A DNA stretch of 55,245 nucleotides. It comes from Rhodobacterales bacterium RIFCSPHIGHO2_02_FULL_62_130. Lineage in GTDB: Bacteria; Pseudomonadota; Alphaproteobacteria; Rhodobacterales; Rhodobacteraceae. The stretch is taken from the NCBI GenBank assembly GCA_001828855.1, contig MHZT01000008.1:1-55245 (forward strand), read 5' to 3'. Position numbers and translations under genes: made by a program. A model generated the notes under the pieces. That model saw only the letters and a program-made list of their open reading frames with translations. It was not told the DNA's origin and ran no database searches. Positions 1 through 55,245 of the stretch are shown one piece after another. Within the stretch, counting starts at the first letter, position 1. Every line of letters starts with the position of its first letter.

Positions 1-97
1 AAACCCACCCTTGACCCCAGCATGAACCGAAATCCATAATCAGAGGTGGCTCACTTCTCGGTGAAAAAACCGGCTCAGTTCTGGGTGAAAATCAACA
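1..97. mobile_element. IS21-family terminal remnant (probable)
   Basis: The stretch ends in a GC-rich block followed by GGGTGAAAATCAACA at about 83-97. Almost the same block (CCGGCT[C/T]AG[T/C]TCTGGGTGAAAATCAACA) recurs at 10580-10607, where it forms an inverted repeat with TGTTGATTTTCAC. Such ends, with short internal repeats like CACTTCTCGGTGAAA at 52-66, are typical of IS21-like elements. No IS21 gene is attached here, so this is an isolated end. Family assignment is from memory of IS21 termini and is tentative. Confidence 0.4.
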
Positions 98-135
98 GCG
101 CCTTGCTTGGTAATTTTGGAACCAAGGAGGACGAT

Positions 136-414
136 ATGTCCGCGAACAAATTCACAGATGAGTTCAAGCGCGACGCGGTCGCACAGGTCGAGGATCGGGG
201 TTACCCGGTCCGCGAGGTGGCCGAGCGGTTGGGCGTCAGCACGAAGTCGATCTACACTTGGCAGAAGCAGTTTTCGCGGCCGGCGAAGGTGATCCAGGAG
301 GTCGATGCTCAGGCCGACGAGATCCGCCGCCTCAAGCGCGATCTGGCGCGGGTGACGGAGGAGCGGGACATCCTAAAAAAGGCGACCGCATACTTCGCCA
401 GGGAATCCCGGTGA
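136..414 (+). CDS. IS3-family transposase OrfA
   Basis: This 92-aa protein is the DNA-binding OrfA of an IS3-family element. The N-terminal helix-turn-helix reads FKRDAVAQVEDRGYPVREVA ... STKSIYTWQKQ, followed by a leucine-zipper-like coiled coil (ADEIRRLKRDLARVTEERDI). The ATG at 136 was chosen over an in-frame ATG at 46 because AAGGAGG lies 6 bases upstream and family homology starts there. A slippery A-AAA-AAG run at 375-381 fits programmed -1 frameshifting into OrfB, which lies in the -1 frame and begins as this gene stops (GTGA at 411-414). OrfA is intact but its partner is not. Confidence 0.9.
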   Translation: MSANKFTDEFKRDAVAQVEDRGYPVREVAERLGVSTKSIYTWQKQFSRPAKVIQEVDAQADEIRRLKRDLARVTEERDILKKATAYFARESR

Positions 415-1227
415 GGTATGCGTTCATTGCCGAGAACCGGCTGATCTTTGCGGTCCGGGCCATGTGCCGGATGCTGCTGGTTCATCCCAGCGGCTTTTAT
501 GCATGGCTGCGCGAACCCTTTTCACAACGGGCGTTGGAGGATCAGCGCCAAACGGTGCTTCTGAAGCAGGCTTGGGATGACAGCGGCGAGGTCTATGGCT
601 ACCGCAAGCTGCACGATGATCTGTGCGACATGGGCGAAGACATCAGCCCCAACAGGGCTTGGCGTTTAGCGCGTCTAGCAGGGATAAGGGCCCAGATTGG
701 TTACAAAAAGAAGCCCGGCTATTATGGTGGCAGCCCTGCAGTCGTGGCCGACAACACTTTGAACCGAGAGTTCGATGTCGACGCTCCGGACCAATTCTGG
801 GTCACTGACATAACCTACATCCGCACCCACGAGGGGTTCTTGTATCTGGCGGTCGTGATTGATCTGTTTTCTCGGCGCGTGATCGGTTGGTCGATGCAAG
901 GTCGCACCTATGCAGACCTGCCGTTGCAGGCCCTGCTCATGGCCGTCTGGCGGCGCAAACCAAAGACCAAGGTCCATGTTCATTCTGACCAGGGTTCTCA
1001 GTTCACTGGCTATGAGTGGCAGGAGTTCCTCGAACAGCACAATCTTGTCCCCAGCATGAGCCGCCGCGGAAATTGCTGGGACAACGCTGTCGCCGAGAGC
1101 TTCTTCAACCTGCTCAAACGCGAACGCATCCGCCGCAGGAAATACAAAACCCGCGAAGAAGCGCGCCGCGACATCTTCGATTACATCGAGTTCTTCTACA
1201 ACCCGCAGCGCAAACACGTTAGGAACG
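411..1227 (+). pseudogene. IS3-family transposase OrfB, 3' truncated
   Basis: This is the DDE integrase-core transposase of the element begun by the OrfA at 136. It starts at GTG 411 or is made by -1 frameshift from OrfA. Visible are the first Asp region (FWVTDITYIRTHEG), the second Asp (VHSDQGSQFTG) and the Glu region (NCWDNAVAESFFNLLK), so the catalytic triad is present. Homology stops after YNPQRKHVRNG at about 1227, where IS110 sequence begins on the other strand. Only the last dozen or so residues and the right inverted repeat are missing. The open frame continues to 1577 as junk translated from antisense IS110 DNA. Confidence 0.85.
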
Positions 1228-2165
1228 GTAACGGTGGCGACATTTGCGGGACGTCGCGCCCGCAACTTGGCAAGCCAAACCCAGGTCTTACCCCGCCATC
1301 GCATGATGGACCGGCTACCATGGATGATGAGGCGTCGCAGATAACCGTTCCCACGCTTGCTGATCCCGGCAAGACGATTCACGCCACCTGTCGAATTTTG
1401 CTTTGGGACAAGGCCAAGCCAAGCTGCGAAATGGCGGCCAGACTTGAAGTCCCCGGGATCGCGTGTGGAGGCAATCATGGCGGTCGCAATGACGACCCCA
1501 ACGCCGGGAATTGTCATCAGACGCCTGCACGTTTCATTTTGACGTGCAAAGCATACAAGTTCGGTGTCGATCGCTGAGAGCTTTTCTGCGACCTGTTCAA
1601 GCTGCTCGACGAGGTGAAGCAGCGCATGGCGGGCACCAGCAGGTAAACGGCTATCGGCTTCATCGCGGATCACATCGACTAATATCTTTACCCGATGCGC
1701 GCGCTGCGGGCCAACGATGCCAAATTCCGTCAGATGTCCTCGGATCCCATTAATCAGTTGGGTGCGCTGACGCATCAGCATCTCTCGAACCCGATGCAGG
1801 ACAAGAACTTCCTGCTGGCTTTCCTCTTTAACAGGGACAAATCGCATGGTTGGCCTTGTCAGCGCCTCGCAAATCGCTTCCGCATCCGCTGCGTCATTCT
1901 TGTTCGTCTTGACGTAAGGGCGAACATATTGCGCGGGTAACAGGCGAACATCGTGGCCGAATTGACGGAGAGTTCTGGCCCAGTGATGACTGCCTGGACA
2001 GGCTTCGATCCCGATCTGGCACGGCGGCAACTTCGCGAAATATGGTTCAACCTCGTCGCGCCTAAGCTTTCGACGCAAAATCGGCCGACCATCTTGATCA
2101 GCGCCATGAAGCTGAAAAACGGATTTGGCGATATCCAATCCAACAACTGCTATTGGCTTCGTCAT
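1225..2165 (-). pseudogene. IS110-family transposase, 3' truncated
   Basis: The N-terminal DEDD domain begins MTKPIAVVGLDIAKSVFQ and continues through QYVRPYVKTNKNDAADAEAI. The Transposase_20 region is seen at IPGVGVVIATAMIA and GRHFAAWLGLVPKQNSTGG. Homology ends at RRPANVATV, a few tens of residues before a normal IS110 C-terminus, and the frame then runs into antisense IS3 OrfB. The two genes are convergent and both lose their 3' ends at the same spot near 1225, so this is a recombination junction rather than a simple insertion. About 75 bp upstream of the start (2166-2240) is probably the IS110 5' end next to IS66. Confidence 0.85.
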
Positions 2166-2239
2166 GTTTTACTCCTTCTGCTGCCAATCTGCCGCTTCAG
2201 CATGCACCAACATTGGCAGGTTGGGCGAGAGGGGGCATC

Positions 2240-2790
2240 CATGCCATCATGCGCGGCGCAAACTCAAGGAAGTCTTCGACCGCGACGGATCGGAGATCGC
2301 CGCCGAAGGCCTGCGCCGCATCGCCGAGATCTATGCCATCGAGACCGACATCCGCGGCGTCTCGCCCGGTCAGCGCCTTTCCGCCCGCCAAGCCCGCACC
2401 GCGCCGCTGGTGGCCGACTTCGGCGATTGGCTGCAGGCGCAGCGCCGCAAGATCTCCGCAAAATCCCGCTTGGGTGAAAAACTGACCTACATCCATAACC
2501 ACTGGGGCGGGCTGCAAACCTTCCTGCAGGACGGCCGCGTGGAGATCGACAGCAACAGGGTCGAAAACCTGATCCGTCCCATCGCGCTGAACCGCAAGAA
2601 TGCCCTCTTTGCAGGTCACGACGAAGGCGGCGTCGCCTGGGGCCGCATCGCCTCGCTCATCGAGACCTGCAAGATCAATGGCGTCGAGCCCTTCGCCTAC
2701 CTCAAGGCCACCCTGACCGCGCTCGCCAACGGCCACCCTCAAAGCCGCCTCGACGATCTGCTGCCGTGGAACTTCAGCCCGTCAACCTAA
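2240..2790 (+). pseudogene. IS66-family transposase TnpC, C-terminal fragment
   Basis: Homology starts at HARRKLKEVFD, directly after the IS110 boundary, and runs to the natural stop (LPWNFSPST). It carries typical C-terminal IS66 motifs: the transposase core end (WGGLQTFLQDGRVEIDSNRVENLIRPIALNRKN, written here in two overlapping parts of the family signature), the zinc-free tail CKINGVEPFAYL, and LDDLLPW. The N-terminal half with the HTH and the first catalytic residues has been lost. The remaining right end of the IS66 element abuts another IS3 fragment at about 2800-2816. Confidence 0.85.
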
Positions 2791-2815
2791 CGCGACCGTG
2801 CTACCCAGCGACCGC

Positions 2816-3538
2816 TTACAGACCATTGATCGTTTCCGCCAAAGCATTGTCATAAGCATCCCCGACGCTGCCAACCGAGGGTTCGATGCCCGCTTTTGCC
2901 AGGCGTTCTGTGTATCGGATGGATACGTATTGGCTGCCGCGGTCGCTGTGGTGAATGAGGCCGGCCTTGTAAACCGGCCTGCGCGCATAGAGGGCTTGTT
3001 CAAGCGCATCTAGAACGAAGTCGGTCTTCGCAGAACGTGACACTTTCCAGCCGACGATGCGGTTGGCGAAGGTGTCGATGACAAAGACCACGTAGACAAA
3101 GCCCTGCCAGGTTGAGACATAGGTGAAGTCGCTGACCCACAGCATATTTGGCGCTGGCGCGCGGAACTTACGGTTCACCTTGTCGCGTGGACAGGGCACT
3201 GACGTGTCGGGGATTATCGTTTTCATGGCCTTTCCTCGAACGATTCCCCGCAAACCCATGCCTTTCATGAGGCGAGCAACGGTGCAGCGCGCCACGGCTT
3301 CACCTTCACGGCACAGCTGCCGCCAGGCTTTACGGACGCCGTAAACCTCCCAGTTGGCATCCCAGACCTTCTGGATTTTGGGCCGCAACACCGCATCCCG
3401 CTGCTGGCGTGCCGAGGCCTTGGACGGATCGGCGCGCACAACGAGGCAGGCGTAGTAAGTGGATGGGGCAATCGGCAGCTCCCTGCAGATCGACTCGACC
3501 CCATGGACCACGCGATTATCGTCAATAAAGCCGATCAT
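2816..3538 (-). pseudogene. IS3-family (IS3 group) transposase OrfB, 3' truncated
   Basis: DDE transposase starting MIGFIDDNRVVHGVESICRE. It contains WVSDFTYVSTWQGF (first Asp), IHHSDRGSQYVSIRYTERL (second Asp) and GDAYDNALAETINGL, where the frame stops just after the catalytic Glu. About 50 C-terminal residues are missing compared with the intact relative at 20183-21088. The start codon overlaps the OrfA stop as ATGA (3535-3538). The protein is related to, but clearly different from, the intact copy, so these are two separate IS3-group elements. Confidence 0.85.
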
Positions 3539-3618
3539 GGCTTGAATGGGCGGTCGAGTTCCGCCTGCGCAAAATAAGCCGACGCCTTGCTCAGGATCTC
3601 ATTTGCTTGCCGAAGTTG
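3535..3618 (-). pseudogene. IS3-family OrfA, 3' fragment
   Basis: The last ~27 codons of an OrfA remain (LRQANEILSKASAYFAQAEL then DRPFKP), read directly upstream of the OrfB at 2816-3538 and joined to it by an ATGA overlap. The 5' part is lost at about 3620, where unrelated sequence with IS21-like end motifs begins. Confidence 0.75.
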
Positions 3619-3620
3619 TC

Positions 3621-3858
3621 AATCGGCGCGCAAAACTAACCCCCTATTGGGGCTCACTCCATACCCGGGTCACTTCTCAGTGGAAACCGACAGTCCTGAT
3701 CACACGCCGGTCAAGAGGAAGGCTTGATTTCAGGCATTCAGGCTTGGGTCTAGCCTTGTCGGGGGGAATTACCATGATCGCCTGTCACCAAGATTGCTAG
3801 AAGTGGCGTCTTGTTGACCGGAAAGGTTTTCATTTTTAGCCAAAGTCAGCTACCGATT
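3621..3858. other. Intergenic remnant with IS21-like end motifs
   Basis: No gene is visible. The block at about 3650-3690 contains CTCACTCCATACCCGGGTCA and CACTTCTCAGTGGAAACC, which resemble the short repeats near the IS21-like end at 40-97. It is probably another worn IS21 terminus between the IS3 and IS5 remnants. Confidence 0.3.
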
Positions 3859-3899
3859 CTAGAATGCTCCGGCGGATGAATGTCGCCCCCCTCCGGGCA

Positions 3900-4113
3900 T
3901 CACCAACTTTCGCGCGTTTCTCTGTTGTAGATACATCAGCCCAGCCACCAACAGCGGTGACGTCACCGGTCGCCATGTCGTCAATGGAAAGAACTCGGCC
4001 CAATAGGTTTCGAAGAACAGCCCGTCGATCAGCGCAGACAGCTCGTGGCGCATGTCGATCAATTGTGGACGAGGGAGATCGTCTTGTTCCTCAGGGCGCT
4101 GACAGTGTTTCAT
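3900..4113 (-). pseudogene. IS5-family transposase, N-terminal fragment
   Basis: Reading from an internal ATG at 4113, the frame gives a recognisable IS5-type N-terminus: QLIDMRHELSALIDGLFFE then TYWAEFFP and RPVTSPLLVAGLMYLQQ. Homology ends there and the rest is non-homologous. The catalytic DDE core is absent, so the fragment is inactive. It lies just downstream of the glycosyltransferase operon and marks its IS-bounded edge. Confidence 0.6.
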
Positions 4114-4232
4114 CGTGGCTTCCAAATTTGCAGGCATTTCAACCAAATTATACGAAACCGTGCAGGAAAGAGCGACAATAATGTTGCCATAATCACGCAA
4201 AATCAATGCAGTAAGGGTTGTTCAGATGCCGA

Positions 4233-5066
4233 CTAAATCACTCCGTAGAATCTTGACGGAAGCTCAACAACTGGCGTTCCAGGAATCATTGCGGGCTTGT
4301 TCCACGCATAAATCGGGCGAACAAAAGTCTGACGCCTTAGTGCCTTTGGTATATAGTAGTCGAAATCTCTGGGCGTCGAATTAGTTATTATACCGAACAA
4401 TGCCTCGCGTCTGGCAAGGTGCTGGCGCCAATTCTGTGCCAAACGGTCGGCATCGCAGGTCTTTCCACTCGAAAGTCGGTAGTCTACCATCCCAAAATGT
4501 AGATGATAGAGATCAGGTGCAATATGGAAGTTTCGCCCCTTCACCCTGTGAAGTCCAGAACCCCAATTAACTGCGCGAAAGCTGATTGACGGCTTAGTGT
4601 AGCGGGCCGAAACATGTGCAAAACGACGTTGGCCAAGAAATGGCCGCGAAATATCCAACTCAAGCTCAAGCTTAAGATGCTGGCCAATATCAAGACCGAG
4701 ACCGGAAACCGTAGAGCCAGAGCGCGGTGCGCGCTCCAGGTAATCGACTAGATTTTTATAACCTGCAGGATCAGGAATGATGAACTCGTCAACATCAGTA
4801 GCTATCACTACCGGCATTAGTCGATGCAATCCCCGTCCAATGTTTGATATCAAACCGGCACGGCGTGCGTCTGATTTAAGGCGCTCGGTAGGTAGATGGG
4901 GGATACGAAGAAAATTAACGCCGGAAGCGTTTTCAGGGATTTCCTGATCATATCCATCCAGAACTACGAACAGATGCTCGCGTCCGAAAAGGGAGCCATA
5001 ATAGTCAATCCATTTCCTGAGAAAGATCAGGTCATTGCGAACGGAAGTTATAACTGCGACGTCCAA
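4233..5066 (-). CDS. Glycosyltransferase family 2-like protein (PF13704 type)
   Basis: This 277-aa protein begins MDVAVITSVRNDLIFLRKWI, the nucleotide-binding start of GT-A enzymes of the Glyco_tranf_2_4 type common in Rhodobacteraceae. The DxD-like motif is VVIATDVDEFIIPD (around residue 90). Later conserved segments are HVSARYTKPSISF and YHLHFGMVDY. The start is a TTG; an in-frame stop lies four codons upstream and no ATG precedes the conserved core. It is the last gene of a four-gene minus-strand operon, about 185 bp after the previous one. Base composition is AT-richer than the ABC operon nearby, suggesting separate acquisition. The sugar transferred is unknown. Confidence 0.8.
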   Translation of the reverse strand: MDVAVITSVRNDLIFLRKWIDYYGSLFGREHLFVVLDGYDQEIPENASGVNFLRIPHLPTERLKSDARRAGLISNIGRGLHRLMPVVIATDVDEFIIPDPAGYKNLVDYLERAPRSGSTVSGLGLDIGQHLKLELELDISRPFLGQRRFAHVSARYTKPSISFRAVNWGSGLHRVKGRNFHIAPDLYHLHFGMVDYRLSSGKTCDADRLAQNWRQHLARREALFGIITNSTPRDFDYYIPKALRRQTFVRPIYAWNKPAMIPGTPVVELPSRFYGVI

Positions 5067-5250
5067 ACTTAGTCCCTACTCAGCCTCTGGCTGGCTATGT
5101 CTGATTTTGGGTGATCGGTCTGATCAGGCGGTTTTTGGTTTTGGCGAGATTCGTATGAGCAGCCCGTCGTTGAATTTGTCACATTCGATGACGCGAGGCA
5201 GCTGATTTGCGCAGGCGAGGCTGCCAGTACGAGGGTGAAGGCCAACAGAC

Positions 5251-6216
5251 TCATGGATTTTTGTGACAATACTCCCAAAATTTTCGAATCGAGACCCACA
5301 TGCGCCAGAGCCGACTTTCCACTTTATAAAGGACACGCAAACCTGTGCTCCTCGAATAATCTTGGAAAACAAATGGGCGAACTACCGTGTCGTTCGAGGG
5401 GCGCAAAAAATCCTCGGCGACGGGCAACTGACCATCGGATAAGGACCTCAGTCTGACTTCTTCTGCATCGGTCAAGGTGTGAAATCGAATCAACTCATTA
5501 TTGCGCTGACTTTGCACAATTTTACTAGCCAAATATAATTTACGATCACGATAACTGGGGACTTCGGGGCAGTAGAAGGCTAAGGGCGCCTTAAGGTATG
5601 GCATATATTTAAAATATCTTCGGGCCAATACTTGATTCTTGCGCTCCTGATCTTCAAAAATCCAATCAACTTTACGTAGTTTGCCAACATCAGCAATCAT
5701 CACATCGCAATAGCAATGGTCAATATGGCATCTCTGAAACGAATCTTTAGGCACGATCAGGCCCTGCACTGCCTCCTTATGAAACTGATGGGCGAAGCGG
5801 CCGATATCCATCTTCTTGAAAAATTGTGGTCGAACAAATGCGATATCTGGATCTAAAAAAGCAGCAGCGAGAACTTGCAACGTTTCTACGTCTACAGCAC
5901 GTACAAATTGCATGTCATCTTGCAAAAAAATAATGTAGGGAGTCGTGCATTGCATCAAAGCACGCTGCATATTGCGATACAGCGCCCCATGGCGATCTTG
6001 CCCCATGCCATTATACTGGCTCGCTTCGATGCGAACTGACTCACTTGGCAGGTGCCGCAATGTTTTACGGGTTTCTGGATCGTCGCTGTCATCATCGTAA
6101 ACAACGATAGCGGCGCGAGGAAAACATGTCACACAAGATGTGACACAGTTTTCCAGCAATGCGCCACGATTGTATGAAAAGATTGCAACTGTAAAATCCG
6201 CTCCTTGCAGCGCCAT
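5251..6216 (-). CDS. Glycosyltransferase family 2
   Basis: A 321-aa GT-A fold enzyme. The N-terminus FTVAIFSYNRGALLENCV and the motifs AAIVVYDDDSDD (around 38-48) and IIFLQDDMQF (DxD-like, around 97) fit an inverting GT2. The C-terminal third (from about 230) has no recognisable domain and ends in a basic, aromatic segment (LWRMWVSIRKFW) that may touch the membrane. Its ATG lies 3 bp after the stop of the upstream gene, so the two are co-translated. It probably adds one sugar to a surface glycan; donor and acceptor cannot be read from sequence. Confidence 0.8.
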   Translation of the reverse strand: MALQGADFTVAIFSYNRGALLENCVTSCVTCFPRAAIVVYDDDSDDPETRKTLRHLPSESVRIEASQYNGMGQDRHGALYRNMQRALMQCTTPYIIFLQDDMQFVRAVDVETLQVLAAAFLDPDIAFVRPQFFKKMDIGRFAHQFHKEAVQGLIVPKDSFQRCHIDHCYCDVMIADVGKLRKVDWIFEDQERKNQVLARRYFKYMPYLKAPLAFYCPEVPSYRDRKLYLASKIVQSQRNNELIRFHTLTDAEEVRLRSLSDGQLPVAEDFLRPSNDTVVRPFVFQDYSRSTGLRVLYKVESRLWRMWVSIRKFWEYCHKNP

Positions 6217-6219
6217 GAC

Positions 6220-7254
6220 TCAGACCTTTATTTCGGTATTTGATAAAAAAATTTGTTCAAATTTTCTCATGACATGTTCTGGCGCAAATTGCAGATAGCG
6301 ATCTGAAGGTGGCAGTGTACTTGGATCTTGTGAAAGTAAGATTCTTAATTCTTTCCTTGTGCGGAAATAGTGAGCAGTGTCCCCCAATATTTGATAATGA
6401 CATCTGTCTTTTGCCCTTGCTCTGAACTGCACTATAACAGGTTTGCCACGCACAGAAAATTCACCAAGTGCGATCCCAAACGTTTCGCCGCGTCGCCGAG
6501 CGTGGATCATCGCATCACATGAGTTAATAAACCGCTCTTTGCTTTCAAAATCAGAAATTTCATCAATATAAACCAGTCTTCCTGTGCCCAAGGCCTTGGC
6601 TATGCGCGCCCTAGTCCAGGGGAACCATTCAGGCAAACGTGTTTTTACAAAAACAAAATACTTGGTTTTGTCACGCGAAATTGTATCAAGGATTACATTG
6701 GTGGCCAGCATACTTTTGAAACTATCTATTCCTCCGATCATGCCATAGACGTGCGCGGTTTCAGGAATACCCAAATCCGCACGCATCGTGTCGGATTTGT
6801 TATGCGGTGCTCTAATAATATGGGGAACAAAATCATACCGACCACCTGATGCCGCATCACTTAGCCATTCAGAAATATAGGCATAGACATCACCATGCGG
6901 ATCGCAGTTTTTAAAAACGGTATGTACAACATTTCTGACACCCCCAACATGAACGCCATCGTTGCCACTGGTTTTAATCAGGTAACACGTGCTGGCTTCG
7001 GTATCCGCAGCAAACGCATCCAGTTCAGCCTGTGACTTGTAGATCAGCGTCCGAAATCGCTGTATGAATTTTTCTTTCATGGCATCAGATTCAACGCCGT
7101 CGGCAGGAAAAGCAACTACAGATTGATTGCCGAGAATTTCTTCGTTGAATTGAGCGTAATCAAAGATTGCAACTTCGGTTCCGCGTACGGTCAAGGTGCT
7201 GCTGTGAAACAGGACCACCTTACCCTCCACATTGCGCGGTCTATCTGACATCAT
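6220..7254 (-). CDS. GT-B fold glycosyltransferase (family 4-like)
   Basis: A 344-aa protein with a GT-B layout. The N-terminal part starts KVVLFHSSTLTVRGTEVAIFDYA. The C-terminal part has the E-x7-E-like segment RRRGETFGIALGEFSVRGKPVI, typical of GT4 donor-nucleotide binding. The ATG at 7254 is preferred over an upstream TTG at 7263; either overlaps the stop of the GT25 gene (7241), so the genes are translationally coupled. The family match is moderate because the middle diverges from common GT4 proteins. The role is inferred from its position between other glycosyltransferases. Confidence 0.7.
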   Translation of the reverse strand: MMSDRPRNVEGKVVLFHSSTLTVRGTEVAIFDYAQFNEEILGNQSVVAFPADGVESDAMKEKFIQRFRTLIYKSQAELDAFAADTEASTCYLIKTSGNDGVHVGGVRNVVHTVFKNCDPHGDVYAYISEWLSDAASGGRYDFVPHIIRAPHNKSDTMRADLGIPETAHVYGMIGGIDSFKSMLATNVILDTISRDKTKYFVFVKTRLPEWFPWTRARIAKALGTGRLVYIDEISDFESKERFINSCDAMIHARRRGETFGIALGEFSVRGKPVIVQFRARAKDRCHYQILGDTAHYFRTRKELRILLSQDPSTLPPSDRYLQFAPEHVMRKFEQIFLSNTEIKV

Positions 7255-8035
7255 TGCACCCAAATTCCAGAACGCGCACTTGATAATGCATTAGGACAAT
7301 ACCTACCAGAAGACGGGGGACTATTGAAATTTCCGCCCGAAGCCTCTTGATGCGATTTTTCATTTTGTTCGCTTCCGCAACGGCTACGGTTTGAATTGAG
7401 GACGTCATACTTATATCGGGCTTGACCAATGCAGGAAACATTTGCGAAATTGGCATTTTAGAAAACAGTGTTGATACATTAGGATTAAACATAATGTGAT
7501 CAATTGGCATGTTTGGGTGCGGATAATCGTTCAAAATTTGCGCAGCACTCTTACGATCAATTACATATCCAGCACTCCCATAATTTACACCCTTCAGATC
7601 ATAAATTTTATACGATCCGAATTTAACCCTAATATCGGTTCGAACAATAAGGCGCTTCTTTTCTCCTGATGGTGTTTGGCGGTTAATGTTAATCAGGCCC
7701 GTCACACCAGATGTCATGAGAGCTTCAACACCCCGCGCAAAATCGGGTGCAAGAACAGCGTCATCTTCCAACACCACGGCATGTGTATGGTCAGTCAATA
7801 GAAACGCTTGTAGGATCTGCATGTGACTTGCGGTGCATGCTTGCGCACCCACAGGCATGCGCGGAATGGGGCCATCACGGGAGACCATTTTGTCCAAATC
7901 TTGAGGTGCCATTGCCGACCCATCTATTGCAACGAATCGTTCCCATTTAACGCTTTGGGCGCTCAACTGATTGGTCAATTTAGCCAGTCGGTCGGGATTT
8001 CGGTCTAAGTTCAACAGATAGGTAGTATAGGACAT
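7241..8035 (-). CDS. Glycosyltransferase family 25 (LPS/OS glycosyltransferase)
   Basis: A 264-aa protein with a clear GT25 profile: YLLNLDRNPDRLAKLTNQL at the N-terminus, then MPVGAQACTASHMQILQ and HAVVLEDDAVLAPDF (the ED/DD motif, about residues 86-100), and later NYGSAGYVIDRKSAAQILN. Family members often add galactose or glucose to lipooligosaccharide in Gram-negatives. It is the first gene of the four-gene minus-strand glycosyltransferase operon; its ATG at 8035 follows a ~100-bp stretch that should hold the promoter. Sequence is AT-rich relative to the flanks. Confidence 0.85.
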   Translation of the reverse strand: MSYTTYLLNLDRNPDRLAKLTNQLSAQSVKWERFVAIDGSAMAPQDLDKMVSRDGPIPRMPVGAQACTASHMQILQAFLLTDHTHAVVLEDDAVLAPDFARGVEALMTSGVTGLININRQTPSGEKKRLIVRTDIRVKFGSYKIYDLKGVNYGSAGYVIDRKSAAQILNDYPHPNMPIDHIMFNPNVSTLFSKMPISQMFPALVKPDISMTSSIQTVAVAEANKMKNRIKRLRAEISIVPRLLVGIVLMHYQVRVLEFGCNDVR

Positions 8036-8166
8036 CGTAAACTAAGCCATCCAGTCGTGTATTGTCTATGATCTTCCCGAACCCCGTATTGGCGGATGCA
8101 CGAACACGTGCAGAAATGATCCGGAAACGCGAATTTCGGCGGTTAGCAGGCTGCTAAAGATTTGTT

Positions 8167-8304
8167 AAGCCTACCCTCTGGCAAAAACTGGCCCGCCTTT
8201 TGCCAAGAACGGCCAAAAATCGTATTTTATTTTCTGTTGCCGGAAAGACTTTCCGATTTCTGAAATCTGGTCGGGGCGTTTCAGCACTTTTTCAGCAGCC
8301 TGCT
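8167..8304 (+). pseudogene. DDE transposase C-terminal fragment (probable)
   Basis: The translated stretch KPTLWQKLARLLPRTAKNR ... FRFLKSGRGVSALFQQPA looks like the tail of an IS4/IS5/IS1182-type transposase. It is bounded by similar palindromic blocks, AGCAGGCTGCT near 8146-8156 and CAGCAGCCTGCT near 8293-8304. The start is missing and the frame runs on into unrelated sequence. Family assignment is uncertain. Confidence 0.4.
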
Positions 8305-8309
8305 CTAAG

Positions 8310-8570
8310 GTTGCGCTCCCTTCGGAATAGGCTCGTTGAACCCAATGATCCTAACCTAGGTGTCAAGGTCACCGCACCTGTTTCCCGCGAACCGACTAGA
8401 CTAATCGAAGCCATCACCCGGTCACTGCGTAATGCGGAGCTCACCCGCACGGAAGCAGCGGATCGTCCTAGCTGCGTGAATGCTTTGTTCAGCCCGAACT
8501 GCATGGCGTGCGCTGGAAGGGCGACGCCGAGCGAAACAAATGTGCAAGTACTCATTAGACCAAACATCAA
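8310..8570 (-). other. Possible truncated small secreted-protein ORF
   Basis: A minus-strand frame contains a signal-peptide-like stretch (MFGLMSTCTFVSLGVALPAH then AMQFG), preceded by positively charged KRSN. It runs until it meets the transposase remnant at about 8304, so it would be a 3'-truncated gene. The sequence after the cleavage site is not recognisable. It may be chance coding in a remnant-rich region. Confidence 0.2.
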
Positions 8571-8678
8571 ATTTGACCTTTTAACATTGATTGACTTGGA
8601 CTTTCGCCCAAGCATCACTGCGTTGCAAAGTATCTTATGTGAGCTACTCCCCAACTCTTGGACAGATTTCCGGCTGAT

Positions 8679-9529
8679 TTAAGCTACTGCCTGCACCTGC
8701 TGATCGGTTTGGGTTGCGTTGAAGTAGACCACGGCGGGCGGTTGACCGCCATGGGCGGCGTGGGGCCGCTGGTGGTTGTAAAAGGTGATCCAGCGTCCGA
8801 CGCCAGCTCGGGTCTGTGACCCGGTTTCCCAGGCGTGCAGGTAGACGCATTCGTATTTCAGGGACCGCCTAGGCGTTCAATGAAGATGTTGTCGAGGTAG
8901 CGGGCTTTGCCATCCATCGATATCTTGGTCTTTGCCCGCTTCAGCCGGTCGGTCCAGTCGAAGGACGTGAAGTGCGACCCCCGTGTTCATGATCTCCGGC
9001 ACGCCGAACTTGTGGATCGCCTCGTTCAGTGCCTCGACGCAGAACTCGACCTCCAGCGTGTTGGAGATGCGCCAGGCCAGAACCTTGCGGGTGAACCAGT
9101 CCAGAATATGGGCACAAAATAGAGGAAGCCCCTGCGCATCGGCAGGTAGGTGATGTCTGCGCACCAGTCCTGATTGGGCCGGTCGATCCGCAGCCCGCCG
9201 AGCAGGTAGGGGTAGGTCTTGTGGCCTTTCGCAGGCTTGCTGGTGTTGGGTTTCTGGTAGATCGGCATCAATCGCATAAGGCGCATCAGCCGCCGGATGC
9301 GCTTTTTGTCCACGGCATGGCCCTTGTTCTGCAGGTGCCATGTCATCTGCCGGACACCGTAGAACGGCGTGTCCAAAAACTGCTTGTCGACCAGCAACAT
9401 CAGGTCGAGGTTCATCGCCGTCTCGCCCTGCGGAGCATAGTAAAACGACGACCGCGAGATCGACAGCAGGCGGCACTGCGCTCCGACCGACAGTTGGGGG
9501 TGGTTACGCTCTATCATCCCGCGCCTCAC
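8679..9529 (-). pseudogene. IS3-family transposase OrfB, frameshifted
   Basis: The transposase must be pieced together from several frames. The N-terminus (QLSVGAQCRLLSISRSSFYY, DTPFYGVRQMTWHLQNKG, DWCADITYLPMRRGFLY) is in one frame. ILDWFTRKVLAWRISNTLEV and FGVPEIMNT are in a second. The tail (ECVYLHAWETGS ... FYNHQRPHAAHGGQPP) is in a third, ending at TAA 8679-8681. There is also a small duplication (LMRLMRLM) near residue 80. At least two frameshifts separate the catalytic residues, so it is inactive. Confidence 0.8.
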
Positions 9530-9811
9530 TTCCCGGTCCAGGGCTTGAGCTTTCGTGACAAAAAATCGTTGGTGACGGCCGGCTCTCCGATCTTGGCATG
9601 CTGATCACGGACCGTTTCCTCGGCAATCTCGGCAGTGGCCGCCGCCTGACCGCCACGCTCAAAAATGCCCGCGGCACCTTCCAGCACCGCCTTCTTCCAC
9701 TGATGGATCCTCATAGGCGGCCACCAATTCCGACACCGTGCGCTCGCCTTTCAGCGCCTCTAACGCAACACGCGCCTTGAACGCCGCGTCATGGTTCCTG
9801 CGTTTCGACAT
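9527..9811 (-). pseudogene. IS3-family transposase OrfA, frameshifted
   Basis: The gene starts MSKRRNHDAAFKARVALEAL then KGERTVSELVAAYE at ATG 9811. Near 9715 a short deletion shifts the frame, and homology resumes as IHQWKKAVLEGAAGIFERGG ... SRKLKPWTGK. The HTH region is therefore split and the product would be inactive. It lies directly upstream of the broken OrfB in the same IS copy. Confidence 0.75.
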
Positions 9812-9891
9812 GTTCTGATCTCCTCGTCTTGGGGATCAGCCGACCTCAGATCATAGCTTCCGTCACTGTCCGATTTTCGGGGGGTAGCTCA

Positions 9892-10476
9892 AGGTGGCAC
9901 GCATCCAGGCTGGCGCTTGGGCAGCACTTTTGGCGAGTATCTTCTTGTCGCTGTCCGAGAGGTTCCTGATGGTCGCCTACAGCACATCTGCAGCGCGGGA
10001 AGCTCCCACATGGCGGAGCGCTTGAGCCATAGTTCCTGCCGGGCTACGGGGGCGATCAGGTGCTTGGGTGAGGCATGGCGGAGATCGATCACGCGTTTGC
10101 CAAGGACCACGCGCCGGGACGGCCCACCTGTCAGCCACGAACTTTGCGCAGCAACCGGCGTGGAGAGGCCAAGGGCGTTCGCTGCTCGCGCGCCGTCAAT
10201 CTGCAAGTGCGATCCGGTTTCCCGCGCGAGGGCCTGCGCCAAATCATCAGCTGTGGGGGTAAGGGCGCCGAGCTTGGGGTGCAATTTGGGGAAGTCGTAG
10301 AGCCCCCGCGGACGCCGCCGGAGATGGTCTGTCTTAGCCAAGCCTGACAGGGCCTGATCGACGGCAGCACGTGTGGCCAATTCGAGGAAGTCGCGTGGCG
10401 TGAATACGCTGCCGCGTCCGCTTGCGCGGACGCGCTTCATGACCAGATCGGAAACGGAGGTGGACGTCATCATCAT
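9892..10476 (-). pseudogene. DUF6088 / AbiEi-type antitoxin-like gene, frameshifted
   Basis: From ATG 10476 the product begins MMTSTSVSDLVMKRVRASGR and GSVFTPRDFLELATR, the winged-helix N-terminus of DUF6088/AbiEi proteins, which act as antitoxin and repressor of a nucleotidyltransferase-like toxin. The central part (LAQALARETGSHLQIDGARA, NALGLSTPVAAQSS) is typical. Near APVARQELWLK the frame shifts, and the usual tail (TIRNLSDSDKKILAK) is found in another frame after a nonsense codon. The IS3 element begins within a few bases of the end, and no toxin gene follows. This is a dead, orphaned antitoxin remnant. Confidence 0.65.
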
Positions 10477-10559
10477 CGTAATACCGCATGTCCTTTTTTC
10501 ACCGGCCCGCCAATGACGGATCATCCCGTATCTTGATCGTTGGACGGTTGGTGCCGACC

Positions 10560-10607
10560 TGTTGATTTTCACTCCATAACCGGCTTAGCTCTGGGTGAAA
10601 ATCAACA
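10560..10607. repeat. Joined IS21-like ends (13-bp inverted repeat scar)
   Basis: TGTTGATTTTCAC (10560-10572) and GTGAAAATCAACA (10595-10607) form a perfect 13-bp inverted repeat separated by only 22 bp. The right arm and its inner flank closely match the end at 83-97. The arrangement looks like two transposon ends brought together by deletion of the interior. It could also act as a hairpin between the antitoxin remnant and the ABC operon end. Confidence 0.5.
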
Positions 10608-10627
10608 CTGTAAGGTCTTGCACACGA

Positions 10628-12502
10628 TCAAACGATTGCCTCTTTTTGTTTCAAAGCTTTGATCCCGTTCGGTGCCGACCCTTTCGTGGCGTGATCTGCC
10701 TCTGCCTGCGTGCCAGGCACCCCTGCGGAAAGCGCCGCTGCAAAGGCAAGATGGGTCTCATTTTGCACTGCTGAAAAATGCCCTGGCGCGATTTCCGCCA
10801 TGACCATCCGATGGGGCTGCTGTCCGTTTGGCAACAAGAGGGTGGGGCGGGCGATCTGTGCTGTTGTTCGGGGCGCGAAACGATCCCGCTTGGCCGGATC
10901 CGGTACTGGCACCGCTGACAAAAGATGCCGGGTGTAGGCGTGCGTCGGGTTCGAAAGCACCCGGTCGGTTGTGCCAGTTTCCACGATCTGGCCGCCAAAC
11001 ATCACTGCGATACGGTGGCTGACACGTTCCACCACCGCGATATCATGGCTGATGAACAGGAACGACACCCCGTCCTCGGCCTGCAAACGCGCCATAAGGT
11101 CGGTGATTTGCCGTGCAACCGAAACATCCAGGGCCGAGACGGCCTCATCCGCAATGATCAGCGCAGGGCGGGCCGACAGCGCCCGCGCAATCGACAGCCG
11201 CTGCCTTTGCCCGCCCGAAAACTGGTGCGGATAGCGATCCAGCGCATCCGCGCCAAGTTCAACCTTCGCCAGAAGCTCCAAGGCAAGCTCATGGGTCTTT
11301 CCGGGCGCGATCTGACCGTGGATCAGGGCGGGTTCCGTAATCAGCTGATGCACCGGCAAGCGCGGGTTCAGACTGGCAAACGGGTCTTGGGCCACGATCT
11401 GTGCATGGCATCGTAGCGGGCGGAGGCTGCGTTGGGACAGGCCGGTCACTTCTTGCCCCATCAGGTGGATACGCCCCTCGGCGGGCTCCACCAGTCGCAG
11501 GATCGCCCGTGCCAGCGTTGATTTGCCACAACCGGATTCCCCCACAAGGCCCAGCGTTTCGCCCCTGCCGATGGTCAGCGAAACTCCGGTGACGGCATGA
11601 AACGCGGCCCGCGCACTGCGCAGAACGCCGTGACGGACGCCAAACCGCACCGACAGGTTTTTCACGTCAAGAACCACGGGCGCGGCCTTGATTGCGGCAG
11701 GTGCGCCGCTGCCAAGTTTGGGAGTAGCGGCCATCAGAGTGCGTGTGTAGGCGGCTTGCGGGCGAGCAAAGATATCGTGAACCGGGCCTTCCTCTTGCGT
11801 TTCGCCGCGCGCCAGCACGACCACCCGGTCAGCCAGGTTTGCGACCACGCCCATATCATGCGTGATGAACAGCACGCTCATGCCTGTTTCGGCCTGCAAA
11901 TCCCGGATCAACGCCAGAATTTCGGCCTGAGTTGTTACATCCAGCGCCGTGGTGGGTTCATCGGCGATCAGCAGGTCGGGGCGGCAGGCCAGTGCGGCGG
12001 CAATCATCACACGCTGTCGCAACCCGCCCGACAACTCATGTGCAAACTGGTTCAGCCTGCGGGCGGCATCGGGAATACGTACGCGATCAAACGCCGCCAG
12101 CGCCGCAGCGCGTGCGGCAACCCTGTCCATGCCCTGATGCAGGCGAAGAACCTCGGACACCTGATCGCCCAGCGTCAGCACCGGGTTAAGCGCGGTCATC
12201 GGTTCCTGAAAGATCATCGCAACGCGGTTGCCGCGCACCTGTCGCATTTGCCGGTCTGTGAGCGCCGCAAGATCCAGCGGCGGCGTGCCGTCCAGCACGA
12301 TCCGCCCCCCCGCAATCGCGCCGCCCTCGCGCTCGATCAGGCGCATGATCGCGAGGGCGGTCGCAGATTTTCCCGACCCGCTTTCGCCGACAAGGGCCAC
12401 AGTTTCCCCCCGCGCGATGTTGAAGCTCAGATGTTTTACCGCTCGGTGCGACCCAAAGGACAACGACAGGTCTTCAATCGAAAGCAGGGGGGCTGCGGTC
12501 AT
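10628..12502 (-). CDS. Peptide-type ABC transporter, fused double ATPase
   Basis: A 624-aa cytoplasmic ATPase made of two complete nucleotide-binding domains, as in GsiA or DppD-DppF fusions. Domain 1 has Walker A GESGSGKS (about 38), signature LSGGLRQR and Walker B LLIADEPT. Domain 2 has Walker A GESGCGKS, signature FSGGQRQR and [12 protein letters not shown]. Each is followed by the oligopeptide-ABC C-terminal extension ([22 protein letters not shown]). It energises the permease pair encoded upstream in the operon (15095-16907) with the binding protein at 13460. It starts 3 bp after the metallophosphoesterase stop, so it is the last gene of the operon. Confidence 0.9.
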
Positions 12503-12505
12503 GGT

Positions 12506-13402
12506 TCAAGCCTTGTGCAGTTTGACGGGAGCCATGGCGACGGGGGCGTGACGGCTGCGCAATTCGGGATGGGTTGCGAAATCCGGCATCGGCGGCGTCC
12601 AGCGTTGCGCGGTTGGACGAAAGCCAAAGCGGAACGGATCGGCCCCAACCACCTCCCACGACACGGTATCGGACAACTCGATCAGGCCCATCGCGCCAGC
12701 GGGTTCGCCTGCGGTGGTAAAGCTTTCGGTCAGTGATTGCTGGGTCAGATGGGTGATGCCGTTCACTGTGGTGACAGTATTCCAATGCACATGCCCCGCA
12801 AGGCACACGACCGGCACACGCGCCAAGGCAAGCGCCGCTCGGGCGCGGTCGGCCATCGGATAGGTCGAAGAGGCGGGGTTGTTCTGGAAATAGTAGTTGC
12901 CCGTCTGGGCGTGGCCCGAAACCGGCACATGGCTGACCACCAGCGTCGGTCGGTCGGTGGCCTGCATGGTGCGCGACAACCAGACCAGATCGGATTCGGT
13001 CAGCACAAAGCCGTTGCCTTCCTCGCCGCGCCGGATGCGGCTGTCAGCCCGCCACAGCACGATGCGCCATCCGTCAATATCATGCACGGCATGGTCAAGC
13101 GACTGGCCCAGCAGGGTCTCGTTGTCGGCGACACTCATATGGTCGCGGTCATGATTGCCGTTCAGATGCCAGACCGGCGCCGGAACCGCGCGGAACGCCT
13201 CGGCGACTTCGGCGGCCAGCACCAGATCGGTGTCGCGGTTTTCATCGGAAATGCGGTCGCCCATATCCAGCACATGGGTAGCCCCGCTGTCTTTCACATA
13301 GCGGGCAAATTCTTCCATCAGGCCAAGGGCGGCATCGCCCCGCTTGGCGGTTGACGGCTTGCCGTGGTGGATGTCGGTGATGATGGCGAGGCGAAGGGTC
13401 AT
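12506..13402 (-). CDS. Calcineurin-like metallophosphoesterase
   Basis: A 298-aa dinuclear-metal phosphoesterase. Metal ligands are visible in order: D10 and H12 (TDIHHG), D49 (DMGDRI), N83-H84 (GNHDRD), H158 (VSHVP) and H204/H206 (GHVHW). This pattern fits CpdA/GpdQ-like phosphodiesterases acting on phosphodiesters or phosphomonoesters. There is no signal peptide, so it should act in the cytoplasm after import. It lies between the binding protein and the ATPase of a peptide-type ABC operon that also has a HAD phosphatase at its head, which suggests the imported solute carries phosphate. The exact substrate cannot be told. Confidence 0.85.
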   Translation of the reverse strand: MTLRLAIITDIHHGKPSTAKRGDAALGLMEEFARYVKDSGATHVLDMGDRISDENRDTDLVLAAEVAEAFRAVPAPVWHLNGNHDRDHMSVADNETLLGQSLDHAVHDIDGWRIVLWRADSRIRRGEEGNGFVLTESDLVWLSRTMQATDRPTLVVSHVPVSGHAQTGNYYFQNNPASSTYPMADRARAALALARVPVVCLAGHVHWNTVTTVNGITHLTQQSLTESFTTAGEPAGAMGLIELSDTVSWEVVGADPFRFGFRPTAQRWTPPMPDFATHPELRSRHAPVAMAPVKLHKA

Positions 13403-13459
13403 GCTTTGCTCCTTTGGGGAAATCTTGCCCGCCGCCCCAAAGGCAGCGGGCTGATGGCA

Positions 13460-15016
13460 TCAGTTGGCAGCCGCGACCGAGATGGACCCAGCACGGAAAT
13501 CCAACACATAGGGGATGTGACCGGCCTTCGGGGCCCAAGTGACGGTCTGCGACATCGCCCAAGCCTCATAGGGGCGATAAAGCGGCAGCACCGGCGGGTT
13601 GGCGGCAATGCGGTCCATCAACTCGGCATAGGCAGTGCGGCGCACCTCGACATCCTTGGAGAACCGGAAACGGTCCCAGATTTCGGCATATTCCGCATCG
13701 GTGTTAAAGCGGCCCTCGGCCTCGGATGGGCCATTCGGTGCCCACATCACCCCGAACGAGCCGAAGGGGTCCGAAAAATACATCGGGTTCGACCAGTTCC
13801 GCGTCATCATCTCCGGATCATTGCCCGACCATTTCGGCAGATCGCGGATCGAGGCCTTCACCCCCACCGCAGCCCACATCTCGGTGATCGCCTGCGCGGC
13901 CAGCAGGCCGTTGGTGTAATAGCTGCCTTGGGTGTCGAAGGTCACTTCGAACCCGTCATAGCCCGCCTCGGCCAACAGGGCCTTGGCCTTTTCGGGGTTG
14001 TATTCAAAGGTTTTCAGCTCGGGCATATAGAGCGGGCCGAATTCCTCCATCGTGTGCGAGGCCGGAACCACGGCCTTGCCCAGCCACAGCGCCTCGTTCA
14101 GCAGATCGCGGTCAATCGCCAGCGAAAGCGCCTGACGGATGCGGGCATCCTTCAGCTTGGGGTGGTTCATGTTCATGATCATGACATGGAACAGCGGGGT
14201 GACCGCGCCTTCCACTTTCAGCGTGGCATCGCCTTCGATCATCGCCAACTGGTCGGGGGCAATGTTGGTGGCGATCTGGGCCTCGCCGGTGCGCAGCGCG
14301 GTCAGGCGCGAGGCGACTTCGCCCACATGCAGCACGGTCGCGCGGTCCAGCGGTGCCTTTTCGCCCCAGAAGCCGTCGAACCGCTCATAAACGATCTTTT
14401 CGCCCGGCACGAATTCGGTGATCGCATAGGGGCCGGTGCCCACCGGAGCCAGCGAGAACGCCTCGTAGTCGGCATCTTCGGCAACTTTGGGATCGCCGGT
14501 CAGGCCCTTGATATAGTCCTCGGGCACAATGAAGGTCTGTTGCAGGTTCAGCAAGGTTTCAAACAGCGGCTCTTCGCGTTTGACATGCACCCGCACAGTC
14601 AGATCGTCGATCTTTTCGGCGCGGTCAAAGTTGGCGAGACGGTCGCGCATCCGCACCTGATAGGGCGGGAAAGTGGCCTGAAACATGCGGTTCAGCGAAA
14701 ATACCACGTCGTCGGCGGTCATCGCCTCGCCGTTCTGGAACACCACACCTTCGCGCAGTTTCAGTTCCATCACAGTCGGCTCTACCATGGTCCATTCGGT
14801 CGCAAGGCCGGGTTGGGCCTGCATGTCGGCCTTGGTGTAATCCTTGTGGATCAGCGGATCGAAGGTGTTGAAGTAGAATTGCGACCCGACGTTGGAATGG
14901 TCGCGGCCCGGATCAAGATAGGGGGCGACGTTGGCGGCGGCCACCGTGACCTCGGTGGCAAAAACGGCCCCCGGCAGGATGGCGGTCAGGGCGGTGGCAA
15001 GCAGAAGGCGTTTCAT
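13460..15016 (-). CDS. ABC transporter substrate-binding protein, family 5 (peptide/solute)
   Basis: A 518-aa periplasmic binding protein of the SBP_bac_5 (DppA/OppA) family. Residues 1-20 form a Sec signal peptide (MKRLLLATALTAILPGAVFA) with AxA-like cleavage before TEVTVAAAN. Family landmarks are LREGVVFQNGEAMTADDVVF, GTGPYAITEFVPGEKIVYER and ARIRQALSLAIDRDLLNEAL. Cluster-5 binding proteins take peptides but also opines, glycosides and phosphorylated solutes. The neighbouring phosphatase and phosphodiesterase point to a phosphorus-bearing ligand, by inference only. Confidence 0.9.
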   Translation of the reverse strand: MKRLLLATALTAILPGAVFATEVTVAAANVAPYLDPGRDHSNVGSQFYFNTFDPLIHKDYTKADMQAQPGLATEWTMVEPTVMELKLREGVVFQNGEAMTADDVVFSLNRMFQATFPPYQVRMRDRLANFDRAEKIDDLTVRVHVKREEPLFETLLNLQQTFIVPEDYIKGLTGDPKVAEDADYEAFSLAPVGTGPYAITEFVPGEKIVYERFDGFWGEKAPLDRATVLHVGEVASRLTALRTGEAQIATNIAPDQLAMIEGDATLKVEGAVTPLFHVMIMNMNHPKLKDARIRQALSLAIDRDLLNEALWLGKAVVPASHTMEEFGPLYMPELKTFEYNPEKAKALLAEAGYDGFEVTFDTQGSYYTNGLLAAQAITEMWAAVGVKASIRDLPKWSGNDPEMMTRNWSNPMYFSDPFGSFGVMWAPNGPSEAEGRFNTDAEYAEIWDRFRFSKDVEVRRTAYAELMDRIAANPPVLPLYRPYEAWAMSQTVTWAPKAGHIPYVLDFRAGSISVAAAN

Positions 15017-15094
15017 TCGGCGTTCTCCATTGGTTGGTCATTCAGCATCGGACGGGCCTTGGCAGGCCAGCCCCGGGGTATTCAGGCGGGCAGG

Positions 15095-15973
15095 TCAGCG
15101 GACCCGCAGCCGCACATCGGCGCGGTCACGCAGCCAGTCACCAAGGATCTGGACGGAAAATGTGACTGCGAGGATCAGTAGGGCAGGCGCCAGCACGATC
15201 CACGGCGCGGTGGGCATGTAGTCCCGCCCGACCCCCACCATCGCGCCCAGCGTTGCCGTGGGGGGCTGCACGCCCAGACCCAGAAAGGACAGTGTGCTTT
15301 CCAGCAGGATGATGTTGGACAGGCTGAGCGTGAACTGCACCACCACCGGCGAGACCACATTGGGCAGCACGTGCACCCGCGCGATCCGCCAAGGCGAGGC
15401 ACCTGCGGCGCGGGCGGCCTCGATAAAGGGCAGTTGCATCAGGCGCTTGACCTCGCCGCGCAGGATGCGGGCATATTGCTCCCAACCGGCGAACCCCAGC
15501 ACCAGCACCATCACCACCATAGAGGTGCCAAAGACCGACAGCATGAACAGCGCGACCAGTGTGAACGGCACCGCAATCTGCGTATCGACCGCAGCCGTAA
15601 TCACCGCATCCGTGCGCCCGCCCGCAACTCCGGCCAGCACCCCCAGAATGCCGCCGATCAGCAATCCAAGGCTTGCGCCCAGCACCGCCAGCGTCAGGGT
15701 CAGCCGCAGCCCGTGAAGGCAGCGCGCCAGCAGATCACGGCCCAGCTCGTCCGTGCCCAGCAGATGCCCTGCGCTTGCGCTCTCAAATCCAAGGGGCGGG
15801 CGCAGGCGGGCGATCAGGCTTTGGGCGTTCGGCTCGAACGGCGCAATCGCGGGGGCAAGAACGGCGGCCACGGTCAACGTCAGACCCAAGACAAGCGCGG
15901 TCTTTTGCACCCAATGGGCCTCGGACCAAAGGCTGTGCAGCCAAGGGGGCGTTACTGTTGGAACGGTTGTCAT
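15095..15973 (-). CDS. ABC transporter permease, DppC-like
   Basis: A 292-aa inner-membrane permease starting MTTVPTVTPP. The ATG at 15973 was chosen because it lies 4 bp after the upstream permease stop; a longer frame starting at 16042 overlaps that gene heavily. It has the OppC N-terminal segment, the luminal motif HLLGTDELGRDLLAR and the EAA loop (EAARAAGASPWRIARVHVLP) that docks on the ATPase, plus about six hydrophobic helices. It pairs with the DppB-like protein encoded just upstream. Confidence 0.9.
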   Translation of the reverse strand: MTTVPTVTPPWLHSLWSEAHWVQKTALVLGLTLTVAAVLAPAIAPFEPNAQSLIARLRPPLGFESASAGHLLGTDELGRDLLARCLHGLRLTLTLAVLGASLGLLIGGILGVLAGVAGGRTDAVITAAVDTQIAVPFTLVALFMLSVFGTSMVVMVLVLGFAGWEQYARILRGEVKRLMQLPFIEAARAAGASPWRIARVHVLPNVVSPVVVQFTLSLSNIILLESTLSFLGLGVQPPTATLGAMVGVGRDYMPTAPWIVLAPALLILAVTFSVQILGDWLRDRADVRLRVR

Positions 15974-15977
15974 GGCG

Positions 15978-16907
15978 TCATGTCCTGCTGCTGTGGCGCA
16001 GCCGTGGGTCGGCCCATGCATAGGCCAGATCAACCGCCGCATTGATCAAGATCACCGCCAGCGCCACGGTCAGCACCGCAAACTGAAGCACCGGATAATC
16101 CCGCCGGATTGCCGCGTTCACCAGAAGATCGCCGATGCCCGGCCATGCAAAGATCGACTCGACCACCACCGATCCCGATGCCGCAAGGGCGGCCACTTGC
16201 AGCCCCACGACCGACAGGATGGTGATGCCCGCATTGCGCAGCCCGTGTTTCAGGATCACGGCGCTTTCCGGCAGGCCCTTGGCCCGCGCCGTGCGCATGT
16301 AATCCTGTCCCAGCACATCCAGCATCGCGTTGCGGGTAAAGCGCATGATCGCGGCGATCATGGCGGCGGCAAGGGTCAGGGTCGGCATGATGAAATGCGC
16401 GGGCGTGCCGTTGCCCACGACGGGCAGCCAGTTCAGCCAGAAGGCAAAGACCAGCACCAGAAACACGGCCAGCACGAAATTCGGCACCGCATAGCCCAGA
16501 AAGGCCAGCGCCATGACCGCGCTGCCAATCCAGCTTTTGCGCCAGACCGCTGCGATGATGCCCAAAGGAATGGCAACCAGAAGCGTCGCCGCCGTCGCCG
16601 AGATCAGCAATTGCGCTGACGGCCACAGCCGTTCGGCCACCATCTCTGCCACGGGGCGGCGCTCGATGAAGGACAGGCCGAAGTGCCCGTCCACAAAGGC
16701 ACCAAGGAAGGCAAGGTACTGGTCCCAGATCGGGCGATCCAACTGGTAATAGCGGATCATGATGGCGCGATCTTCAACCGACATGCCTTCACCGAACACG
16801 AAATCCAGCGGGCTGCCGCTCAGCCGTGTGGCGAAGAACACCAGCGTGACGATGACAAAAAACGTCAGCACCATCCGCAACAGAATACGCAAAGCGTTGC
16901 CTAGCAT
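15978..16907 (-). CDS. ABC transporter permease, DppB-like
   Basis: A 309-aa inner-membrane permease. It has the DppB/OppB start (ALRILLRMVLTFFVIVTLVF), the conserved LDRPIWDQYLAFLGAFVDGH, the EAA-type loop (YMRTARAKGLPESAVILKH) and the end PGIGDLLVNAAIRRDYPVLQ. It forms the channel with the DppC-like subunit. Its start overlaps the 3' end of the HAD hydrolase by 7 bp, which ties the phosphatase to the transporter in one transcript. Confidence 0.9.
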   Translation of the reverse strand: MLGNALRILLRMVLTFFVIVTLVFFATRLSGSPLDFVFGEGMSVEDRAIMIRYYQLDRPIWDQYLAFLGAFVDGHFGLSFIERRPVAEMVAERLWPSAQLLISATAATLLVAIPLGIIAAVWRKSWIGSAVMALAFLGYAVPNFVLAVFLVLVFAFWLNWLPVVGNGTPAHFIMPTLTLAAAMIAAIMRFTRNAMLDVLGQDYMRTARAKGLPESAVILKHGLRNAGITILSVVGLQVAALAASGSVVVESIFAWPGIGDLLVNAAIRRDYPVLQFAVLTVALAVILINAAVDLAYAWADPRLRHSSRT

Positions 16908-17665
16908 GGCTGTGCCTCCGGGGGGGTGCCGGACAGGGTGCCGGGCCGCCGCAGCAGCACAAACTCCACCCCGGCGGCGCGGGCGGCTGCCCCATCGGTT
17001 TCGGGCGTGTCGCCGATAAAGACGGCATCGGCAGGGGCGACCCCGGCCCGCGCCAGCGCAAGCTGCAACAGGTCGGGTCGGGGTTTGCCAACGGTCGGGA
17101 TCGCCAGACCGGGCACAGCCGCCGTCAGCGCCGCCAAAAGCGCGCCGGTTTCAGGCACCGGATGGCCTTCGGGGTCGGGGTGGTTCAGATCGGGATTGGT
17201 CACGATCAACGGCAGGCCGCGTGCCACTTGCGCGGTTAGCCGCGTCAGGCTGGCGAGACAAAAGCCCGGATCGCGCGCAAGGATGGCGACATCGGGGGCG
17301 TTATGGTCGGTAATCAGGCCAAGCTGGCGGGCCAGCGCACACAAAGGTTCGGCCGCATGAACCGCGACGCGCTGCCCCGGTCTTTCCTGAGCCACGCGGC
17401 GGATGGTTTCTTCGCCCGCCAGCACGATCTGCGCGGCCTGCATCGCAAAGCCCATCGCCGCCAGCCGCGCCGCAAGCGTGTCTGCGGTATCGCTGGAGTT
17501 ATTCGAAACGATCCAAAGCCGGTCGCCGCAGCGGTCAAACAGGTCCAGCGCATGCGGCAACAACTGCGCGCCCGAAATCAGGCAGCCATCCAGATCGGCC
17601 AAGACCGCAGCCTTTTGCGGCCCGCTTCCGGCCAGAAAGTCCAATAATCCAACAGCGCCTGTCAT
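16901..17665 (-). CDS. HAD-IIA (NagD-like) sugar/phosphate hydrolase
   Basis: A 254-aa cytoplasmic HAD phosphatase. The catalytic DxD is D24-L-D26 in VLADLDGCLIS. Motif II is SNNSSDT (about 54). Motif III/IV are GKPRPDLLQLAL and FIGDTPETDGAAARAAG. The C2-type cap between motifs II and III (about 75-180) fits the NagD/pyridoxal-phosphatase/phosphoglycolate-phosphatase branch. It is the first gene of the ABC operon and overlaps the DppB-like gene, which supports a role in dephosphorylating the imported compound. The substrate is unknown. Confidence 0.85.
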   Translation of the reverse strand: MTGAVGLLDFLAGSGPQKAAVLADLDGCLISGAQLLPHALDLFDRCGDRLWIVSNNSSDTADTLAARLAAMGFAMQAAQIVLAGEETIRRVAQERPGQRVAVHAAEPLCALARQLGLITDHNAPDVAILARDPGFCLASLTRLTAQVARGLPLIVTNPDLNHPDPEGHPVPETGALLAALTAAVPGLAIPTVGKPRPDLLQLALARAGVAPADAVFIGDTPETDGAAARAAGVEFVLLRRPGTLSGTPPEAQPC

Positions 17666-17682
17666 TCTTGCCCCTGAAGTGC

Positions 17683-17708
17683 GCCACCGTCACGATTCGC
17701 GCGGTGGC
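17683..17708. promoter_or_regulatory. Inverted repeat, candidate LysR-type operator
   Basis: GCCACCG (17683-17689) and CGGTGGC (17702-17708) form a perfect 7-bp inverted repeat with a 12-bp spacer. It lies 18-43 bp upstream of the HAD gene start in the 136-bp divergent region shared with the LysR gene. Position and spacing fit a LysR-type binding site. No experimental support is visible. Confidence 0.4.
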
Positions 17709-17801
17709 AACCGGTGCCGGGCTGATTTGTCCGGCGATGGGATCATCAATGCAGGCGGGGTGTAACCCGCGTGTTACGGACGAAGGTTAAACCCTGACCC
17801 C

Positions 17802-18728
17802 ATGAAAGCATCACCTTCATCCGAGTCTGGGCACGCCCTGACGCTGGCGCGGTTGCGCGCTTTGACGGCGGTTGCCGAAACCGGCACCTTCTCGGCGGCG
17901 GCCCGTAGTCTGGGGGTTTCGCATACCTCCGTGGCGCAGCAGGTCCGCGAGCTTGAGCAGGCGCATCTGGTGCATTTGTTTGACCGCGTGGGCCGGCAGT
18001 TGCAGGCGACGCCGCTGTGTCTGGAGTTGTGCGACATCGGCCACCGCATGCAAGAGGCCGAACGTGATGCCGCCCTGATCCTTGGGCGGCGGACCGCCAG
18101 CGGCGCACGGCGTCTGCGCGTCGGCCTTGGCAATGCCATGCCGGGAATTGCCATCATTGGTCAGTTTCTTGCCCAGCATGCCGGGGTGTCGGTGACAGTG
18201 CAGACCGGATCACACCAGCACATCCTTGCCGCCCTTGTGCGGCGCGAGGTTGATGTGGCTGTCCTGCCCGACCTTCCCGTCGATGCCCGCTTTCGCCGCG
18301 CGGCGGTGGTGCGCCAAGAGGTCGTGGCCATCGTGGGAGCCCAAAGCCCGTTGGTCGATCTGGCCAGCGTCACCCTTGCCCGACTGGCACAAGAGCCGCT
18401 GATCTACCGAACTCAAGGGTCATCGACGCAAAAGATCATCGACCGCGCTTTCCGACAGGCAGGTCTTGCCCCCCAGCCCCGGCTGGTCGCCGACACCCGC
18501 GATGCCGTTTACGAAGCCGTCGCAGTTGGGATCGGCGCAGGCTTCATGTGGCGCTATGGCACGCACCGCACCGATGCGGTGCGGCGCATCCAGATTTCCG
18601 ACCTGCGCTTCACCGCAGAAGAGGTGGTGTTTGCGATGGCCGATGAAAGGAACGATCTGCTTGATATGTTCTTTCACGCCGCGGGACGGTTCTCGGAGCC
18701 GGACCATTCACCCGTGCCATCCAGCTGA
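17802..18728 (+). CDS. LysR-family transcriptional regulator
   Basis: A 308-aa regulator with an N-terminal winged HTH (LARLRALTAVAETGTFSAAA then RSLGVSHTSVAQQVRELEQA, about residues 14-70) and a C-terminal periplasmic-binding-like effector domain from about 100 (VGLGNAMPGIAIIGQFL ... REVDVAVLPDLPVD). It is transcribed away from the HAD-ABC-phosphoesterase operon, the classic layout for a LysR protein controlling its divergent neighbour. The effector is probably the imported solute or a product of it. A shared inverted repeat lies at 17683-17708. Confidence 0.9.
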   Translation: MKASPSSESGHALTLARLRALTAVAETGTFSAAARSLGVSHTSVAQQVRELEQAHLVHLFDRVGRQLQATPLCLELCDIGHRMQEAERDAALILGRRTASGARRLRVGLGNAMPGIAIIGQFLAQHAGVSVTVQTGSHQHILAALVRREVDVAVLPDLPVDARFRRAAVVRQEVVAIVGAQSPLVDLASVTLARLAQEPLIYRTQGSSTQKIIDRAFRQAGLAPQPRLVADTRDAVYEAVAVGIGAGFMWRYGTHRTDAVRRIQISDLRFTAEEVVFAMADERNDLLDMFFHAAGRFSEPDHSPVPSS

Positions 18729-18829
18729 TCGCTGCGGCGCAAGGCATTTGTGGAGCCATTGCCAGGCGGATTCAAGATTGAAGTGCGACTTTTGAGCAAA
18801 AACAATGTCTTGCTCAAAGGAGGATTCGC

Positions 18830-19036
18830 ATGCCCCATTCATATATCCACCTCAGCCTCGAAGACCGCCGCAAGATCGCCCGCTGGCATGATGCCAAGGT
18901 GCCGGTCCTTGAGATCGCCCAACGCCTCGGCCGCCATCGTGCCACGATCCATCGCGAGCTAAAGCGGAACCGGTTTGTCGATGCAGAGCTCCAGAAATTG
19001 TCGGGCTAATATGCCCTGAACGCCCAAGCCAAAGCC
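18830..19036 (+). pseudogene. IS30-family transposase, N-terminal fragment
   Basis: After a strong AAAGGAGG, the frame from ATG 18830 gives HLSLEDRRKIARWHDAKVPV, LEIAQRLGRHRATIHRELKR and NRFVDAEL, the HTH region of IS30 transposases. An in-frame TAA at 19007-19009 breaks the gene and a second stop follows. Homology fades by about 19036. The DDE core is missing. Confidence 0.75.
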
Positions 19037-19793
19037 CCCCTTTAGATCGGATCCCCATCGCGATTTTGACCTCTTGTCCCCGGCAAGGCGAAAAGGCTCT
19101 TGAGCGCAAGCATCGGCAGGGAAGAAATGGCCTGTCCGACATACTGGATCATGATCCTGCTGGTCTCTGACACACCAATCCATGCCAGAGGCCAGGTCGC
19201 ATGGGCGGCGACGGAAAACGCCACCGCATATTCAAACTGACGGTGCTGTTGGGCGTGCCATCGGACTTCTGGGTGGCGAGACCACGCCTCGGGAAAGGGT
19301 CCTGAATGCAGTGGATGCCCATGAGGCGTTCAGCAAGTGCCGTAAAAGCCCCTTGAGTACCGGTAATACTTGGTGGCCGCACCCGAACTGATCATCTGTG
19401 CGGCAATGTCGCGGCCATCTGGCGAGAAGCACTGGGCCACAAGCCGCACATCTCGGTCGTTTTTGTCGATGGCGCATGAACGTCAGTGCTACGGATCATG
19501 TCCTGCCATGCAGGTGCCACCGCGATACTTTAGTAATTTATTTATCTCTATTGTGCATATTTGCCCGCCCCACGCTCTAGACTACGATAATATGTGTTTT
19601 TATTCCAAACAATGTGGGCGGCGTCATCCCCTCGTCCCAGTAGTTGTGTTTAGCCAAATGACCGGTTTGGTGCACGGACAAAACCTCTGGTGGCGCGTGG
19701 GTTGCCCGTGACGCACCAAAAGGGAACACGGATGAACGGATCCGACATTACCCGCTGGCGATCCGCGAACCGGGTGAAGCAGAGCGCGCTTGC
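19037..19793. pseudogene. Remnant region, includes a thermonuclease-like fragment
   Basis: On the minus strand at about 19335-19478 a frame reads AIDKNDRDVRLVAQCFSPDG then RDIAAQMISSGAATKYYRYS and RGFYGTC-stop. This resembles the C-terminal half of staphylococcal-nuclease-like (SNase) proteins. The start and the first catalytic residues are missing. The adjacent minus-strand frames (for example IMIQYVGQAISSLPMLALKS) are open but broken and not recognised. From 19500 to 19793 the sequence is AT-richer and I see no gene. Confidence 0.35.
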
Positions 19794-19844
19794 TGAACCG
19801 CGCCGGGTTTACCGGAGGGCAAAACTCTCGGAGAATTGCCCGTT

Positions 19845-20186
19845 ATGGAACAGACATCAAAGAAGAAGACCGCGAAGCCGTATTCACCTGAGTTCCGCGA
19901 GCGTGCGGTGCGATTGGCGTTGGAACACCGCGATGAGTATCAAAGCGAAGCTGCGGCGCTGACGGCGATCGCGGGTAAATTGGGCTGTTCGCCGGACAGC
20001 CTTCGCGTTTGGATGCGACAGGTCCAGCGTGATGGCGGCGAACGGCCGGGCCAGACGACAGCTGAGAAGCTACGGATCAAAGAGCTTGAACGCGAGAACC
20101 GGGAACTGCGTCAGGCCAATGAGATCCTGAAGAAGGCGTCGGCGTATTTTGCACAGGCGGAGCTCGACCGCCCGTTTCGCAAATGA
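19845..20186 (+). CDS. IS3-family transposase OrfA
   Basis: A 113-aa protein with an HTH_Tnp_1-type domain (YSPEFRERAVRLALEHRDEY, IAGKLGCSPDSLRVWMRQVQ) followed by a coiled coil (LRIKELERENRELRQANEIL). ATG 19845 is chosen over an upstream in-frame TTG at 19836. The stop overlaps the OrfB start as ATGA (20183-20186), and OrfB lies in the -1 frame, as expected for IS3 elements that make OrfAB by frameshifting. Confidence 0.9.
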   Translation: MEQTSKKKTAKPYSPEFRERAVRLALEHRDEYQSEAAALTAIAGKLGCSPDSLRVWMRQVQRDGGERPGQTTAEKLRIKELERENRELRQANEILKKASAYFAQAELDRPFRK

Positions 20187-21088
20187 CTGCTTTCATTGAA
20201 GAACACCGCGGAACATATGGGGTCGAGCCGATCTGCCGGACACTGCAGTTCGCCCCTTCCACTTACTATGACCGACGCGCCATCATGCGCCATCCTGATC
20301 TGGCTTCGGTCCGGGCCAAGTCGGACGCCGCCCTGAGCGTCAAGATCGACGCGGCCTGGGATGCCAACCGCAAGCTCTATGGCGCGAGGAAGATCTGGCA
20401 TGTTTTGCGACGGCAAGGCGAAGACGCCGCTCGCTGCACCGTGGAACGGTTGATGCGCCGCCTGGGCATCAGAGGGGTTGTTCGGGGCAAGAAGGTGATC
20501 ACGACCAACCCGGACACCTCTCTGCCATGCCCCGATGACAAGGTGAACCGCCTGTTCATGGCGGATCGACCGAACAAGTTGTGGGTTTCAGACTTCACTT
20601 ATGTGCCCACATGGTCCGGGACGGTCTACGTTGCCTTCGTGATCGACGTCTTCGCGCGCCGGATCGTGGGCTGGCGCGCCTCGACATCGATGAAGACCCA
20701 GTTCGTCCTTGATGCGCTGGATCAGGCGATCTGGCAAAGAAAGACACCGGATAACAAGAGCTTGGTCCATCACTCCGACCGCGGGTCGCAATACCTGTCG
20801 ATCAAATACACCGAGCGCCTCGCAGAGGCCGAGATCGACCTTTCCGTCGGGACAGTCGGTGACGCCTACGACAATGCACTGGCCGAGTGCGTCATCGGCC
20901 TGTTCAAGACCGAGGTGATCAACCAGATCAGCCCATGGAAGTCGATGCGCGAAGTCGAGTGGGAAACGCTGAAATGGGTGGACTGGTATAACAACCGCCG
21001 TCTCCTCGGCCCCATAGGATACATCCCGCCCGCAGAAGCAGAGGAGGCGTTCTATGCAAACCTGAACACACTCGATATGGTCGCCTAG
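20183..21088 (+). CDS. IS3-family transposase OrfB
   Basis: A 301-aa DDE transposase, full length for the IS3 group. An HTH_21 region (YGARKIWHVLRRQGEDAARC) precedes the integrase core. The catalytic residues are in LWVSDFTYVPTWSGTVY (D), VHHSDRGSQYLSIKYTERL (D) and GDAYDNALAECVIGLFKTEV (E). The C-terminal WVDWYNNRRLLGPIGYIPPA segment is complete. It stops 41 bp before the right inverted repeat. Confidence 0.92.
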   Translation: MTAFIEEHRGTYGVEPICRTLQFAPSTYYDRRAIMRHPDLASVRAKSDAALSVKIDAAWDANRKLYGARKIWHVLRRQGEDAARCTVERLMRRLGIRGVVRGKKVITTNPDTSLPCPDDKVNRLFMADRPNKLWVSDFTYVPTWSGTVYVAFVIDVFARRIVGWRASTSMKTQFVLDALDQAIWQRKTPDNKSLVHHSDRGSQYLSIKYTERLAEAEIDLSVGTVGDAYDNALAECVIGLFKTEVINQISPWKSMREVEWETLKWVDWYNNRRLLGPIGYIPPAEAEEAFYANLNTLDMVA

Positions 21089-21128
21089 TCATTGAACAAA
21101 CCACCCTCCGGCAAACCCGGGGCGGTTC

Positions 21129-22025
21129 AGTGATCGTCACCGTATCCGCGTCGGAGACGTTGCCTTTATCGTCCGTCACGACCAGGGAGAACACGAGCGC
21201 CGCCGCCGCGTCATGTGGCCCGATGTCTGGGGCGCTGAAGCCTGCCGCCGCCGTCGTGGCCCCGGTCAGGCTAACCGTTGTCCCGGAGGTCTGGGTCCAC
21301 GCGTAGCTCAGCGTGTCCCCAGTGTCTGGGTCCGAGGACCCGGATCCGTCCAGCGTCACCGACGCATCCGACGCTACCGTCTGGTCTTCGCCCGCATCCG
21401 CAGTCGGCCCCATATTCGCTGGCGGATCGACCGTGATTGTCACGGTGTCGGCTGTTGAAGCGTTCCCCTTGTCGTCCGTCACCACCAGCGAGAACACCAG
21501 TTCCACCGTCGGATCATTCGCTACAAGTACAGGCGCAGTGAATTTGGGTTTGACTGTCCCATTACCGATCAGCTTAACCACCGCTCCAGACGTCTGCGTC
21601 CAAGCGTAGCTCAATGTGTCGCCTACGTCCGGGTCTGATGACCCGGACCCGTCCAGCGTCACCAACCCTCCATAATGCGGCACCTTCCGGTCCTCGCCCG
21701 CATCCGCAGTCGGCCCCGTATTCGCGGGTGGGCTCACCGTGATCCTCACCGTATCGGCTGTTGAGGCATTCCCTTTATCGTCGGTCACCACCAGCGAGAA
21801 TACAAGTTCCGCCGCTGGATCATTCGCCCCAAGGGCAGGCGCGGTGAAACCGGGGGCAGCTGTCGTGGCCCCGGTCAGGCTGACCGTTGTTCCGGAGGTC
21901 TGGGTCCAGGCGTAGCCCAGCGTGTCCCCCGTGTCTGGGTCCGATGACACAGACCCGTCCAGCGTCACCGACGCATCCGACGCTACCGTCTGGTCCGCGC
22001 CCGCATCTGCAGTCGGGCCAGTGTT
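21129..22025 (-). repeat. Three tandem ~303-bp PKD-domain repeats
   Basis: Units run 22025-21723, 21722-21420 and 21419-21129 on the minus strand, with period 101 codons. Units 1 and 3 are nearly identical across long stretches (for example TVASDASVTLDGS and TQTSGTTVSLTGATTAA), while unit 2 diverges (KVPHYGGLVTLDGS, VVKLIGNGTVKPKF). High identity suggests recent unit duplication or gene conversion. The last unit is cut by the IS. Confidence 0.85.
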
Positions 22026-22670
22026 CGCGCCAGCGCTATCAAAATCCGGGAGCGATGCAAGAATGGACAACAGGCCGGGATCATCAGGCTGCAACCCGTA
22101 GAGATCGCCTCCTGCTTGAATGACGAAGTCAACGTAAGCGTTGAAAGTTTGTTCCGACAGCAACTTGGGCCCGGTTGGAATGAACAGGCCAATAAAAAAA
22201 GGGTTAACCGATGGAGCCCCTGCTACGGCCGCATCGTAAATAGGCGTCATGTCTAAGTAGGTCGTGTTTGAGGCATCGAACGGACCGGGGCCAACAGCCA
22301 ACTCTTGAATTGTCCGAACCGAAATCTCTGTGACCGCAGCCTCATCGACATCAGACCAAGTTTCTATCCTCGCAACAAACTCCTTCGCTACCTCCGCACC
22401 GCCATAGATCACCGCAGAGCTGTCAATGAATACGTAGCCGTCCGGAATTATGAAGATTCCGTCCTGGTCGAGTTGACTTGCATAAACATCCTGCTCTTCA
22501 AAATCCGCAAAACTGGTAGCGGTCTCGTAGTTGTCGCGAACCAAATGGCCGACCAACACAGTGGCTGGATCGACGCCGTCAGGGATCCCATAGGCTTGAG
22601 CCTGTCCGAAGACAAAAAAAGAGGTCAAGCAGACCGATGCGAGCACGTGTTTTATTCTGCACCAAAGCAT
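21129..22670 (-). pseudogene. Secreted PKD-repeat protein, 3' truncated by IS3
   Basis: The remaining 514 residues start with a signal peptide (LASVCLTSFFVFGQAQA, cleavage near residue 26). Residues 27-212 form a unique domain (for example GHLVRDNYETATSFADFEEQ and FIPTGPKLLSEQTFNAYVDF) that I do not recognise. Three PKD/K319L-type Ig-like repeats of 101 residues follow, each with GPTADAGxD, LDGSxSSDPDxGDTLxYAWT and ELVFSLVVTDDKGN. The native frame ends exactly at the IS3 boundary; the open frame then continues into antisense transposase. The original protein was probably a larger surface or secreted adhesin-like protein. Confidence 0.75.
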
Positions 22671-22811
22671 ACGCAGCTTTCTTCAGGACACAAAAATTTG
22701 ATTTTACGATACAGGGTTAGGCGTGCGTTTGCCTTCTAAAAAATATTCCTTTTATGCCGAACGATCCGTTAGTCGGCTCCTGTGGTTGGACTTCCCTCAA
22801 GGCCGCTTTGG

Positions 22812-22998
22812 CTTGGCGCGCGGTATCGGTGCCGAAACGCTGGCCCGCGCGATGATCATCATCGAAACGGCCAAGATGAATGCTCTTAACCTGCAGGCCT
22901 ATCTCGCTGACATCCTGGCCTGCATCAACGATCACAAAATCAATCGCCTTGATGACCTGCTGCCTTGGAACGTAAGCTTCCGGTGGTGGTCGTCTTGA
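22812..22998 (+). pseudogene. IS66-family transposase TnpC, C-terminal fragment
   Basis: The frame gives AMIIIETAKMNALNLQAYLA, DILACINDHKINRLDDLLPW and a stop shortly after. This is the last ~60 residues of an IS66 TnpC, of a different subtype from the fragment at 2240-2790. The region just upstream (22671-22811) shows no gene. Confidence 0.75.
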
Positions 22999-23032
22999 GC
23001 CAGTTTCTGTAGGCCGGCTATCGAGTGTCCGT

Positions 23033-23380
23033 ATGGACGCACATGAAGACAACCCCCGCATTCAGATTTTGTCGGTTTACGATACAGGTCGCCGTCGCCG
23101 GTGGACGGATGACGAGAAGATCCGAATTGTCGAGGAAAGCCATCGCGAAGGCATGACGCTGGCTGAGGTGGCGCGGCGGCATGAGATTTCGCGGTCGATG
23201 CTTTACGATTGGCGCTATCGGCACAAACTTGGGTTGCTTGGTGCTCCGATGCCTTTCATGCGGCTTGTTACGATGGACTGTGGCGCCCCTACTGATGGCA
23301 TGCTGTCCTCGACCGCGCTGCCACCGCCTGTGATGACCATTGATCTGGGCGAGCAGTATCGCATCACGATCATCTGTCAG
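23033..23380 (+). pseudogene. IS66-family TnpA, 3' truncated
   Basis: The product starts MDAHEDNPRIQILSVYDTGR, then WTDDEKIRIVEESHREGMTL and EVARRHEISRSMLYDWRYRH, the HTH of IS66 TnpA. It keeps about 115 residues up to MTIDLGEQYRITI. At about 23380 the sequence switches to an IS1182 transposase fragment in another frame. TnpB is missing. Confidence 0.75.
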
Positions 23381-23382
23381 GT

Positions 23383-23598
23383 CGATTTCACCGCGTCCGA
23401 CACGAGATCGAGCGCTTCATGGCCATGGATAAGGCGTTGGTCGATGCGCCGGGTGGACAGATTTCACTGACCGATCCCGATGCGCGGCCATTGCCGACAC
23501 GTGCGCAGCACAGCGGACATGTCGGCTATAATGTTCAAAGCGTTGTCGATGCCGAGACCCATCTGATCGTGACGCACCAAATCAGCTCGCGGGCGTGA
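23383..23598 (+). pseudogene. IS1182-family transposase, internal fragment
   Basis: The frame reads IERFMAMDKALVDAPGGQIS then LTDPDARPLP, HSGHVGYNVQSVVDAETHLI and VTHQISSRA-stop. This is the conserved middle of IS1182 transposases around a catalytic Asp. Both ends are missing. Confidence 0.8.
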
Positions 23599-23913
23599 TC
23601 ACCATTGGTGAGTGTGTGAAAAAAGACATGCGGTTCTTGAGTTCCACCCCGAACTGACCCATTTGGGCTCGGTATTTCCATTGAGACTTGACCTATGTGA
23701 CCTTTTTCCCGCAGCGCTGCGCACTGGAGTGATCACCATGGAAATTTATATTCGCCGGCTCCAAGGGCTCAGCGCGTGGGCATGGGGGCAATTGGGGACA
23801 CCATTTAGAGGGTCAGTTCTGCGAGCCAATTGACAGACAGTCGTACTTGTACGCTCCAGCTCTCCTTGGCAGGTTTTGGTCAGGCAGTACCGCCGCCTGA
23901 CCACGCTCATGCT
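23599..23913 (+). other. Gene-free stretch with possible IS21-like left end
   Basis: No complete gene is seen. A short frame begins GVITMEIYIRR at about 23730, which resembles the first residues of IS21 IstA, and is preceded by a promoter-like stretch. It loses similarity after a dozen codons. Taken with the istA/istB fusion remnant at 28163-28590, this may be part of another broken IS21 element. Evidence is weak. Confidence 0.25.
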
Positions 23914-24609
23914 TCAATAAAGACCCGTCAGCCCTTTCGGCTGACTTGACGGTAGGACGCGCACGATAGCGCCATGCGATGCGCGGCGGTGCAGGTCGAT
24001 GGCGTCCTGATCCAACAATCGGATGCAACCGGACGAGACTGGCTTACCCAGATATTCCGGCTCGCAGGCTCCGTGGATACGGTAAAGCGTGTCCTGGCCG
24101 TTCTGGAACAGGTAAAGCGCCCGCGCACCAAGCGGATTGCCCGGACCGGGGTTCATTCCGCCATGTGCCACCGAAAACGGCGCAAGTTCCGGCCTGCGCG
24201 CGATCATTTCGTCGGGCACCTTCCATCGCGGCCATTCGCGGCCGAATTGCAGCCGTGCGACACCGCTCCAGGCATAGGCGGCAGCCCCCGTCCCAGCACC
24301 ATAGCGCATGGCCGTCACGCGCGACTGCACAAGATGGAGGAAGCCGGTCTCGGGATCGACGATTATCGTGCCTTTCGCCTCGTCGGGGAAGGGATTCTCC
24401 ACCTCCTGCCGCCACAGGTGGGGCGGAACCACGCCTTCCGGCACGGCGGGGACGAGATATGGTTCGTCCGTGACTGCGCCGTAGAAGGGCGGCAGCTGCG
24501 GAATGGGTTTTGCAGGTTCCGGTATAGCCGTCACGGGTGCCGCAGAACGCGAACAGGCGGAAAGAGACGCGGCAGCACCGGCCGCGACGAACAAGCGTCG
24601 TGTCAACAT
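23914..24609 (-). CDS. L,D-transpeptidase (YkuD family) lipoprotein
   Basis: A 231-aa envelope enzyme. The N-terminus MLTRRLFVAAGAAASLSACS has a twin-Arg-like start and a lipobox (LSAC, Cys19), so it is probably anchored in the outer or inner membrane facing the periplasm. The YkuD domain spans about 80-225: IVDPETGFLHLV, SVAHGGMNPGPGNPLGARAL, then the catalytic IHGACEPEYL (H179) and SSGCIRL (C195, R197). Such enzymes form 3-3 peptidoglycan cross-links or attach proteins to peptidoglycan. Downstream of a small secreted-protein gene on the same strand, 54 bp away, so probably co-transcribed. Confidence 0.9.
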   Translation of the reverse strand: MLTRRLFVAAGAAASLSACSRSAAPVTAIPEPAKPIPQLPPFYGAVTDEPYLVPAVPEGVVPPHLWRQEVENPFPDEAKGTIIVDPETGFLHLVQSRVTAMRYGAGTGAAAYAWSGVARLQFGREWPRWKVPDEMIARRPELAPFSVAHGGMNPGPGNPLGARALYLFQNGQDTLYRIHGACEPEYLGKPVSSGCIRLLDQDAIDLHRRASHGAIVRVLPSSQPKGLTGLY

Positions 24610-24663
24610 GGGTGTTATCCTTGGTTTGAAGGAAGAAAGCCCCGGACGGGGGCAACAGTCACA

Positions 24664-25020
24664 TCAAACCGGTCGCGGGGGTGGCAGCGCGGGCCTATAG
24701 CGCAATCCGTCGGTCAGAAGACCCTTCCGGTCCAGACGCGCAAGATGCGGCACCTCGGGATAGCCGCGCTGATCTGTGGCAATGAACGCCTTGGCCTCGG
24801 GCGAACAGGTCGATCCCAGCACCCCTTTCCTACATTTCACCGCAGGCTTTTCCACGGCATCCGCAGTTGCATCGGAACCGATTGCACTTTGCATCATGGC
24901 CGCCGAGATCTGCATCGGCGGACCGATTTCCGCCTGCAGTGGCATCCCACGCAGATAGGCGCCCCACGGCAGCAGCGCGACGAGCAGAATTGTCATCCAG
25001 ATATTACGCAAGATCGTCAT
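24664..25020 (-). CDS. Small secreted/membrane-anchored hypothetical protein
   Basis: A 118-aa protein with an N-terminal hydrophobic segment (IWMTILLVALLPWGAYLRG, about 7-25) that is a signal peptide or anchor. The mature part has two cysteines in KCRKGVLGSTCSPEAK (about 82-93) that could form a disulfide, then a proline-rich tail (YRPALPPPRPV). It lies immediately upstream of the L,D-transpeptidase on the same strand, so a shared envelope role is plausible. I do not recognise a named family. Confidence 0.6.
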   Translation of the reverse strand: MTILRNIWMTILLVALLPWGAYLRGMPLQAEIGPPMQISAAMMQSAIGSDATADAVEKPAVKCRKGVLGSTCSPEAKAFIATDQRGYPEVPHLARLDRKGLLTDGLRYRPALPPPRPV

Positions 25021-25026
25021 GGCCCC

Positions 25027-25734
25027 CTATCTGCCCGACCGGCCCACCAGTGGCCAGCCCCGCCCCAGCTTGGTGGGACAATTCGGCGTGATCCTGCATA
25101 TAACAACTATGCCCAATTCAAGGACAATCGGGCCAAGGACGGCGTACTTGGTTCGGCATGAACAACATCCATGCCTTTGATGTTGCGTTAGATCACTGCG
25201 GGTTTGTTCGCCTACAGCTGTATGGTTTCGTTCAGGACCCCGCAATTTTGCTCTGCCCGTGAAGCATCGGACTCACCTGCCTGAACAGGATGCGGTCGCG
25301 CCCAGCCTAGGGACAGAAGGCACCATATGTTGCGAAGTACTGCAGTTTCTTGATCCGTGCCAAACACCGACGATATCGGATATCAAGGACGCCCGACTTG
25401 CCGAGCCGGTCATAGTCGGCAAGCAACGAACCCGCTACACGCCAATCGGGCGCAAGTCACCCGGTCCAAAGGGCTGGGCCAAGAAACGTGCCGACCTCCG
25501 CCCGGCCTAAGCGGCAGCTCACGCAGCTGAGTGAGCCAGACCGCAGGACCGGTCAGGCCTGCGATATCGGGGGGCTCCGTCCTGCCCGGTCCTGCTCCGA
25601 CGGCGCAACGCGACATTCCTACTTTGCAGATCAGACGACGAACAAACTTGGTGACAACATTACTTTCTAATGCATTGATGTAGATATAAAAAGTGAAAGA
25701 ATCCTGCACGGTTCTGCATCAAACAAGACCCTCG
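25027..25734. other. 708-bp stretch without a confident gene
   Basis: A short plus-strand frame at 25259-25510 (GTG start; DARLAEPVIVGKQRTRYTPI, GRKSPGPKGWAKKRADLRPA) is basic at its C-terminus and looks gene-like there, but it has no recognisable family or clear ribosome-binding site. From 25510 to 25734 I see nothing. The stretch is probably worn mobile-element DNA. Confidence 0.3.
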
Positions 25735-26037
25735 TCACGCCGGACTCAGCCAGTTCTCGATCTGAAGGCCCCGTATCCGGGTGAACTCGCCGGTGTTTGC
25801 CGTGACCAAAATGGCCCCGAGAGAATAGGCGTGTGCTGTGATCAAGAGGTCATTTGGCCCAATGGGCTTACCAGAAGCCTCCAGTTCAGCCCGGTTCCCG
25901 CCATATTCAGCATCGGCCGGGACATAGAGGGCGAGTACCTCGATGCTGCCAAGAATAGCTTCTACATTCGCAAGCAGTTTGGCTGACCCCTTCCGGGCGC
26001 ATCCACAACGAAACTCGGCGGCCGTGATAATGCTGCC
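25735..26037 (-). pseudogene. VapC-type PIN toxin, N-terminus missing
   Basis: The C-terminal two thirds of a VapC ribonuclease are clear: EFRCGCARKGSAKLLANVEA, LALYVPADAEYGGNRAELEA, GKPIGPNDLLITAHAYSLGA, ILVTANTGEFTRI and LQIENWL. The first ~30 residues, with the catalytic N-terminal Asp (usually in MLDTN), are replaced by non-homologous sequence antisense to an IS3 transposase tail. No VapB antitoxin gene follows on its 5' side. The fragment should be inactive. Confidence 0.75.
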
Positions 26038-26058
26038 CGTGTCACGCTGGTAGCCTGG

Positions 26059-26247
26059 CCCATCGACCACAACACCGAACGGCTCCACTCCCGCCTCGGA
26101 TGGCAGACGCCCGCCGCGTTCGCCCAGACCTTCACCGTGCAACGGAGCCTGCCGCTGCGCGATCCGCAAAGCTCCGCGCCAGCCACCGTTGCCCAATCCG
26201 CCCAAATGGGCCAAACTCAAACTCGGAGTCTCGCTCATGCAGGATAA
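26059..26247 (+). pseudogene. IS3-family transposase OrfB, C-terminal fragment
   Basis: The frame reads DHNTERLHSRLGWQTPAAFA, QTFTVQRSLPLRDPQSSAPA and SLAHAG-stop (TAA 26245-26247). This matches the tail of IS2/IS1400-like OrfB proteins (usual form YNTERPHSRLGWQTPAAFA). About 100 bp after the stop may be the element's right end. It abuts the truncated VapC and probably caused that truncation. Confidence 0.7.
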
Positions 26248-26344
26248 AAGTTGGGGGCAATGTCAGCGCGAGTGGCGGCGGAAGGCGCAAAGCTGTTGAC
26301 ACTGGTGACAGGACACATGCAATTCTGTTAAAAGGCCCGGCAGC

Positions 26345-26590
26345 ATGAGCCTTTTCGGAGATCTGCTCGTGAGCAAAGCCAGAGCTGATATCTTAGACTA
26401 CCTCACGCAGCACTGCACCCGCGAAGTGCCGGTTTCAACAAGCGCAATTCACGACAACTTTTCCAAGTTGCATAGTTTGGATCGCGGCGCAGTAAGCCTT
26501 GCCTTGGACGATTTACGCCATCTGGGACTGATCGAAATTTCTGCTGGAATGATAACGTTGACGCTCTTGGCAAAACGGCTTTTGCGCTAG
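26345..26590 (+). CDS. Small winged-helix-like hypothetical protein
   Basis: An 81-aa protein (MSLFGDLLVSKARADILDYL ... LDDLRHLGLIEISAGMITLT). The helix-helix-strand pattern, with a run such as RGAVSLALDDLRHLGLI, resembles a winged HTH DNA-binding domain. It ends 59 bp before the large tyrosine recombinase on the same strand, so it could regulate or assist it. I do not recognise a family. Confidence 0.45.
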   Translation: MSLFGDLLVSKARADILDYLTQHCTREVPVSTSAIHDNFSKLHSLDRGAVSLALDDLRHLGLIEISAGMITLTLLAKRLLR

Positions 26591-26649
26591 CCAGGACTTC
26601 GACCCGGCCCAGCCTGTTACTGCTAAGGTTCATCTTCGGAGGGCTCATC

Positions 26650-28149
26650 ATGCAGACGAACTTAGAGCACGAGCACATGCACCCCGTGCAGCGCGGCAAT
26701 TTGGTCGATTTTCCATTTCGTGACACGGTCGACATTGAAGCACTGCAGTTTCGAGATAGCCCCTATTGGCATTGGTTACTGACGTGCCGGCATCTTGGGA
26801 TTCATCGCCCCAATGACCGAAGCTGTAATTGGACTGCGCGGATTATGACCAAGGATAGGCGTTATCTTCAGAAGTGCCTTGGACCCGCGCTTGATCTTGG
26901 GCGTGGCTGCATCGGTAGCGAGGAGGCAATGAGGCGGGCATTTGAGTGGTTCGACACGGGTGAAGTTCAGGGTGTTGCCCATACCGCGAGACCGATTGGG
27001 CGAATGACCAGTGTGAACTTCTGCCCTCTTGGCAAAGTGTATTCTGTTGGTCACGCACTGCGAGACTATACGGAATGGACCAGAATTGCCCGATCAAAAG
27101 GCGGCCACTACAACATTTTGGCGCTTATCAACTACCACCTCGTGGATAGCCTTATCAATATCCCTTTGGAGGAATTTTGTGCGCTAAACCTCAAAGCTCT
27201 GGCAATTAAGGTAATCGAGACGCCCCCAAAGTTCGGGTTTGCACGCCAGATGCCAATGGTCTCAATCGATAACTTAAGCCCGGATGACCTCCGAAAGCGC
27301 AAGCGGACATTTAACTCACTGGTTACGATTCTGCGTATGGCGTTTCAGCACGCATGGGACAATGCGCACATAGCATCGGAACGCCCGTGGCGCTGCCTAA
27401 AGCGGATATCGGTGAACCACTGCCCACGAACCATTTTCCTTACCCGGACGGAATGTGGCCGGCTATTGGACAAATGCACGCCCGCACTGCGCAGGTTGAC
27501 ATTGGCTGCCCTCTATTCCGGCTGCCGGATTGGAGAGCTCTCTAGTCTTAGGGTCGAAGACGTAGGATATCAAATCTTCGGCATTCGTATCGCAGCTTTC
27601 AAGCGCAGCCCCGCAAGGTTCGTGTTTCTGCCTGATGAGGGCATGGCATTTTTTCTGAGCTGTTGCGATGGTAAGTCGGGCCGCGACTTCGTCTTTCTAT
27701 CTGACAAGCGTAAGGTCTGGCGCAAGCAGCACACAGGTTTGTTTCGACGCGCCGTGGCCAAAGCAAAGCTTCCAAAAGAGTTTGTATTTCACGGCCTTCG
27801 GCACACATATGCCAGTGATCTGGTCAGGCAAGGTGTCCCACTTGAGGTGATCGCCCGCCAGCTTGGCCATGCGGACATCAAGACTGTCAGTTCGACCTAC
27901 GGCCATTTGGCTGAGCAGTTTCGCGAAGAACAAATTCGTACGCGGTTTTCTCCGTTATCAGAAGAACAGGTAGCAGAGTCTGGCCACCGCAAGGCACAGC
28001 TTGATACCCTGTGGCAATCGGTCCAAGGTGACAACTGGAGGACATATGCGGCCAATCAACCTACTAGCCAAGGCATGCGCCAAAGCCGTATCCGGACAAG
28101 TAAGGAAGTTATCGAGGCTTTCCGAGATTGTCAGCAAACACGGTATTGA
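26650..28149 (+). CDS. Large tyrosine recombinase / phage-type integrase
   Basis: A 499-aa recombinase with a GGAGG ribosome-binding site. The C-terminal catalytic domain (about 262-425) carries R293 (SGCRIGELSSL), K318 (AAFKRSPA), H381 and R384 (HGLRHTYASD), H407 (QLGHADIKT) and the nucleophile Y417 (STYGHL). The first ~200 residues, with arm- and core-binding function, do not match the usual SAM-like domain closely, and an ~80-residue tail follows the active site. Composition is AT-richer than neighbours. It may be the integrase of the island, or a stand-alone recombinase; the C-terminal extension is unusual. Confidence 0.85.
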   Translation: MQTNLEHEHMHPVQRGNLVDFPFRDTVDIEALQFRDSPYWHWLLTCRHLGIHRPNDRSCNWTARIMTKDRRYLQKCLGPALDLGRGCIGSEEAMRRAFEWFDTGEVQGVAHTARPIGRMTSVNFCPLGKVYSVGHALRDYTEWTRIARSKGGHYNILALINYHLVDSLINIPLEEFCALNLKALAIKVIETPPKFGFARQMPMVSIDNLSPDDLRKRKRTFNSLVTILRMAFQHAWDNAHIASERPWRCLKRISVNHCPRTIFLTRTECGRLLDKCTPALRRLTLAALYSGCRIGELSSLRVEDVGYQIFGIRIAAFKRSPARFVFLPDEGMAFFLSCCDGKSGRDFVFLSDKRKVWRKQHTGLFRRAVAKAKLPKEFVFHGLRHTYASDLVRQGVPLEVIARQLGHADIKTVSSTYGHLAEQFREEQIRTRFSPLSEEQVAESGHRKAQLDTLWQSVQGDNWRTYAANQPTSQGMRQSRIRTSKEVIEAFRDCQQTRY

Positions 28150-28162
28150 TTTCGTGCGTTTT

Positions 28163-28590
28163 GTGCGCTGTTCCAGTGGATGGGCCGTCCACCGCAGGAC
28201 CTTGAGGAGCCAGACTGGGCCAAGGTTGCCACGGAGCTGAAGCGCAAGGGCGTCACCCTGGTGCTTCTGTGCAAGGAATACCGGGCGACCCACCCCGACG
28301 GCTACGGCTATACTTGGTTTCGCGAGCAGTTTCGGGCCTTTGAGAACAGCACCAGTCCGAGCTTTCGCAACCGACACGAGGCGGGGGCGGTCATGTAGAC
28401 CGATTATGCGGGCCACACGATTCCGATCGCCGATCCAGCCAGCGGCGCCGTGCATCAGGCACAGATCTTCGTCGTCGTTCTTGGGGCCTCCAGCCAGCTG
28501 CCCGTCTCGGGCTGGCATCAGATGATCGGCGAATCCCCTATCGCCGATGCTATCCTCGACCGCATCATCCACAACGCCCAGGGTGAGTGA
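28163..28590 (+). pseudogene. IS21 remnant: internal istA fused to 3' istB
   Basis: The frame begins in IstA (EEPDWAKVATELKRKGVTLV, EYRATHPDGYGYTWF), has an in-frame TAG at 28396, and continues [20 protein letters not shown] and FVVVLGASS. It then jumps straight into the end of IstB ([20 protein letters not shown] then [11 protein letters not shown]-stop). The junction lies at about 28487-28497. Most of istA's 3' half and nearly all of istB are deleted in frame. Confidence 0.8.
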
Positions 28591-28914
28591 ACGACGAGGA
28601 GTAGGCGACACGTACTTCGCAGTTCAAGGCGGGAAGATTCAGTCCCGGGGCTCGAACGCTTGCAACTCTCTGAACCGATGTGAAACCAGCCTTCCGAACA
28701 GCATACCGGCCCGTGGCACCATGAAGGCCACGCTCAGAGGCCCGACACACGTCCGATCGAAGACCCCGCCGGCAAATCGAAGATTATGCTTGCCAAACAG
28801 GGGGCATCCACACACGAGCCTAGAGCATATCAAGCTGGAACCATCCAGAAAAAATCTGCTTGCAAATGCTCGATTTCGAGCGATATGGACGGCTATAACC
28901 ATTTGGGGATCAAA

Positions 28915-29433
28915 ATGGCATTTGACGGTAGCGAGTCGAGTTGGTTTCTGGCGCAACTGAAACCCAACTGCGCCAATATTGCAGACAAGAACCTCAAGCG
29001 ACAAGGGTTCAAGACCTTTCTGCCGCAACAAGAGGATACACGCCAGCGCGACGGCAAATTCATCACAGCACTTCGCCCCTTGTTCCCGGGCTACATCTTC
29101 GTGGCCTTCGACGCAGCCCGCGGTCTTTGGCGTACGGTCAACTCAACTTATGGTGTCACACGGCTGGTGGGCTTCGGCACGGAGCCATCGCCTGTGCCGC
29201 TGGACCTGATAGGTCAACTGAGGCTGCGCTGTGACGAAAGCGGCAAATTGTTGCCGCCAAAGCTTCTGAAACCCGGCGATCAGGTGACGTTGACCAAAGG
29301 ACCCTTTGCCACTTTTGTGGCAGAGGTGGAGAAGATCGCGCCGGATCGGCGCGTCTGGGTCTTGATGGACATTCTGGGTGGCCGGACCCGGGTTGCGGTT
29401 GCGCAGGACCTACTGCGGGCAACTGGAAACTGA
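28915..29433 (+). CDS. NusG/RfaH-like transcription antitermination factor
   Basis: A 172-aa NusG paralog. The NGN domain is clear: WFLAQLKPNCANIADKNLKR, GFKTFLPQQED and LRPLFPGYIFVAFDA (about 10-100), with VNSTYGVTRLVGFG. The C-terminal KOW-like domain is LKPGDQVTLTKGPFATFVAEVE (about 120-165). ATG 28915 was chosen because NGN homology starts there; upstream in-frame sequence is not conserved. As the first gene of a ~22-kb polysaccharide cluster it most likely recruits to elongating RNA polymerase and prevents premature termination in the long downstream operon, as RfaH, LoaP or UpxY do. Confidence 0.88.
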   Translation: MAFDGSESSWFLAQLKPNCANIADKNLKRQGFKTFLPQQEDTRQRDGKFITALRPLFPGYIFVAFDAARGLWRTVNSTYGVTRLVGFGTEPSPVPLDLIGQLRLRCDESGKLLPPKLLKPGDQVTLTKGPFATFVAEVEKIAPDRRVWVLMDILGGRTRVAVAQDLLRATGN

Positions 29434-29717
29434 GCGCAGCAAGCGTCTTTCTGAGCGACATATTCGACGCCAGATCTGGTGTTCACTTGGCCAGACCAGA
29501 GCCTGGGACTGCTGTAAGCGGGACACACCTGCTTGCGGCGTCTGTTTTGCAGCAGCTTCACCTTGTCCTTGAAATTTTTGGCTTTTGACTTGCACCCGTC
29601 TGCATCATTTGTTAGCGCTCGAAGCTGAACGATGTCGAAATTATCTTCACCGCCGTTTCCATGACGCAAGGCGCCCCAAGGGCAGCTCTTGTGCGGTAGC
29701 TTGAAAGAACCCCCGAT
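29434..29717 (+). other. Intergenic region between the two EPS regulators
   Basis: No gene is visible. It probably contains the promoter of the MarR-type gene and any 3' end of the RfaH-like transcript. I see no obvious intrinsic terminator. Confidence 0.3.
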
Positions 29718-30086
29718 ATGACCAGCAGGCGCAATAAGCTTCAGGAAGACACCCATTTCCGCGTTCTTCGCCTCCTGCAGGCAAACCCCGAAATGACTCA
29801 GCGTGCGCTTGCAAAGGCCGTTGGTGTCAGTGCGGGCGGCATTCACTATGTGCTGAGCGCGCTGATCGAAAAGGGCTTGGTGAAGCTGGGGAACTTCACC
29901 GCAGCCGAGGACAAGCGGCGCTATGCCTATGTCCTGACACGGCAGGGCCTGTCAGAGAAGGCGGTGATGACGCGGAACTTTCTCACGCGAAAAACGGCGG
30001 AATACGAGGCGTTGCGTGCGGAGATCGAGGCGCTTTCGGCAGAGATTGCGGACGATGCCTCCTGCTCATCCGCCAAGGTTCTGTAG
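29718..30086 (+). CDS. MarR-family EPS-associated transcriptional regulator
   Basis: A 122-aa protein that matches the MarR EPS-associated regulators found beside alphaproteobacterial polysaccharide clusters. The winged HTH covers about 12-85: THFRVLRLLQANPEMTQRAL, KAVGVSAGGIHYVLSALIEK and GLVKLGNFTAAEDKRRYAYV. A C-terminal coiled coil (TRKTAEYEALRAEIEALSAE) probably dimerises it. It lies between the RfaH-like gene and the legionaminate operon. The expected role is repression or activation of the downstream EPS genes; the ~500-bp region after it is the likely target. Confidence 0.85.
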   Translation: MTSRRNKLQEDTHFRVLRLLQANPEMTQRALAKAVGVSAGGIHYVLSALIEKGLVKLGNFTAAEDKRRYAYVLTRQGLSEKAVMTRNFLTRKTAEYEALRAEIEALSAEIADDASCSSAKVL

Positions 30087-30584
30087 TAAGTGTTATCGGG
30101 CGTTTGACGAAATTTCCGCGTTTTTCGGAGATGGTCGTTTGGTCTCGTCCTACATCCGAGCTCTGCAATGCACAGAGAAAGCGAAATAAATTGGATCGAG
30201 AATGGCTGTGGCTTTGCAGCACCAGAGCGAAGCAGTTCCACAGCCGTCACAGCATGTAATAGTGCAAATCCAAAATCCTCGACGTTCTTCAGTGAGTTTC
30301 TCGTTTTGAGACCGCTTTTTAGCGCAAGATACCATCGGAACCCAAAATAAGATTGATTGCATTGAGAAGAAAGTCTGACAACGTTGAACTTGCTAGGCAT
30401 CCGTCTGCTTCTGTTTGCTAATATCGCACTTGCACGTACCCTAAGTGTGAACGATTTTGGCGTGCTTGGGTTTAGGTGGTGCTTTATTTATTGTGAAAGC
30501 AAACTGTCCAACACGTAGCGATACGAGAGTGGTCAATGGATTTTGCATAGATTTTGTTTTTCCAAACATGGAGCACTTGAAAAA
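30087..30584 (+). promoter_or_regulatory. Long leader region of the EPS operon
   Basis: Nearly 500 bp separate the MarR-type regulator from the first biosynthetic gene and hold no gene. The sequence is AT-richer than the following operon. A long stem-loop lies at 30204-30245, and the 3' part (30420-30560) contains AT-rich stretches that could be promoter. A leader of this kind is where an RfaH-like factor would load and where the MarR-type protein would bind. No E. coli ops element (GGCGGTAG) is seen. Confidence 0.45.
30204..30245 (+). repeat. Stem-loop in the EPS leader
   Basis: GGCTGTGG (30204-30211) pairs with CCACAGCC (30238-30245). Just inside, GCTTTGC pairs with GCGAAGC through one G-U type mismatch, leaving a small bulge (AGTT) and a 9-base loop (AGCACCAGA). 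No U-run follows, so it is not a standard intrinsic terminator. It could be a protein-binding or pausing hairpin. Confidence 0.5.
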
Positions 30585-31589
30585 ATGAGCAATATAAGAG
30601 TTCTCGTGACGGGCGCCGATGGTTTCATAGGGTCCCATCTGACCGAAATGCTGGTTCGCGACGGCTATGAAACCCGTGCATTCGTCATGTACAACTCGCT
30701 CAACAGCTGGGGCTGGCTCGACCGCGCCCCCAAGGACTTGGCCGGGCAGTTCGAGGTAGTTGCCGGCGATATCCGTGACCCGCATGGCATCGCCGAGGCG
30801 ATGGAGGGCGTCGACATCGTTCTACATCTCGCTGCATTGATCGCGATCCCTTTCAGCTACTGTTCTCCCGATGCATATGTTCAAACCAATATGACTGGTA
30901 CGCTCAACGTACTGCAGGCCGCCCGTCGCTTGGGCACTTCGCGGGTTGTCTCCACCTCCACCTCAGAAGTTTATGGCACGGCACAATTCGTTCCGATCTC
31001 CGAGGAGCACCCGCTAAACGCGCAATCGCCATACGCGGCCACCAAGGTCGGGGCAGACCAGATGGCGCTGTCGTTCCAGCGTTCCTTCGAGACCCCGATC
31101 GCAGTGCTGCGACCGTTTAACACCTACGGCCCCCGGCAATCCGCCCGCGCAGTGATTCCGACAATTATCAGCCAGATCGCTGCCGGGTCCCGAAAAATCA
31201 AGCTGGGCTCGCTGACGCCCACGCGCGATTTCACCTTCGTGCGCGATACCGCGCGCGGTTTCATTCAGGCGATGCGATGCGACGCCGCCGTGGGTCGGGT
31301 GACCAACATCGGTTCAGGCTTCGAGATTTCCATCGCCGACACGGTCACCGTCATCGCCGAAGCAATGGGCGTCGAGGTCGAGGTGGTGCCCGACGAGAGC
31401 CGGATGCGCCCCGAAGCGAGCGAGGTCGAACGGCTGTTTGCCAGCACCGAGGTTGCGCGCGAGCTGTTCGGCTGGAAGCCGGATTTCGGTAGCCGCGACG
31501 GGTTCCTGCGCGGGTTGGCCGAGACCGCCGAATGGTTTCAGGACCCGGCGAACCTCGCCGCCTACAAGACCGACTGCTACAACATCTGA
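30585..31589 (+). CDS. legB: NAD-dependent 4,6-dehydratase LegB
   Basis: A 334-aa extended SDR enzyme. The Rossmann motif is VLVTGADGFIGSHL (about 6-19). The catalytic region is STSTSEVYGTAQF and the YxxxK motif is SPYAATKVGAD. LegB removes water from GDP-GlcNAc to give the 4-keto-6-deoxy sugar, the first committed step of the GDP-linked legionaminic acid route. ATG 30585 is chosen for its fit to the SDR start and the GGAG 10 bases upstream; a nearby in-frame upstream start adds nothing conserved. It opens a seven-gene set with overlapping or near-overlapping ends, in the same order logic as other leg clusters. Confidence 0.88.
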   Translation: MSNIRVLVTGADGFIGSHLTEMLVRDGYETRAFVMYNSLNSWGWLDRAPKDLAGQFEVVAGDIRDPHGIAEAMEGVDIVLHLAALIAIPFSYCSPDAYVQTNMTGTLNVLQAARRLGTSRVVSTSTSEVYGTAQFVPISEEHPLNAQSPYAATKVGADQMALSFQRSFETPIAVLRPFNTYGPRQSARAVIPTIISQIAAGSRKIKLGSLTPTRDFTFVRDTARGFIQAMRCDAAVGRVTNIGSGFEISIADTVTVIAEAMGVEVEVVPDESRMRPEASEVERLFASTEVARELFGWKPDFGSRDGFLRGLAETAEWFQDPANLAAYKTDCYNI

Positions 31590-31600
31590 GGACTGGCATC

Positions 31601-32794
31601 ATGGCTGGGGCCGCTTCCCATACTTCTATCTTGGCAGGCGTTCTCGACCGGCTCGCGCATGTGCTCGGGCCGAGCAACGGGTTCATCCCGCTACATGTCC
31701 CCGAGTTCAACGGCGCCGAGAAAGAACTAGTTACCAAATGTATCGACACCGGCTGGGTGTCATCAGTCGGTAGTTTCGTCGACCAGTTCGAGCGCGACGT
31801 GGCGGCAGCCTGCGGAACCGCGCACGGCGTCGCTGTGGTCAACGGCACGGCCGCGCTGGAAGTGGCGATGCAAGTGGCCGGCGTTCGCCCAGGCGACGAG
31901 GTGCTGATGCCCGCGCTCACCTTTGTTGCCACCGCCAATGCTGCCCATCACCTTGGTGCCGTGCCGCATTTCGTCGACAGCGCCGCCGAAACGCTGGGCA
32001 TCGACCCGGTCGCGCTTGCCAAACACCTGCGGCGGATCGGCCAGCCGAGCCCGGATGGGCTTGTTAACCGCGAAACCGGCCGGAGGATTTCCTGCGTCGT
32101 GCCGATGCACGTTTTCGGCCACCCGGTCGAACTCGACGAGCTCGCCGCCGTGGCCGACGAATTCGGCCTGGTCTTCGTCGAAGACGCTGCCGAGTCCCTC
32201 GGCAGCCGCTACAAGGGCCGCGCTTGCGGCAGCTTCGGGCGTGTCGGCGCGGTCAGCTTCAACGGCAACAAGATCGTCACCACCGGCGGCGGCGGAGCGA
32301 TCGTGACCGACGACGAGGCTCTGGCGCGCCGCGCCAAGCACCTGTCGAGCACCGCCAAGATGCCGCACCGCTGGGCTTTCGATCATGACGAACCGGGCTA
32401 CAACTACCGCTTGCCCAACCTCAACGCCGCGCTCGGTGTGGCACAGATGGCGCAACTTGGCGAGCGGCTTGAGCAGAAGCGCCGGCTGGCTCGGCGCTAT
32501 ATCGACGGATTTTGCGGTTTCAGTGGCGGGACGATCTTCGCCGAGCCCGCTGGTGCTCAGAGCAATTACTGGCTGAATGCGCTGGTGCTCGCGCCGCGGA
32601 TCACGGTGGCGGCGCGCGACGCATTGCTCGACGGGCTCAATGCTGCGGGCTACATGGCTCGCCCGGTCTGGAAGCTGATGCACCGCCTGCCGTTCCACGC
32701 CACCTTCCCCCGCGCACCGCTGCCGGTGGCCGAAGACTTGGAGCGGCGTATCATCAATCTGCCCTCCTCAGCGATGTTGGCGGACCGGGCATGA
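31601..32794 (+). CDS. legC: LegC-family PLP-dependent aminotransferase
   Basis: A 397-aa DegT/DnrJ/EryC1-type aminotransferase. The LegC-type N-terminus is FIPLHVPEFNGAEKELVTKC and DTGWVSSVGSFVDQFE. The cofactor region includes NGTAALEVAM, VEDAAESLGSRYKGRACGSF, and the Schiff-base Lys in SFNGNKIVTTGGGGAI. It aminates the 4-keto sugar made by LegB. ATG 31601 starts 11 bp after legB. It overlaps the next gene by ATGA (32791-32794), so translation is coupled. Confidence 0.9.
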   Translation: MAGAASHTSILAGVLDRLAHVLGPSNGFIPLHVPEFNGAEKELVTKCIDTGWVSSVGSFVDQFERDVAAACGTAHGVAVVNGTAALEVAMQVAGVRPGDEVLMPALTFVATANAAHHLGAVPHFVDSAAETLGIDPVALAKHLRRIGQPSPDGLVNRETGRRISCVVPMHVFGHPVELDELAAVADEFGLVFVEDAAESLGSRYKGRACGSFGRVGAVSFNGNKIVTTGGGGAIVTDDEALARRAKHLSSTAKMPHRWAFDHDEPGYNYRLPNLNAALGVAQMAQLGERLEQKRRLARRYIDGFCGFSGGTIFAEPAGAQSNYWLNALVLAPRITVAARDALLDGLNAAGYMARPVWKLMHRLPFHATFPRAPLPVAEDLERRIINLPSSAMLADRA

Positions 32795-33933
32795 AGGTGC
32801 TTGCTTTAACTGGCACGCGGGCGGACTGGGGACTGCTGGTCCCAGTCCTTAACCTGCTGCGCGATGACGACCGCTTCGACCTTCAGATCGCCGCCACCGG
32901 TCAGCACTTGATGGCGGGCAGCTGCTCGCTTAAGGCGATCGCCGCTGACGGGCACCGGGTCGATCACCTGGTCGAAATGGGGCTCGGCTGCGACGACAGC
33001 ACCGTAGCGCTTGCGCGAGGGATGGGCGCCGCGACAGCGGGGCTCGGCGCGGTGCTCGCATTCAGCCGACCCGACCTCCTGATGGTGCTGGGCGATCGTT
33101 ACGAGATCCTCGCCGCAGCGCTGGCCGCTGTGGTCGCCCGGGTACCAATCGCGCATATTTTCGGGGGCGATGTAACTGAAGGGGCAATTGACGATTCCAT
33201 CCGCCACGCCCTCACCAAGCTAGGCGCCCTGCATTTCCCCTCGAACGCCGAAAGCGCGGCGCGGATCATGCAAATGGGCGAAGACCCGCTTCGGGTGCAC
33301 TGCGTTGGCTCCACCGGGATCGACCGGATCCTCGCGCTTGAGCCGATGGAGCGCGACCGGTTCTTCACCTCCGTCGGCATCGCGCCCCGGACGAAGAACT
33401 TCCTCATCACATTCCACCCGGCAACTCTCTCCGACGATTCGACCGCCCAAGCACAGGCGATGCTCGACGCGCTCGACGCTTTCCCCGAGGTTGGGCTGAT
33501 CTTCACCGGCTCAAACGCCGACCCGGGCGCACGCGAGATCGACGCGCTGATCGAGGCCTATGTTGCCGGGCGCGACGGCGCTGTGTTCCACACCTCGCTG
33601 GGCTCGCGGCGCTACTTCTCAGCGCTGACACATTGCGACCTCGTGATCGGCAATTCGTCGAGCGGCGTGATGGAGGCCCCGAGCTTCCGCCTGCCGACGG
33701 TGAACATCGGTGACCGCCAGGCGCGCCGGCCGCGCGCCGCCTCGGTGATCGACTGCGACCCGATTCCTTCAGCCATCTACAACGCGATCCGCGCGGGGCT
33801 TGCACGCGATCGCACGAACGTCGAAAACCCATACGGCGACGGCCATGCAGCCGAGCGGATCGTCGCAGTGCTTGCCGCCGTCAACGCGTGCCAGACCTTG
33901 GTGAGGAAATCATTCGTGGACTTGCCGAGATGA
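32791..33933 (+). CDS. legG: NDP-sugar hydrolysing 2-epimerase (NeuC/LegG)
   Basis: A 380-aa member of the UDP-GlcNAc 2-epimerase family. It starts MKVLALTGTRADWGLLVPVL, with the GTRAD nucleotide-binding motif. Other landmarks are LLMVLGDRYEILAAA, IAHIFGGDVTEGAIDDSIRH and VIGNSSSGVMEAPSF. In the legionaminate route it releases the 2-epimerised 2,4-diacetamido sugar from its nucleotide. It overlaps both neighbours with ATGA junctions (start with legC, stop with neuB-like gene at 33930-33933). Confidence 0.88.
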   Translation: MKVLALTGTRADWGLLVPVLNLLRDDDRFDLQIAATGQHLMAGSCSLKAIAADGHRVDHLVEMGLGCDDSTVALARGMGAATAGLGAVLAFSRPDLLMVLGDRYEILAAALAAVVARVPIAHIFGGDVTEGAIDDSIRHALTKLGALHFPSNAESAARIMQMGEDPLRVHCVGSTGIDRILALEPMERDRFFTSVGIAPRTKNFLITFHPATLSDDSTAQAQAMLDALDAFPEVGLIFTGSNADPGAREIDALIEAYVAGRDGAVFHTSLGSRRYFSALTHCDLVIGNSSSGVMEAPSFRLPTVNIGDRQARRPRAASVIDCDPIPSAIYNAIRAGLARDRTNVENPYGDGHAAERIVAVLAAVNACQTLVRKSFVDLPR

Positions 33934-35036
33934 CCAACCAGACCCGCACGATCGTCATCGCCGAAGCCGGTGTGAACCATAACGGCGATTTGGAACTTGC
34001 TCTCGAGCTAGTCGACCGGGCAGCCGAGGCTCGAGTCGACTTCGTCAAGTTCCAGACCTTCAAAGCGTCCAAGCTTGCCACGAAAGCGGCGCCGAAGGCG
34101 GCTTACCAGAAAGCCACTACTGACGCTGACGAAAGCCAGCTCGATATGCTGCGCCGGCTTGAGCTCACTCCGACGGACCACCGCGTGCTGATCGAGCGTT
34201 GCACCGAGAAAGGCATCGACTTTCTGTCAACCGCCTTCGATCTCGACAGCCTCGCCTTTCTCGCCGACGATCTCGGGCTGAACACCTTGAAGCTCGGCTC
34301 GGGTGAGCTCACCAATGGGCCGATCCTGCTTGCCGCTGCGCGCAGTGGCATGAGTCTTCTTCTCTCCACTGGAATGGGGTCGCTAGCGGAGGTGGAAGAG
34401 GCGCTCGGAGTGATCGCCTTCGGCCTGATGCATCTAGGCACGCCGACGGGGCGGACAGACTTCGCCGAGGCGCTGCTTCACCCGACGGCCTGGGCGGCGC
34501 TGCGCGAACGTGTAACGCTGCTGCATTGCACCACCGAGTACCCGGCCGCAGTGGAAGACACCAACCTGCGCGCTATCGACACGATGCGCCAGGCCTTCGG
34601 GCTGAGAGTGGGTTATTCCGATCACACAAGGGGCAACGCAATGAGCATCGCCGCCGTGGCGCGTGGTGCTAGCGTGATTGAGAAGCATTTCACGCTCGAC
34701 CGGAAGATGGACGGGCCCGACCACGCCGCCTCCGTCGAACCGGACGAGCTCGCCCAGCTCGTGCGCGACATCCGCGCAGTCGAGGCCGGTCTGGGCAGCG
34801 GGATCAAGCAGCCCGGCCCGGCGGAGATTCGCAACCGGCCGATCGTGCGCAAATGCGTTATCGCCGCGCGCCATATCACGGCCGGCCGTACCATCGTCCC
34901 GGATGACCTCGCGACCAAGCGCGGCGAGGGGGCGATTCCCGCCATAGCGCTGTGGGATTGCGTTGGTCGCCGAGCCCGGCGCGACTTGGCCGCGGAGACC
35001 GCCTTCGACTGGGAGGCGATGACATGGGCCGACTAG
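33930..35036 (+). CDS. legI: Nonulosonate synthase (NeuB/LegI)
   Basis: A 368-aa enzyme with the NeuB TIM-barrel: IVIAEAGVNHNGDLELALEL, VDFVKFQTFKASKL, NTLKLGSGELTNGPIL and VGYSDHTRGNAMSIAAVARG with IEKHFTLDRKMDGPDH. A C-terminal SAF domain follows (VRKCVIAARHITAGRTIVPD), as in type III antifreeze-like NeuB tails. It condenses phosphoenolpyruvate with the six-carbon diacetamido sugar to give the nine-carbon acid. The overall gene set makes legionaminate more likely than Neu5Ac as product. It ends 13 bp into the next gene. Confidence 0.9.
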   Translation: MTNQTRTIVIAEAGVNHNGDLELALELVDRAAEARVDFVKFQTFKASKLATKAAPKAAYQKATTDADESQLDMLRRLELTPTDHRVLIERCTEKGIDFLSTAFDLDSLAFLADDLGLNTLKLGSGELTNGPILLAAARSGMSLLLSTGMGSLAEVEEALGVIAFGLMHLGTPTGRTDFAEALLHPTAWAALRERVTLLHCTTEYPAAVEDTNLRAIDTMRQAFGLRVGYSDHTRGNAMSIAAVARGASVIEKHFTLDRKMDGPDHAASVEPDELAQLVRDIRAVEAGLGSGIKQPGPAEIRNRPIVRKCVIAARHITAGRTIVPDDLATKRGEGAIPAIALWDCVGRRARRDLAAETAFDWEAMTWAD

Positions 35037-35683
35037 TCGGGGTATTCGGCAACGCTGGGTTCGGGCGCGAGGTCATGCCGCTTCTGCGCCGGCAGTTGCG
35101 CGACAGCCATCCCGCCGACGAGCTGGTGTTCGTCGCCCCGACTGTCGAAGCACCGGTCAACGGCGTTGCGGTCGTCACTGAGGCCGATTTCCTCGCTTCG
35201 CCTCGGGTGCGCGCTTTTGCCATAGCCATAGCCGACTCGGCGACCCGCAGACGGCTGCATTCGCTAGCCATCGACAGCGGGGCCGAAGCGCTTGAGGTGC
35301 GTGCTGGTAGCGCCGAGTTGCTGGACGAGGTGATGCTGGGCGCAGGAGCGATCCTGTGCGGGCATAGTTCGATTTCATCGAACACCCGGGTCGGGGTCGG
35401 GTTCCATCTCAATATCTCGTCCTATCTCGCGCATGATTGCCTGGTCGGCGATTTCGTCACTTTCGGCCCCAACGTTGTCTGTGCGGGCAACGTGACCGTC
35501 AAAGACGGCGCCTATATCGGCGGCGGCGCCCTCATTCGCCAAGGCAAGCCCGGGGCGCCAGTGGTCATCGGGGCCGGTGCCACGGTTGGAATGGGCGCGG
35601 TCGTTACCAAGAGCGTGCCCCCGGGCGCTGTCGTGGTCGGCAACCCGGCACGGATCCTGCAGAAAGGGCAACGGCATGAATGA
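35024..35683 (+). CDS. NeuD/PglD-family acetyltransferase (LegH candidate)
   Basis: A 219-aa left-handed beta-helix acyltransferase. The N-terminal PglD-type Rossmann part is LVGVFGNAGFGREVMPLLRR. The hexapeptide repeats run from about 105 (GAGAILCGHSSISSNTRVGV, GDFVTFGPNVVCAGNVTVKD, GAYIGGGALIRQG, VIGAGATVGMGAVVTKSVPP) to the end GNPARILQKG. In this pathway an enzyme of this class N-acetylates the 4-amino sugar made by LegC, so a LegH role is favoured. O-acetylation of the finished sugar, as NeuD does, is the alternative. Confidence 0.8.
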   Translation: MGRLVGVFGNAGFGREVMPLLRRQLRDSHPADELVFVAPTVEAPVNGVAVVTEADFLASPRVRAFAIAIADSATRRRLHSLAIDSGAEALEVRAGSAELLDEVMLGAGAILCGHSSISSNTRVGVGFHLNISSYLAHDCLVGDFVTFGPNVVCAGNVTVKDGAYIGGGALIRQGKPGAPVVIGAGATVGMGAVVTKSVPPGAVVVGNPARILQKGQRHE

Positions 35684-36755
35684 ATGGCCTACGAAATTGA
35701 AATCGTTGATCCTGTCTGAATTCGCCACAGTCCACGACGCGATGGCGGCGATCGACCTCGGTGCGCAGCAGATTGCGCTGGTCGTCGACGGCGACGGCAG
35801 GCTGCGCGCCACTGTCACCGACGGCGATATCCGCCGTGCGCTCCTGCGCGGGGTCGGGCTTGACGCACCGGTTTCGCAGGTTATGCATAGCGCCTTCACC
35901 GCAGTCACCCAGGACATGGGTCGGGAGGCAGCCCTGATCCTAATGCAGGCGCGCGGGCTGCACCATGTGCCGATTGTCGACACCGATGGCCGACTGGTCG
36001 ACCTTGCGGTGGTCGACGATAAACTTGGAGTGGTGCGCCGCGATACCCGCGTAATTCTGATGGCCGGAGGGCTTGGCACGAGGCTCAGGCCGCTGACCGA
36101 GACTGTGCCCAAACCGATGTTGCCGGTAGGCGGAAAGCCGATCCTCGAGTTGATTCTGCGCAAATTTATCGAGCAGGGGTTCCACGATTTTACCATCGCT
36201 CTCAACTACAAGGGCGAGATGATCCGAGATCATTTCAGCGACGGATCCCGGTTCAACGCCCGGATCGATTATGTTGAGGAGACGAAGCAAATGGGCACTG
36301 CCGGTGCGCTTTCGTTGCTCGAAACCCGCCCAGACGGTCCGTTCATCGTGATGAACGGAGACTTGCTCACAACGGTTTCTTTTGACTTACTGGAACGGTT
36401 TCATCGTGAATGTGGTGCCGTCGGCACGATGTGCGCGCGCAATTACCCTATTCAGGTGCCCTACGGAGTGATCGAGATGGAGGGCGCTGAACTCCGCCGC
36501 ATCGTCGAAAAGCCGACCTACTCGCATTTCGTGAACGCGGGGATCTACGTGCTTTCCCCCGAGGCGCTCGATCACATGGTGGCGGGTGAATTCCTGGACA
36601 TGCCGACCCTTTTCGAACGGATAATGGCCGTCAACCATAAAGCCGCAGTGTTTCCAATCGAGGAATACTGGATCGATATCGGCCGGCCCGACGATCTTGA
36701 CAGGGCGCGCACTGAACACTCCGAGATGTTCAGTGCCGACGAAGACGGGGAGTGA
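35676..36755 (+). CDS. CBS-domain sugar-phosphate nucleotidyltransferase (PtmE-like)
   Basis: A 359-aa protein with a tandem CBS pair (about 8-118: ATVHDAMAAIDLGAQQIALV, ATVTDGDIRRALLRGVGLDA, QARGLHHVPIVDTDGRLVDL) fused to an NTP_transferase domain. The pyrophosphorylase signature is LMAGGLGTRLRPLTETVPKP (about 128), then MGTAGALSLLETRPDGPFIV with MNGDLL and VNAGIYVLSPEAL. In Campylobacter, PtmE of this architecture makes GDP-GlcNAc for the legionaminate route. The same role here would explain a GDP-linked pathway. It overlaps the preceding gene by 8 bp. Confidence 0.85.
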   Translation: MNEWPTKLKSLILSEFATVHDAMAAIDLGAQQIALVVDGDGRLRATVTDGDIRRALLRGVGLDAPVSQVMHSAFTAVTQDMGREAALILMQARGLHHVPIVDTDGRLVDLAVVDDKLGVVRRDTRVILMAGGLGTRLRPLTETVPKPMLPVGGKPILELILRKFIEQGFHDFTIALNYKGEMIRDHFSDGSRFNARIDYVEETKQMGTAGALSLLETRPDGPFIVMNGDLLTTVSFDLLERFHRECGAVGTMCARNYPIQVPYGVIEMEGAELRRIVEKPTYSHFVNAGIYVLSPEALDHMVAGEFLDMPTLFERIMAVNHKAAVFPIEEYWIDIGRPDDLDRARTEHSEMFSADEDGE

Positions 36756-36832
36756 AGTTCGCTTTGACACGCGGATGCCCCGAAGCGACAAAGTATGATC
36801 CTCGAGGGCGTGCCGTGCAGGAATTTCATGTG

Positions 36833-37531
36833 ATGATACCAACTCAACCCAAGGTTCTAGCCATCATCCCTGCCCGCGGAGGTTCAAAAGGTGTGCCCCA
36901 GAAGAATCTCCGGTCGCTGGGTGGCAGGCCCCTTATTGAATGGACGATCGATGCGGCGCGCGATGCGGCGTGCGTGACCCGCGTCATTGTCTCCACCGAT
37001 TCACGGCAGATCGCAGATGTGGCGCGCGCCGCCGGTGCCGATGTGCCCTTCCTGCGCCCGGCCGAGCTCGCCACCGACACCGCAAGCTCGTTGGATGTCG
37101 TCGCCCACGCGATCCAGATGTGCCCCGGCTATGACATCGCTCTTCTGCTGCAACCGACCTCGCCTTTGCGCACGAGCGCCGACATCGACGCGGCGTTTTC
37201 CCTAATGCGGTTCACCAACGCAGAAAGCTGCGCATCCGTGGCGCTGGTCGATGAGACGCCTTGGCTGATGTTCCGCCTCGATGACTCTGGCAGGATGGAA
37301 CGGATCCTTCCGCCCTGGCCGGGCGGAATGCGCAGGCAAGACCTGCCGTCGGTCTACACCGTGAACGGAGCCATGTATTTCGTGATGATCGCCGCATTTG
37401 CGGAAAACGGGCAACTGATCACCGACGAAACGGTGGCCTACGAAATGGACCCCGAGAAAAGCATAGACCTTGACACCTACGCCGATTTTGAGCGGGCGGC
37501 AGCGATCCTCAGTGCGAATCGCCCAGAATAG
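36833..37531 (+). CDS. legF: CMP-nonulosonate (legionaminate) cytidylyltransferase
   Basis: A 232-aa CMP-sugar synthetase. Motifs are LAIIPARGGSKGVPQKNLRS (CTP binding), GRPLIEWTID, VIVSTDSRQIADVARAAGAD, ALLLQPTSPLRTSADIDAAF and the acidic end MDPEKSIDLDTYADFE. It activates the nine-carbon acid as the CMP donor, the last step before transfer. ATG 36833 is preferred because conserved sequence begins just after it. A GTG at 36752 that overlaps the previous stop would add 27 unconserved residues and cannot be excluded. Confidence 0.88.
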   Translation: MIPTQPKVLAIIPARGGSKGVPQKNLRSLGGRPLIEWTIDAARDAACVTRVIVSTDSRQIADVARAAGADVPFLRPAELATDTASSLDVVAHAIQMCPGYDIALLLQPTSPLRTSADIDAAFSLMRFTNAESCASVALVDETPWLMFRLDDSGRMERILPPWPGGMRRQDLPSVYTVNGAMYFVMIAAFAENGQLITDETVAYEMDPEKSIDLDTYADFERAAAILSANRPE

Positions 37532-37656
37532 GCAGATCCGGTGCAGGTTTCCCGCACCCGGCGTGCCTGTAATCAGAACCAGCCGGCGTCGGAGCGCCGT
37601 GTTGGCAGCGCCAAGACCCGCGATGCCATGAGCGCCTTGGCTAAGAGCACCGACGC

Positions 37657-39099
37657 ATGATCATGAAAAAGGCCATAAAGGCCCTGATTTGGTCACTGGT
37701 CGGACAGATCGGTTCGAGCGGGATTTCCACGATATTCATCCTGGTCTTCGCGCGTTTCATGCCGCCTGCGGAATTCGGCGTTTTCGCCGCTGGCGCGATG
37801 GTCACGAACCTCGCCTCGATGCTCGCGGGCCTCGGATTGGCGACCGCCCTTGTTCAGCAGAAACAGTTTGATACGACGACGATCAGCACGGCGTTCTGGC
37901 TCGCGACCGCTGCGGCCGCGGTGTTTGCGGTGGCTGCGGTTGCCTTGGCCGGCCCAATCGCCCTGTTGTTCCAAGACCCACGCATTCACGGCATCATGCT
38001 ACCGCTGGCGATCACCATGATTGTCAGCAACGGGACGGCGATACTTACCACGGTCCTTCGTCGCGATCTGGATTTGAGAGCCCTGTCGCTGCGCGCATTT
38101 GTTGTCAACCTGGCCGCTGGTCTCATTGCAACGCCCCTGGTAATGACCGGTCACGGGGCGGCTGCCCTTGTAACCCAGTCGGTCGCAAACGCGGTCCTCT
38201 CGTTGATCGCCACGATTGTGCTGCTCGGTTGGCGTGTCCGTCTGCGATTTGACCGAGATGCCGCGAAAGAAATGTTGCAATACAGCATTCCAGTCATGAA
38301 GTCTGATTTCCTCAACATCGCGAATCTGGAAAGTCCGAAACTCTTCATCGGAGTCCTTCTTGGCAGCGATGCGCTCGGGTTGTATTCGATGGCAAATCGG
38401 CTCCTGAACCTGTTACTCCAGGTGTTCGGAACGCCTCTTTCGAGCGTCGCATTCCCGCTTTTGTCCGAAGTGTATCGCAATGAGCCGAAACAGGTGGGCA
38501 AGCTCTATATTCGGATCTTAAAGCTGACCGCAGTCACCATCCTCCCGGTGTTCCTGGTGTTCTCCAGCTTCGGGGTGGATATCGTGACGCTCTTCTTCGG
38601 GCCGAACTGGGAGGGCGCCGGGTTCCTGTCGGTCTGGATGAGCCTGTCCGGCATCCTGCTTGTTCTGGGATATGTCAACGGGGCAACAATCATGGCAATC
38701 GGTTACCCACAACAGCGTTATCGGTATATTCTGGCAGGGGTTCTGGTCGGAACGATCCTACTCGCGGCGATGACCCCGCTCGGTCTGGCCTGGGTCGGTG
38801 TCGCCTTGCTGCTAAGGGCACTTTTCACGGAAGTGCTTTTGACGCGCGGCGTTCTGCGACTCCTCGGCATGGCATTCCCCAACGCGGTTAGCAGCCTCAT
38901 GCCCCAGGCAATCGCCGGGATCGCGCTGGTGACCACGGCGGTTGCCGTCCAGCTTGAGTTCACTGGCGCGAGCGCATTGTTTTCCGTGGCCTTTGGCGGC
39001 ACGGCAGCGCTGGGTTCCTATGTTGTCAGCACCTGGATCCTCGACCGCGGCGTTTTCGCGCAACTGTCCTGCCTTTTTCGCAAGCAGGTAGCGGAATGA
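37657..39099 (+). CDS. wzx: Polysaccharide flippase, Wzx-like
   Basis: A 480-aa integral membrane protein of the MOP/PST superfamily with about 12-14 hydrophobic segments. The start KALIWSLVGQIGSSGISTIF and the segments FARFMPPAEFGVFAAGAMVT, YSIPVMKSDFLNIANLESPK and DALGLYSMANRLLNLLLQVF match Polysacc_synt-type flippases. It should move the undecaprenyl-linked repeat unit across the inner membrane. A 125-bp gap separates it from the legionaminate genes, so a separate translation unit or internal promoter is possible. Confidence 0.85.
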   Translation: MIMKKAIKALIWSLVGQIGSSGISTIFILVFARFMPPAEFGVFAAGAMVTNLASMLAGLGLATALVQQKQFDTTTISTAFWLATAAAAVFAVAAVALAGPIALLFQDPRIHGIMLPLAITMIVSNGTAILTTVLRRDLDLRALSLRAFVVNLAAGLIATPLVMTGHGAAALVTQSVANAVLSLIATIVLLGWRVRLRFDRDAAKEMLQYSIPVMKSDFLNIANLESPKLFIGVLLGSDALGLYSMANRLLNLLLQVFGTPLSSVAFPLLSEVYRNEPKQVGKLYIRILKLTAVTILPVFLVFSSFGVDIVTLFFGPNWEGAGFLSVWMSLSGILLVLGYVNGATIMAIGYPQQRYRYILAGVLVGTILLAAMTPLGLAWVGVALLLRALFTEVLLTRGVLRLLGMAFPNAVSSLMPQAIAGIALVTTAVAVQLEFTGASALFSVAFGGTAALGSYVVSTWILDRGVFAQLSCLFRKQVAE

Positions 39100-39328
39100 C
39101 GCCAACCGGCGCCTGCCCGCGGGCTAAGGTAACCCTCTGCAAATCGATGCGCCGAGGCACAAGGTATTGATAAACCGGCAAACATCAAGGTGACAGCGGC
39201 AACTGCGTTGTAGCGACGGAAGGCAATTGTTTCCATTCCGGTCGACCGGTTGACACTTCGGATCCGAGTGTGCCTTTGCTAACTTGCAAAACCAAAGCCC
39301 TGAAAAGCCCGAGGCGGAAAACATCACG

Positions 39329-40528
39329 ATGCAGATCAAGCTCCTCGCCTTCGGGCATTTGCCAAAATTCAAGGGCGGCAAGCAGCACAGCGGTCTTGCG
39401 AATGTGGCGTGGTTCATCGCGAACCGTCTGAACCAGATGTCCGACACCGTGGACGTGGTGTTTTGCGCCACGGATGTGCACAAATCCAAGGTAGAGATCG
39501 ACGGCCTCCCAGTCGTGGGTTGGAACATGCCCTCGTTAGCTAAGGCGGCCCTGAGTGTGCCCTTCAGGACGATATCGTTGCTCTCCTCCTTGGTGAAGCT
39601 GTGTCGGACCTACGAGCTTCCACTGCTGCGCACGCTGTCCAAGGCAATTCTCCTTGACGATGCCATAAAGAAAAACTCTCCCGATTTCATTCACCTGCAT
39701 GGTTGCGACGCAGCCATCTATATCCGCTCCGGTTGGTTCAAAGCCGAAAAGACAATAGTCACCATTCACGGGATTCATGGCGCCGAGGGGCCGAAACGAT
39801 TGTCACAGCTCGAGGCCGCCGTTGGACAGCTAAACCTGAAAGCTCTCGTCTTTGTGACCAGCCAAGTGTCCGAGGAATGGGTCCGAACCTATGGTCAACC
39901 CGGATCCAAAGTGATCGTGATTCCCAACGCCTACGACAGTTCAGCATTTTACCGACAGGCCGCTGCCCGGAAGGAAAAAGGTGGAGCCAAGATGATGTAC
40001 CGGCTTGTTTCTATTGGGTCCGTTTCGGACAACAAAGGACAGTCGCGAGTGGTCGAAGCGATTGCCCGGTTTCAAACTTTGACCCGCAAATATAATGTGG
40101 AATACGCCATCGTGGGAGACAGCGCTGAAAACGAATCGGTCAAACAAGTCTTAAACCTTGCAAATGACTTAGGCGTTCTGATAAAGTATATTCCTTTTTT
40201 GCCCCCCAATCAACTTCGAGAGCTTCTTTGGGATGCGGATTTCATGATCCTTCCATCTTTAAAAGAGGGTTTCGGCCTAGTGTTCCTTGAAAGTATAGCC
40301 GCCGGAACCCCGGTTATTTTGCCGAAAGATCTTCCAATATGCCAGGAAGATGAGATCATCTCCTCGGACAATGCGGTCTTTCTCGAAGACGCGTCCGTCG
40401 ACAGTATCCTGCGTTTCCTGCTCGAAATCCCTCAGCATAGTTTTGTCGATGCTGATGTCGCGTTAAGCTTGTCTGACCACGACTGGCATGCCGTTGCGCG
40501 ACAGTATTCAGAGATTTTGCTCCACTGA
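39329..40528 (+). CDS. Glycosyltransferase family 4
   Basis: A 399-aa GT-B enzyme. The N-terminal domain begins MQIKLLAFGHLPKFKGGKQH with a donor-fold loop. The hinge and C-terminal domain show RLVSIGSVSDNKGQSRVVEA, then the E-x7-E motif in LPSLKEGFGLVFLESIAAGT. ATG 39329 is chosen over an upstream TTG at 39284, because conserved sequence begins there. It is likely one of the repeat-unit sugar transferases. Composition drops toward AT in its 3' half, continuing into the following genes. Confidence 0.85.
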   Translation: MQIKLLAFGHLPKFKGGKQHSGLANVAWFIANRLNQMSDTVDVVFCATDVHKSKVEIDGLPVVGWNMPSLAKAALSVPFRTISLLSSLVKLCRTYELPLLRTLSKAILLDDAIKKNSPDFIHLHGCDAAIYIRSGWFKAEKTIVTIHGIHGAEGPKRLSQLEAAVGQLNLKALVFVTSQVSEEWVRTYGQPGSKVIVIPNAYDSSAFYRQAAARKEKGGAKMMYRLVSIGSVSDNKGQSRVVEAIARFQTLTRKYNVEYAIVGDSAENESVKQVLNLANDLGVLIKYIPFLPPNQLRELLWDADFMILPSLKEGFGLVFLESIAAGTPVILPKDLPICQEDEIISSDNAVFLEDASVDSILRFLLEIPQHSFVDADVALSLSDHDWHAVARQYSEILLH

Positions 40529-40785
40529 ATATTTTTTGACTCCCTATAGATAGGACTGAAAGCCACCCTAAACGTAAGGGCCAGACTTGCTCCAGGTATT
40601 GCACAGATCGAAAACCCCTTTTGTTCCCGAGCGCAAAGGTACAAGATCGCACGAGGCGAGCGCATTGAGACGCCGTGGGGGTTTCCAGAACGCCGGATAT
40701 CCGACTTCATGATGAGAGCCAAAGATATCTTCTCAGGGGGCCCCGGCGCGAAGGGCCCGTGGTGCCTAATCGTAGGATAGGAACT

Positions 40786-42075
40786 ATGCAGACTAAGGCA
40801 ATTTGGTTCTTGTTCTTCTTCGTTTCGACGGAAGCGTTCGGGTTTCGCCGGGCGGAATGGGGTGGACTCGGAACCGGTAATATGGGCTGGTTCGGATTGG
40901 CACAGTTGATGCTTATGGGGATCGCCGCCATAGCCGTGCCGCGCGGCCTCTGTTACCTCTACCGCAACCGGCGCACCGCCATCGGATCCACGGCTCTCCT
41001 CATCGGCCTGCTGCCCGTCTATCTAGTATTCGTCACAATATTACGGGCCGCATTAGCTTCAGATATTAGCTTTGGCGAGATGTTCAGGAACCTTCTTTCA
41101 GCCAAAGGTCTAATCTTCGTTTTTCTGTTGGCCTACCTCATTTCACTGAAAAACGGGTTCAAGACTGCGCTCAATGCGACTTCGGTCTTTTCCCTTGTTT
41201 CGGCGATCTCGATTCTTATTATCCTGTTATTTCAGATCGAAACGGCGGTAGTCACTTCCAGCACCTCATCCGACATAACCCGCTTCTTCAGAGCGCTTTT
41301 TCCGACAGGTTTTCTGGTAGCGGTTGGCTGGATGTTGTTTCTTAGCCGATACATCGTCCTCGGTGGCAGTACCAACATCGTCGCAAGCATGCTTTGCCTT
41401 TGCGCGACTATCGTCCAATTCCACAGGAGCGTACTCGCAGCGACATTTTTTACTATTTTGGCTTTCGCGCTTTGGGTGATCTTTTCCAAGAGGCGTGGCG
41501 AATCCCCGCGAAAGCTCTTGGTAACCTCACTATTCATCACGGCCGGTGTCAGCGTCGGTTTTATAGTGTCCTCAACCAATTCCGATCTCGCCGGATACCT
41601 ATTCGAATCTATCAATGAGTTTATGCTCGGCTCCGGAAACAGCGGGCACCGTTTCAATATTGTCGCAAACTCGTGGTCATATGTGGTTTCCGACACGTTC
41701 GGCTTCGGCCTGGGGTTGGATTGGGAGCGGGTTGAGGAGATGCGGACTTATCTGGAGACGTCGTTCGTTGCAGGCCCGACGTTGGATTCCTCTTACTCCA
41801 ACATAGTCATTTCGAGTGGCATCCCTGGTGTCGCGCTCTACCTAATGTTCGTGGTGAGCATGTTCCGCCTGTCATCAATCAAAGCGATGCGCGCGGATGC
41901 ACCGCTCCAACGAGTTTTTGCACTATTTCTTAGGATGTTCCTGATCTTCATCCTCGTAGTGGGTCTCGGAACGGACATTGTGTTGCTCACGTCGGCGTCT
42001 ACCCTATTCACCTTGTTGTTGGTCGCGGCGGTGTCTCTTCAGAACCATCGGCTCAAAAAGAGGTTCTCAAAATGA
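40786..42075 (+). CDS. O-antigen/EPS polymerase, Wzy-like
   Basis: A 429-aa membrane protein with about ten hydrophobic stretches and a large loop before the end (LGSGNSGHRFNIVANSWSYV, FGFGLGLDWERVEEMRTYLE). The HRFNI-type motif with a glycine-rich loop is typical of Wzy/WaaL-class proteins. ATG 40786 follows AGGA a few bases upstream; upstream in-frame sequence is not hydrophobic. It probably polymerises repeat units in the periplasm after flipping by the Wzx-like protein. Its stop overlaps the next gene by ATGA (42072-42075). Confidence 0.75.
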   Translation: MQTKAIWFLFFFVSTEAFGFRRAEWGGLGTGNMGWFGLAQLMLMGIAAIAVPRGLCYLYRNRRTAIGSTALLIGLLPVYLVFVTILRAALASDISFGEMFRNLLSAKGLIFVFLLAYLISLKNGFKTALNATSVFSLVSAISILIILLFQIETAVVTSSTSSDITRFFRALFPTGFLVAVGWMLFLSRYIVLGGSTNIVASMLCLCATIVQFHRSVLAATFFTILAFALWVIFSKRRGESPRKLLVTSLFITAGVSVGFIVSSTNSDLAGYLFESINEFMLGSGNSGHRFNIVANSWSYVVSDTFGFGLGLDWERVEEMRTYLETSFVAGPTLDSSYSNIVISSGIPGVALYLMFVVSMFRLSSIKAMRADAPLQRVFALFLRMFLIFILVVGLGTDIVLLTSASTLFTLLLVAAVSLQNHRLKKRFSK

Positions 42076-42998
42076 TTGTGGTGAGGCTAGAAGGCGGCCT
42101 AGGCAACCAGCTTTTTCAGTACAGCTACGGGCTAGAACTCCAGGCAAAATACGGTGGGCGGTTGCTATTCGACCGCCACGCGGTCAGAAATGACTCCCGA
42201 AAAGAGAATGTTATTGAGAATCTGGTGGATCTTGAACCCAGGTCCACATTTGACAGTCTCTGCATCTTTCTTCTGGCTGCATATGCCGGACTTCAGATCC
42301 GGATGTTTTCTGCCCTTTTCGGGAAGACCCGGGAGACGTCCGCTTGTCTTGCAAAAGTTGGGGTACATCACTGTTTTGACTCGCGATACACCGCGCTCCG
42401 AGTCCCGCAATTGCCATTTCTGTTTCTGCATGGGAATTTTATGTCGGGAAAGTATTTCGAGTCGGCGAGCGATCTAGTCCGCGCATCGATTCATGCCGAA
42501 CGCGTCTTGGGCGACAAGCATCAAGAAACAGTTTCCCGGATCAGGTGCTCGAACTCAGTTGCTGTCCACGTCCGCCGCGGTGACTATTTGGAAGAGCGTT
42601 GGCGCAGCAAACTACACGTGTGTACAGAAATCTACTACGAAACGGCGGTCCAAATCGCGCTGAATGAGTTAGAATCCCCCAAATTCTTCGTATTTTCGAA
42701 TAGTGAGGAGGATACGAACTGGGTTCGTGAGAATTATCGGTTCATGCCTGAAGGGACGGAGTTCGTCTCTCCTGCACTGAATGATTTCGAGCACTTCGCT
42801 TTAATGAGTGAGTGCCGCCATTTCATCATCGCCAATAGTACGTTCTCTTGGTGGTCGTCTTATCTTTCGCGGAATCAGGACAAGCTGATCATTGCGCCAA
42901 AACCTTGGAACAGGGCGGGATGGGACATGACGGATCTCTATTCTGAGGATTGGGTTGTCATAGATGTGGATCATGATAAGGTCATGGTTGGTGCATGA
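42072..42998 (+). CDS. Glycosyltransferase family 11 (alpha-1,2-fucosyltransferase-like)
   Basis: A 308-aa enzyme with the GT11 landmarks: VVRLEGGLGNQLFQYSYGLE at the N-terminus, FLHGNFMSGKYFE, the GDP-fucose-binding HVRRGDYLEERW (about 158-170), and FIIANSTFSWWSSYLS. It should transfer L-fucose from GDP-L-fucose to the growing repeat unit. The donor is supplied by the Gmd/Fcl/ManB/ManC set at 46085-51062, which makes the assignment consistent. It is translationally coupled to the polymerase gene. Confidence 0.9.
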   Translation: MIVVRLEGGLGNQLFQYSYGLELQAKYGGRLLFDRHAVRNDSRKENVIENLVDLEPRSTFDSLCIFLLAAYAGLQIRMFSALFGKTRETSACLAKVGVHHCFDSRYTALRVPQLPFLFLHGNFMSGKYFESASDLVRASIHAERVLGDKHQETVSRIRCSNSVAVHVRRGDYLEERWRSKLHVCTEIYYETAVQIALNELESPKFFVFSNSEEDTNWVRENYRFMPEGTEFVSPALNDFEHFALMSECRHFIIANSTFSWWSSYLSRNQDKLIIAPKPWNRAGWDMTDLYSEDWVVIDVDHDKVMVGA

Positions 42999-43060
42999 CA
43001 GACTGGCGGTTTGTTTCAACGGAGCTGCAGAACATGACCACAATCGATATTCGGAAATGA

Positions 43061-43083
43061 GTTTTTTCGGCGCATGAAAAAAC
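43061..43083. repeat. AT-rich perfect inverted repeat in intergenic gap
   Basis: GTTTTTTC (43061-43068) and GAAAAAAC (43076-43083) form a perfect 8-bp inverted repeat with a 7-base loop in the 245-bp gap after the fucosyltransferase gene. It is not a GC-rich terminator. It could be a binding site or a chance repeat. Confidence 0.3.
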
Positions 43084-43243
43084 AAAGATGTTGCCGTCAC
43101 TGTTCAAAAAGCGCTTTGTTGAAATTACGTCATTTTGTCAAAACGAACTCGGCGCTGCCGCATCTGTCACTCGGTGTTACTTAGACAAGACATCGGAGGC
43201 AGTACTGGGCTGATCCAAACTATAAATAATCGGCGGGTCCGTA

Positions 43244-44194
43244 ATGATGCTTTTGTCTATCGCAAAGAAAACGCGCACGCTGCTCATGGGCGTGACATCA
43301 TCTGTTGCGGGCGCTTCGGAAGTTGCTCTTGGCATGTTGCTCAGCATTGTGTCGTCGCGCCTCGTTCCTTGCGTGCCCGCCAAAGATCGTGCGCGGGATT
43401 CGCTCATCGTCTGCCCGTCGCCGCTGCTCGATCAGCAAATTGTGAATCCGGCATTTCGCGGACATTACGTGATCTCTTTCGTCAACAGTGCCTGTCTCAG
43501 CCCGACCTTTCAGACTCTTAAGCCCGAAAGGATGTTCCTGATCGATCCGGCATTCTTTCAGGACCATCCCGCCGGCGACGAAGTTATGAATTCCGGAGTC
43601 GAGCGAACGCTGGCGCGGATCGCTGTCGCCACGGATTGGCCAATGAGTCTGATGATTCCGTGGCACTACCGCCATTCGGCAATCGTGAAGTGGATTCAGG
43701 CAAACCCGAATATCAGAATTGTCGGCCTGCCTGTATGCAACGCCCGCAGTCACAACAAATTTTTCAAGAAACTGGGACTTCGACTCGGGGTTGTTAACCC
43801 AGTCTACCAGAACGTCCTGATTGCCGCCGTATTTTACAGCCTGAAAGCGGGGCACACACGCACCCTGATTTGGGGCGGCCACCACAACTGGTTGGCTGAG
43901 GTGGCTGTTGACGGGCACAATCAGGTCCTACATTCCGTTCGCCACTCCGGCGAGCAGCATGTTGGCGTCCCGCTTGTAGATATGGATGGGTCGCCGCGTT
44001 TGTATCACACCTATCTCCGACAGCTCGCGACGGTATTTGAACAATACCACGTGATCCGAGACTACACACGCGGCACCGGCCAAGTGGTTCTGAACGCGAC
44101 TGCGGAAAGTTTTATTGATGCTTTCGAGCGTATCGACAGTATTTCCTTGTTCTCGCCGAAGCGCGACGATGACGATCACAAACAAAGTCTATGA
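43244..44194 (+). CDS. Uncharacterised polysaccharide-cluster protein, candidate glycosyltransferase
   Basis: A 316-aa protein with an N-terminal hydrophobic region (about 1-42) and no firm family. The order of segments (SLIVCPSPLLDQQIVNPAFR, VNSACLSPTFQTLKPERMFL, IDPAFFQDHP, then NPVYQNVLIAAVFYSLKAGH, LIWGGHHNWLAEVAVDGHNQ and a C-terminal SFIDAFERI) resembles DUF115/MptE-like or GT42-like proteins seen in other surface-sugar loci. GT42 includes sialyltransferases. In a cluster that makes a CMP-nonulosonate but lacks any recognised nonulosonate transferase, it is the best candidate for that step. This role is inference only. Gaps of 245 and 411 bp flank it. Confidence 0.6.
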   Translation: MMLLSIAKKTRTLLMGVTSSVAGASEVALGMLLSIVSSRLVPCVPAKDRARDSLIVCPSPLLDQQIVNPAFRGHYVISFVNSACLSPTFQTLKPERMFLIDPAFFQDHPAGDEVMNSGVERTLARIAVATDWPMSLMIPWHYRHSAIVKWIQANPNIRIVGLPVCNARSHNKFFKKLGLRLGVVNPVYQNVLIAAVFYSLKAGHTRTLIWGGHHNWLAEVAVDGHNQVLHSVRHSGEQHVGVPLVDMDGSPRLYHTYLRQLATVFEQYHVIRDYTRGTGQVVLNATAESFIDAFERIDSISLFSPKRDDDDHKQSL

Positions 44195-44605
44195 TTGGGT
44201 CTTACTTGAAAATATGTAGCGTTTTAGTTTAGGTCGAACCTAGATGAAAGCGGTCTGGGTTGGCTATACAAGAAAGGCCTGTGCGGTCCTGGCGGAGATG
44301 GCGACGCATGTGCCTTCTTTGAATGTCGGTGCTGGCCCCGGAAATCCCTTCGTCTGCGCAGCAGGTTTCACTTCGATCGTGCGATATCGAGTTTCAAATA
44401 ACCGTCCGAGCTGTTAGTATCAGGCCTAGCTCGGAAGAGCACCACAAACAGCCAGTATGGATTTGCGTTTGCAGCAACAGAAATTTGGCAAAAAGCTTCG
44501 AGTTGCGCAGAATCTTAATATATTCTGAACAAAAGATAGCCGCGCAACATTACTCAGACGTCGAAAAATATGCCGCGGTGGCTGTCGCCAAGGATTAAAT
44601 TGAAA
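44195..44605 (+). other. 411-bp gap inside the EPS cluster
   Basis: No convincing gene. Short frames exist but none has a good start, and the composition is AT-rich. It may hold an internal promoter or be the trace of a lost gene. Confidence 0.3.
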
Positions 44606-45157
44606 ATGCTAAAATCAATCTTTAGAAATATCTACCGTTGGCTGAACCGACTCCTATCGGTCAGGTCAAATGTCGTTATTCATCCTAATCTAGTTGTCGG
44701 CGTGTCAAGTTATATCACGGCGCCGAACCGGTTGGAAATCGGGCGCGACGTTTCGATCGGGAGAAACTGTTGGATCGCCTGCGATGGGCGGATTGGCAAC
44801 GGCGTGCTGATCTCAAGTTATGTAGCGATTGCCGGCCGCTATGATCACGACATGAGGGAAGTGGGTGTTCCGATAAGCATGGCTAGTTGGGTATATGACT
44901 CGGACCTCAGTGAAGATGTTAAGGACAAGAACACGATTGTGATTGAAGACGACGTCTGGATCGGGGTTGGATCCGTTATTCTTTCCGGTTTGCGGGTCGG
45001 CCGATCGGCAGTGATCGCAGCCGGATCGACTGTTACGCGAGACGTTTCGGAAAACACCATTGTTGCGGGAAATCCTGCAAAGGCCGTGGGACAGCGCTTT
45101 TCAGCATCAGATTTCGTAATTCAGAGCGAAGCACTCTCACGTCGTTACAGAAAATGA
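44606..45157 (+). CDS. Hexapeptide-repeat acyltransferase (WcaF/LbH type)
   Basis: A 183-aa left-handed beta-helix protein. An N-terminal amphipathic stretch (FRNIYRWLNRLLS) precedes the repeats: LEIGRDVSIGRNCWIACDGR, IGNGVLISSYVAIAGRYDHD, then a loop (about 85-110), VIEDDVWIGVGSVILSGLRV, GRSAVIAAGSTVTRDVSENT and AGNPAKAVGQRF. This is the xenobiotic/CoA-dependent acetyltransferase form common in EPS loci. It probably O-acetylates a sugar of the repeat unit. Its stop overlaps a short 52-codon frame by ATGA. Confidence 0.85.
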   Translation: MLKSIFRNIYRWLNRLLSVRSNVVIHPNLVVGVSSYITAPNRLEIGRDVSIGRNCWIACDGRIGNGVLISSYVAIAGRYDHDMREVGVPISMASWVYDSDLSEDVKDKNTIVIEDDVWIGVGSVILSGLRVGRSAVIAAGSTVTRDVSENTIVAGNPAKAVGQRFSASDFVIQSEALSRRYRK

Positions 45158-45312
45158 ATAGACCAATCATCTCAAACAAAGAGGAAGGCAAGGACGCGGT
45201 GATGGAAGCTTTGGTTAACGTGAATTTATGCGAGTTGAGTTTGTATGGCGGCGGGAACGCAAAGATTACAAGCTTTCGGCGTGGCAAGCTGGATGTCGCA
45301 TGTGTTTCTTGA
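45154..45312 (+). CDS. Possible 52-aa protein, coupled to the acyltransferase
   Basis: The frame starts with ATG overlapping the previous stop (ATGA, 45154-45157) and ends TGA 45310-45312, 15 bp before the GT2 gene. The product (MNRPIISNKEEGKDAVMEAL ... LYGGGNAKITSFRRGKLDVA) has no recognised family. The overlap and good fit between neighbours make it gene-like, but it could be the remnant of a longer gene. Confidence 0.4.
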   Translation: MNRPIISNKEEGKDAVMEALVNVNLCELSLYGGGNAKITSFRRGKLDVACVS

Positions 45313-45327
45313 GGCAGGGGCAGTCGT

Positions 45328-46074
45328 ATGAAGATTACCATCATCACGGTGGTCTACAACCGTGCCGAAACAATTGGTCAGGCGCTCGAAAGCGTCGCGT
45401 CACAGAGCCACGGCGATGTTGAGCATCTGGTGGTAGATGGAGCCTCTGTTGACGGCACGCTCGAGGAAATCTGGGCGAGGAAGCGACCGCACATGCGTGT
45501 GATCAGCGAGCCTGACGCCGGGATTTACGACGCGCTGAACAAGGGGATCGCCGCCGCGACGGGGGAGGTCATCGGGCTTATGCACAGCGATGATTTCTTC
45601 GCCCATGACGAGGTATTGCAGGACGTAGCACGTTGCTTTGAGGAGACCGGGTCAGATGCGGTCTATGGCGATCTCGACTACGTGTCGGCCAGCGACGTAA
45701 CCCGGATCGTGCGCCGCTGGGTGTCGGGCGAATACACTCAGCGTCGGCTCGCCCATGGCTGGATGCCGCCGCACCCCGCGCTCTTTGTACGGCGCGAGGT
45801 GATCGAAGCCTTCGGACCCTACGACACCAGCTATCGTATTGCCGCCGACTACGAAGCCATCCTCAGATGGTTCGGTAGAGGTGGCATCACGCCCACCTAC
45901 CTGCCAGAAGTGCTCGTGAAGATGAGGGTCGGGGGGGAAAGCAACCGGTCTATCGAACTCATCCTGAGGAAAAGCCGTGAAGACTATCGCGCGCTGCGGT
46001 CGACCGGCGTCGGCGGGGTGCGGGCTCTAGCCTGGAAAAACCTCAGCAAGCTGCCGCAATTCCTGACAAAGTGA
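45328..46074 (+). CDS. Glycosyltransferase family 2
   Basis: A 248-aa GT-A enzyme. The start [58 protein letters not shown] and [19 protein letters not shown] (DxD-like, around 90) are classic GT2/WcaA-type sequence. The end ([13 protein letters not shown]) fits enzymes adding hexoses or 6-deoxyhexoses in colanic-acid-like loci. It lies 10 bp before gmd, so it is co-transcribed with the GDP-fucose genes. Confidence 0.9.
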
Positions 46075-46084
46075 GAAACACCGT

Positions 46085-47206
46085 ATGACGAAGACAGCAT
46101 TGATCACCGGCATCACCGGGCAGGACGGCTCCTATCTGGCCGAGTTCCTGCTGGCCGAGGGCTATGAGGTGCATGGTATCAAGCGGCGGGCCTCTCTGTT
46201 CAACACCCAGCGGATCGACCATATTTATGAAGATTTGCATAATCCGAACCCCCGCCTCAAGCTCCATTATGGCGATCTGACCGACAGTTCGAACCTGACG
46301 CGGATTCTGTCAGAAGTTCGGCCTGACGAGGTCTATAATCTCGGTGCCCAAAGCCATGTCGCGGTTAGTTTCGAAGTACCGGAATACACCGCCGATGTGG
46401 ACGCAATGGGGACTCTTCGCCTGCTGGAGGCGATCCGCTTCCTAGGATTGGAAAAGAAGACTCGCTTTTATCAGGCCTCAACCTCCGAGCTCTATGGTCT
46501 CGTACAGGAAATCCCACAGCGTGAGACCACGCCCTTCTACCCCCGCAGTCCCTATGCAGTTGCCAAGATGTATGCCTACTGGATTACGGTGAATTACCGC
46601 GAGGCCTACGGAATCTATGCCTGCAACGGGATCCTCTTCAACCATGAGAGTCCGCGCCGCGGCGAGACCTTCGTGACGCGCAAGATCACCCGCGGGCTGG
46701 CCAATATCGCGCAGGGGCTGGAGCCGTGTCTTTATATGGGCAATATCGACGCACTCCGCGACTGGGGGCACGCGAGGGATTATGTGCGCATGCAATGGAT
46801 GATGCTACAACAGGACGAACCAGAGGACTTCGTGATCGCCACAGGCGTTCAATATTCGGTGCGCGAGTTTATCCAATGGAGCGCGGCGGAAGTTGGTTTA
46901 TCCCTGAGCTTCCGGGGACAAGGCGTCGAGGAGTGCGCGGTGGTCACAGCGGTCAAAGGTGACAAGGCGCCTGCGGTCAAGCCAGGCGATGTTGTCGTGC
47001 GGATCGACCCTCGCTACTTCCGCCCGGCCGAAGTGGAGACACTCTTGGGTGATCCGACGAAGGCAAAGGAAAAACTTGGCTGGGTACCAGAAATCACAGC
47101 GCAAGAGATGTGCGCCGAGATGGTGGAAGAAGACCTCAAGGCGGCCCGCCGCCACCGACTGCTTCGCGAGAACGGGCTGGACCTGCCGGTCTCGCTGGAA
47201 GGCTGA
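46085..47206 (+). CDS. gmd: GDP-mannose 4,6-dehydratase
   Basis: A 373-aa SDR enzyme, full length for Gmd. Motifs are [20 protein letters not shown] (NADP binding), [40 protein letters not shown], catalytic [20 protein letters not shown] with YxxxK in [12 protein letters not shown], and [19 protein letters not shown]. It converts GDP-D-mannose to GDP-4-keto-6-deoxymannose, the first step to GDP-L-fucose. It is followed after 11 bp by fcl. Confidence 0.95.
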
Positions 47207-47217
47207 GGAGTTCGAAC

Positions 47218-48174
47218 ATGAAGATCTACGTTGCAGGCCATCGGGGCATGGTTGGGAGCGCAATCCTGCGCCAATTGAAAACGCGCGGGGAAGACAACAT
47301 CGTCACCCGTACGCATCCCGAACTGGATCTGACCGATCAAGCCGCTGTGCGTGGCTTCATTCAGGCGGAAAAGCCGGATGTGGTAATTCTGGCTGCCGCG
47401 AAGGTGGGCGGCATTTTTGCCAACAAAACCTATCCTGCTGACTTCATATATGAAAACCTGATGATCGAATGCAACGTGATCAATCAGGCCTTTGAGGCGG
47501 GTGTCAAACGTCTGCTACAACTGGGCTCGAGCTGCATCTACCCCAAGGCTGTCGCTCAACCCATGGCAGAGAGTGCCCTTCTCACTGGCACGCTCGAACC
47601 CACGAACGAGCCCTATGCCATCGCAAAAATCGCCGGAATCAAGCTCTGCGAGAGCTACAACCGGCAACACGGGACGGATTATCGCTCCGTCATGCCTACA
47701 AACCTTTACGGGCCAGGAGACAATTTCCATCCGGAAAACAGTCATGTCCTGCCGGCACTGATCCGCCGCTTCCATGAAGCGGCCCTTGATGGGCTTGACC
47801 AGGTGACGATCTGGGGAAGTGGCAATCCGCGCCGCGAGTTCCTGCATGTCGATGACATGGCGGAAGCAAGCCTCTTCGTCCTGGACCTCGACAAGGAGGC
47901 TTATCAGGCCAACACGGAGCCGATGCTGAGCCATATCAATGTCGGAACTGGCACGGACATCTCAATCTTGGAACTGGCTCAGATGGTCGCACGGGTCACA
48001 GGGTTCCAAGGGGCGATTGTGACCGATCCCTCCAAGCCCGACGGGACCATGCAGAAACTGATGGATGTCAGCCGCCTCGCCCGCATGGGATGGCAGGCAC
48101 GTACAGGTCTTGAAGACGGCATTGCCGAGACCTACCGCTGGTATCTCGAGAATGCCGAAACCGCGCGGCATTGA
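47218..48174 (+). CDS. fcl: GDP-L-fucose synthase
   Basis: A 318-aa SDR epimerase-reductase. It starts [20 protein letters not shown]. Further motifs are [40 protein letters not shown] (Ser region) and [20 protein letters not shown] (YxxxK), then [20 protein letters not shown]. It completes GDP-L-fucose synthesis from the Gmd product. ATG 47218 follows GAGG; longer upstream frames lie inside gmd. Confidence 0.95.
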
Positions 48175-48186
48175 AGGTCAAGACGC

Positions 48187-49635
48187 ATGACTTCCATTAT
48201 TCATCCCGTCCTCCTTTGCGGCGGCTCCGGAACGCGGCTCTGGCCCTTATCGCGGAAATCCTATCCGAAGCAATTCGTCAATCTCGTTGGGGAGGAAAGC
48301 CTGTTTCAGGCCTCCGCCCGGCGCCTTTCAGGCCCGGGCTTCGCTGCTCCTTCTGTCGTGACGGGTTCTGATTTTCGATTTGTCGTGGTCGAGCAATTGG
48401 CAGCGCTAAAGATCGCGCCTGCAGATATCCTGATCGAACCCTGCGCGCGTAACACGGCCGCCGCGATTTGTGCCGCCGCGCTGCGGCTTGATGCCCGGGA
48501 GCCCGGGGCGCTCCTGCTGGTTGCGCCCTCGGATCATGTCATTGCCGATCCCGATCGTTTCCGCGCTGCGGTTGTTGCCGCCGCTCCGGCTGCCGAGGCA
48601 GGACAATTGGTAACTTTTGGGATCCGGCCTGACCGCCCTGAGACTGGGTATGGCTGGCTGGAGTTGAGCACCAAACCTGATCGAGATTTCGGCGCCCTGC
48701 CCCAGCCCCTGAAATCCTTCGTGGAAAAACCAGACCGCGCCACAGCGGAGCGTCTCCTGGCAGGCGGCATGCATCTGTGGAACGCAGGTATTTTCCTATT
48801 CTCCACGACTGCAATCCTTGATGCTTTCGCCAGGCACGCACCTGATATACTGGCGCAGACCCGAGAGGCAGTTTCAAACGCCGAACAGGATCTCGACTTC
48901 ACGCGGATCGCGGCGGAGCCTTGGGAAAGGCTTGACGATATTTCGATCGATTATGCGGTCATGGAACGTGCGAACAATCTGACAGTGGTGCCCTATGGAG
49001 AAGCCTGGTCCGATCTCGGTGACTGGCAGGCGGTCTGGCGTGAGAGCCCCCCCGATGGGGATGGTGTCGTCACCTCAGGTGCCGCGACGGCGATCGATTG
49101 CACAGACACACTCCTGCACGCGACGAGCAAGACACAGCATCTAGTTGGCATCGGTCTAGAAAATATCATCGTCGTTGCCATGCCCGATGCCGTTATGGTG
49201 GCCCACAAGGACCGCGCGCAAGACGTCAAAATCGCCGTGCAAAAGCTGAAATCCAAAGGGGCGCCCCAGGCCGAAACGCTGCCACGCGACTACCGCCCTT
49301 GGGGATGGTATGAAAGTTTGGTCGTTGGGCCCCGGTTCCAGGTGAAGCGGATCGTCGTCCATCCGGGCGCCAGCCTTAGCCTGCAGAGCCATCACCATCG
49401 TGCCGAACATTGGATCGTCGTGGAGGGCACCGCAAAGGTGACGATCGACGATAGCGCGAAGCTCATCACCGAAAACCAATCGGTCTATATTCCGCTAGGT
49501 GCGGTGCATCGCATGGAAAACCCCGGGAAACTGCCGCTTACGCTGATCGAAGTTCAGACCGGCAGCTATCTCGGTGAGGATGACATCATCCGATACGAAG
49601 ATGTCTATGCGCGTGGCCAAGGCGCCAAAGGCTGA
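48187..49635 (+). CDS. manC: Mannose-1-phosphate guanylyltransferase / mannose-6-phosphate isomerase
   Basis: A 482-aa bifunctional type II PMI-GMP. The GMP domain shows LLCGGSGTRLWPLSRKSYPK, EPCARNTAAAICAAAL, LLVAPSDHVIADPDRFR and FVEKPDRATAERLL. The C-terminal cupin PMI domain (from about 365) shows YRPWGWYESLVVGPRFQVKR, LSLQSHHHRAEHWIVVEGTA and YIPLGAVHRMENPGKLPL. It makes mannose-6-phosphate and GDP-mannose, the entry to GDP-fucose. It starts 12 bp after fcl. Confidence 0.95.
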   Translation: MTSIIHPVLLCGGSGTRLWPLSRKSYPKQFVNLVGEESLFQASARRLSGPGFAAPSVVTGSDFRFVVVEQLAALKIAPADILIEPCARNTAAAICAAALRLDAREPGALLLVAPSDHVIADPDRFRAAVVAAAPAAEAGQLVTFGIRPDRPETGYGWLELSTKPDRDFGALPQPLKSFVEKPDRATAERLLAGGMHLWNAGIFLFSTTAILDAFARHAPDILAQTREAVSNAEQDLDFTRIAAEPWERLDDISIDYAVMERANNLTVVPYGEAWSDLGDWQAVWRESPPDGDGVVTSGAATAIDCTDTLLHATSKTQHLVGIGLENIIVVAMPDAVMVAHKDRAQDVKIAVQKLKSKGAPQAETLPRDYRPWGWYESLVVGPRFQVKRIVVHPGASLSLQSHHHRAEHWIVVEGTAKVTIDDSAKLITENQSVYIPLGAVHRMENPGKLPLTLIEVQTGSYLGEDDIIRYEDVYARGQGAKG

Positions 49636-49658
49636 ACCTCGCAGGCAAGGAAAAGGCG

Positions 49659-51062
49659 ATGGCACCGAAATTCGGAACAAGCGGGCTGCGGGGTCTGGTG
49701 AGCGAACTGACCCCCGCTCTGGTTTCTGAGTATGTTCGCGCCTTTCTGGCGGCTTGCCCGATCGGAACCGGTCTTTACGTTGCACGCGACCTTCGCCCCT
49801 CCTCGCCAGACATTGCGGCAGCGGTCATTGCTGCGGCGCGCGGCGCAGGCATTCAGGTGACCGATTGCGGCGAAGCCCCGACGCCGGCACTGGCACTGGC
49901 CTCGATGCACGCCGGCGCGGCGGCGGTAATGATCACGGGCAGCCACATTCCCGCCGACCGCAACGGGCTCAAATTCTACCTCCCGGACGGTGAAATCTCC
50001 AAGGCGGACGAAGCGGCAATCCGCGCTGCACTGGAATCCGCTCCAGCCGTGATCGGGCCGGACCAAGGCGCCTTGCGCTCCGCCGAGGTCGGCCCCGCCT
50101 GGGTTGCCCGTTATGTGGCGGCTTTTGGCGCAACGGCGTTGCGCGGATTGAAGATCGGCGTCTGGTCGCACAGCGCCGTCAGTCGGGATCTGCTCGTCCA
50201 GACTCTGCACGAGCTTGGGGCCGAGGTGATTGAGTTGGGCCGATCGGACAGCTTCATTCCTGTCGACACCGAGGCCGTCCCCGATTGGGCCAAGGCAAAG
50301 ATCGCGTCCTGGGTAACAGCACATAGACTTGATGCGCTTGTGTCGACCGATGGAGATGGCGACAGGCCTCTCGTTGCCAACGCGTTAGGCCGGGTCATTC
50401 CGGGAGATATTCTGGGCCAGATCACTGCAACTGTGATCGGCGCAGAGCAAGTCGTGACGCCGATCAGTTCGAACAGCGGCGTTGAGGCGGAAGGGCGCTT
50501 CGGCCGCGTGATGCGCACCCGGATCGGTTCACCTTTCGTGATCGAAGGCATGAAGGCGCTCGGTGGCCGCGTGGTGGGCTATGAAGCCAACGGCGGATTT
50601 CTGCTCGGCTTTCCCGCTACACTGGCGAAGGGAATTTTGGCTCCTCTGGCGACCCGTGACAGTCTGCTTCCGATCATCGCACCCTTGTCTTGCCTCCGGA
50701 AGACGGGAAGCCTCGCCGATCTCGTCGCACGCGAACCCGCCCGGTTCACCGCTACGGACCGATTGGAAGGAGTAGAGCCCGTAACGTCTCGCGCCCTGAT
50801 CGAGCGTTTCCGGGCAGATCAGGCACGGCTTGCGGCCTTCCTCTCGAGCCTGGACGAGACTCCTCTTCACATCGACCAGACGGATGGATTGCGCATTAAT
50901 TGCGCCTCCGGGCGCGTGGTGCATTTCAGGCCTTCGGGGAATGCGCCTGAGTTGCGTCTTTATGTTGAAGCCGAAACGGCTTTCGCAGCCGATGACCTCC
51001 TTGCAAAGGGACTTTCCGGACTGGCGCGCGCGATCACCACTCGCCTGGGCTGGGCGCCCTAG
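49659..51062 (+). CDS. manB: Phosphomannomutase / phosphohexomutase
   Basis: A 467-aa alpha-D-phosphohexomutase. The N-terminus is FGTSGLRGLVSELTPALVSE. The phosphoserine loop is VMITGSHIPADRNGLKFY (Ser about 95), the Mg loop is STDGDGDRPLV (about 225), the sugar loop is VGYEANGGFLLG and the phosphate loop is FRPSGNAPELRLYVEAE. With ManC, Gmd and Fcl it completes fructose-6-phosphate to GDP-L-fucose. It lies 23 bp after manC and is the last gene of the EPS cluster. Confidence 0.9.
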   Translation: MAPKFGTSGLRGLVSELTPALVSEYVRAFLAACPIGTGLYVARDLRPSSPDIAAAVIAAARGAGIQVTDCGEAPTPALALASMHAGAAAVMITGSHIPADRNGLKFYLPDGEISKADEAAIRAALESAPAVIGPDQGALRSAEVGPAWVARYVAAFGATALRGLKIGVWSHSAVSRDLLVQTLHELGAEVIELGRSDSFIPVDTEAVPDWAKAKIASWVTAHRLDALVSTDGDGDRPLVANALGRVIPGDILGQITATVIGAEQVVTPISSNSGVEAEGRFGRVMRTRIGSPFVIEGMKALGGRVVGYEANGGFLLGFPATLAKGILAPLATRDSLLPIIAPLSCLRKTGSLADLVAREPARFTATDRLEGVEPVTSRALIERFRADQARLAAFLSSLDETPLHIDQTDGLRINCASGRVVHFRPSGNAPELRLYVEAETAFAADDLLAKGLSGLARAITTRLGWAP

Positions 51063-51087
51063 CCTGCAGGAAACGGCTGCGGCGGCA

Positions 51088-51348
51088 ATGGCACAAAACA
51101 AGAATAATCGTCCATTCCGCATTGTGGCCTGTACCCTGATGTCACTGGGACAGACCGTCATGTGCTTGCCATGCCACGGCGCCCATGAGCGCAGTTCAGA
51201 GGCATGGCGTCTGGCCCGTCGCCGTGCGGCCGCGCTTTTCACTGGCGAAATACAGAATCCAGCGGTCGTGGAGACGCAGCGGAAGATGAACGCGCTCACT
51301 GCCAGACATTATGCTCGGCAAGTTCGAGATAGCGTGCGAGTACATTGA
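51088..51348 (+). CDS. Possible small hypothetical protein
   Basis: An 86-aa basic frame (MAQNKNNRPFRIVACTLMSL ... SEAWRLARRRAAALFTGEIQ) follows manB. It overlaps the 3' end of the convergent recombinase gene by about 50 bp. It has a short hydrophobic stretch (VACTLMSLGQTVMCL) and many Arg codons. I see no known family and coding is uncertain. Confidence 0.3.
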   Translation: MAQNKNNRPFRIVACTLMSLGQTVMCLPCHGAHERSSEAWRLARRRAAALFTGEIQNPAVVETQRKMNALTARHYARQVRDSVRVH

Positions 51349-52210
51349 CCGATTTCCAGCCTCCTGCGCGCATGATCGCGACGGTATCGTGGCCGGCTTT
51401 CAGGAGATCCTGAGCGGCACCGACACGCATCGAATGCCCACTGAAGTCCTCGATGTCTTCAGGATCGAGCCCGGCCTGCCGCGCTGCAGTCTTGATGAGG
51501 CGCTTGACGGTAGTGTCGCTGAGCGAGCGCTCGACGGCGACGCCCTGGTAGATTGGGCAGAAGAGCGGCCCGATGTCGGGCCCCCGCCAGTCGAGCCAGT
51601 CCGCGATCAGGCGGCCGGTGCGCTTCGAGGTGAAGGCGATTCGGCCGAGACCTGCCTGATCGGCCTTGCTACGCCGGATCAGGACACGGAGCGTGCCGTC
51701 TGAACGGGGATTGATGTCGTCGGTCGAAAGGGCCACCAGTTCCGAGCGCCGAGTCAGCAGATCATAGCCCAGCGACAGCATTGCCCGGTTGCGCAGACCC
51801 CAGGGAGTATCGGGCTGAGCCGCCAGAAATCGATCCAGGTAGTCGCGGGTCAAGCCTTTGGCCTGTTTCGGACGGGAGGTTTTCCGGCGGCGGATACGAC
51901 GGAAGGTTAGGTTGATCTCTTCGTCCCAGGTCGGGTCAGGCAGACGCAGCAGTTGATGGATCTTGCGAATGGCATAGAGCCGGCGACGCACCGAATTCGG
52001 CACATGCTCAACGGCATCCGCCTCCAGAAAGGCGCAGACGGTGTCGACGCAGGCCGGGAAAGGGTCCTGATGATTGGCCTCGCACCAGGCGACAAAGGCG
52101 CTGACGTCGGCATAATAGGACTTCATCGTTGCCGGCGCATAGGCACCTTCGAGACGCTTGAATTCTGAGCGCCAGTCGTGTTGTGTATGCGAAGGGGTGC
52201 AAGTGGTCAT
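51296..52210 (-). CDS. Tyrosine recombinase (XerC/D-like)
   Basis: A 304-aa recombinase. The SAM-like core-binding domain covers about 15-105 (APATMKSYYADVSAFVAWCE). The catalytic domain carries R155 (LLTRRSELVAL), K182 (RRSKADQ), H259 and R262 (SGHSMRVGAAQ), W285 (AGGWKSVNV) and the nucleophile Y294 (LARYLELAEH). Size and composition fit plasmid or integron-like recombinases that resolve multimers or move cassettes. ATG 52210 is chosen because an upstream palindrome (52211-52233) ends next to it; longer starts at 52231 or 52246 would run through it. It is convergent with the EPS cluster and divergent from the XRE gene. Confidence 0.88.
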   Translation of the reverse strand: MTTCTPSHTQHDWRSEFKRLEGAYAPATMKSYYADVSAFVAWCEANHQDPFPACVDTVCAFLEADAVEHVPNSVRRRLYAIRKIHQLLRLPDPTWDEEINLTFRRIRRRKTSRPKQAKGLTRDYLDRFLAAQPDTPWGLRNRAMLSLGYDLLTRRSELVALSTDDINPRSDGTLRVLIRRSKADQAGLGRIAFTSKRTGRLIADWLDWRGPDIGPLFCPIYQGVAVERSLSDTTVKRLIKTAARQAGLDPEDIEDFSGHSMRVGAAQDLLKAGHDTVAIMRAGGWKSVNVLARYLELAEHNVWQ

Positions 52211-52233
52211 AAATGTCCACTTAATGGACATTT
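52211..52233. promoter_or_regulatory. Palindrome in divergent recombinase/XRE region
   Basis: AAATGTCCA (52211-52219) and TGGACATTT (52225-52233) form a perfect 9-bp inverted repeat with a CTTAA spacer. It fills most of the gap between the recombinase start (52210, minus) and the XRE start (52246, plus). This is a typical operator for the small XRE regulator controlling both genes. Confidence 0.6.
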
Positions 52234-52245
52234 GGGGGTTTGTCA

Positions 52246-52494
52246 ATGCTTACAGGTGTGCAAGTTCGCATGGCGCGCGTAGCGTTGAACATGTCTGCGG
52301 ATACACTTGCCGAAAAAGCTGGCGTGGCCTCCAAAACAATAAGACGAATTGAATCAGCTGAAGGCATTCCAACTTCCTCAGCGAAAACCATTGCAAGCAT
52401 CCAGACAGCCCTCGAAACCGCCGGCATCGAATTCATCGGCAGCCCGGAGGATGCCCCCGGCATCCGCATCCATCCCCGCCCCACAACTGGCTGA
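52246..52494 (+). CDS. Small XRE-family HTH regulator
   Basis: An 82-aa protein consisting mainly of a Cro/C1-type HTH: VQVRMARVALNMSADTLAEK then AGVASKTIRRIESAEGIPTS, followed by a short tail typical of single-domain plasmid regulators (IQTALETAGIEFIGSPEDAP). It probably represses itself and the divergent recombinase through the palindrome at 52211-52233. It ends 5 bp before the YdcF-family gene. Confidence 0.85.
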   Translation: MLTGVQVRMARVALNMSADTLAEKAGVASKTIRRIESAEGIPTSSAKTIASIQTALETAGIEFIGSPEDAPGIRIHPRPTTG

Positions 52495-52499
52495 CCCCT

Positions 52500-53297
52500 T
52501 TGGACAGCCTGTTTTTCCTTGCTTCAAAGCTGATCTGGCTGATGATCCGCCCGGAAAGCTGGCTTGCAGGGACATTTCTGATTGGGACCCTTGCGCTGTG
52601 GGCAGGTCGCCTGCGCACCGCAAAGGTCCTCCTGACCACAGCCCTCTTGGCGCTGATCACCATCGGCATCTTCCCCCTCGGCCTCATTCTTATCGCCCCG
52701 CTGGAAGCCCGTCATCCCCCGTCCCCCGCGCTCCAGGAGATTGCTGGCATAATCGTGCTGGGAGGCGGCGAGGAAGCTGATCGCTGGGCGGCGTCGGGCG
52801 AGATCGCACTGAACGAGGCGGGCGAGCGGTTCCTCGCAGGCATTGCGCTCGCCCATCGCTTTCCCGACGCACCCCTCCTCTTCACTGGCGGCGCGCCAAG
52901 GCTCATCGGCGCCGGTCCCGCCACCAGATCCCTCGCCGAGACTATCTTTCAGGCGGGCGGCATCGCCCCGGAGCGGATCCTGATCGAGGACCGCGCGCGC
53001 AACACCGCCGAGAATGCCAGCCTGACCCTCGAACTTCTCGAAAGCCTCGACAGTGCAACCCCCAACAGCGACGCACCTTGGATCCTCGTCACCTCGGCTT
53101 TTCACATGCCGCGTGCGATGGCGAGTTTTGAAGCCGCGGGCTGGACCACCCTCACGCCTTGGCCTACGGATTTTCGGGGTGGCGTGTTTCGTGCCCGCAT
53201 CGGCTGGCATCTGGCGCGCAATCTCGACGAGCTTAACCTCGCCACAAAGGAATGGCTGGGCATCCTCGCCTACCGCCTCACCGGCCGCGCGCTCTGA
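52500..53297 (+). CDS. YdcF/ElyC-family (DUF218) membrane protein
   Basis: A 265-aa protein with two or three N-terminal hydrophobic segments (LFFLASKLIWLMI, WLAGTFLIGTLALWAG, LLTTALLALITIGIFPLGLI) followed by the DUF218 domain: IIVLGGGEEADRW, ALNEAGERFLAGIALAHRFP, LLFTGGAPR, ERILIEDRARNTAENASLTL and ILVTSAFHMPRAMASFEAAG. Family members such as ElyC affect envelope and lipid-carrier-dependent polymer assembly, which would suit a position beside an EPS cluster. The start is TTG 52500, 5 bp after the XRE stop. Confidence 0.85.
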   Translation: MDSLFFLASKLIWLMIRPESWLAGTFLIGTLALWAGRLRTAKVLLTTALLALITIGIFPLGLILIAPLEARHPPSPALQEIAGIIVLGGGEEADRWAASGEIALNEAGERFLAGIALAHRFPDAPLLFTGGAPRLIGAGPATRSLAETIFQAGGIAPERILIEDRARNTAENASLTLELLESLDSATPNSDAPWILVTSAFHMPRAMASFEAAGWTTLTPWPTDFRGGVFRARIGWHLARNLDELNLATKEWLGILAYRLTGRAL

Positions 53298-53479
53298 GCC
53301 CAAAATCCTCCAAATGCCCGATAACGCTGACGGTCAGCCTGCATGGCCTTTGTCAATCCCGGCCAGTTCACTTGAAAGCTAAGGCTTCGCCGAGTGCCGT
53401 CTGGTTGGTTTTTTGACGTTGTCTTAGAATCGGCGCTATGATCGACTAAAGAGTCAGACCCGCCGTAGAGATCCTGTCT
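53298..53479. other. Intergenic stretch before the IS66 remnant
   Basis: No gene or clear signal is visible between the YdcF-family gene and the IS66 tnpA remnant. Confidence 0.3.
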
Positions 53480-53800
53480 ATGACCGATACCGGGCGACGC
53501 CGGCGCTTGCCGGATGCAGAGAACGTTAGCAGTGTTGAAGAAAGCTTTGGAGCACCTGGCCGGATGGCCGAGACTGCCCGACGGCATGATCCGAGGCGAT
53601 CGTTGTTGGTGCGCTGGCGCCGGCACTATCGTGACGGTGAATAGGCCGTTGGTTTCGAACTGCCCCGGGTTGCGCCGTTGACCATTCCAGAACAGGAAGT
53701 CTGTGGGATAGCATCGGAGCGGGCCCGCCGGAAGCTGCTATCGCGCCTGCGGCAGCTGGCTTGGTTGAAATCACACGCGCGAATGGCAGGTGCCTAGCCG
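53480..53800 (+). pseudogene. IS66-family TnpA, degenerate
   Basis: From ATG 53480 the frame gives MTDTGRRRRLPDAEN ... VEESFGAPGRMAETARRHDP and RRSLLVRWRRHYRDG, the HTH of an IS66 TnpA, then an in-frame TAG. Similarity continues weakly (RKLLSRLRQLAWLKSH) to about 53800. This is a third IS66 trace, different from those at 2240 and 23033. Confidence 0.6.
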
Positions 53801-53897
53801 ATGTACTGCGCCGCCTGCCGGATATACAAACATCGCGTGTGCATGAATTTCTTCCCTGTAACTGGAAGTCAGCAACAGAATTGAAGAGGATTGCTGC

Positions 53898-54506
53898 ATG
53901 ACGCTGGTCGCACGTCTCAAGGTGACATTATCCGATATAGAACCTCAGGTGCTGCGGCGCTTTGACGTGCCTCTCAAGATCAAGCTGAACCGCCTGCACG
54001 ATGTGATCCAGGCTGCCATGGGATGGACTGACAGTCACCTCTATGAATTCCGCGCCGGTGGTGTCGGCTGGGGTGTGCCCGATCCTGACGGCGATTACGA
54101 TGGCCCGCTGCCCGCGAACAAAACCAGCCTTCTCGACGTGCTCGAAGATCTCGGCACCAAGACCATCCATTACATTTACGACTTTGGTGACAACTGGCAC
54201 CATGTGATCAAGGTAGAAAAGATTGACGACGCCATCCCGGGTGCAGCATATCCACGCCTCGTCAGGGCCATCGGTGGCTGTCCCCCGGAAGATGTGGGAG
54301 GCTTTCCCGGCTACGCTGACTTTCTCGAAGCCATGGCAGACCCAAAGCACGAAGAACACGACCGGATGCAGGAATGGTATGGTGGAACGTTCGACCCTGA
54401 TGAGGCAGAGATCGGGCGCATCCTCGATAACTTCGAGCGCCTTGCCAAAAAGTGGGCCCCAAAGCCACGCAAACCAACGGCTGCAACCAAACGCAGCTAT
54501 CAATAG
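53898..54506 (+). CDS. Plasmid pRiA4b ORF-3 family protein
   Basis: A 202-aa protein of the pRiA4b ORF-3-like family (PF07929), widespread on rhizobial and roseobacter plasmids. Landmarks are LKVTLSDIEPQVLRRFDVPL, LHDVIQAAMGWTDSHLYEF, IHYIYDFGDNWHHVIKVEKI and PEDVGGFPGYADFLEAMADP. The molecular role is unknown. A basic C-terminus (KPRKPTAATKRSYQ) may bind nucleic acid. Its presence supports a plasmid origin for the window. Confidence 0.9.
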   Translation: MTLVARLKVTLSDIEPQVLRRFDVPLKIKLNRLHDVIQAAMGWTDSHLYEFRAGGVGWGVPDPDGDYDGPLPANKTSLLDVLEDLGTKTIHYIYDFGDNWHHVIKVEKIDDAIPGAAYPRLVRAIGGCPPEDVGGFPGYADFLEAMADPKHEEHDRMQEWYGGTFDPDEAEIGRILDNFERLAKKWAPKPRKPTAATKRSYQ

Positions 54507-55245
54507 GTAACAACAGCGGTCTCCTTGTGATGTTTACCTTGAAAGCAAGGTCAAGAGTTCCTGAATATCCTCGCGCAAACACGCCGGAGTATCTGATGCA
54601 GCAGATCTGCACCGTCTTGGTTTCGCCAATCTTGCGAGGCAAAGATCACTGAGGTGGGGAACATTCATGCCAGAGCATGGGTCACGTGTATCCGGCTGCG
54701 CGCGCAGTTCAGACTTGACGTCGTCCACCGCACGACGCCGCTGCGCTCCAGCACTTCCTGCGGCAACACCGCTCCCAGGATCCTCGGCCAAACGATCCGC
54801 GCGGCTTTCGATCATTAGCGACCTGCTGATACCCGGAATGACTGGCTGTAGCGTTTCATCCATGCGTGGGTCCGAAGCTGCCTGCGGTATTTGTGTAGCG
54901 GCTTGGACCTAATGCGTATTCAGTCGCACCTAGCATTTTCCATTAATAAGCCAGATTGAAGGTCTCTGCGCCTGAAATGGCATGATTATCCTCATCCAAC
55001 GGAACTTGCTTGATACGTCGTGTCCAGATTTAAGTGTGCCTCATGCAGCGACTTCACAAAATATCCCATGCTGCGCGTTTTGGGCTTGCGGGTTTGCGTG
55101 AAGGCCCTTAGAAGCCCGATCTCACCGAAGCGGAAACGTGACGGTGACGGACGGAGCGAAGCGCAAGCGGTTGTGATTGTTCGGAAAATCTGAAGATGCG
55201 GCTTTCGACGAAGCGCTAGTGATTAGCGCCCGTCGGAAATTTTGT
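54507..55245. other. Terminal 739-bp stretch without a confident gene
   Basis: Short frames on both strands (for example 54534-54863 minus, with SRSLMIESRADRLAEDPGSG) show no recognisable family or good start. From 54930 on the sequence is free of long frames. It is probably IS-derived or intergenic DNA continuing past the window. Confidence 0.3.

Follow-up and report, generated by a model that had tools for sequence, protein, structure and literature searches.

Which polymer would be made by a cluster that combines genes for legionaminic acid (Leg) with genes for GDP-L-fucose, and which of its enzymes would attach the nine-carbon sugar? We examined these questions for a polysaccharide cluster that occupies positions 30585-51062 (forward strand) of the window, i.e. 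the whole stretch of DNA analysed, which is one entire contig of 55,245 bases from an assembly of 53 contigs.

Gene content of the cluster

The NCBIfam and Pfam profiles recovered the genes at the positions that had been claimed in the original prediction, and in the following order: LegB, LegC, LegG, LegI, LegH, PtmE-like and LegF in the first block; Wzx, GT4, Wzy-like, GT11, gene X, acetyltransferase and GT2 in the middle block; and Gmd, Fcl, GMP/PMI and a hexose-phosphate mutase in the last block (Table 1). The families of the predicted legionaminate set were supported; the LegH-like protein was the best of its family yet stayed below the cut-off, and has the hexapeptide transferase 4m9c (211 bits) as its closest solved structure. 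LegB and LegC are separated by 11 bases, the genes from LegC through PtmE overlap and LegF starts 77 bases past PtmE (an earlier GTG start is possible at 36752). The predicted Wzx- and Wzy-like proteins both matched Pfam above threshold. The complete GDP-L-fucose route with a GT11 fucosyltransferase was borne out for Gmd, Fcl, GMP/PMI and GT11, all above cut-off, while the type of the mutase is ambiguous: it scored 178 (archaeal GlmM, cut-off 439) and 118 on GlmM models and 74-78 on PMM/PGM models, figures compatible with phosphomannomutase as well as with GlcN-phosphate mutase activity. The GT4 (39329), X (43244), acetyltransferase (44570) and GT2 (45328) genes were absent from the original prediction.

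Table 1. Features of the cluster and its flanks (NCBIfam scores in bits versus curated cut-off).
Feature	Position	Strand	Evidence
NusG paralogue, RfaH-like antitermination factor	28786..29433	+	Pfam NusG; RfaH model 114 bits, below cut-off 144.5
MarR family EPS-associated regulator	29718..30086	+	TIGR04176 139 vs 88
LegB, NAD-dependent 4,6-dehydratase	30585..31589	+	TIGR04180 499 vs 475
LegC aminotransferase	31601..32794	+	TIGR04181 496 vs 420
LegG, hydrolysing 2-epimerase	32791..33933	+	TIGR03568 (NeuC_NnaA) 375 vs 236
LegI, nonulosonate synthase	33930..35036	+	TIGR03569 (NeuB_NnaB) 432 vs 400; tree
LegH-like N-acetyltransferase	35024..35683	+	TIGR03570 143 vs 161, below cut-off
PtmE-like sugar-1-P nucleotidyltransferase with CBS domain	35676..36755	+	PF00483 and PF00571
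LegF, CMP-nonulosonate synthetase	36833..37531	+	PF02348; tree
Wzx-type flippase	37657..39099	+	PF13440 (Polysacc_synt_3) 204 vs 23
GT4-type glycosyltransferase	39329..40528	+	NCBIfam GT4-type models, all below cut-off
Wzy-like polymerase (Wzy_C)	40786..42075	+	PF04932 37.7 vs 31.7
GT11 fucosyltransferase	42072..42998	+	PF01531 109.8 vs 23.9
Gene X, stand-alone, kin of MptE-like/Maf core and CstII-type sialyltransferases; proposed legionaminyltransferase	43244..44194	+	profiles, neighbourhood
Hexapeptide-repeat acetyltransferase	44570..45157	+	PF00132 43.2 vs 27
GT2 glycosyltransferase, WcaE-like	45328..46074	+	TIGR04009 73 bits, below cut-off 369
Gmd, GDP-mannose 4,6-dehydratase	46085..47206	+	TIGR01472 589 vs 415
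Fcl, GDP-L-fucose synthase	47218..48174	+	NF047922 515 vs 500
GMP/PMI, mannose-1-P guanylyltransferase / mannose-6-P isomerase	48187..49635	+	TIGR01479 581 vs 373
Phosphohexomutase: phosphomannomutase or phosphoglucosamine mutase	49659..51062	+	all models below cut-off
Tyrosine recombinase adjoining the cluster	51296..52246	-	profile match

An initiating transferase and export machinery were not found in the window. Candidate initiators (PF02397) are confined to two other contigs of the genome, C48 and C1, and the MraY-type initiator of Sulfitobacter sp. W027, used as a query in a search run without a positive control, had no match in the window's genome. No replication gene was found among the 30 window proteins (a subset of the ORFs) scanned with Pfam.

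Recurrence of the legionaminate and fucose modules

LegB is scarce in the window's family (7 of 394 genomes). The pairing of the two sugars had been called uncommon, but it recurs in at least five kin loci and in a Geotalea locus, and a Tannerella forsythia glycan with L-fucose, joined in some strains by Leg, is known. The five loci with Leg genes and Gmd-Fcl-GMP/PMI lie on three Rhodobacterales plasmids and in two genomes of the window's family; their identity to the window is 78-79% for LegB, 84-87% for Gmd and 80-81% for Fcl, the MarR EPS regulator precedes LegB in four of them, and the genes between both modules are largely unrelated.

The three plasmids (Sulfitobacter sp. W027, NZ_CP083567; Aestuarium zhoushanense, CP021116; Sulfitobacter faviae, NZ_CP139727) share with the window the MarR regulator, LegB-C-G-I-H, PtmE and LegF at one end, Gmd-Fcl-GMP/PMI (a remnant GMP/PMI in W027) at the other, and relatives of the recombinase in the fetched flanks (65-73% identity), which directly adjoin GMP/PMI only in S. 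faviae. Their middles are unlike that of the window except for GT11 (A. zhoushanense), GT2 (W027, S. faviae) and a loose GT4/acetyltransferase likeness and, unlike the window, they have no match to X or to the mutase. Annotated initiation and export genes are found next door in W027, and annotated export genes and a glycosyltransferase in S. faviae; the nonulosonate genes of the plasmid relatives are annotated neuB/neuC. Judged by this gene content, loci of this type recur among the window's kin: their Leg and fucose modules are conserved, and the transferases that accompany them appear to be exchangeable. Among the open-licence PubMed Central papers listed by our searches, no title or opening of an abstract described a Leg-and-fucose cluster in Rhodobacterales.

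Gene X as a candidate legionaminyltransferase

On its own, X had no Pfam or NCBIfam match even at E 1, did not reach the Pfam gathering score of PF01973 and matched no solved structure better than E 0.66. Direct searches with X retrieved only its own genome among those of the class (1 of 385), 23 pattern stretches and no relative among the genome contigs, and nothing on plasmids. X was tied to a family only via the ORFs of 80 LegF-neighbourhood loci, and because of this origin the loci of its four relatives are biased towards Leg genes; the family was restricted to the first five sequences because the iterative profile drifted into full-length Maf proteins. Three of the four relatives pass the PF01973 cut-off, and the top PDB match of the five-sequence profile is an alpha-2,3/2,8-sialyltransferase (E 0.0083). 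Seven of the eight PDB matches are sialyltransferase structures, variants of about one protein, which we take to be CstII of family GT42. Cst-II is a sialyltransferase of C. jejuni, as described in passages of PMC11339370.

Folding X from its single sequence gave a pLDDT of 35, and an AF2 model with alignment reached pLDDT 74.9 and pTM 0.75. The top structural match of the model was 8sd5, the HPPK of M. jannaschii (prob 0.98, E 0.002), ST8SiaIII ranked 11 (prob 0.77), and the best structural matches had TM-scores of 0.26-0.36, none at E 0.001; the structural match is not independent, since the alignment included PF01973 proteins. By the profile of its family X is distantly related to the MptE-like/Maf core and to bacterial sialyltransferases. 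It is therefore the strongest candidate for a transferase of legionaminic acid, and the weak homology combined with the neighbourhood suggests that it most likely transfers Leg.

There is an appreciable, if in our view doubtful, chance that X is a decayed or inactive copy and that the nonulosonate is attached by another glycosyltransferase, encoded inside or outside the cluster. All 19 aligned relatives keep Gly59, Ser61 and Asp213, where X has S, L and H, and the fetched stretches of the five relatives with both modules gave no match to X, so that these would need another Leg-adding enzyme. Against decay, the reading frame of X is open over 316 codons, its GC3 resembles that of the neighbouring genes, and it retains N81, N190, H214, P243, D292 and R296, common to the four close relatives; moreover, no other sialyltransferase-type family (NCBIfam, Pfam) was matched in the cluster.

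Searches with the five-sequence profile that were not tied to Leg genes hit 8 of 349 genomes of the phylum (own genome included) and 3 of 297 of the order of G1067 (G1067 included), i.e. nine besides its own. Near-full matches in one piece occurred only in G1067 and G1250; G978 matched in two pieces with a broken frame, and the rest in short parts. Several matches belong to bigger Maf-like proteins. The Maf N-terminal domain, for which X has no match, was present in two of three long Maf-like proteins scanned. Within the ~20 kb fetched around each match, a LegI-like synthase is present in six of the nine (G1067, G1250, G978, G1024, G1138, G942) and absent in G929, G1062 and G1211. The link of the X family would thus be to nonulosonates at large, since only G1067 (LegB 58%) and G942 (PtmE 47%, LegI 48%) look Leg-like. 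The Geotalea locus contains X, acetyltransferase and GT2 in the order of the window, plus Gmd, Fcl and Leg genes. We tentatively propose, with a confidence that falls somewhat short of even, that X and its relatives in Geotalea, Bacteroidetes, Verrucomicrobiales and an alphaproteobacterium form an unnamed stand-alone Maf-core family that would place nonulosonic acids on polysaccharide repeats and link flagellin Maf proteins with sialyltransferases, the window's member having an altered donor site, and that this family, taken with the recurrent Leg-and-fucose frame and its exchanged middles, would give the window's kin a modular antigen system.

Predicted polymer and comparison with known systems

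The type of nine-carbon sugar was assessed with trees made by a quick method, from which sequences below 250 (LegI) or 180 (LegF) residues or containing stops were dropped, so that 82 and 83, respectively, of the 100 loci given were kept (83 rows with the window for LegI). LegI joined four Leg loci (SH-aLRT 100) inside a Leg-dominated set, 11 profile-defined PseI stood apart (support 97), and its score on the PseI model was 212 versus a cut-off of 340. LegF paired with W027 and A. zhoushanense (99) in a set of 35 rows (support 98) that comprised 22 Leg, 9 unclear, 2 plasmid Leg, 1 not-Leg and itself; 12 of the 34 LegF rows from Leg loci fell beyond it. Of the 80 loci, 36 were labelled Leg and 16 not-Leg, with 28 unclear; the label RosLeg was also assigned by default to L146 and L161, although neither is confirmed as a Leg locus from the window's family. 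By phylogeny, LegI is of the legionaminate type and not a PseI, as originally predicted; LegF may be of this type too, its set being mostly Leg and five solved NeuA falling outside, in a tree that had no PseF row.

It is rather unlikely that the sugar is an isomer or derivative of legionaminate (e.g. an 8-epimer or another N-acyl form), with shared early genes and a later gene making the difference: the early Leg genes leave the final N-acyl groups unfixed, a second acetyltransferase is present at 44570 and the relatives vary in the genes around LegF, but the scanned cluster proteins include no extra epimerase or modifying oxidoreductase. That the nonulosonate goes onto protein by flagellin-type O-glycosylation and the fucose into a separate polysaccharide, the modules being merely adjacent, we consider improbable: Maf proteins, with PF01973 as central domain, glycosylate flagellins according to passages of PMC11339370, but X has only 316 residues and matches no Maf N-terminal domain, the modules enclose Wzx and Wzy-like genes, and both modules occur together in five further loci. 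Neu5Ac or pseudaminate is highly improbable and was set aside, for although PseF is the best NCBIfam model of LegF (171, cut-off 206) and plasmid relatives carry the neuB/neuC annotation, LegB and LegC, which are not known to have a role in Neu5Ac synthesis, exceed their cut-offs, LegI stands apart from PseI, and LegG fits Leg and not Neu5Ac because its nearest solved match is a GDP/UDP-N,N'-diacetylbacillosamine 2-epimerase (5zlr, 226 bits; next type 4zht, a bifunctional UDP-GlcNAc 2-epimerase, 129 bits).

The cluster very probably makes a Wzx/Wzy-type heteropolysaccharide with a legionaminic-acid-type nine-carbon sugar and L-fucose. Known pathways, projected onto the families recognised by the profiles, suggest the following reactions: PtmE would convert GlcNAc-1-P or GlcN-1-P to a GDP-sugar, LegB would form the 4-keto sugar, LegC aminate and LegH acetylate it, LegG epimerise and release, LegI condense the product with a three-carbon unit and LegF yield CMP-Leg. 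GMP/PMI, a phosphomannomutase, Gmd and Fcl would supply GDP-L-fucose; GT11 would add fucose, X most likely Leg, and GT4 and GT2 other sugars; the acetyltransferase would decorate, Wzx flip and Wzy polymerise the repeats.

With the GDP-linked CMP-legionaminate pathway of Campylobacter type (Schoenhofen 2009, as cited in passages of PMC4481668) the window shares LegB, C, G, H, I, F and PtmE, but it lacks a recognised PtmA- or PtmF-like gene (SDR, Gfo/Idh; none among the cluster proteins scanned with NCBIfam and Pfam). Gfo/Idh and SDR genes lie beside LegF in the relatives G635 and S. faviae, where they would be the PtmF/PtmA counterparts. The O-glycosylation cluster of Tannerella forsythia has legBCHIGF and ptmE like the window, and the glycan contains L-fucose and, in some strains, Leg (parts of PMC6120980); this oligosaccharide is protein-linked, whereas a Wzx/Wzy polymer is predicted for the window. 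The two-module frame predicts two of the sugars made by several plasmid-borne loci, whose middles are exchanged as in O-antigen loci. Transferases that move legionaminic acid onto surface glycans are poorly known: a 2020 study stated that no such enzyme was then on record for cell surfaces (PMC7439481), while Maf enzymes are known for flagellin (PMC11339370). X and its relatives are candidate transferases for polysaccharide. The X-family profile matches structures of CstII-type enzymes, and relatives of X match PF01973, as Maf flagellin glycosyltransferases do; X differs in its small size, in having no match to the Maf N-terminus and in the replacement of three signature residues.

Layout of the cluster and identity of the nonulosonate

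Contig C8 is complete in the window (55,245 bases) and belongs to an assembly of 4.97 Mb in 53 contigs. Its polysaccharide locus and the other features discussed here are collected in the table. The original prediction of a combined CMP-legionaminate and GDP-L-fucose cluster was borne out at this locus: LegB, LegC, LegG, LegI, Gmd, Fcl and GMP/PMI score above curated cut-offs, and LegH and LegF score below. The genes of the legionaminic acid (Leg) module are tightly packed: LegB ends 11 bases before LegC, the genes from LegC through PtmE overlap, and 77 bases separate PtmE from the start of LegF. The GC content is 50-55% from GT4 through the acetyltransferase, versus 59-66% for the Leg module. 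The hexose-phosphate mutase could serve either route, and the two putative regulators upstream would fit a long exopolysaccharide operon. Initiation and export genes were not found in the window. The PF02397 transferases of the genome are located on two other contigs; a search of the genome with the initiator of Sulfitobacter sp. W027, run without positive control, came back empty, and one with the W027 export protein yielded a single weak match (contig C51, E 1.6e-4).

Features of the window and of the related loci
Feature	Location	Coordinates	Strand	Remarks
Polysaccharide locus	window	30585-51062	+	about twenty thousand bases
RfaH-like NusG paralogue	window, upstream of Leg module			RfaH 114 bits, below cut-off
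MarR_EPS regulator	window, upstream of Leg module			139 vs cut-off 88
LegB, LegC, LegG, LegI, LegH, PtmE-like nucleotidyltransferase with CBS domain, CMP-sugar synthetase (LegF)	locus, first seven genes		+	family matches
Wzx, GT4, Wzy-like, GT11, X, acetyltransferase, GT2	locus, middle genes, after LegF		+	
X	locus, middle	43244-44194	+	no Pfam or NCBIfam match
Gmd, Fcl, GMP/PMI, hexose-phosphate mutase	locus, last four genes		+	first three above cut-off
Tyrosine recombinase	window	51296-52246		
IS21 istA/istB-like stretch	window, between integrase (26650) and NusG paralogue	28168-28580		matched in plasmids of rhizobia (many) and roseobacters (some)
Glycosyltransferase block	window	4233-8035	-	AT-richer; two GT2-like, one of no known family, one GT25
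580-aa protein	window	20928-22670	-	three PKD-type domain matches; similar to C-terminal part of M36-metallopeptidase models
Peptide-type ABC transporter genes	window	10628-18728		with metallophosphoesterase, HAD hydrolase, LysR regulator
Gfo/Idh, different LegF, SDR	G635, L044	12041-14681		PtmE-LegF junction
Gfo/Idh, different LegF, SDR	S. faviae, L167	1302-3819		PtmE-LegF junction
GMP/PMI remnant	W027, L168	~2255-3485		next to IS21 istB
405-aa protein	W027, L151	21494-22708		immediately after LegF; no Pfam or NCBIfam family
Gmd, Fcl, LegC, LegI matches	Geotalea, L064	1356-8285		fragmented across frames; resembles frameshifted draft sequence or decaying genes
X-family relative	G978, L169	9700-10486	-	split in two, broken frame; LegI-, LegF-, LegC-like genes in locus

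The best solved match of LegG was a GDP/UDP-N,N'-diacetylbacillosamine 2-epimerase (226 bits); a bifunctional UDP-GlcNAc 2-epimerase reached 129. A quick tree of 83 synthases, among them 11 PseI picked by profile, grouped LegI with the copies of genome G635, Aestuarium zhoushanense, Sulfitobacter faviae and W027 (support 100). This group lies in a part of 49 rows (support 93) that includes 29 Leg and 14 unclear loci, and the 11 PseI formed a separate group (support 97), in agreement with the legionaminate-type synthase originally proposed. The picture for LegF was less clear. A quick tree of 89 cytidylyltransferases placed it with the copies of A. zhoushanense and W027 (support 99), in a set of 35 rows (support 98) that includes 22 Leg and 9 unclear loci and 1 not-Leg locus; the five solved NeuA fell outside this set, but 12 of the 34 rows from Leg loci did too, as did the LegF proteins of genomes G635, G754, G631 and G578. 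Since the tree contained no PseF, the tentative assignment of LegF to Leg rather than pseudaminate comes from operon context. A PtmA- or PtmF-like gene was not recognised in the cluster; GlmM and GlmU could supply PtmE, by a scheme cited in a passage of PMC4481668.

A recurrent two-module frame

Of 394 genomes covering 393 genera of the family, 7 had a LegB above cut-off. Gmd, Fcl and GMP/PMI occurred near the Leg genes in three of these (the window, G635 and G754), and the 20-40 kb stretches fetched from the other four held no match to any of them. A LegI match was present in 99 of 72,556 plasmid records, with at least 60% identity in three, all of Rhodobacterales and all carrying both modules (W027, A. 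zhoushanense and S. faviae). Judged by such similarities, the window too would come from Rhodobacterales. Across these five relatives, identity to the window was 78-79% for LegB, 84-87% for Gmd and 80-81% for Fcl. The window's Wzx, Wzy, X and mutase were unmatched in the stretches fetched from all five, GT11 was matched in A. zhoushanense only, and GT2 had a full-length match in three (G754, W027, S. faviae). The high identity of the modules and the mostly unmatched middles therefore indicate that the frame is conserved and the middle exchanged.

G635 and S. faviae have most of their own middle genes in common, and the gene order of G754 deviates, with PtmE and LegF apart from LegB-C-G-I. The surroundings of LegF come in two versions, one without Gfo/Idh and SDR genes (window, W027, A. 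zhoushanense) and one with both genes and a different LegF (G635, S. faviae). The fetched flanks of all three plasmid loci contain a tyrosine recombinase 65-73% identical to that of the window, immediately adjoining GMP/PMI in S. faviae only. In the W027 locus the GMP/PMI match covers just some 10% of the gene and lies beside istB, so the GDP-mannose step looks broken there; the 405-aa protein of W027 could be that locus's nonulosonate transferase.

Gene X as a candidate transferase

Direct searches of genomes, plasmids and solved structures gave no relatives of X. The ORFs of 80 loci fetched by LegF included relatives from Geotalea (5.6e-20) and from two Bacteroidetes, and a profile added one from a Verrucomicrobiales bacterium; three of these four exceed the PF01973 (MptE-like) gathering score and one falls short of it. 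The resulting five-sequence profile matched eight distinct PDB sequences at E ≤10: seven alpha-2,3/2,8-sialyltransferase entries (best E 0.0083, the other six 0.12-0.34), which we take to be variants of one protein, CstII, and an unrelated protein (E 0.1). According to passages of PMC11339370, the central PF01973 domain of Maf structurally resembles Cst-II, and Maf enzymes act as transferases of legionaminic and pseudaminic acids.

A structure model of X from a 20-sequence alignment (pLDDT 74.9, pTM 0.75) gave no PDB match at E 0.001 or better, and TM-scores were low; the top match (prob 0.98, E 0.002) was the archaeal MptE-type HPPK 8sd5, and a human sialyltransferase ranked 11 (prob 0.77). 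At three positions that do not vary among the 19 aligned relatives, X carries another residue (Ser for Gly59, Leu for Ser61, His for Asp213), which speaks against its activity.

The Leg context of the four relatives is there by construction, because their loci were retrieved via LegF. Two profile searches independent of Leg genes (349 and 297 genomes) matched nine genomes besides that of the window, some matches being portions of larger Maf-like proteins. Within the ~20 kb fetched around the match, a LegI-like synthase was present in six of the nine and absent from three, and only two had Leg-like loci, which makes it more likely that the superfamily works on nonulosonates at large than on Leg only. 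For X itself, the evidence as a whole leans slightly towards a Leg transferase. The order X-acetyltransferase-GT2 is common to the window and the Geotalea locus, which reads Gmd, Fcl, LegB-C-G-I-H, PtmE, LegF, other genes, X, acetyltransferase, GT2.
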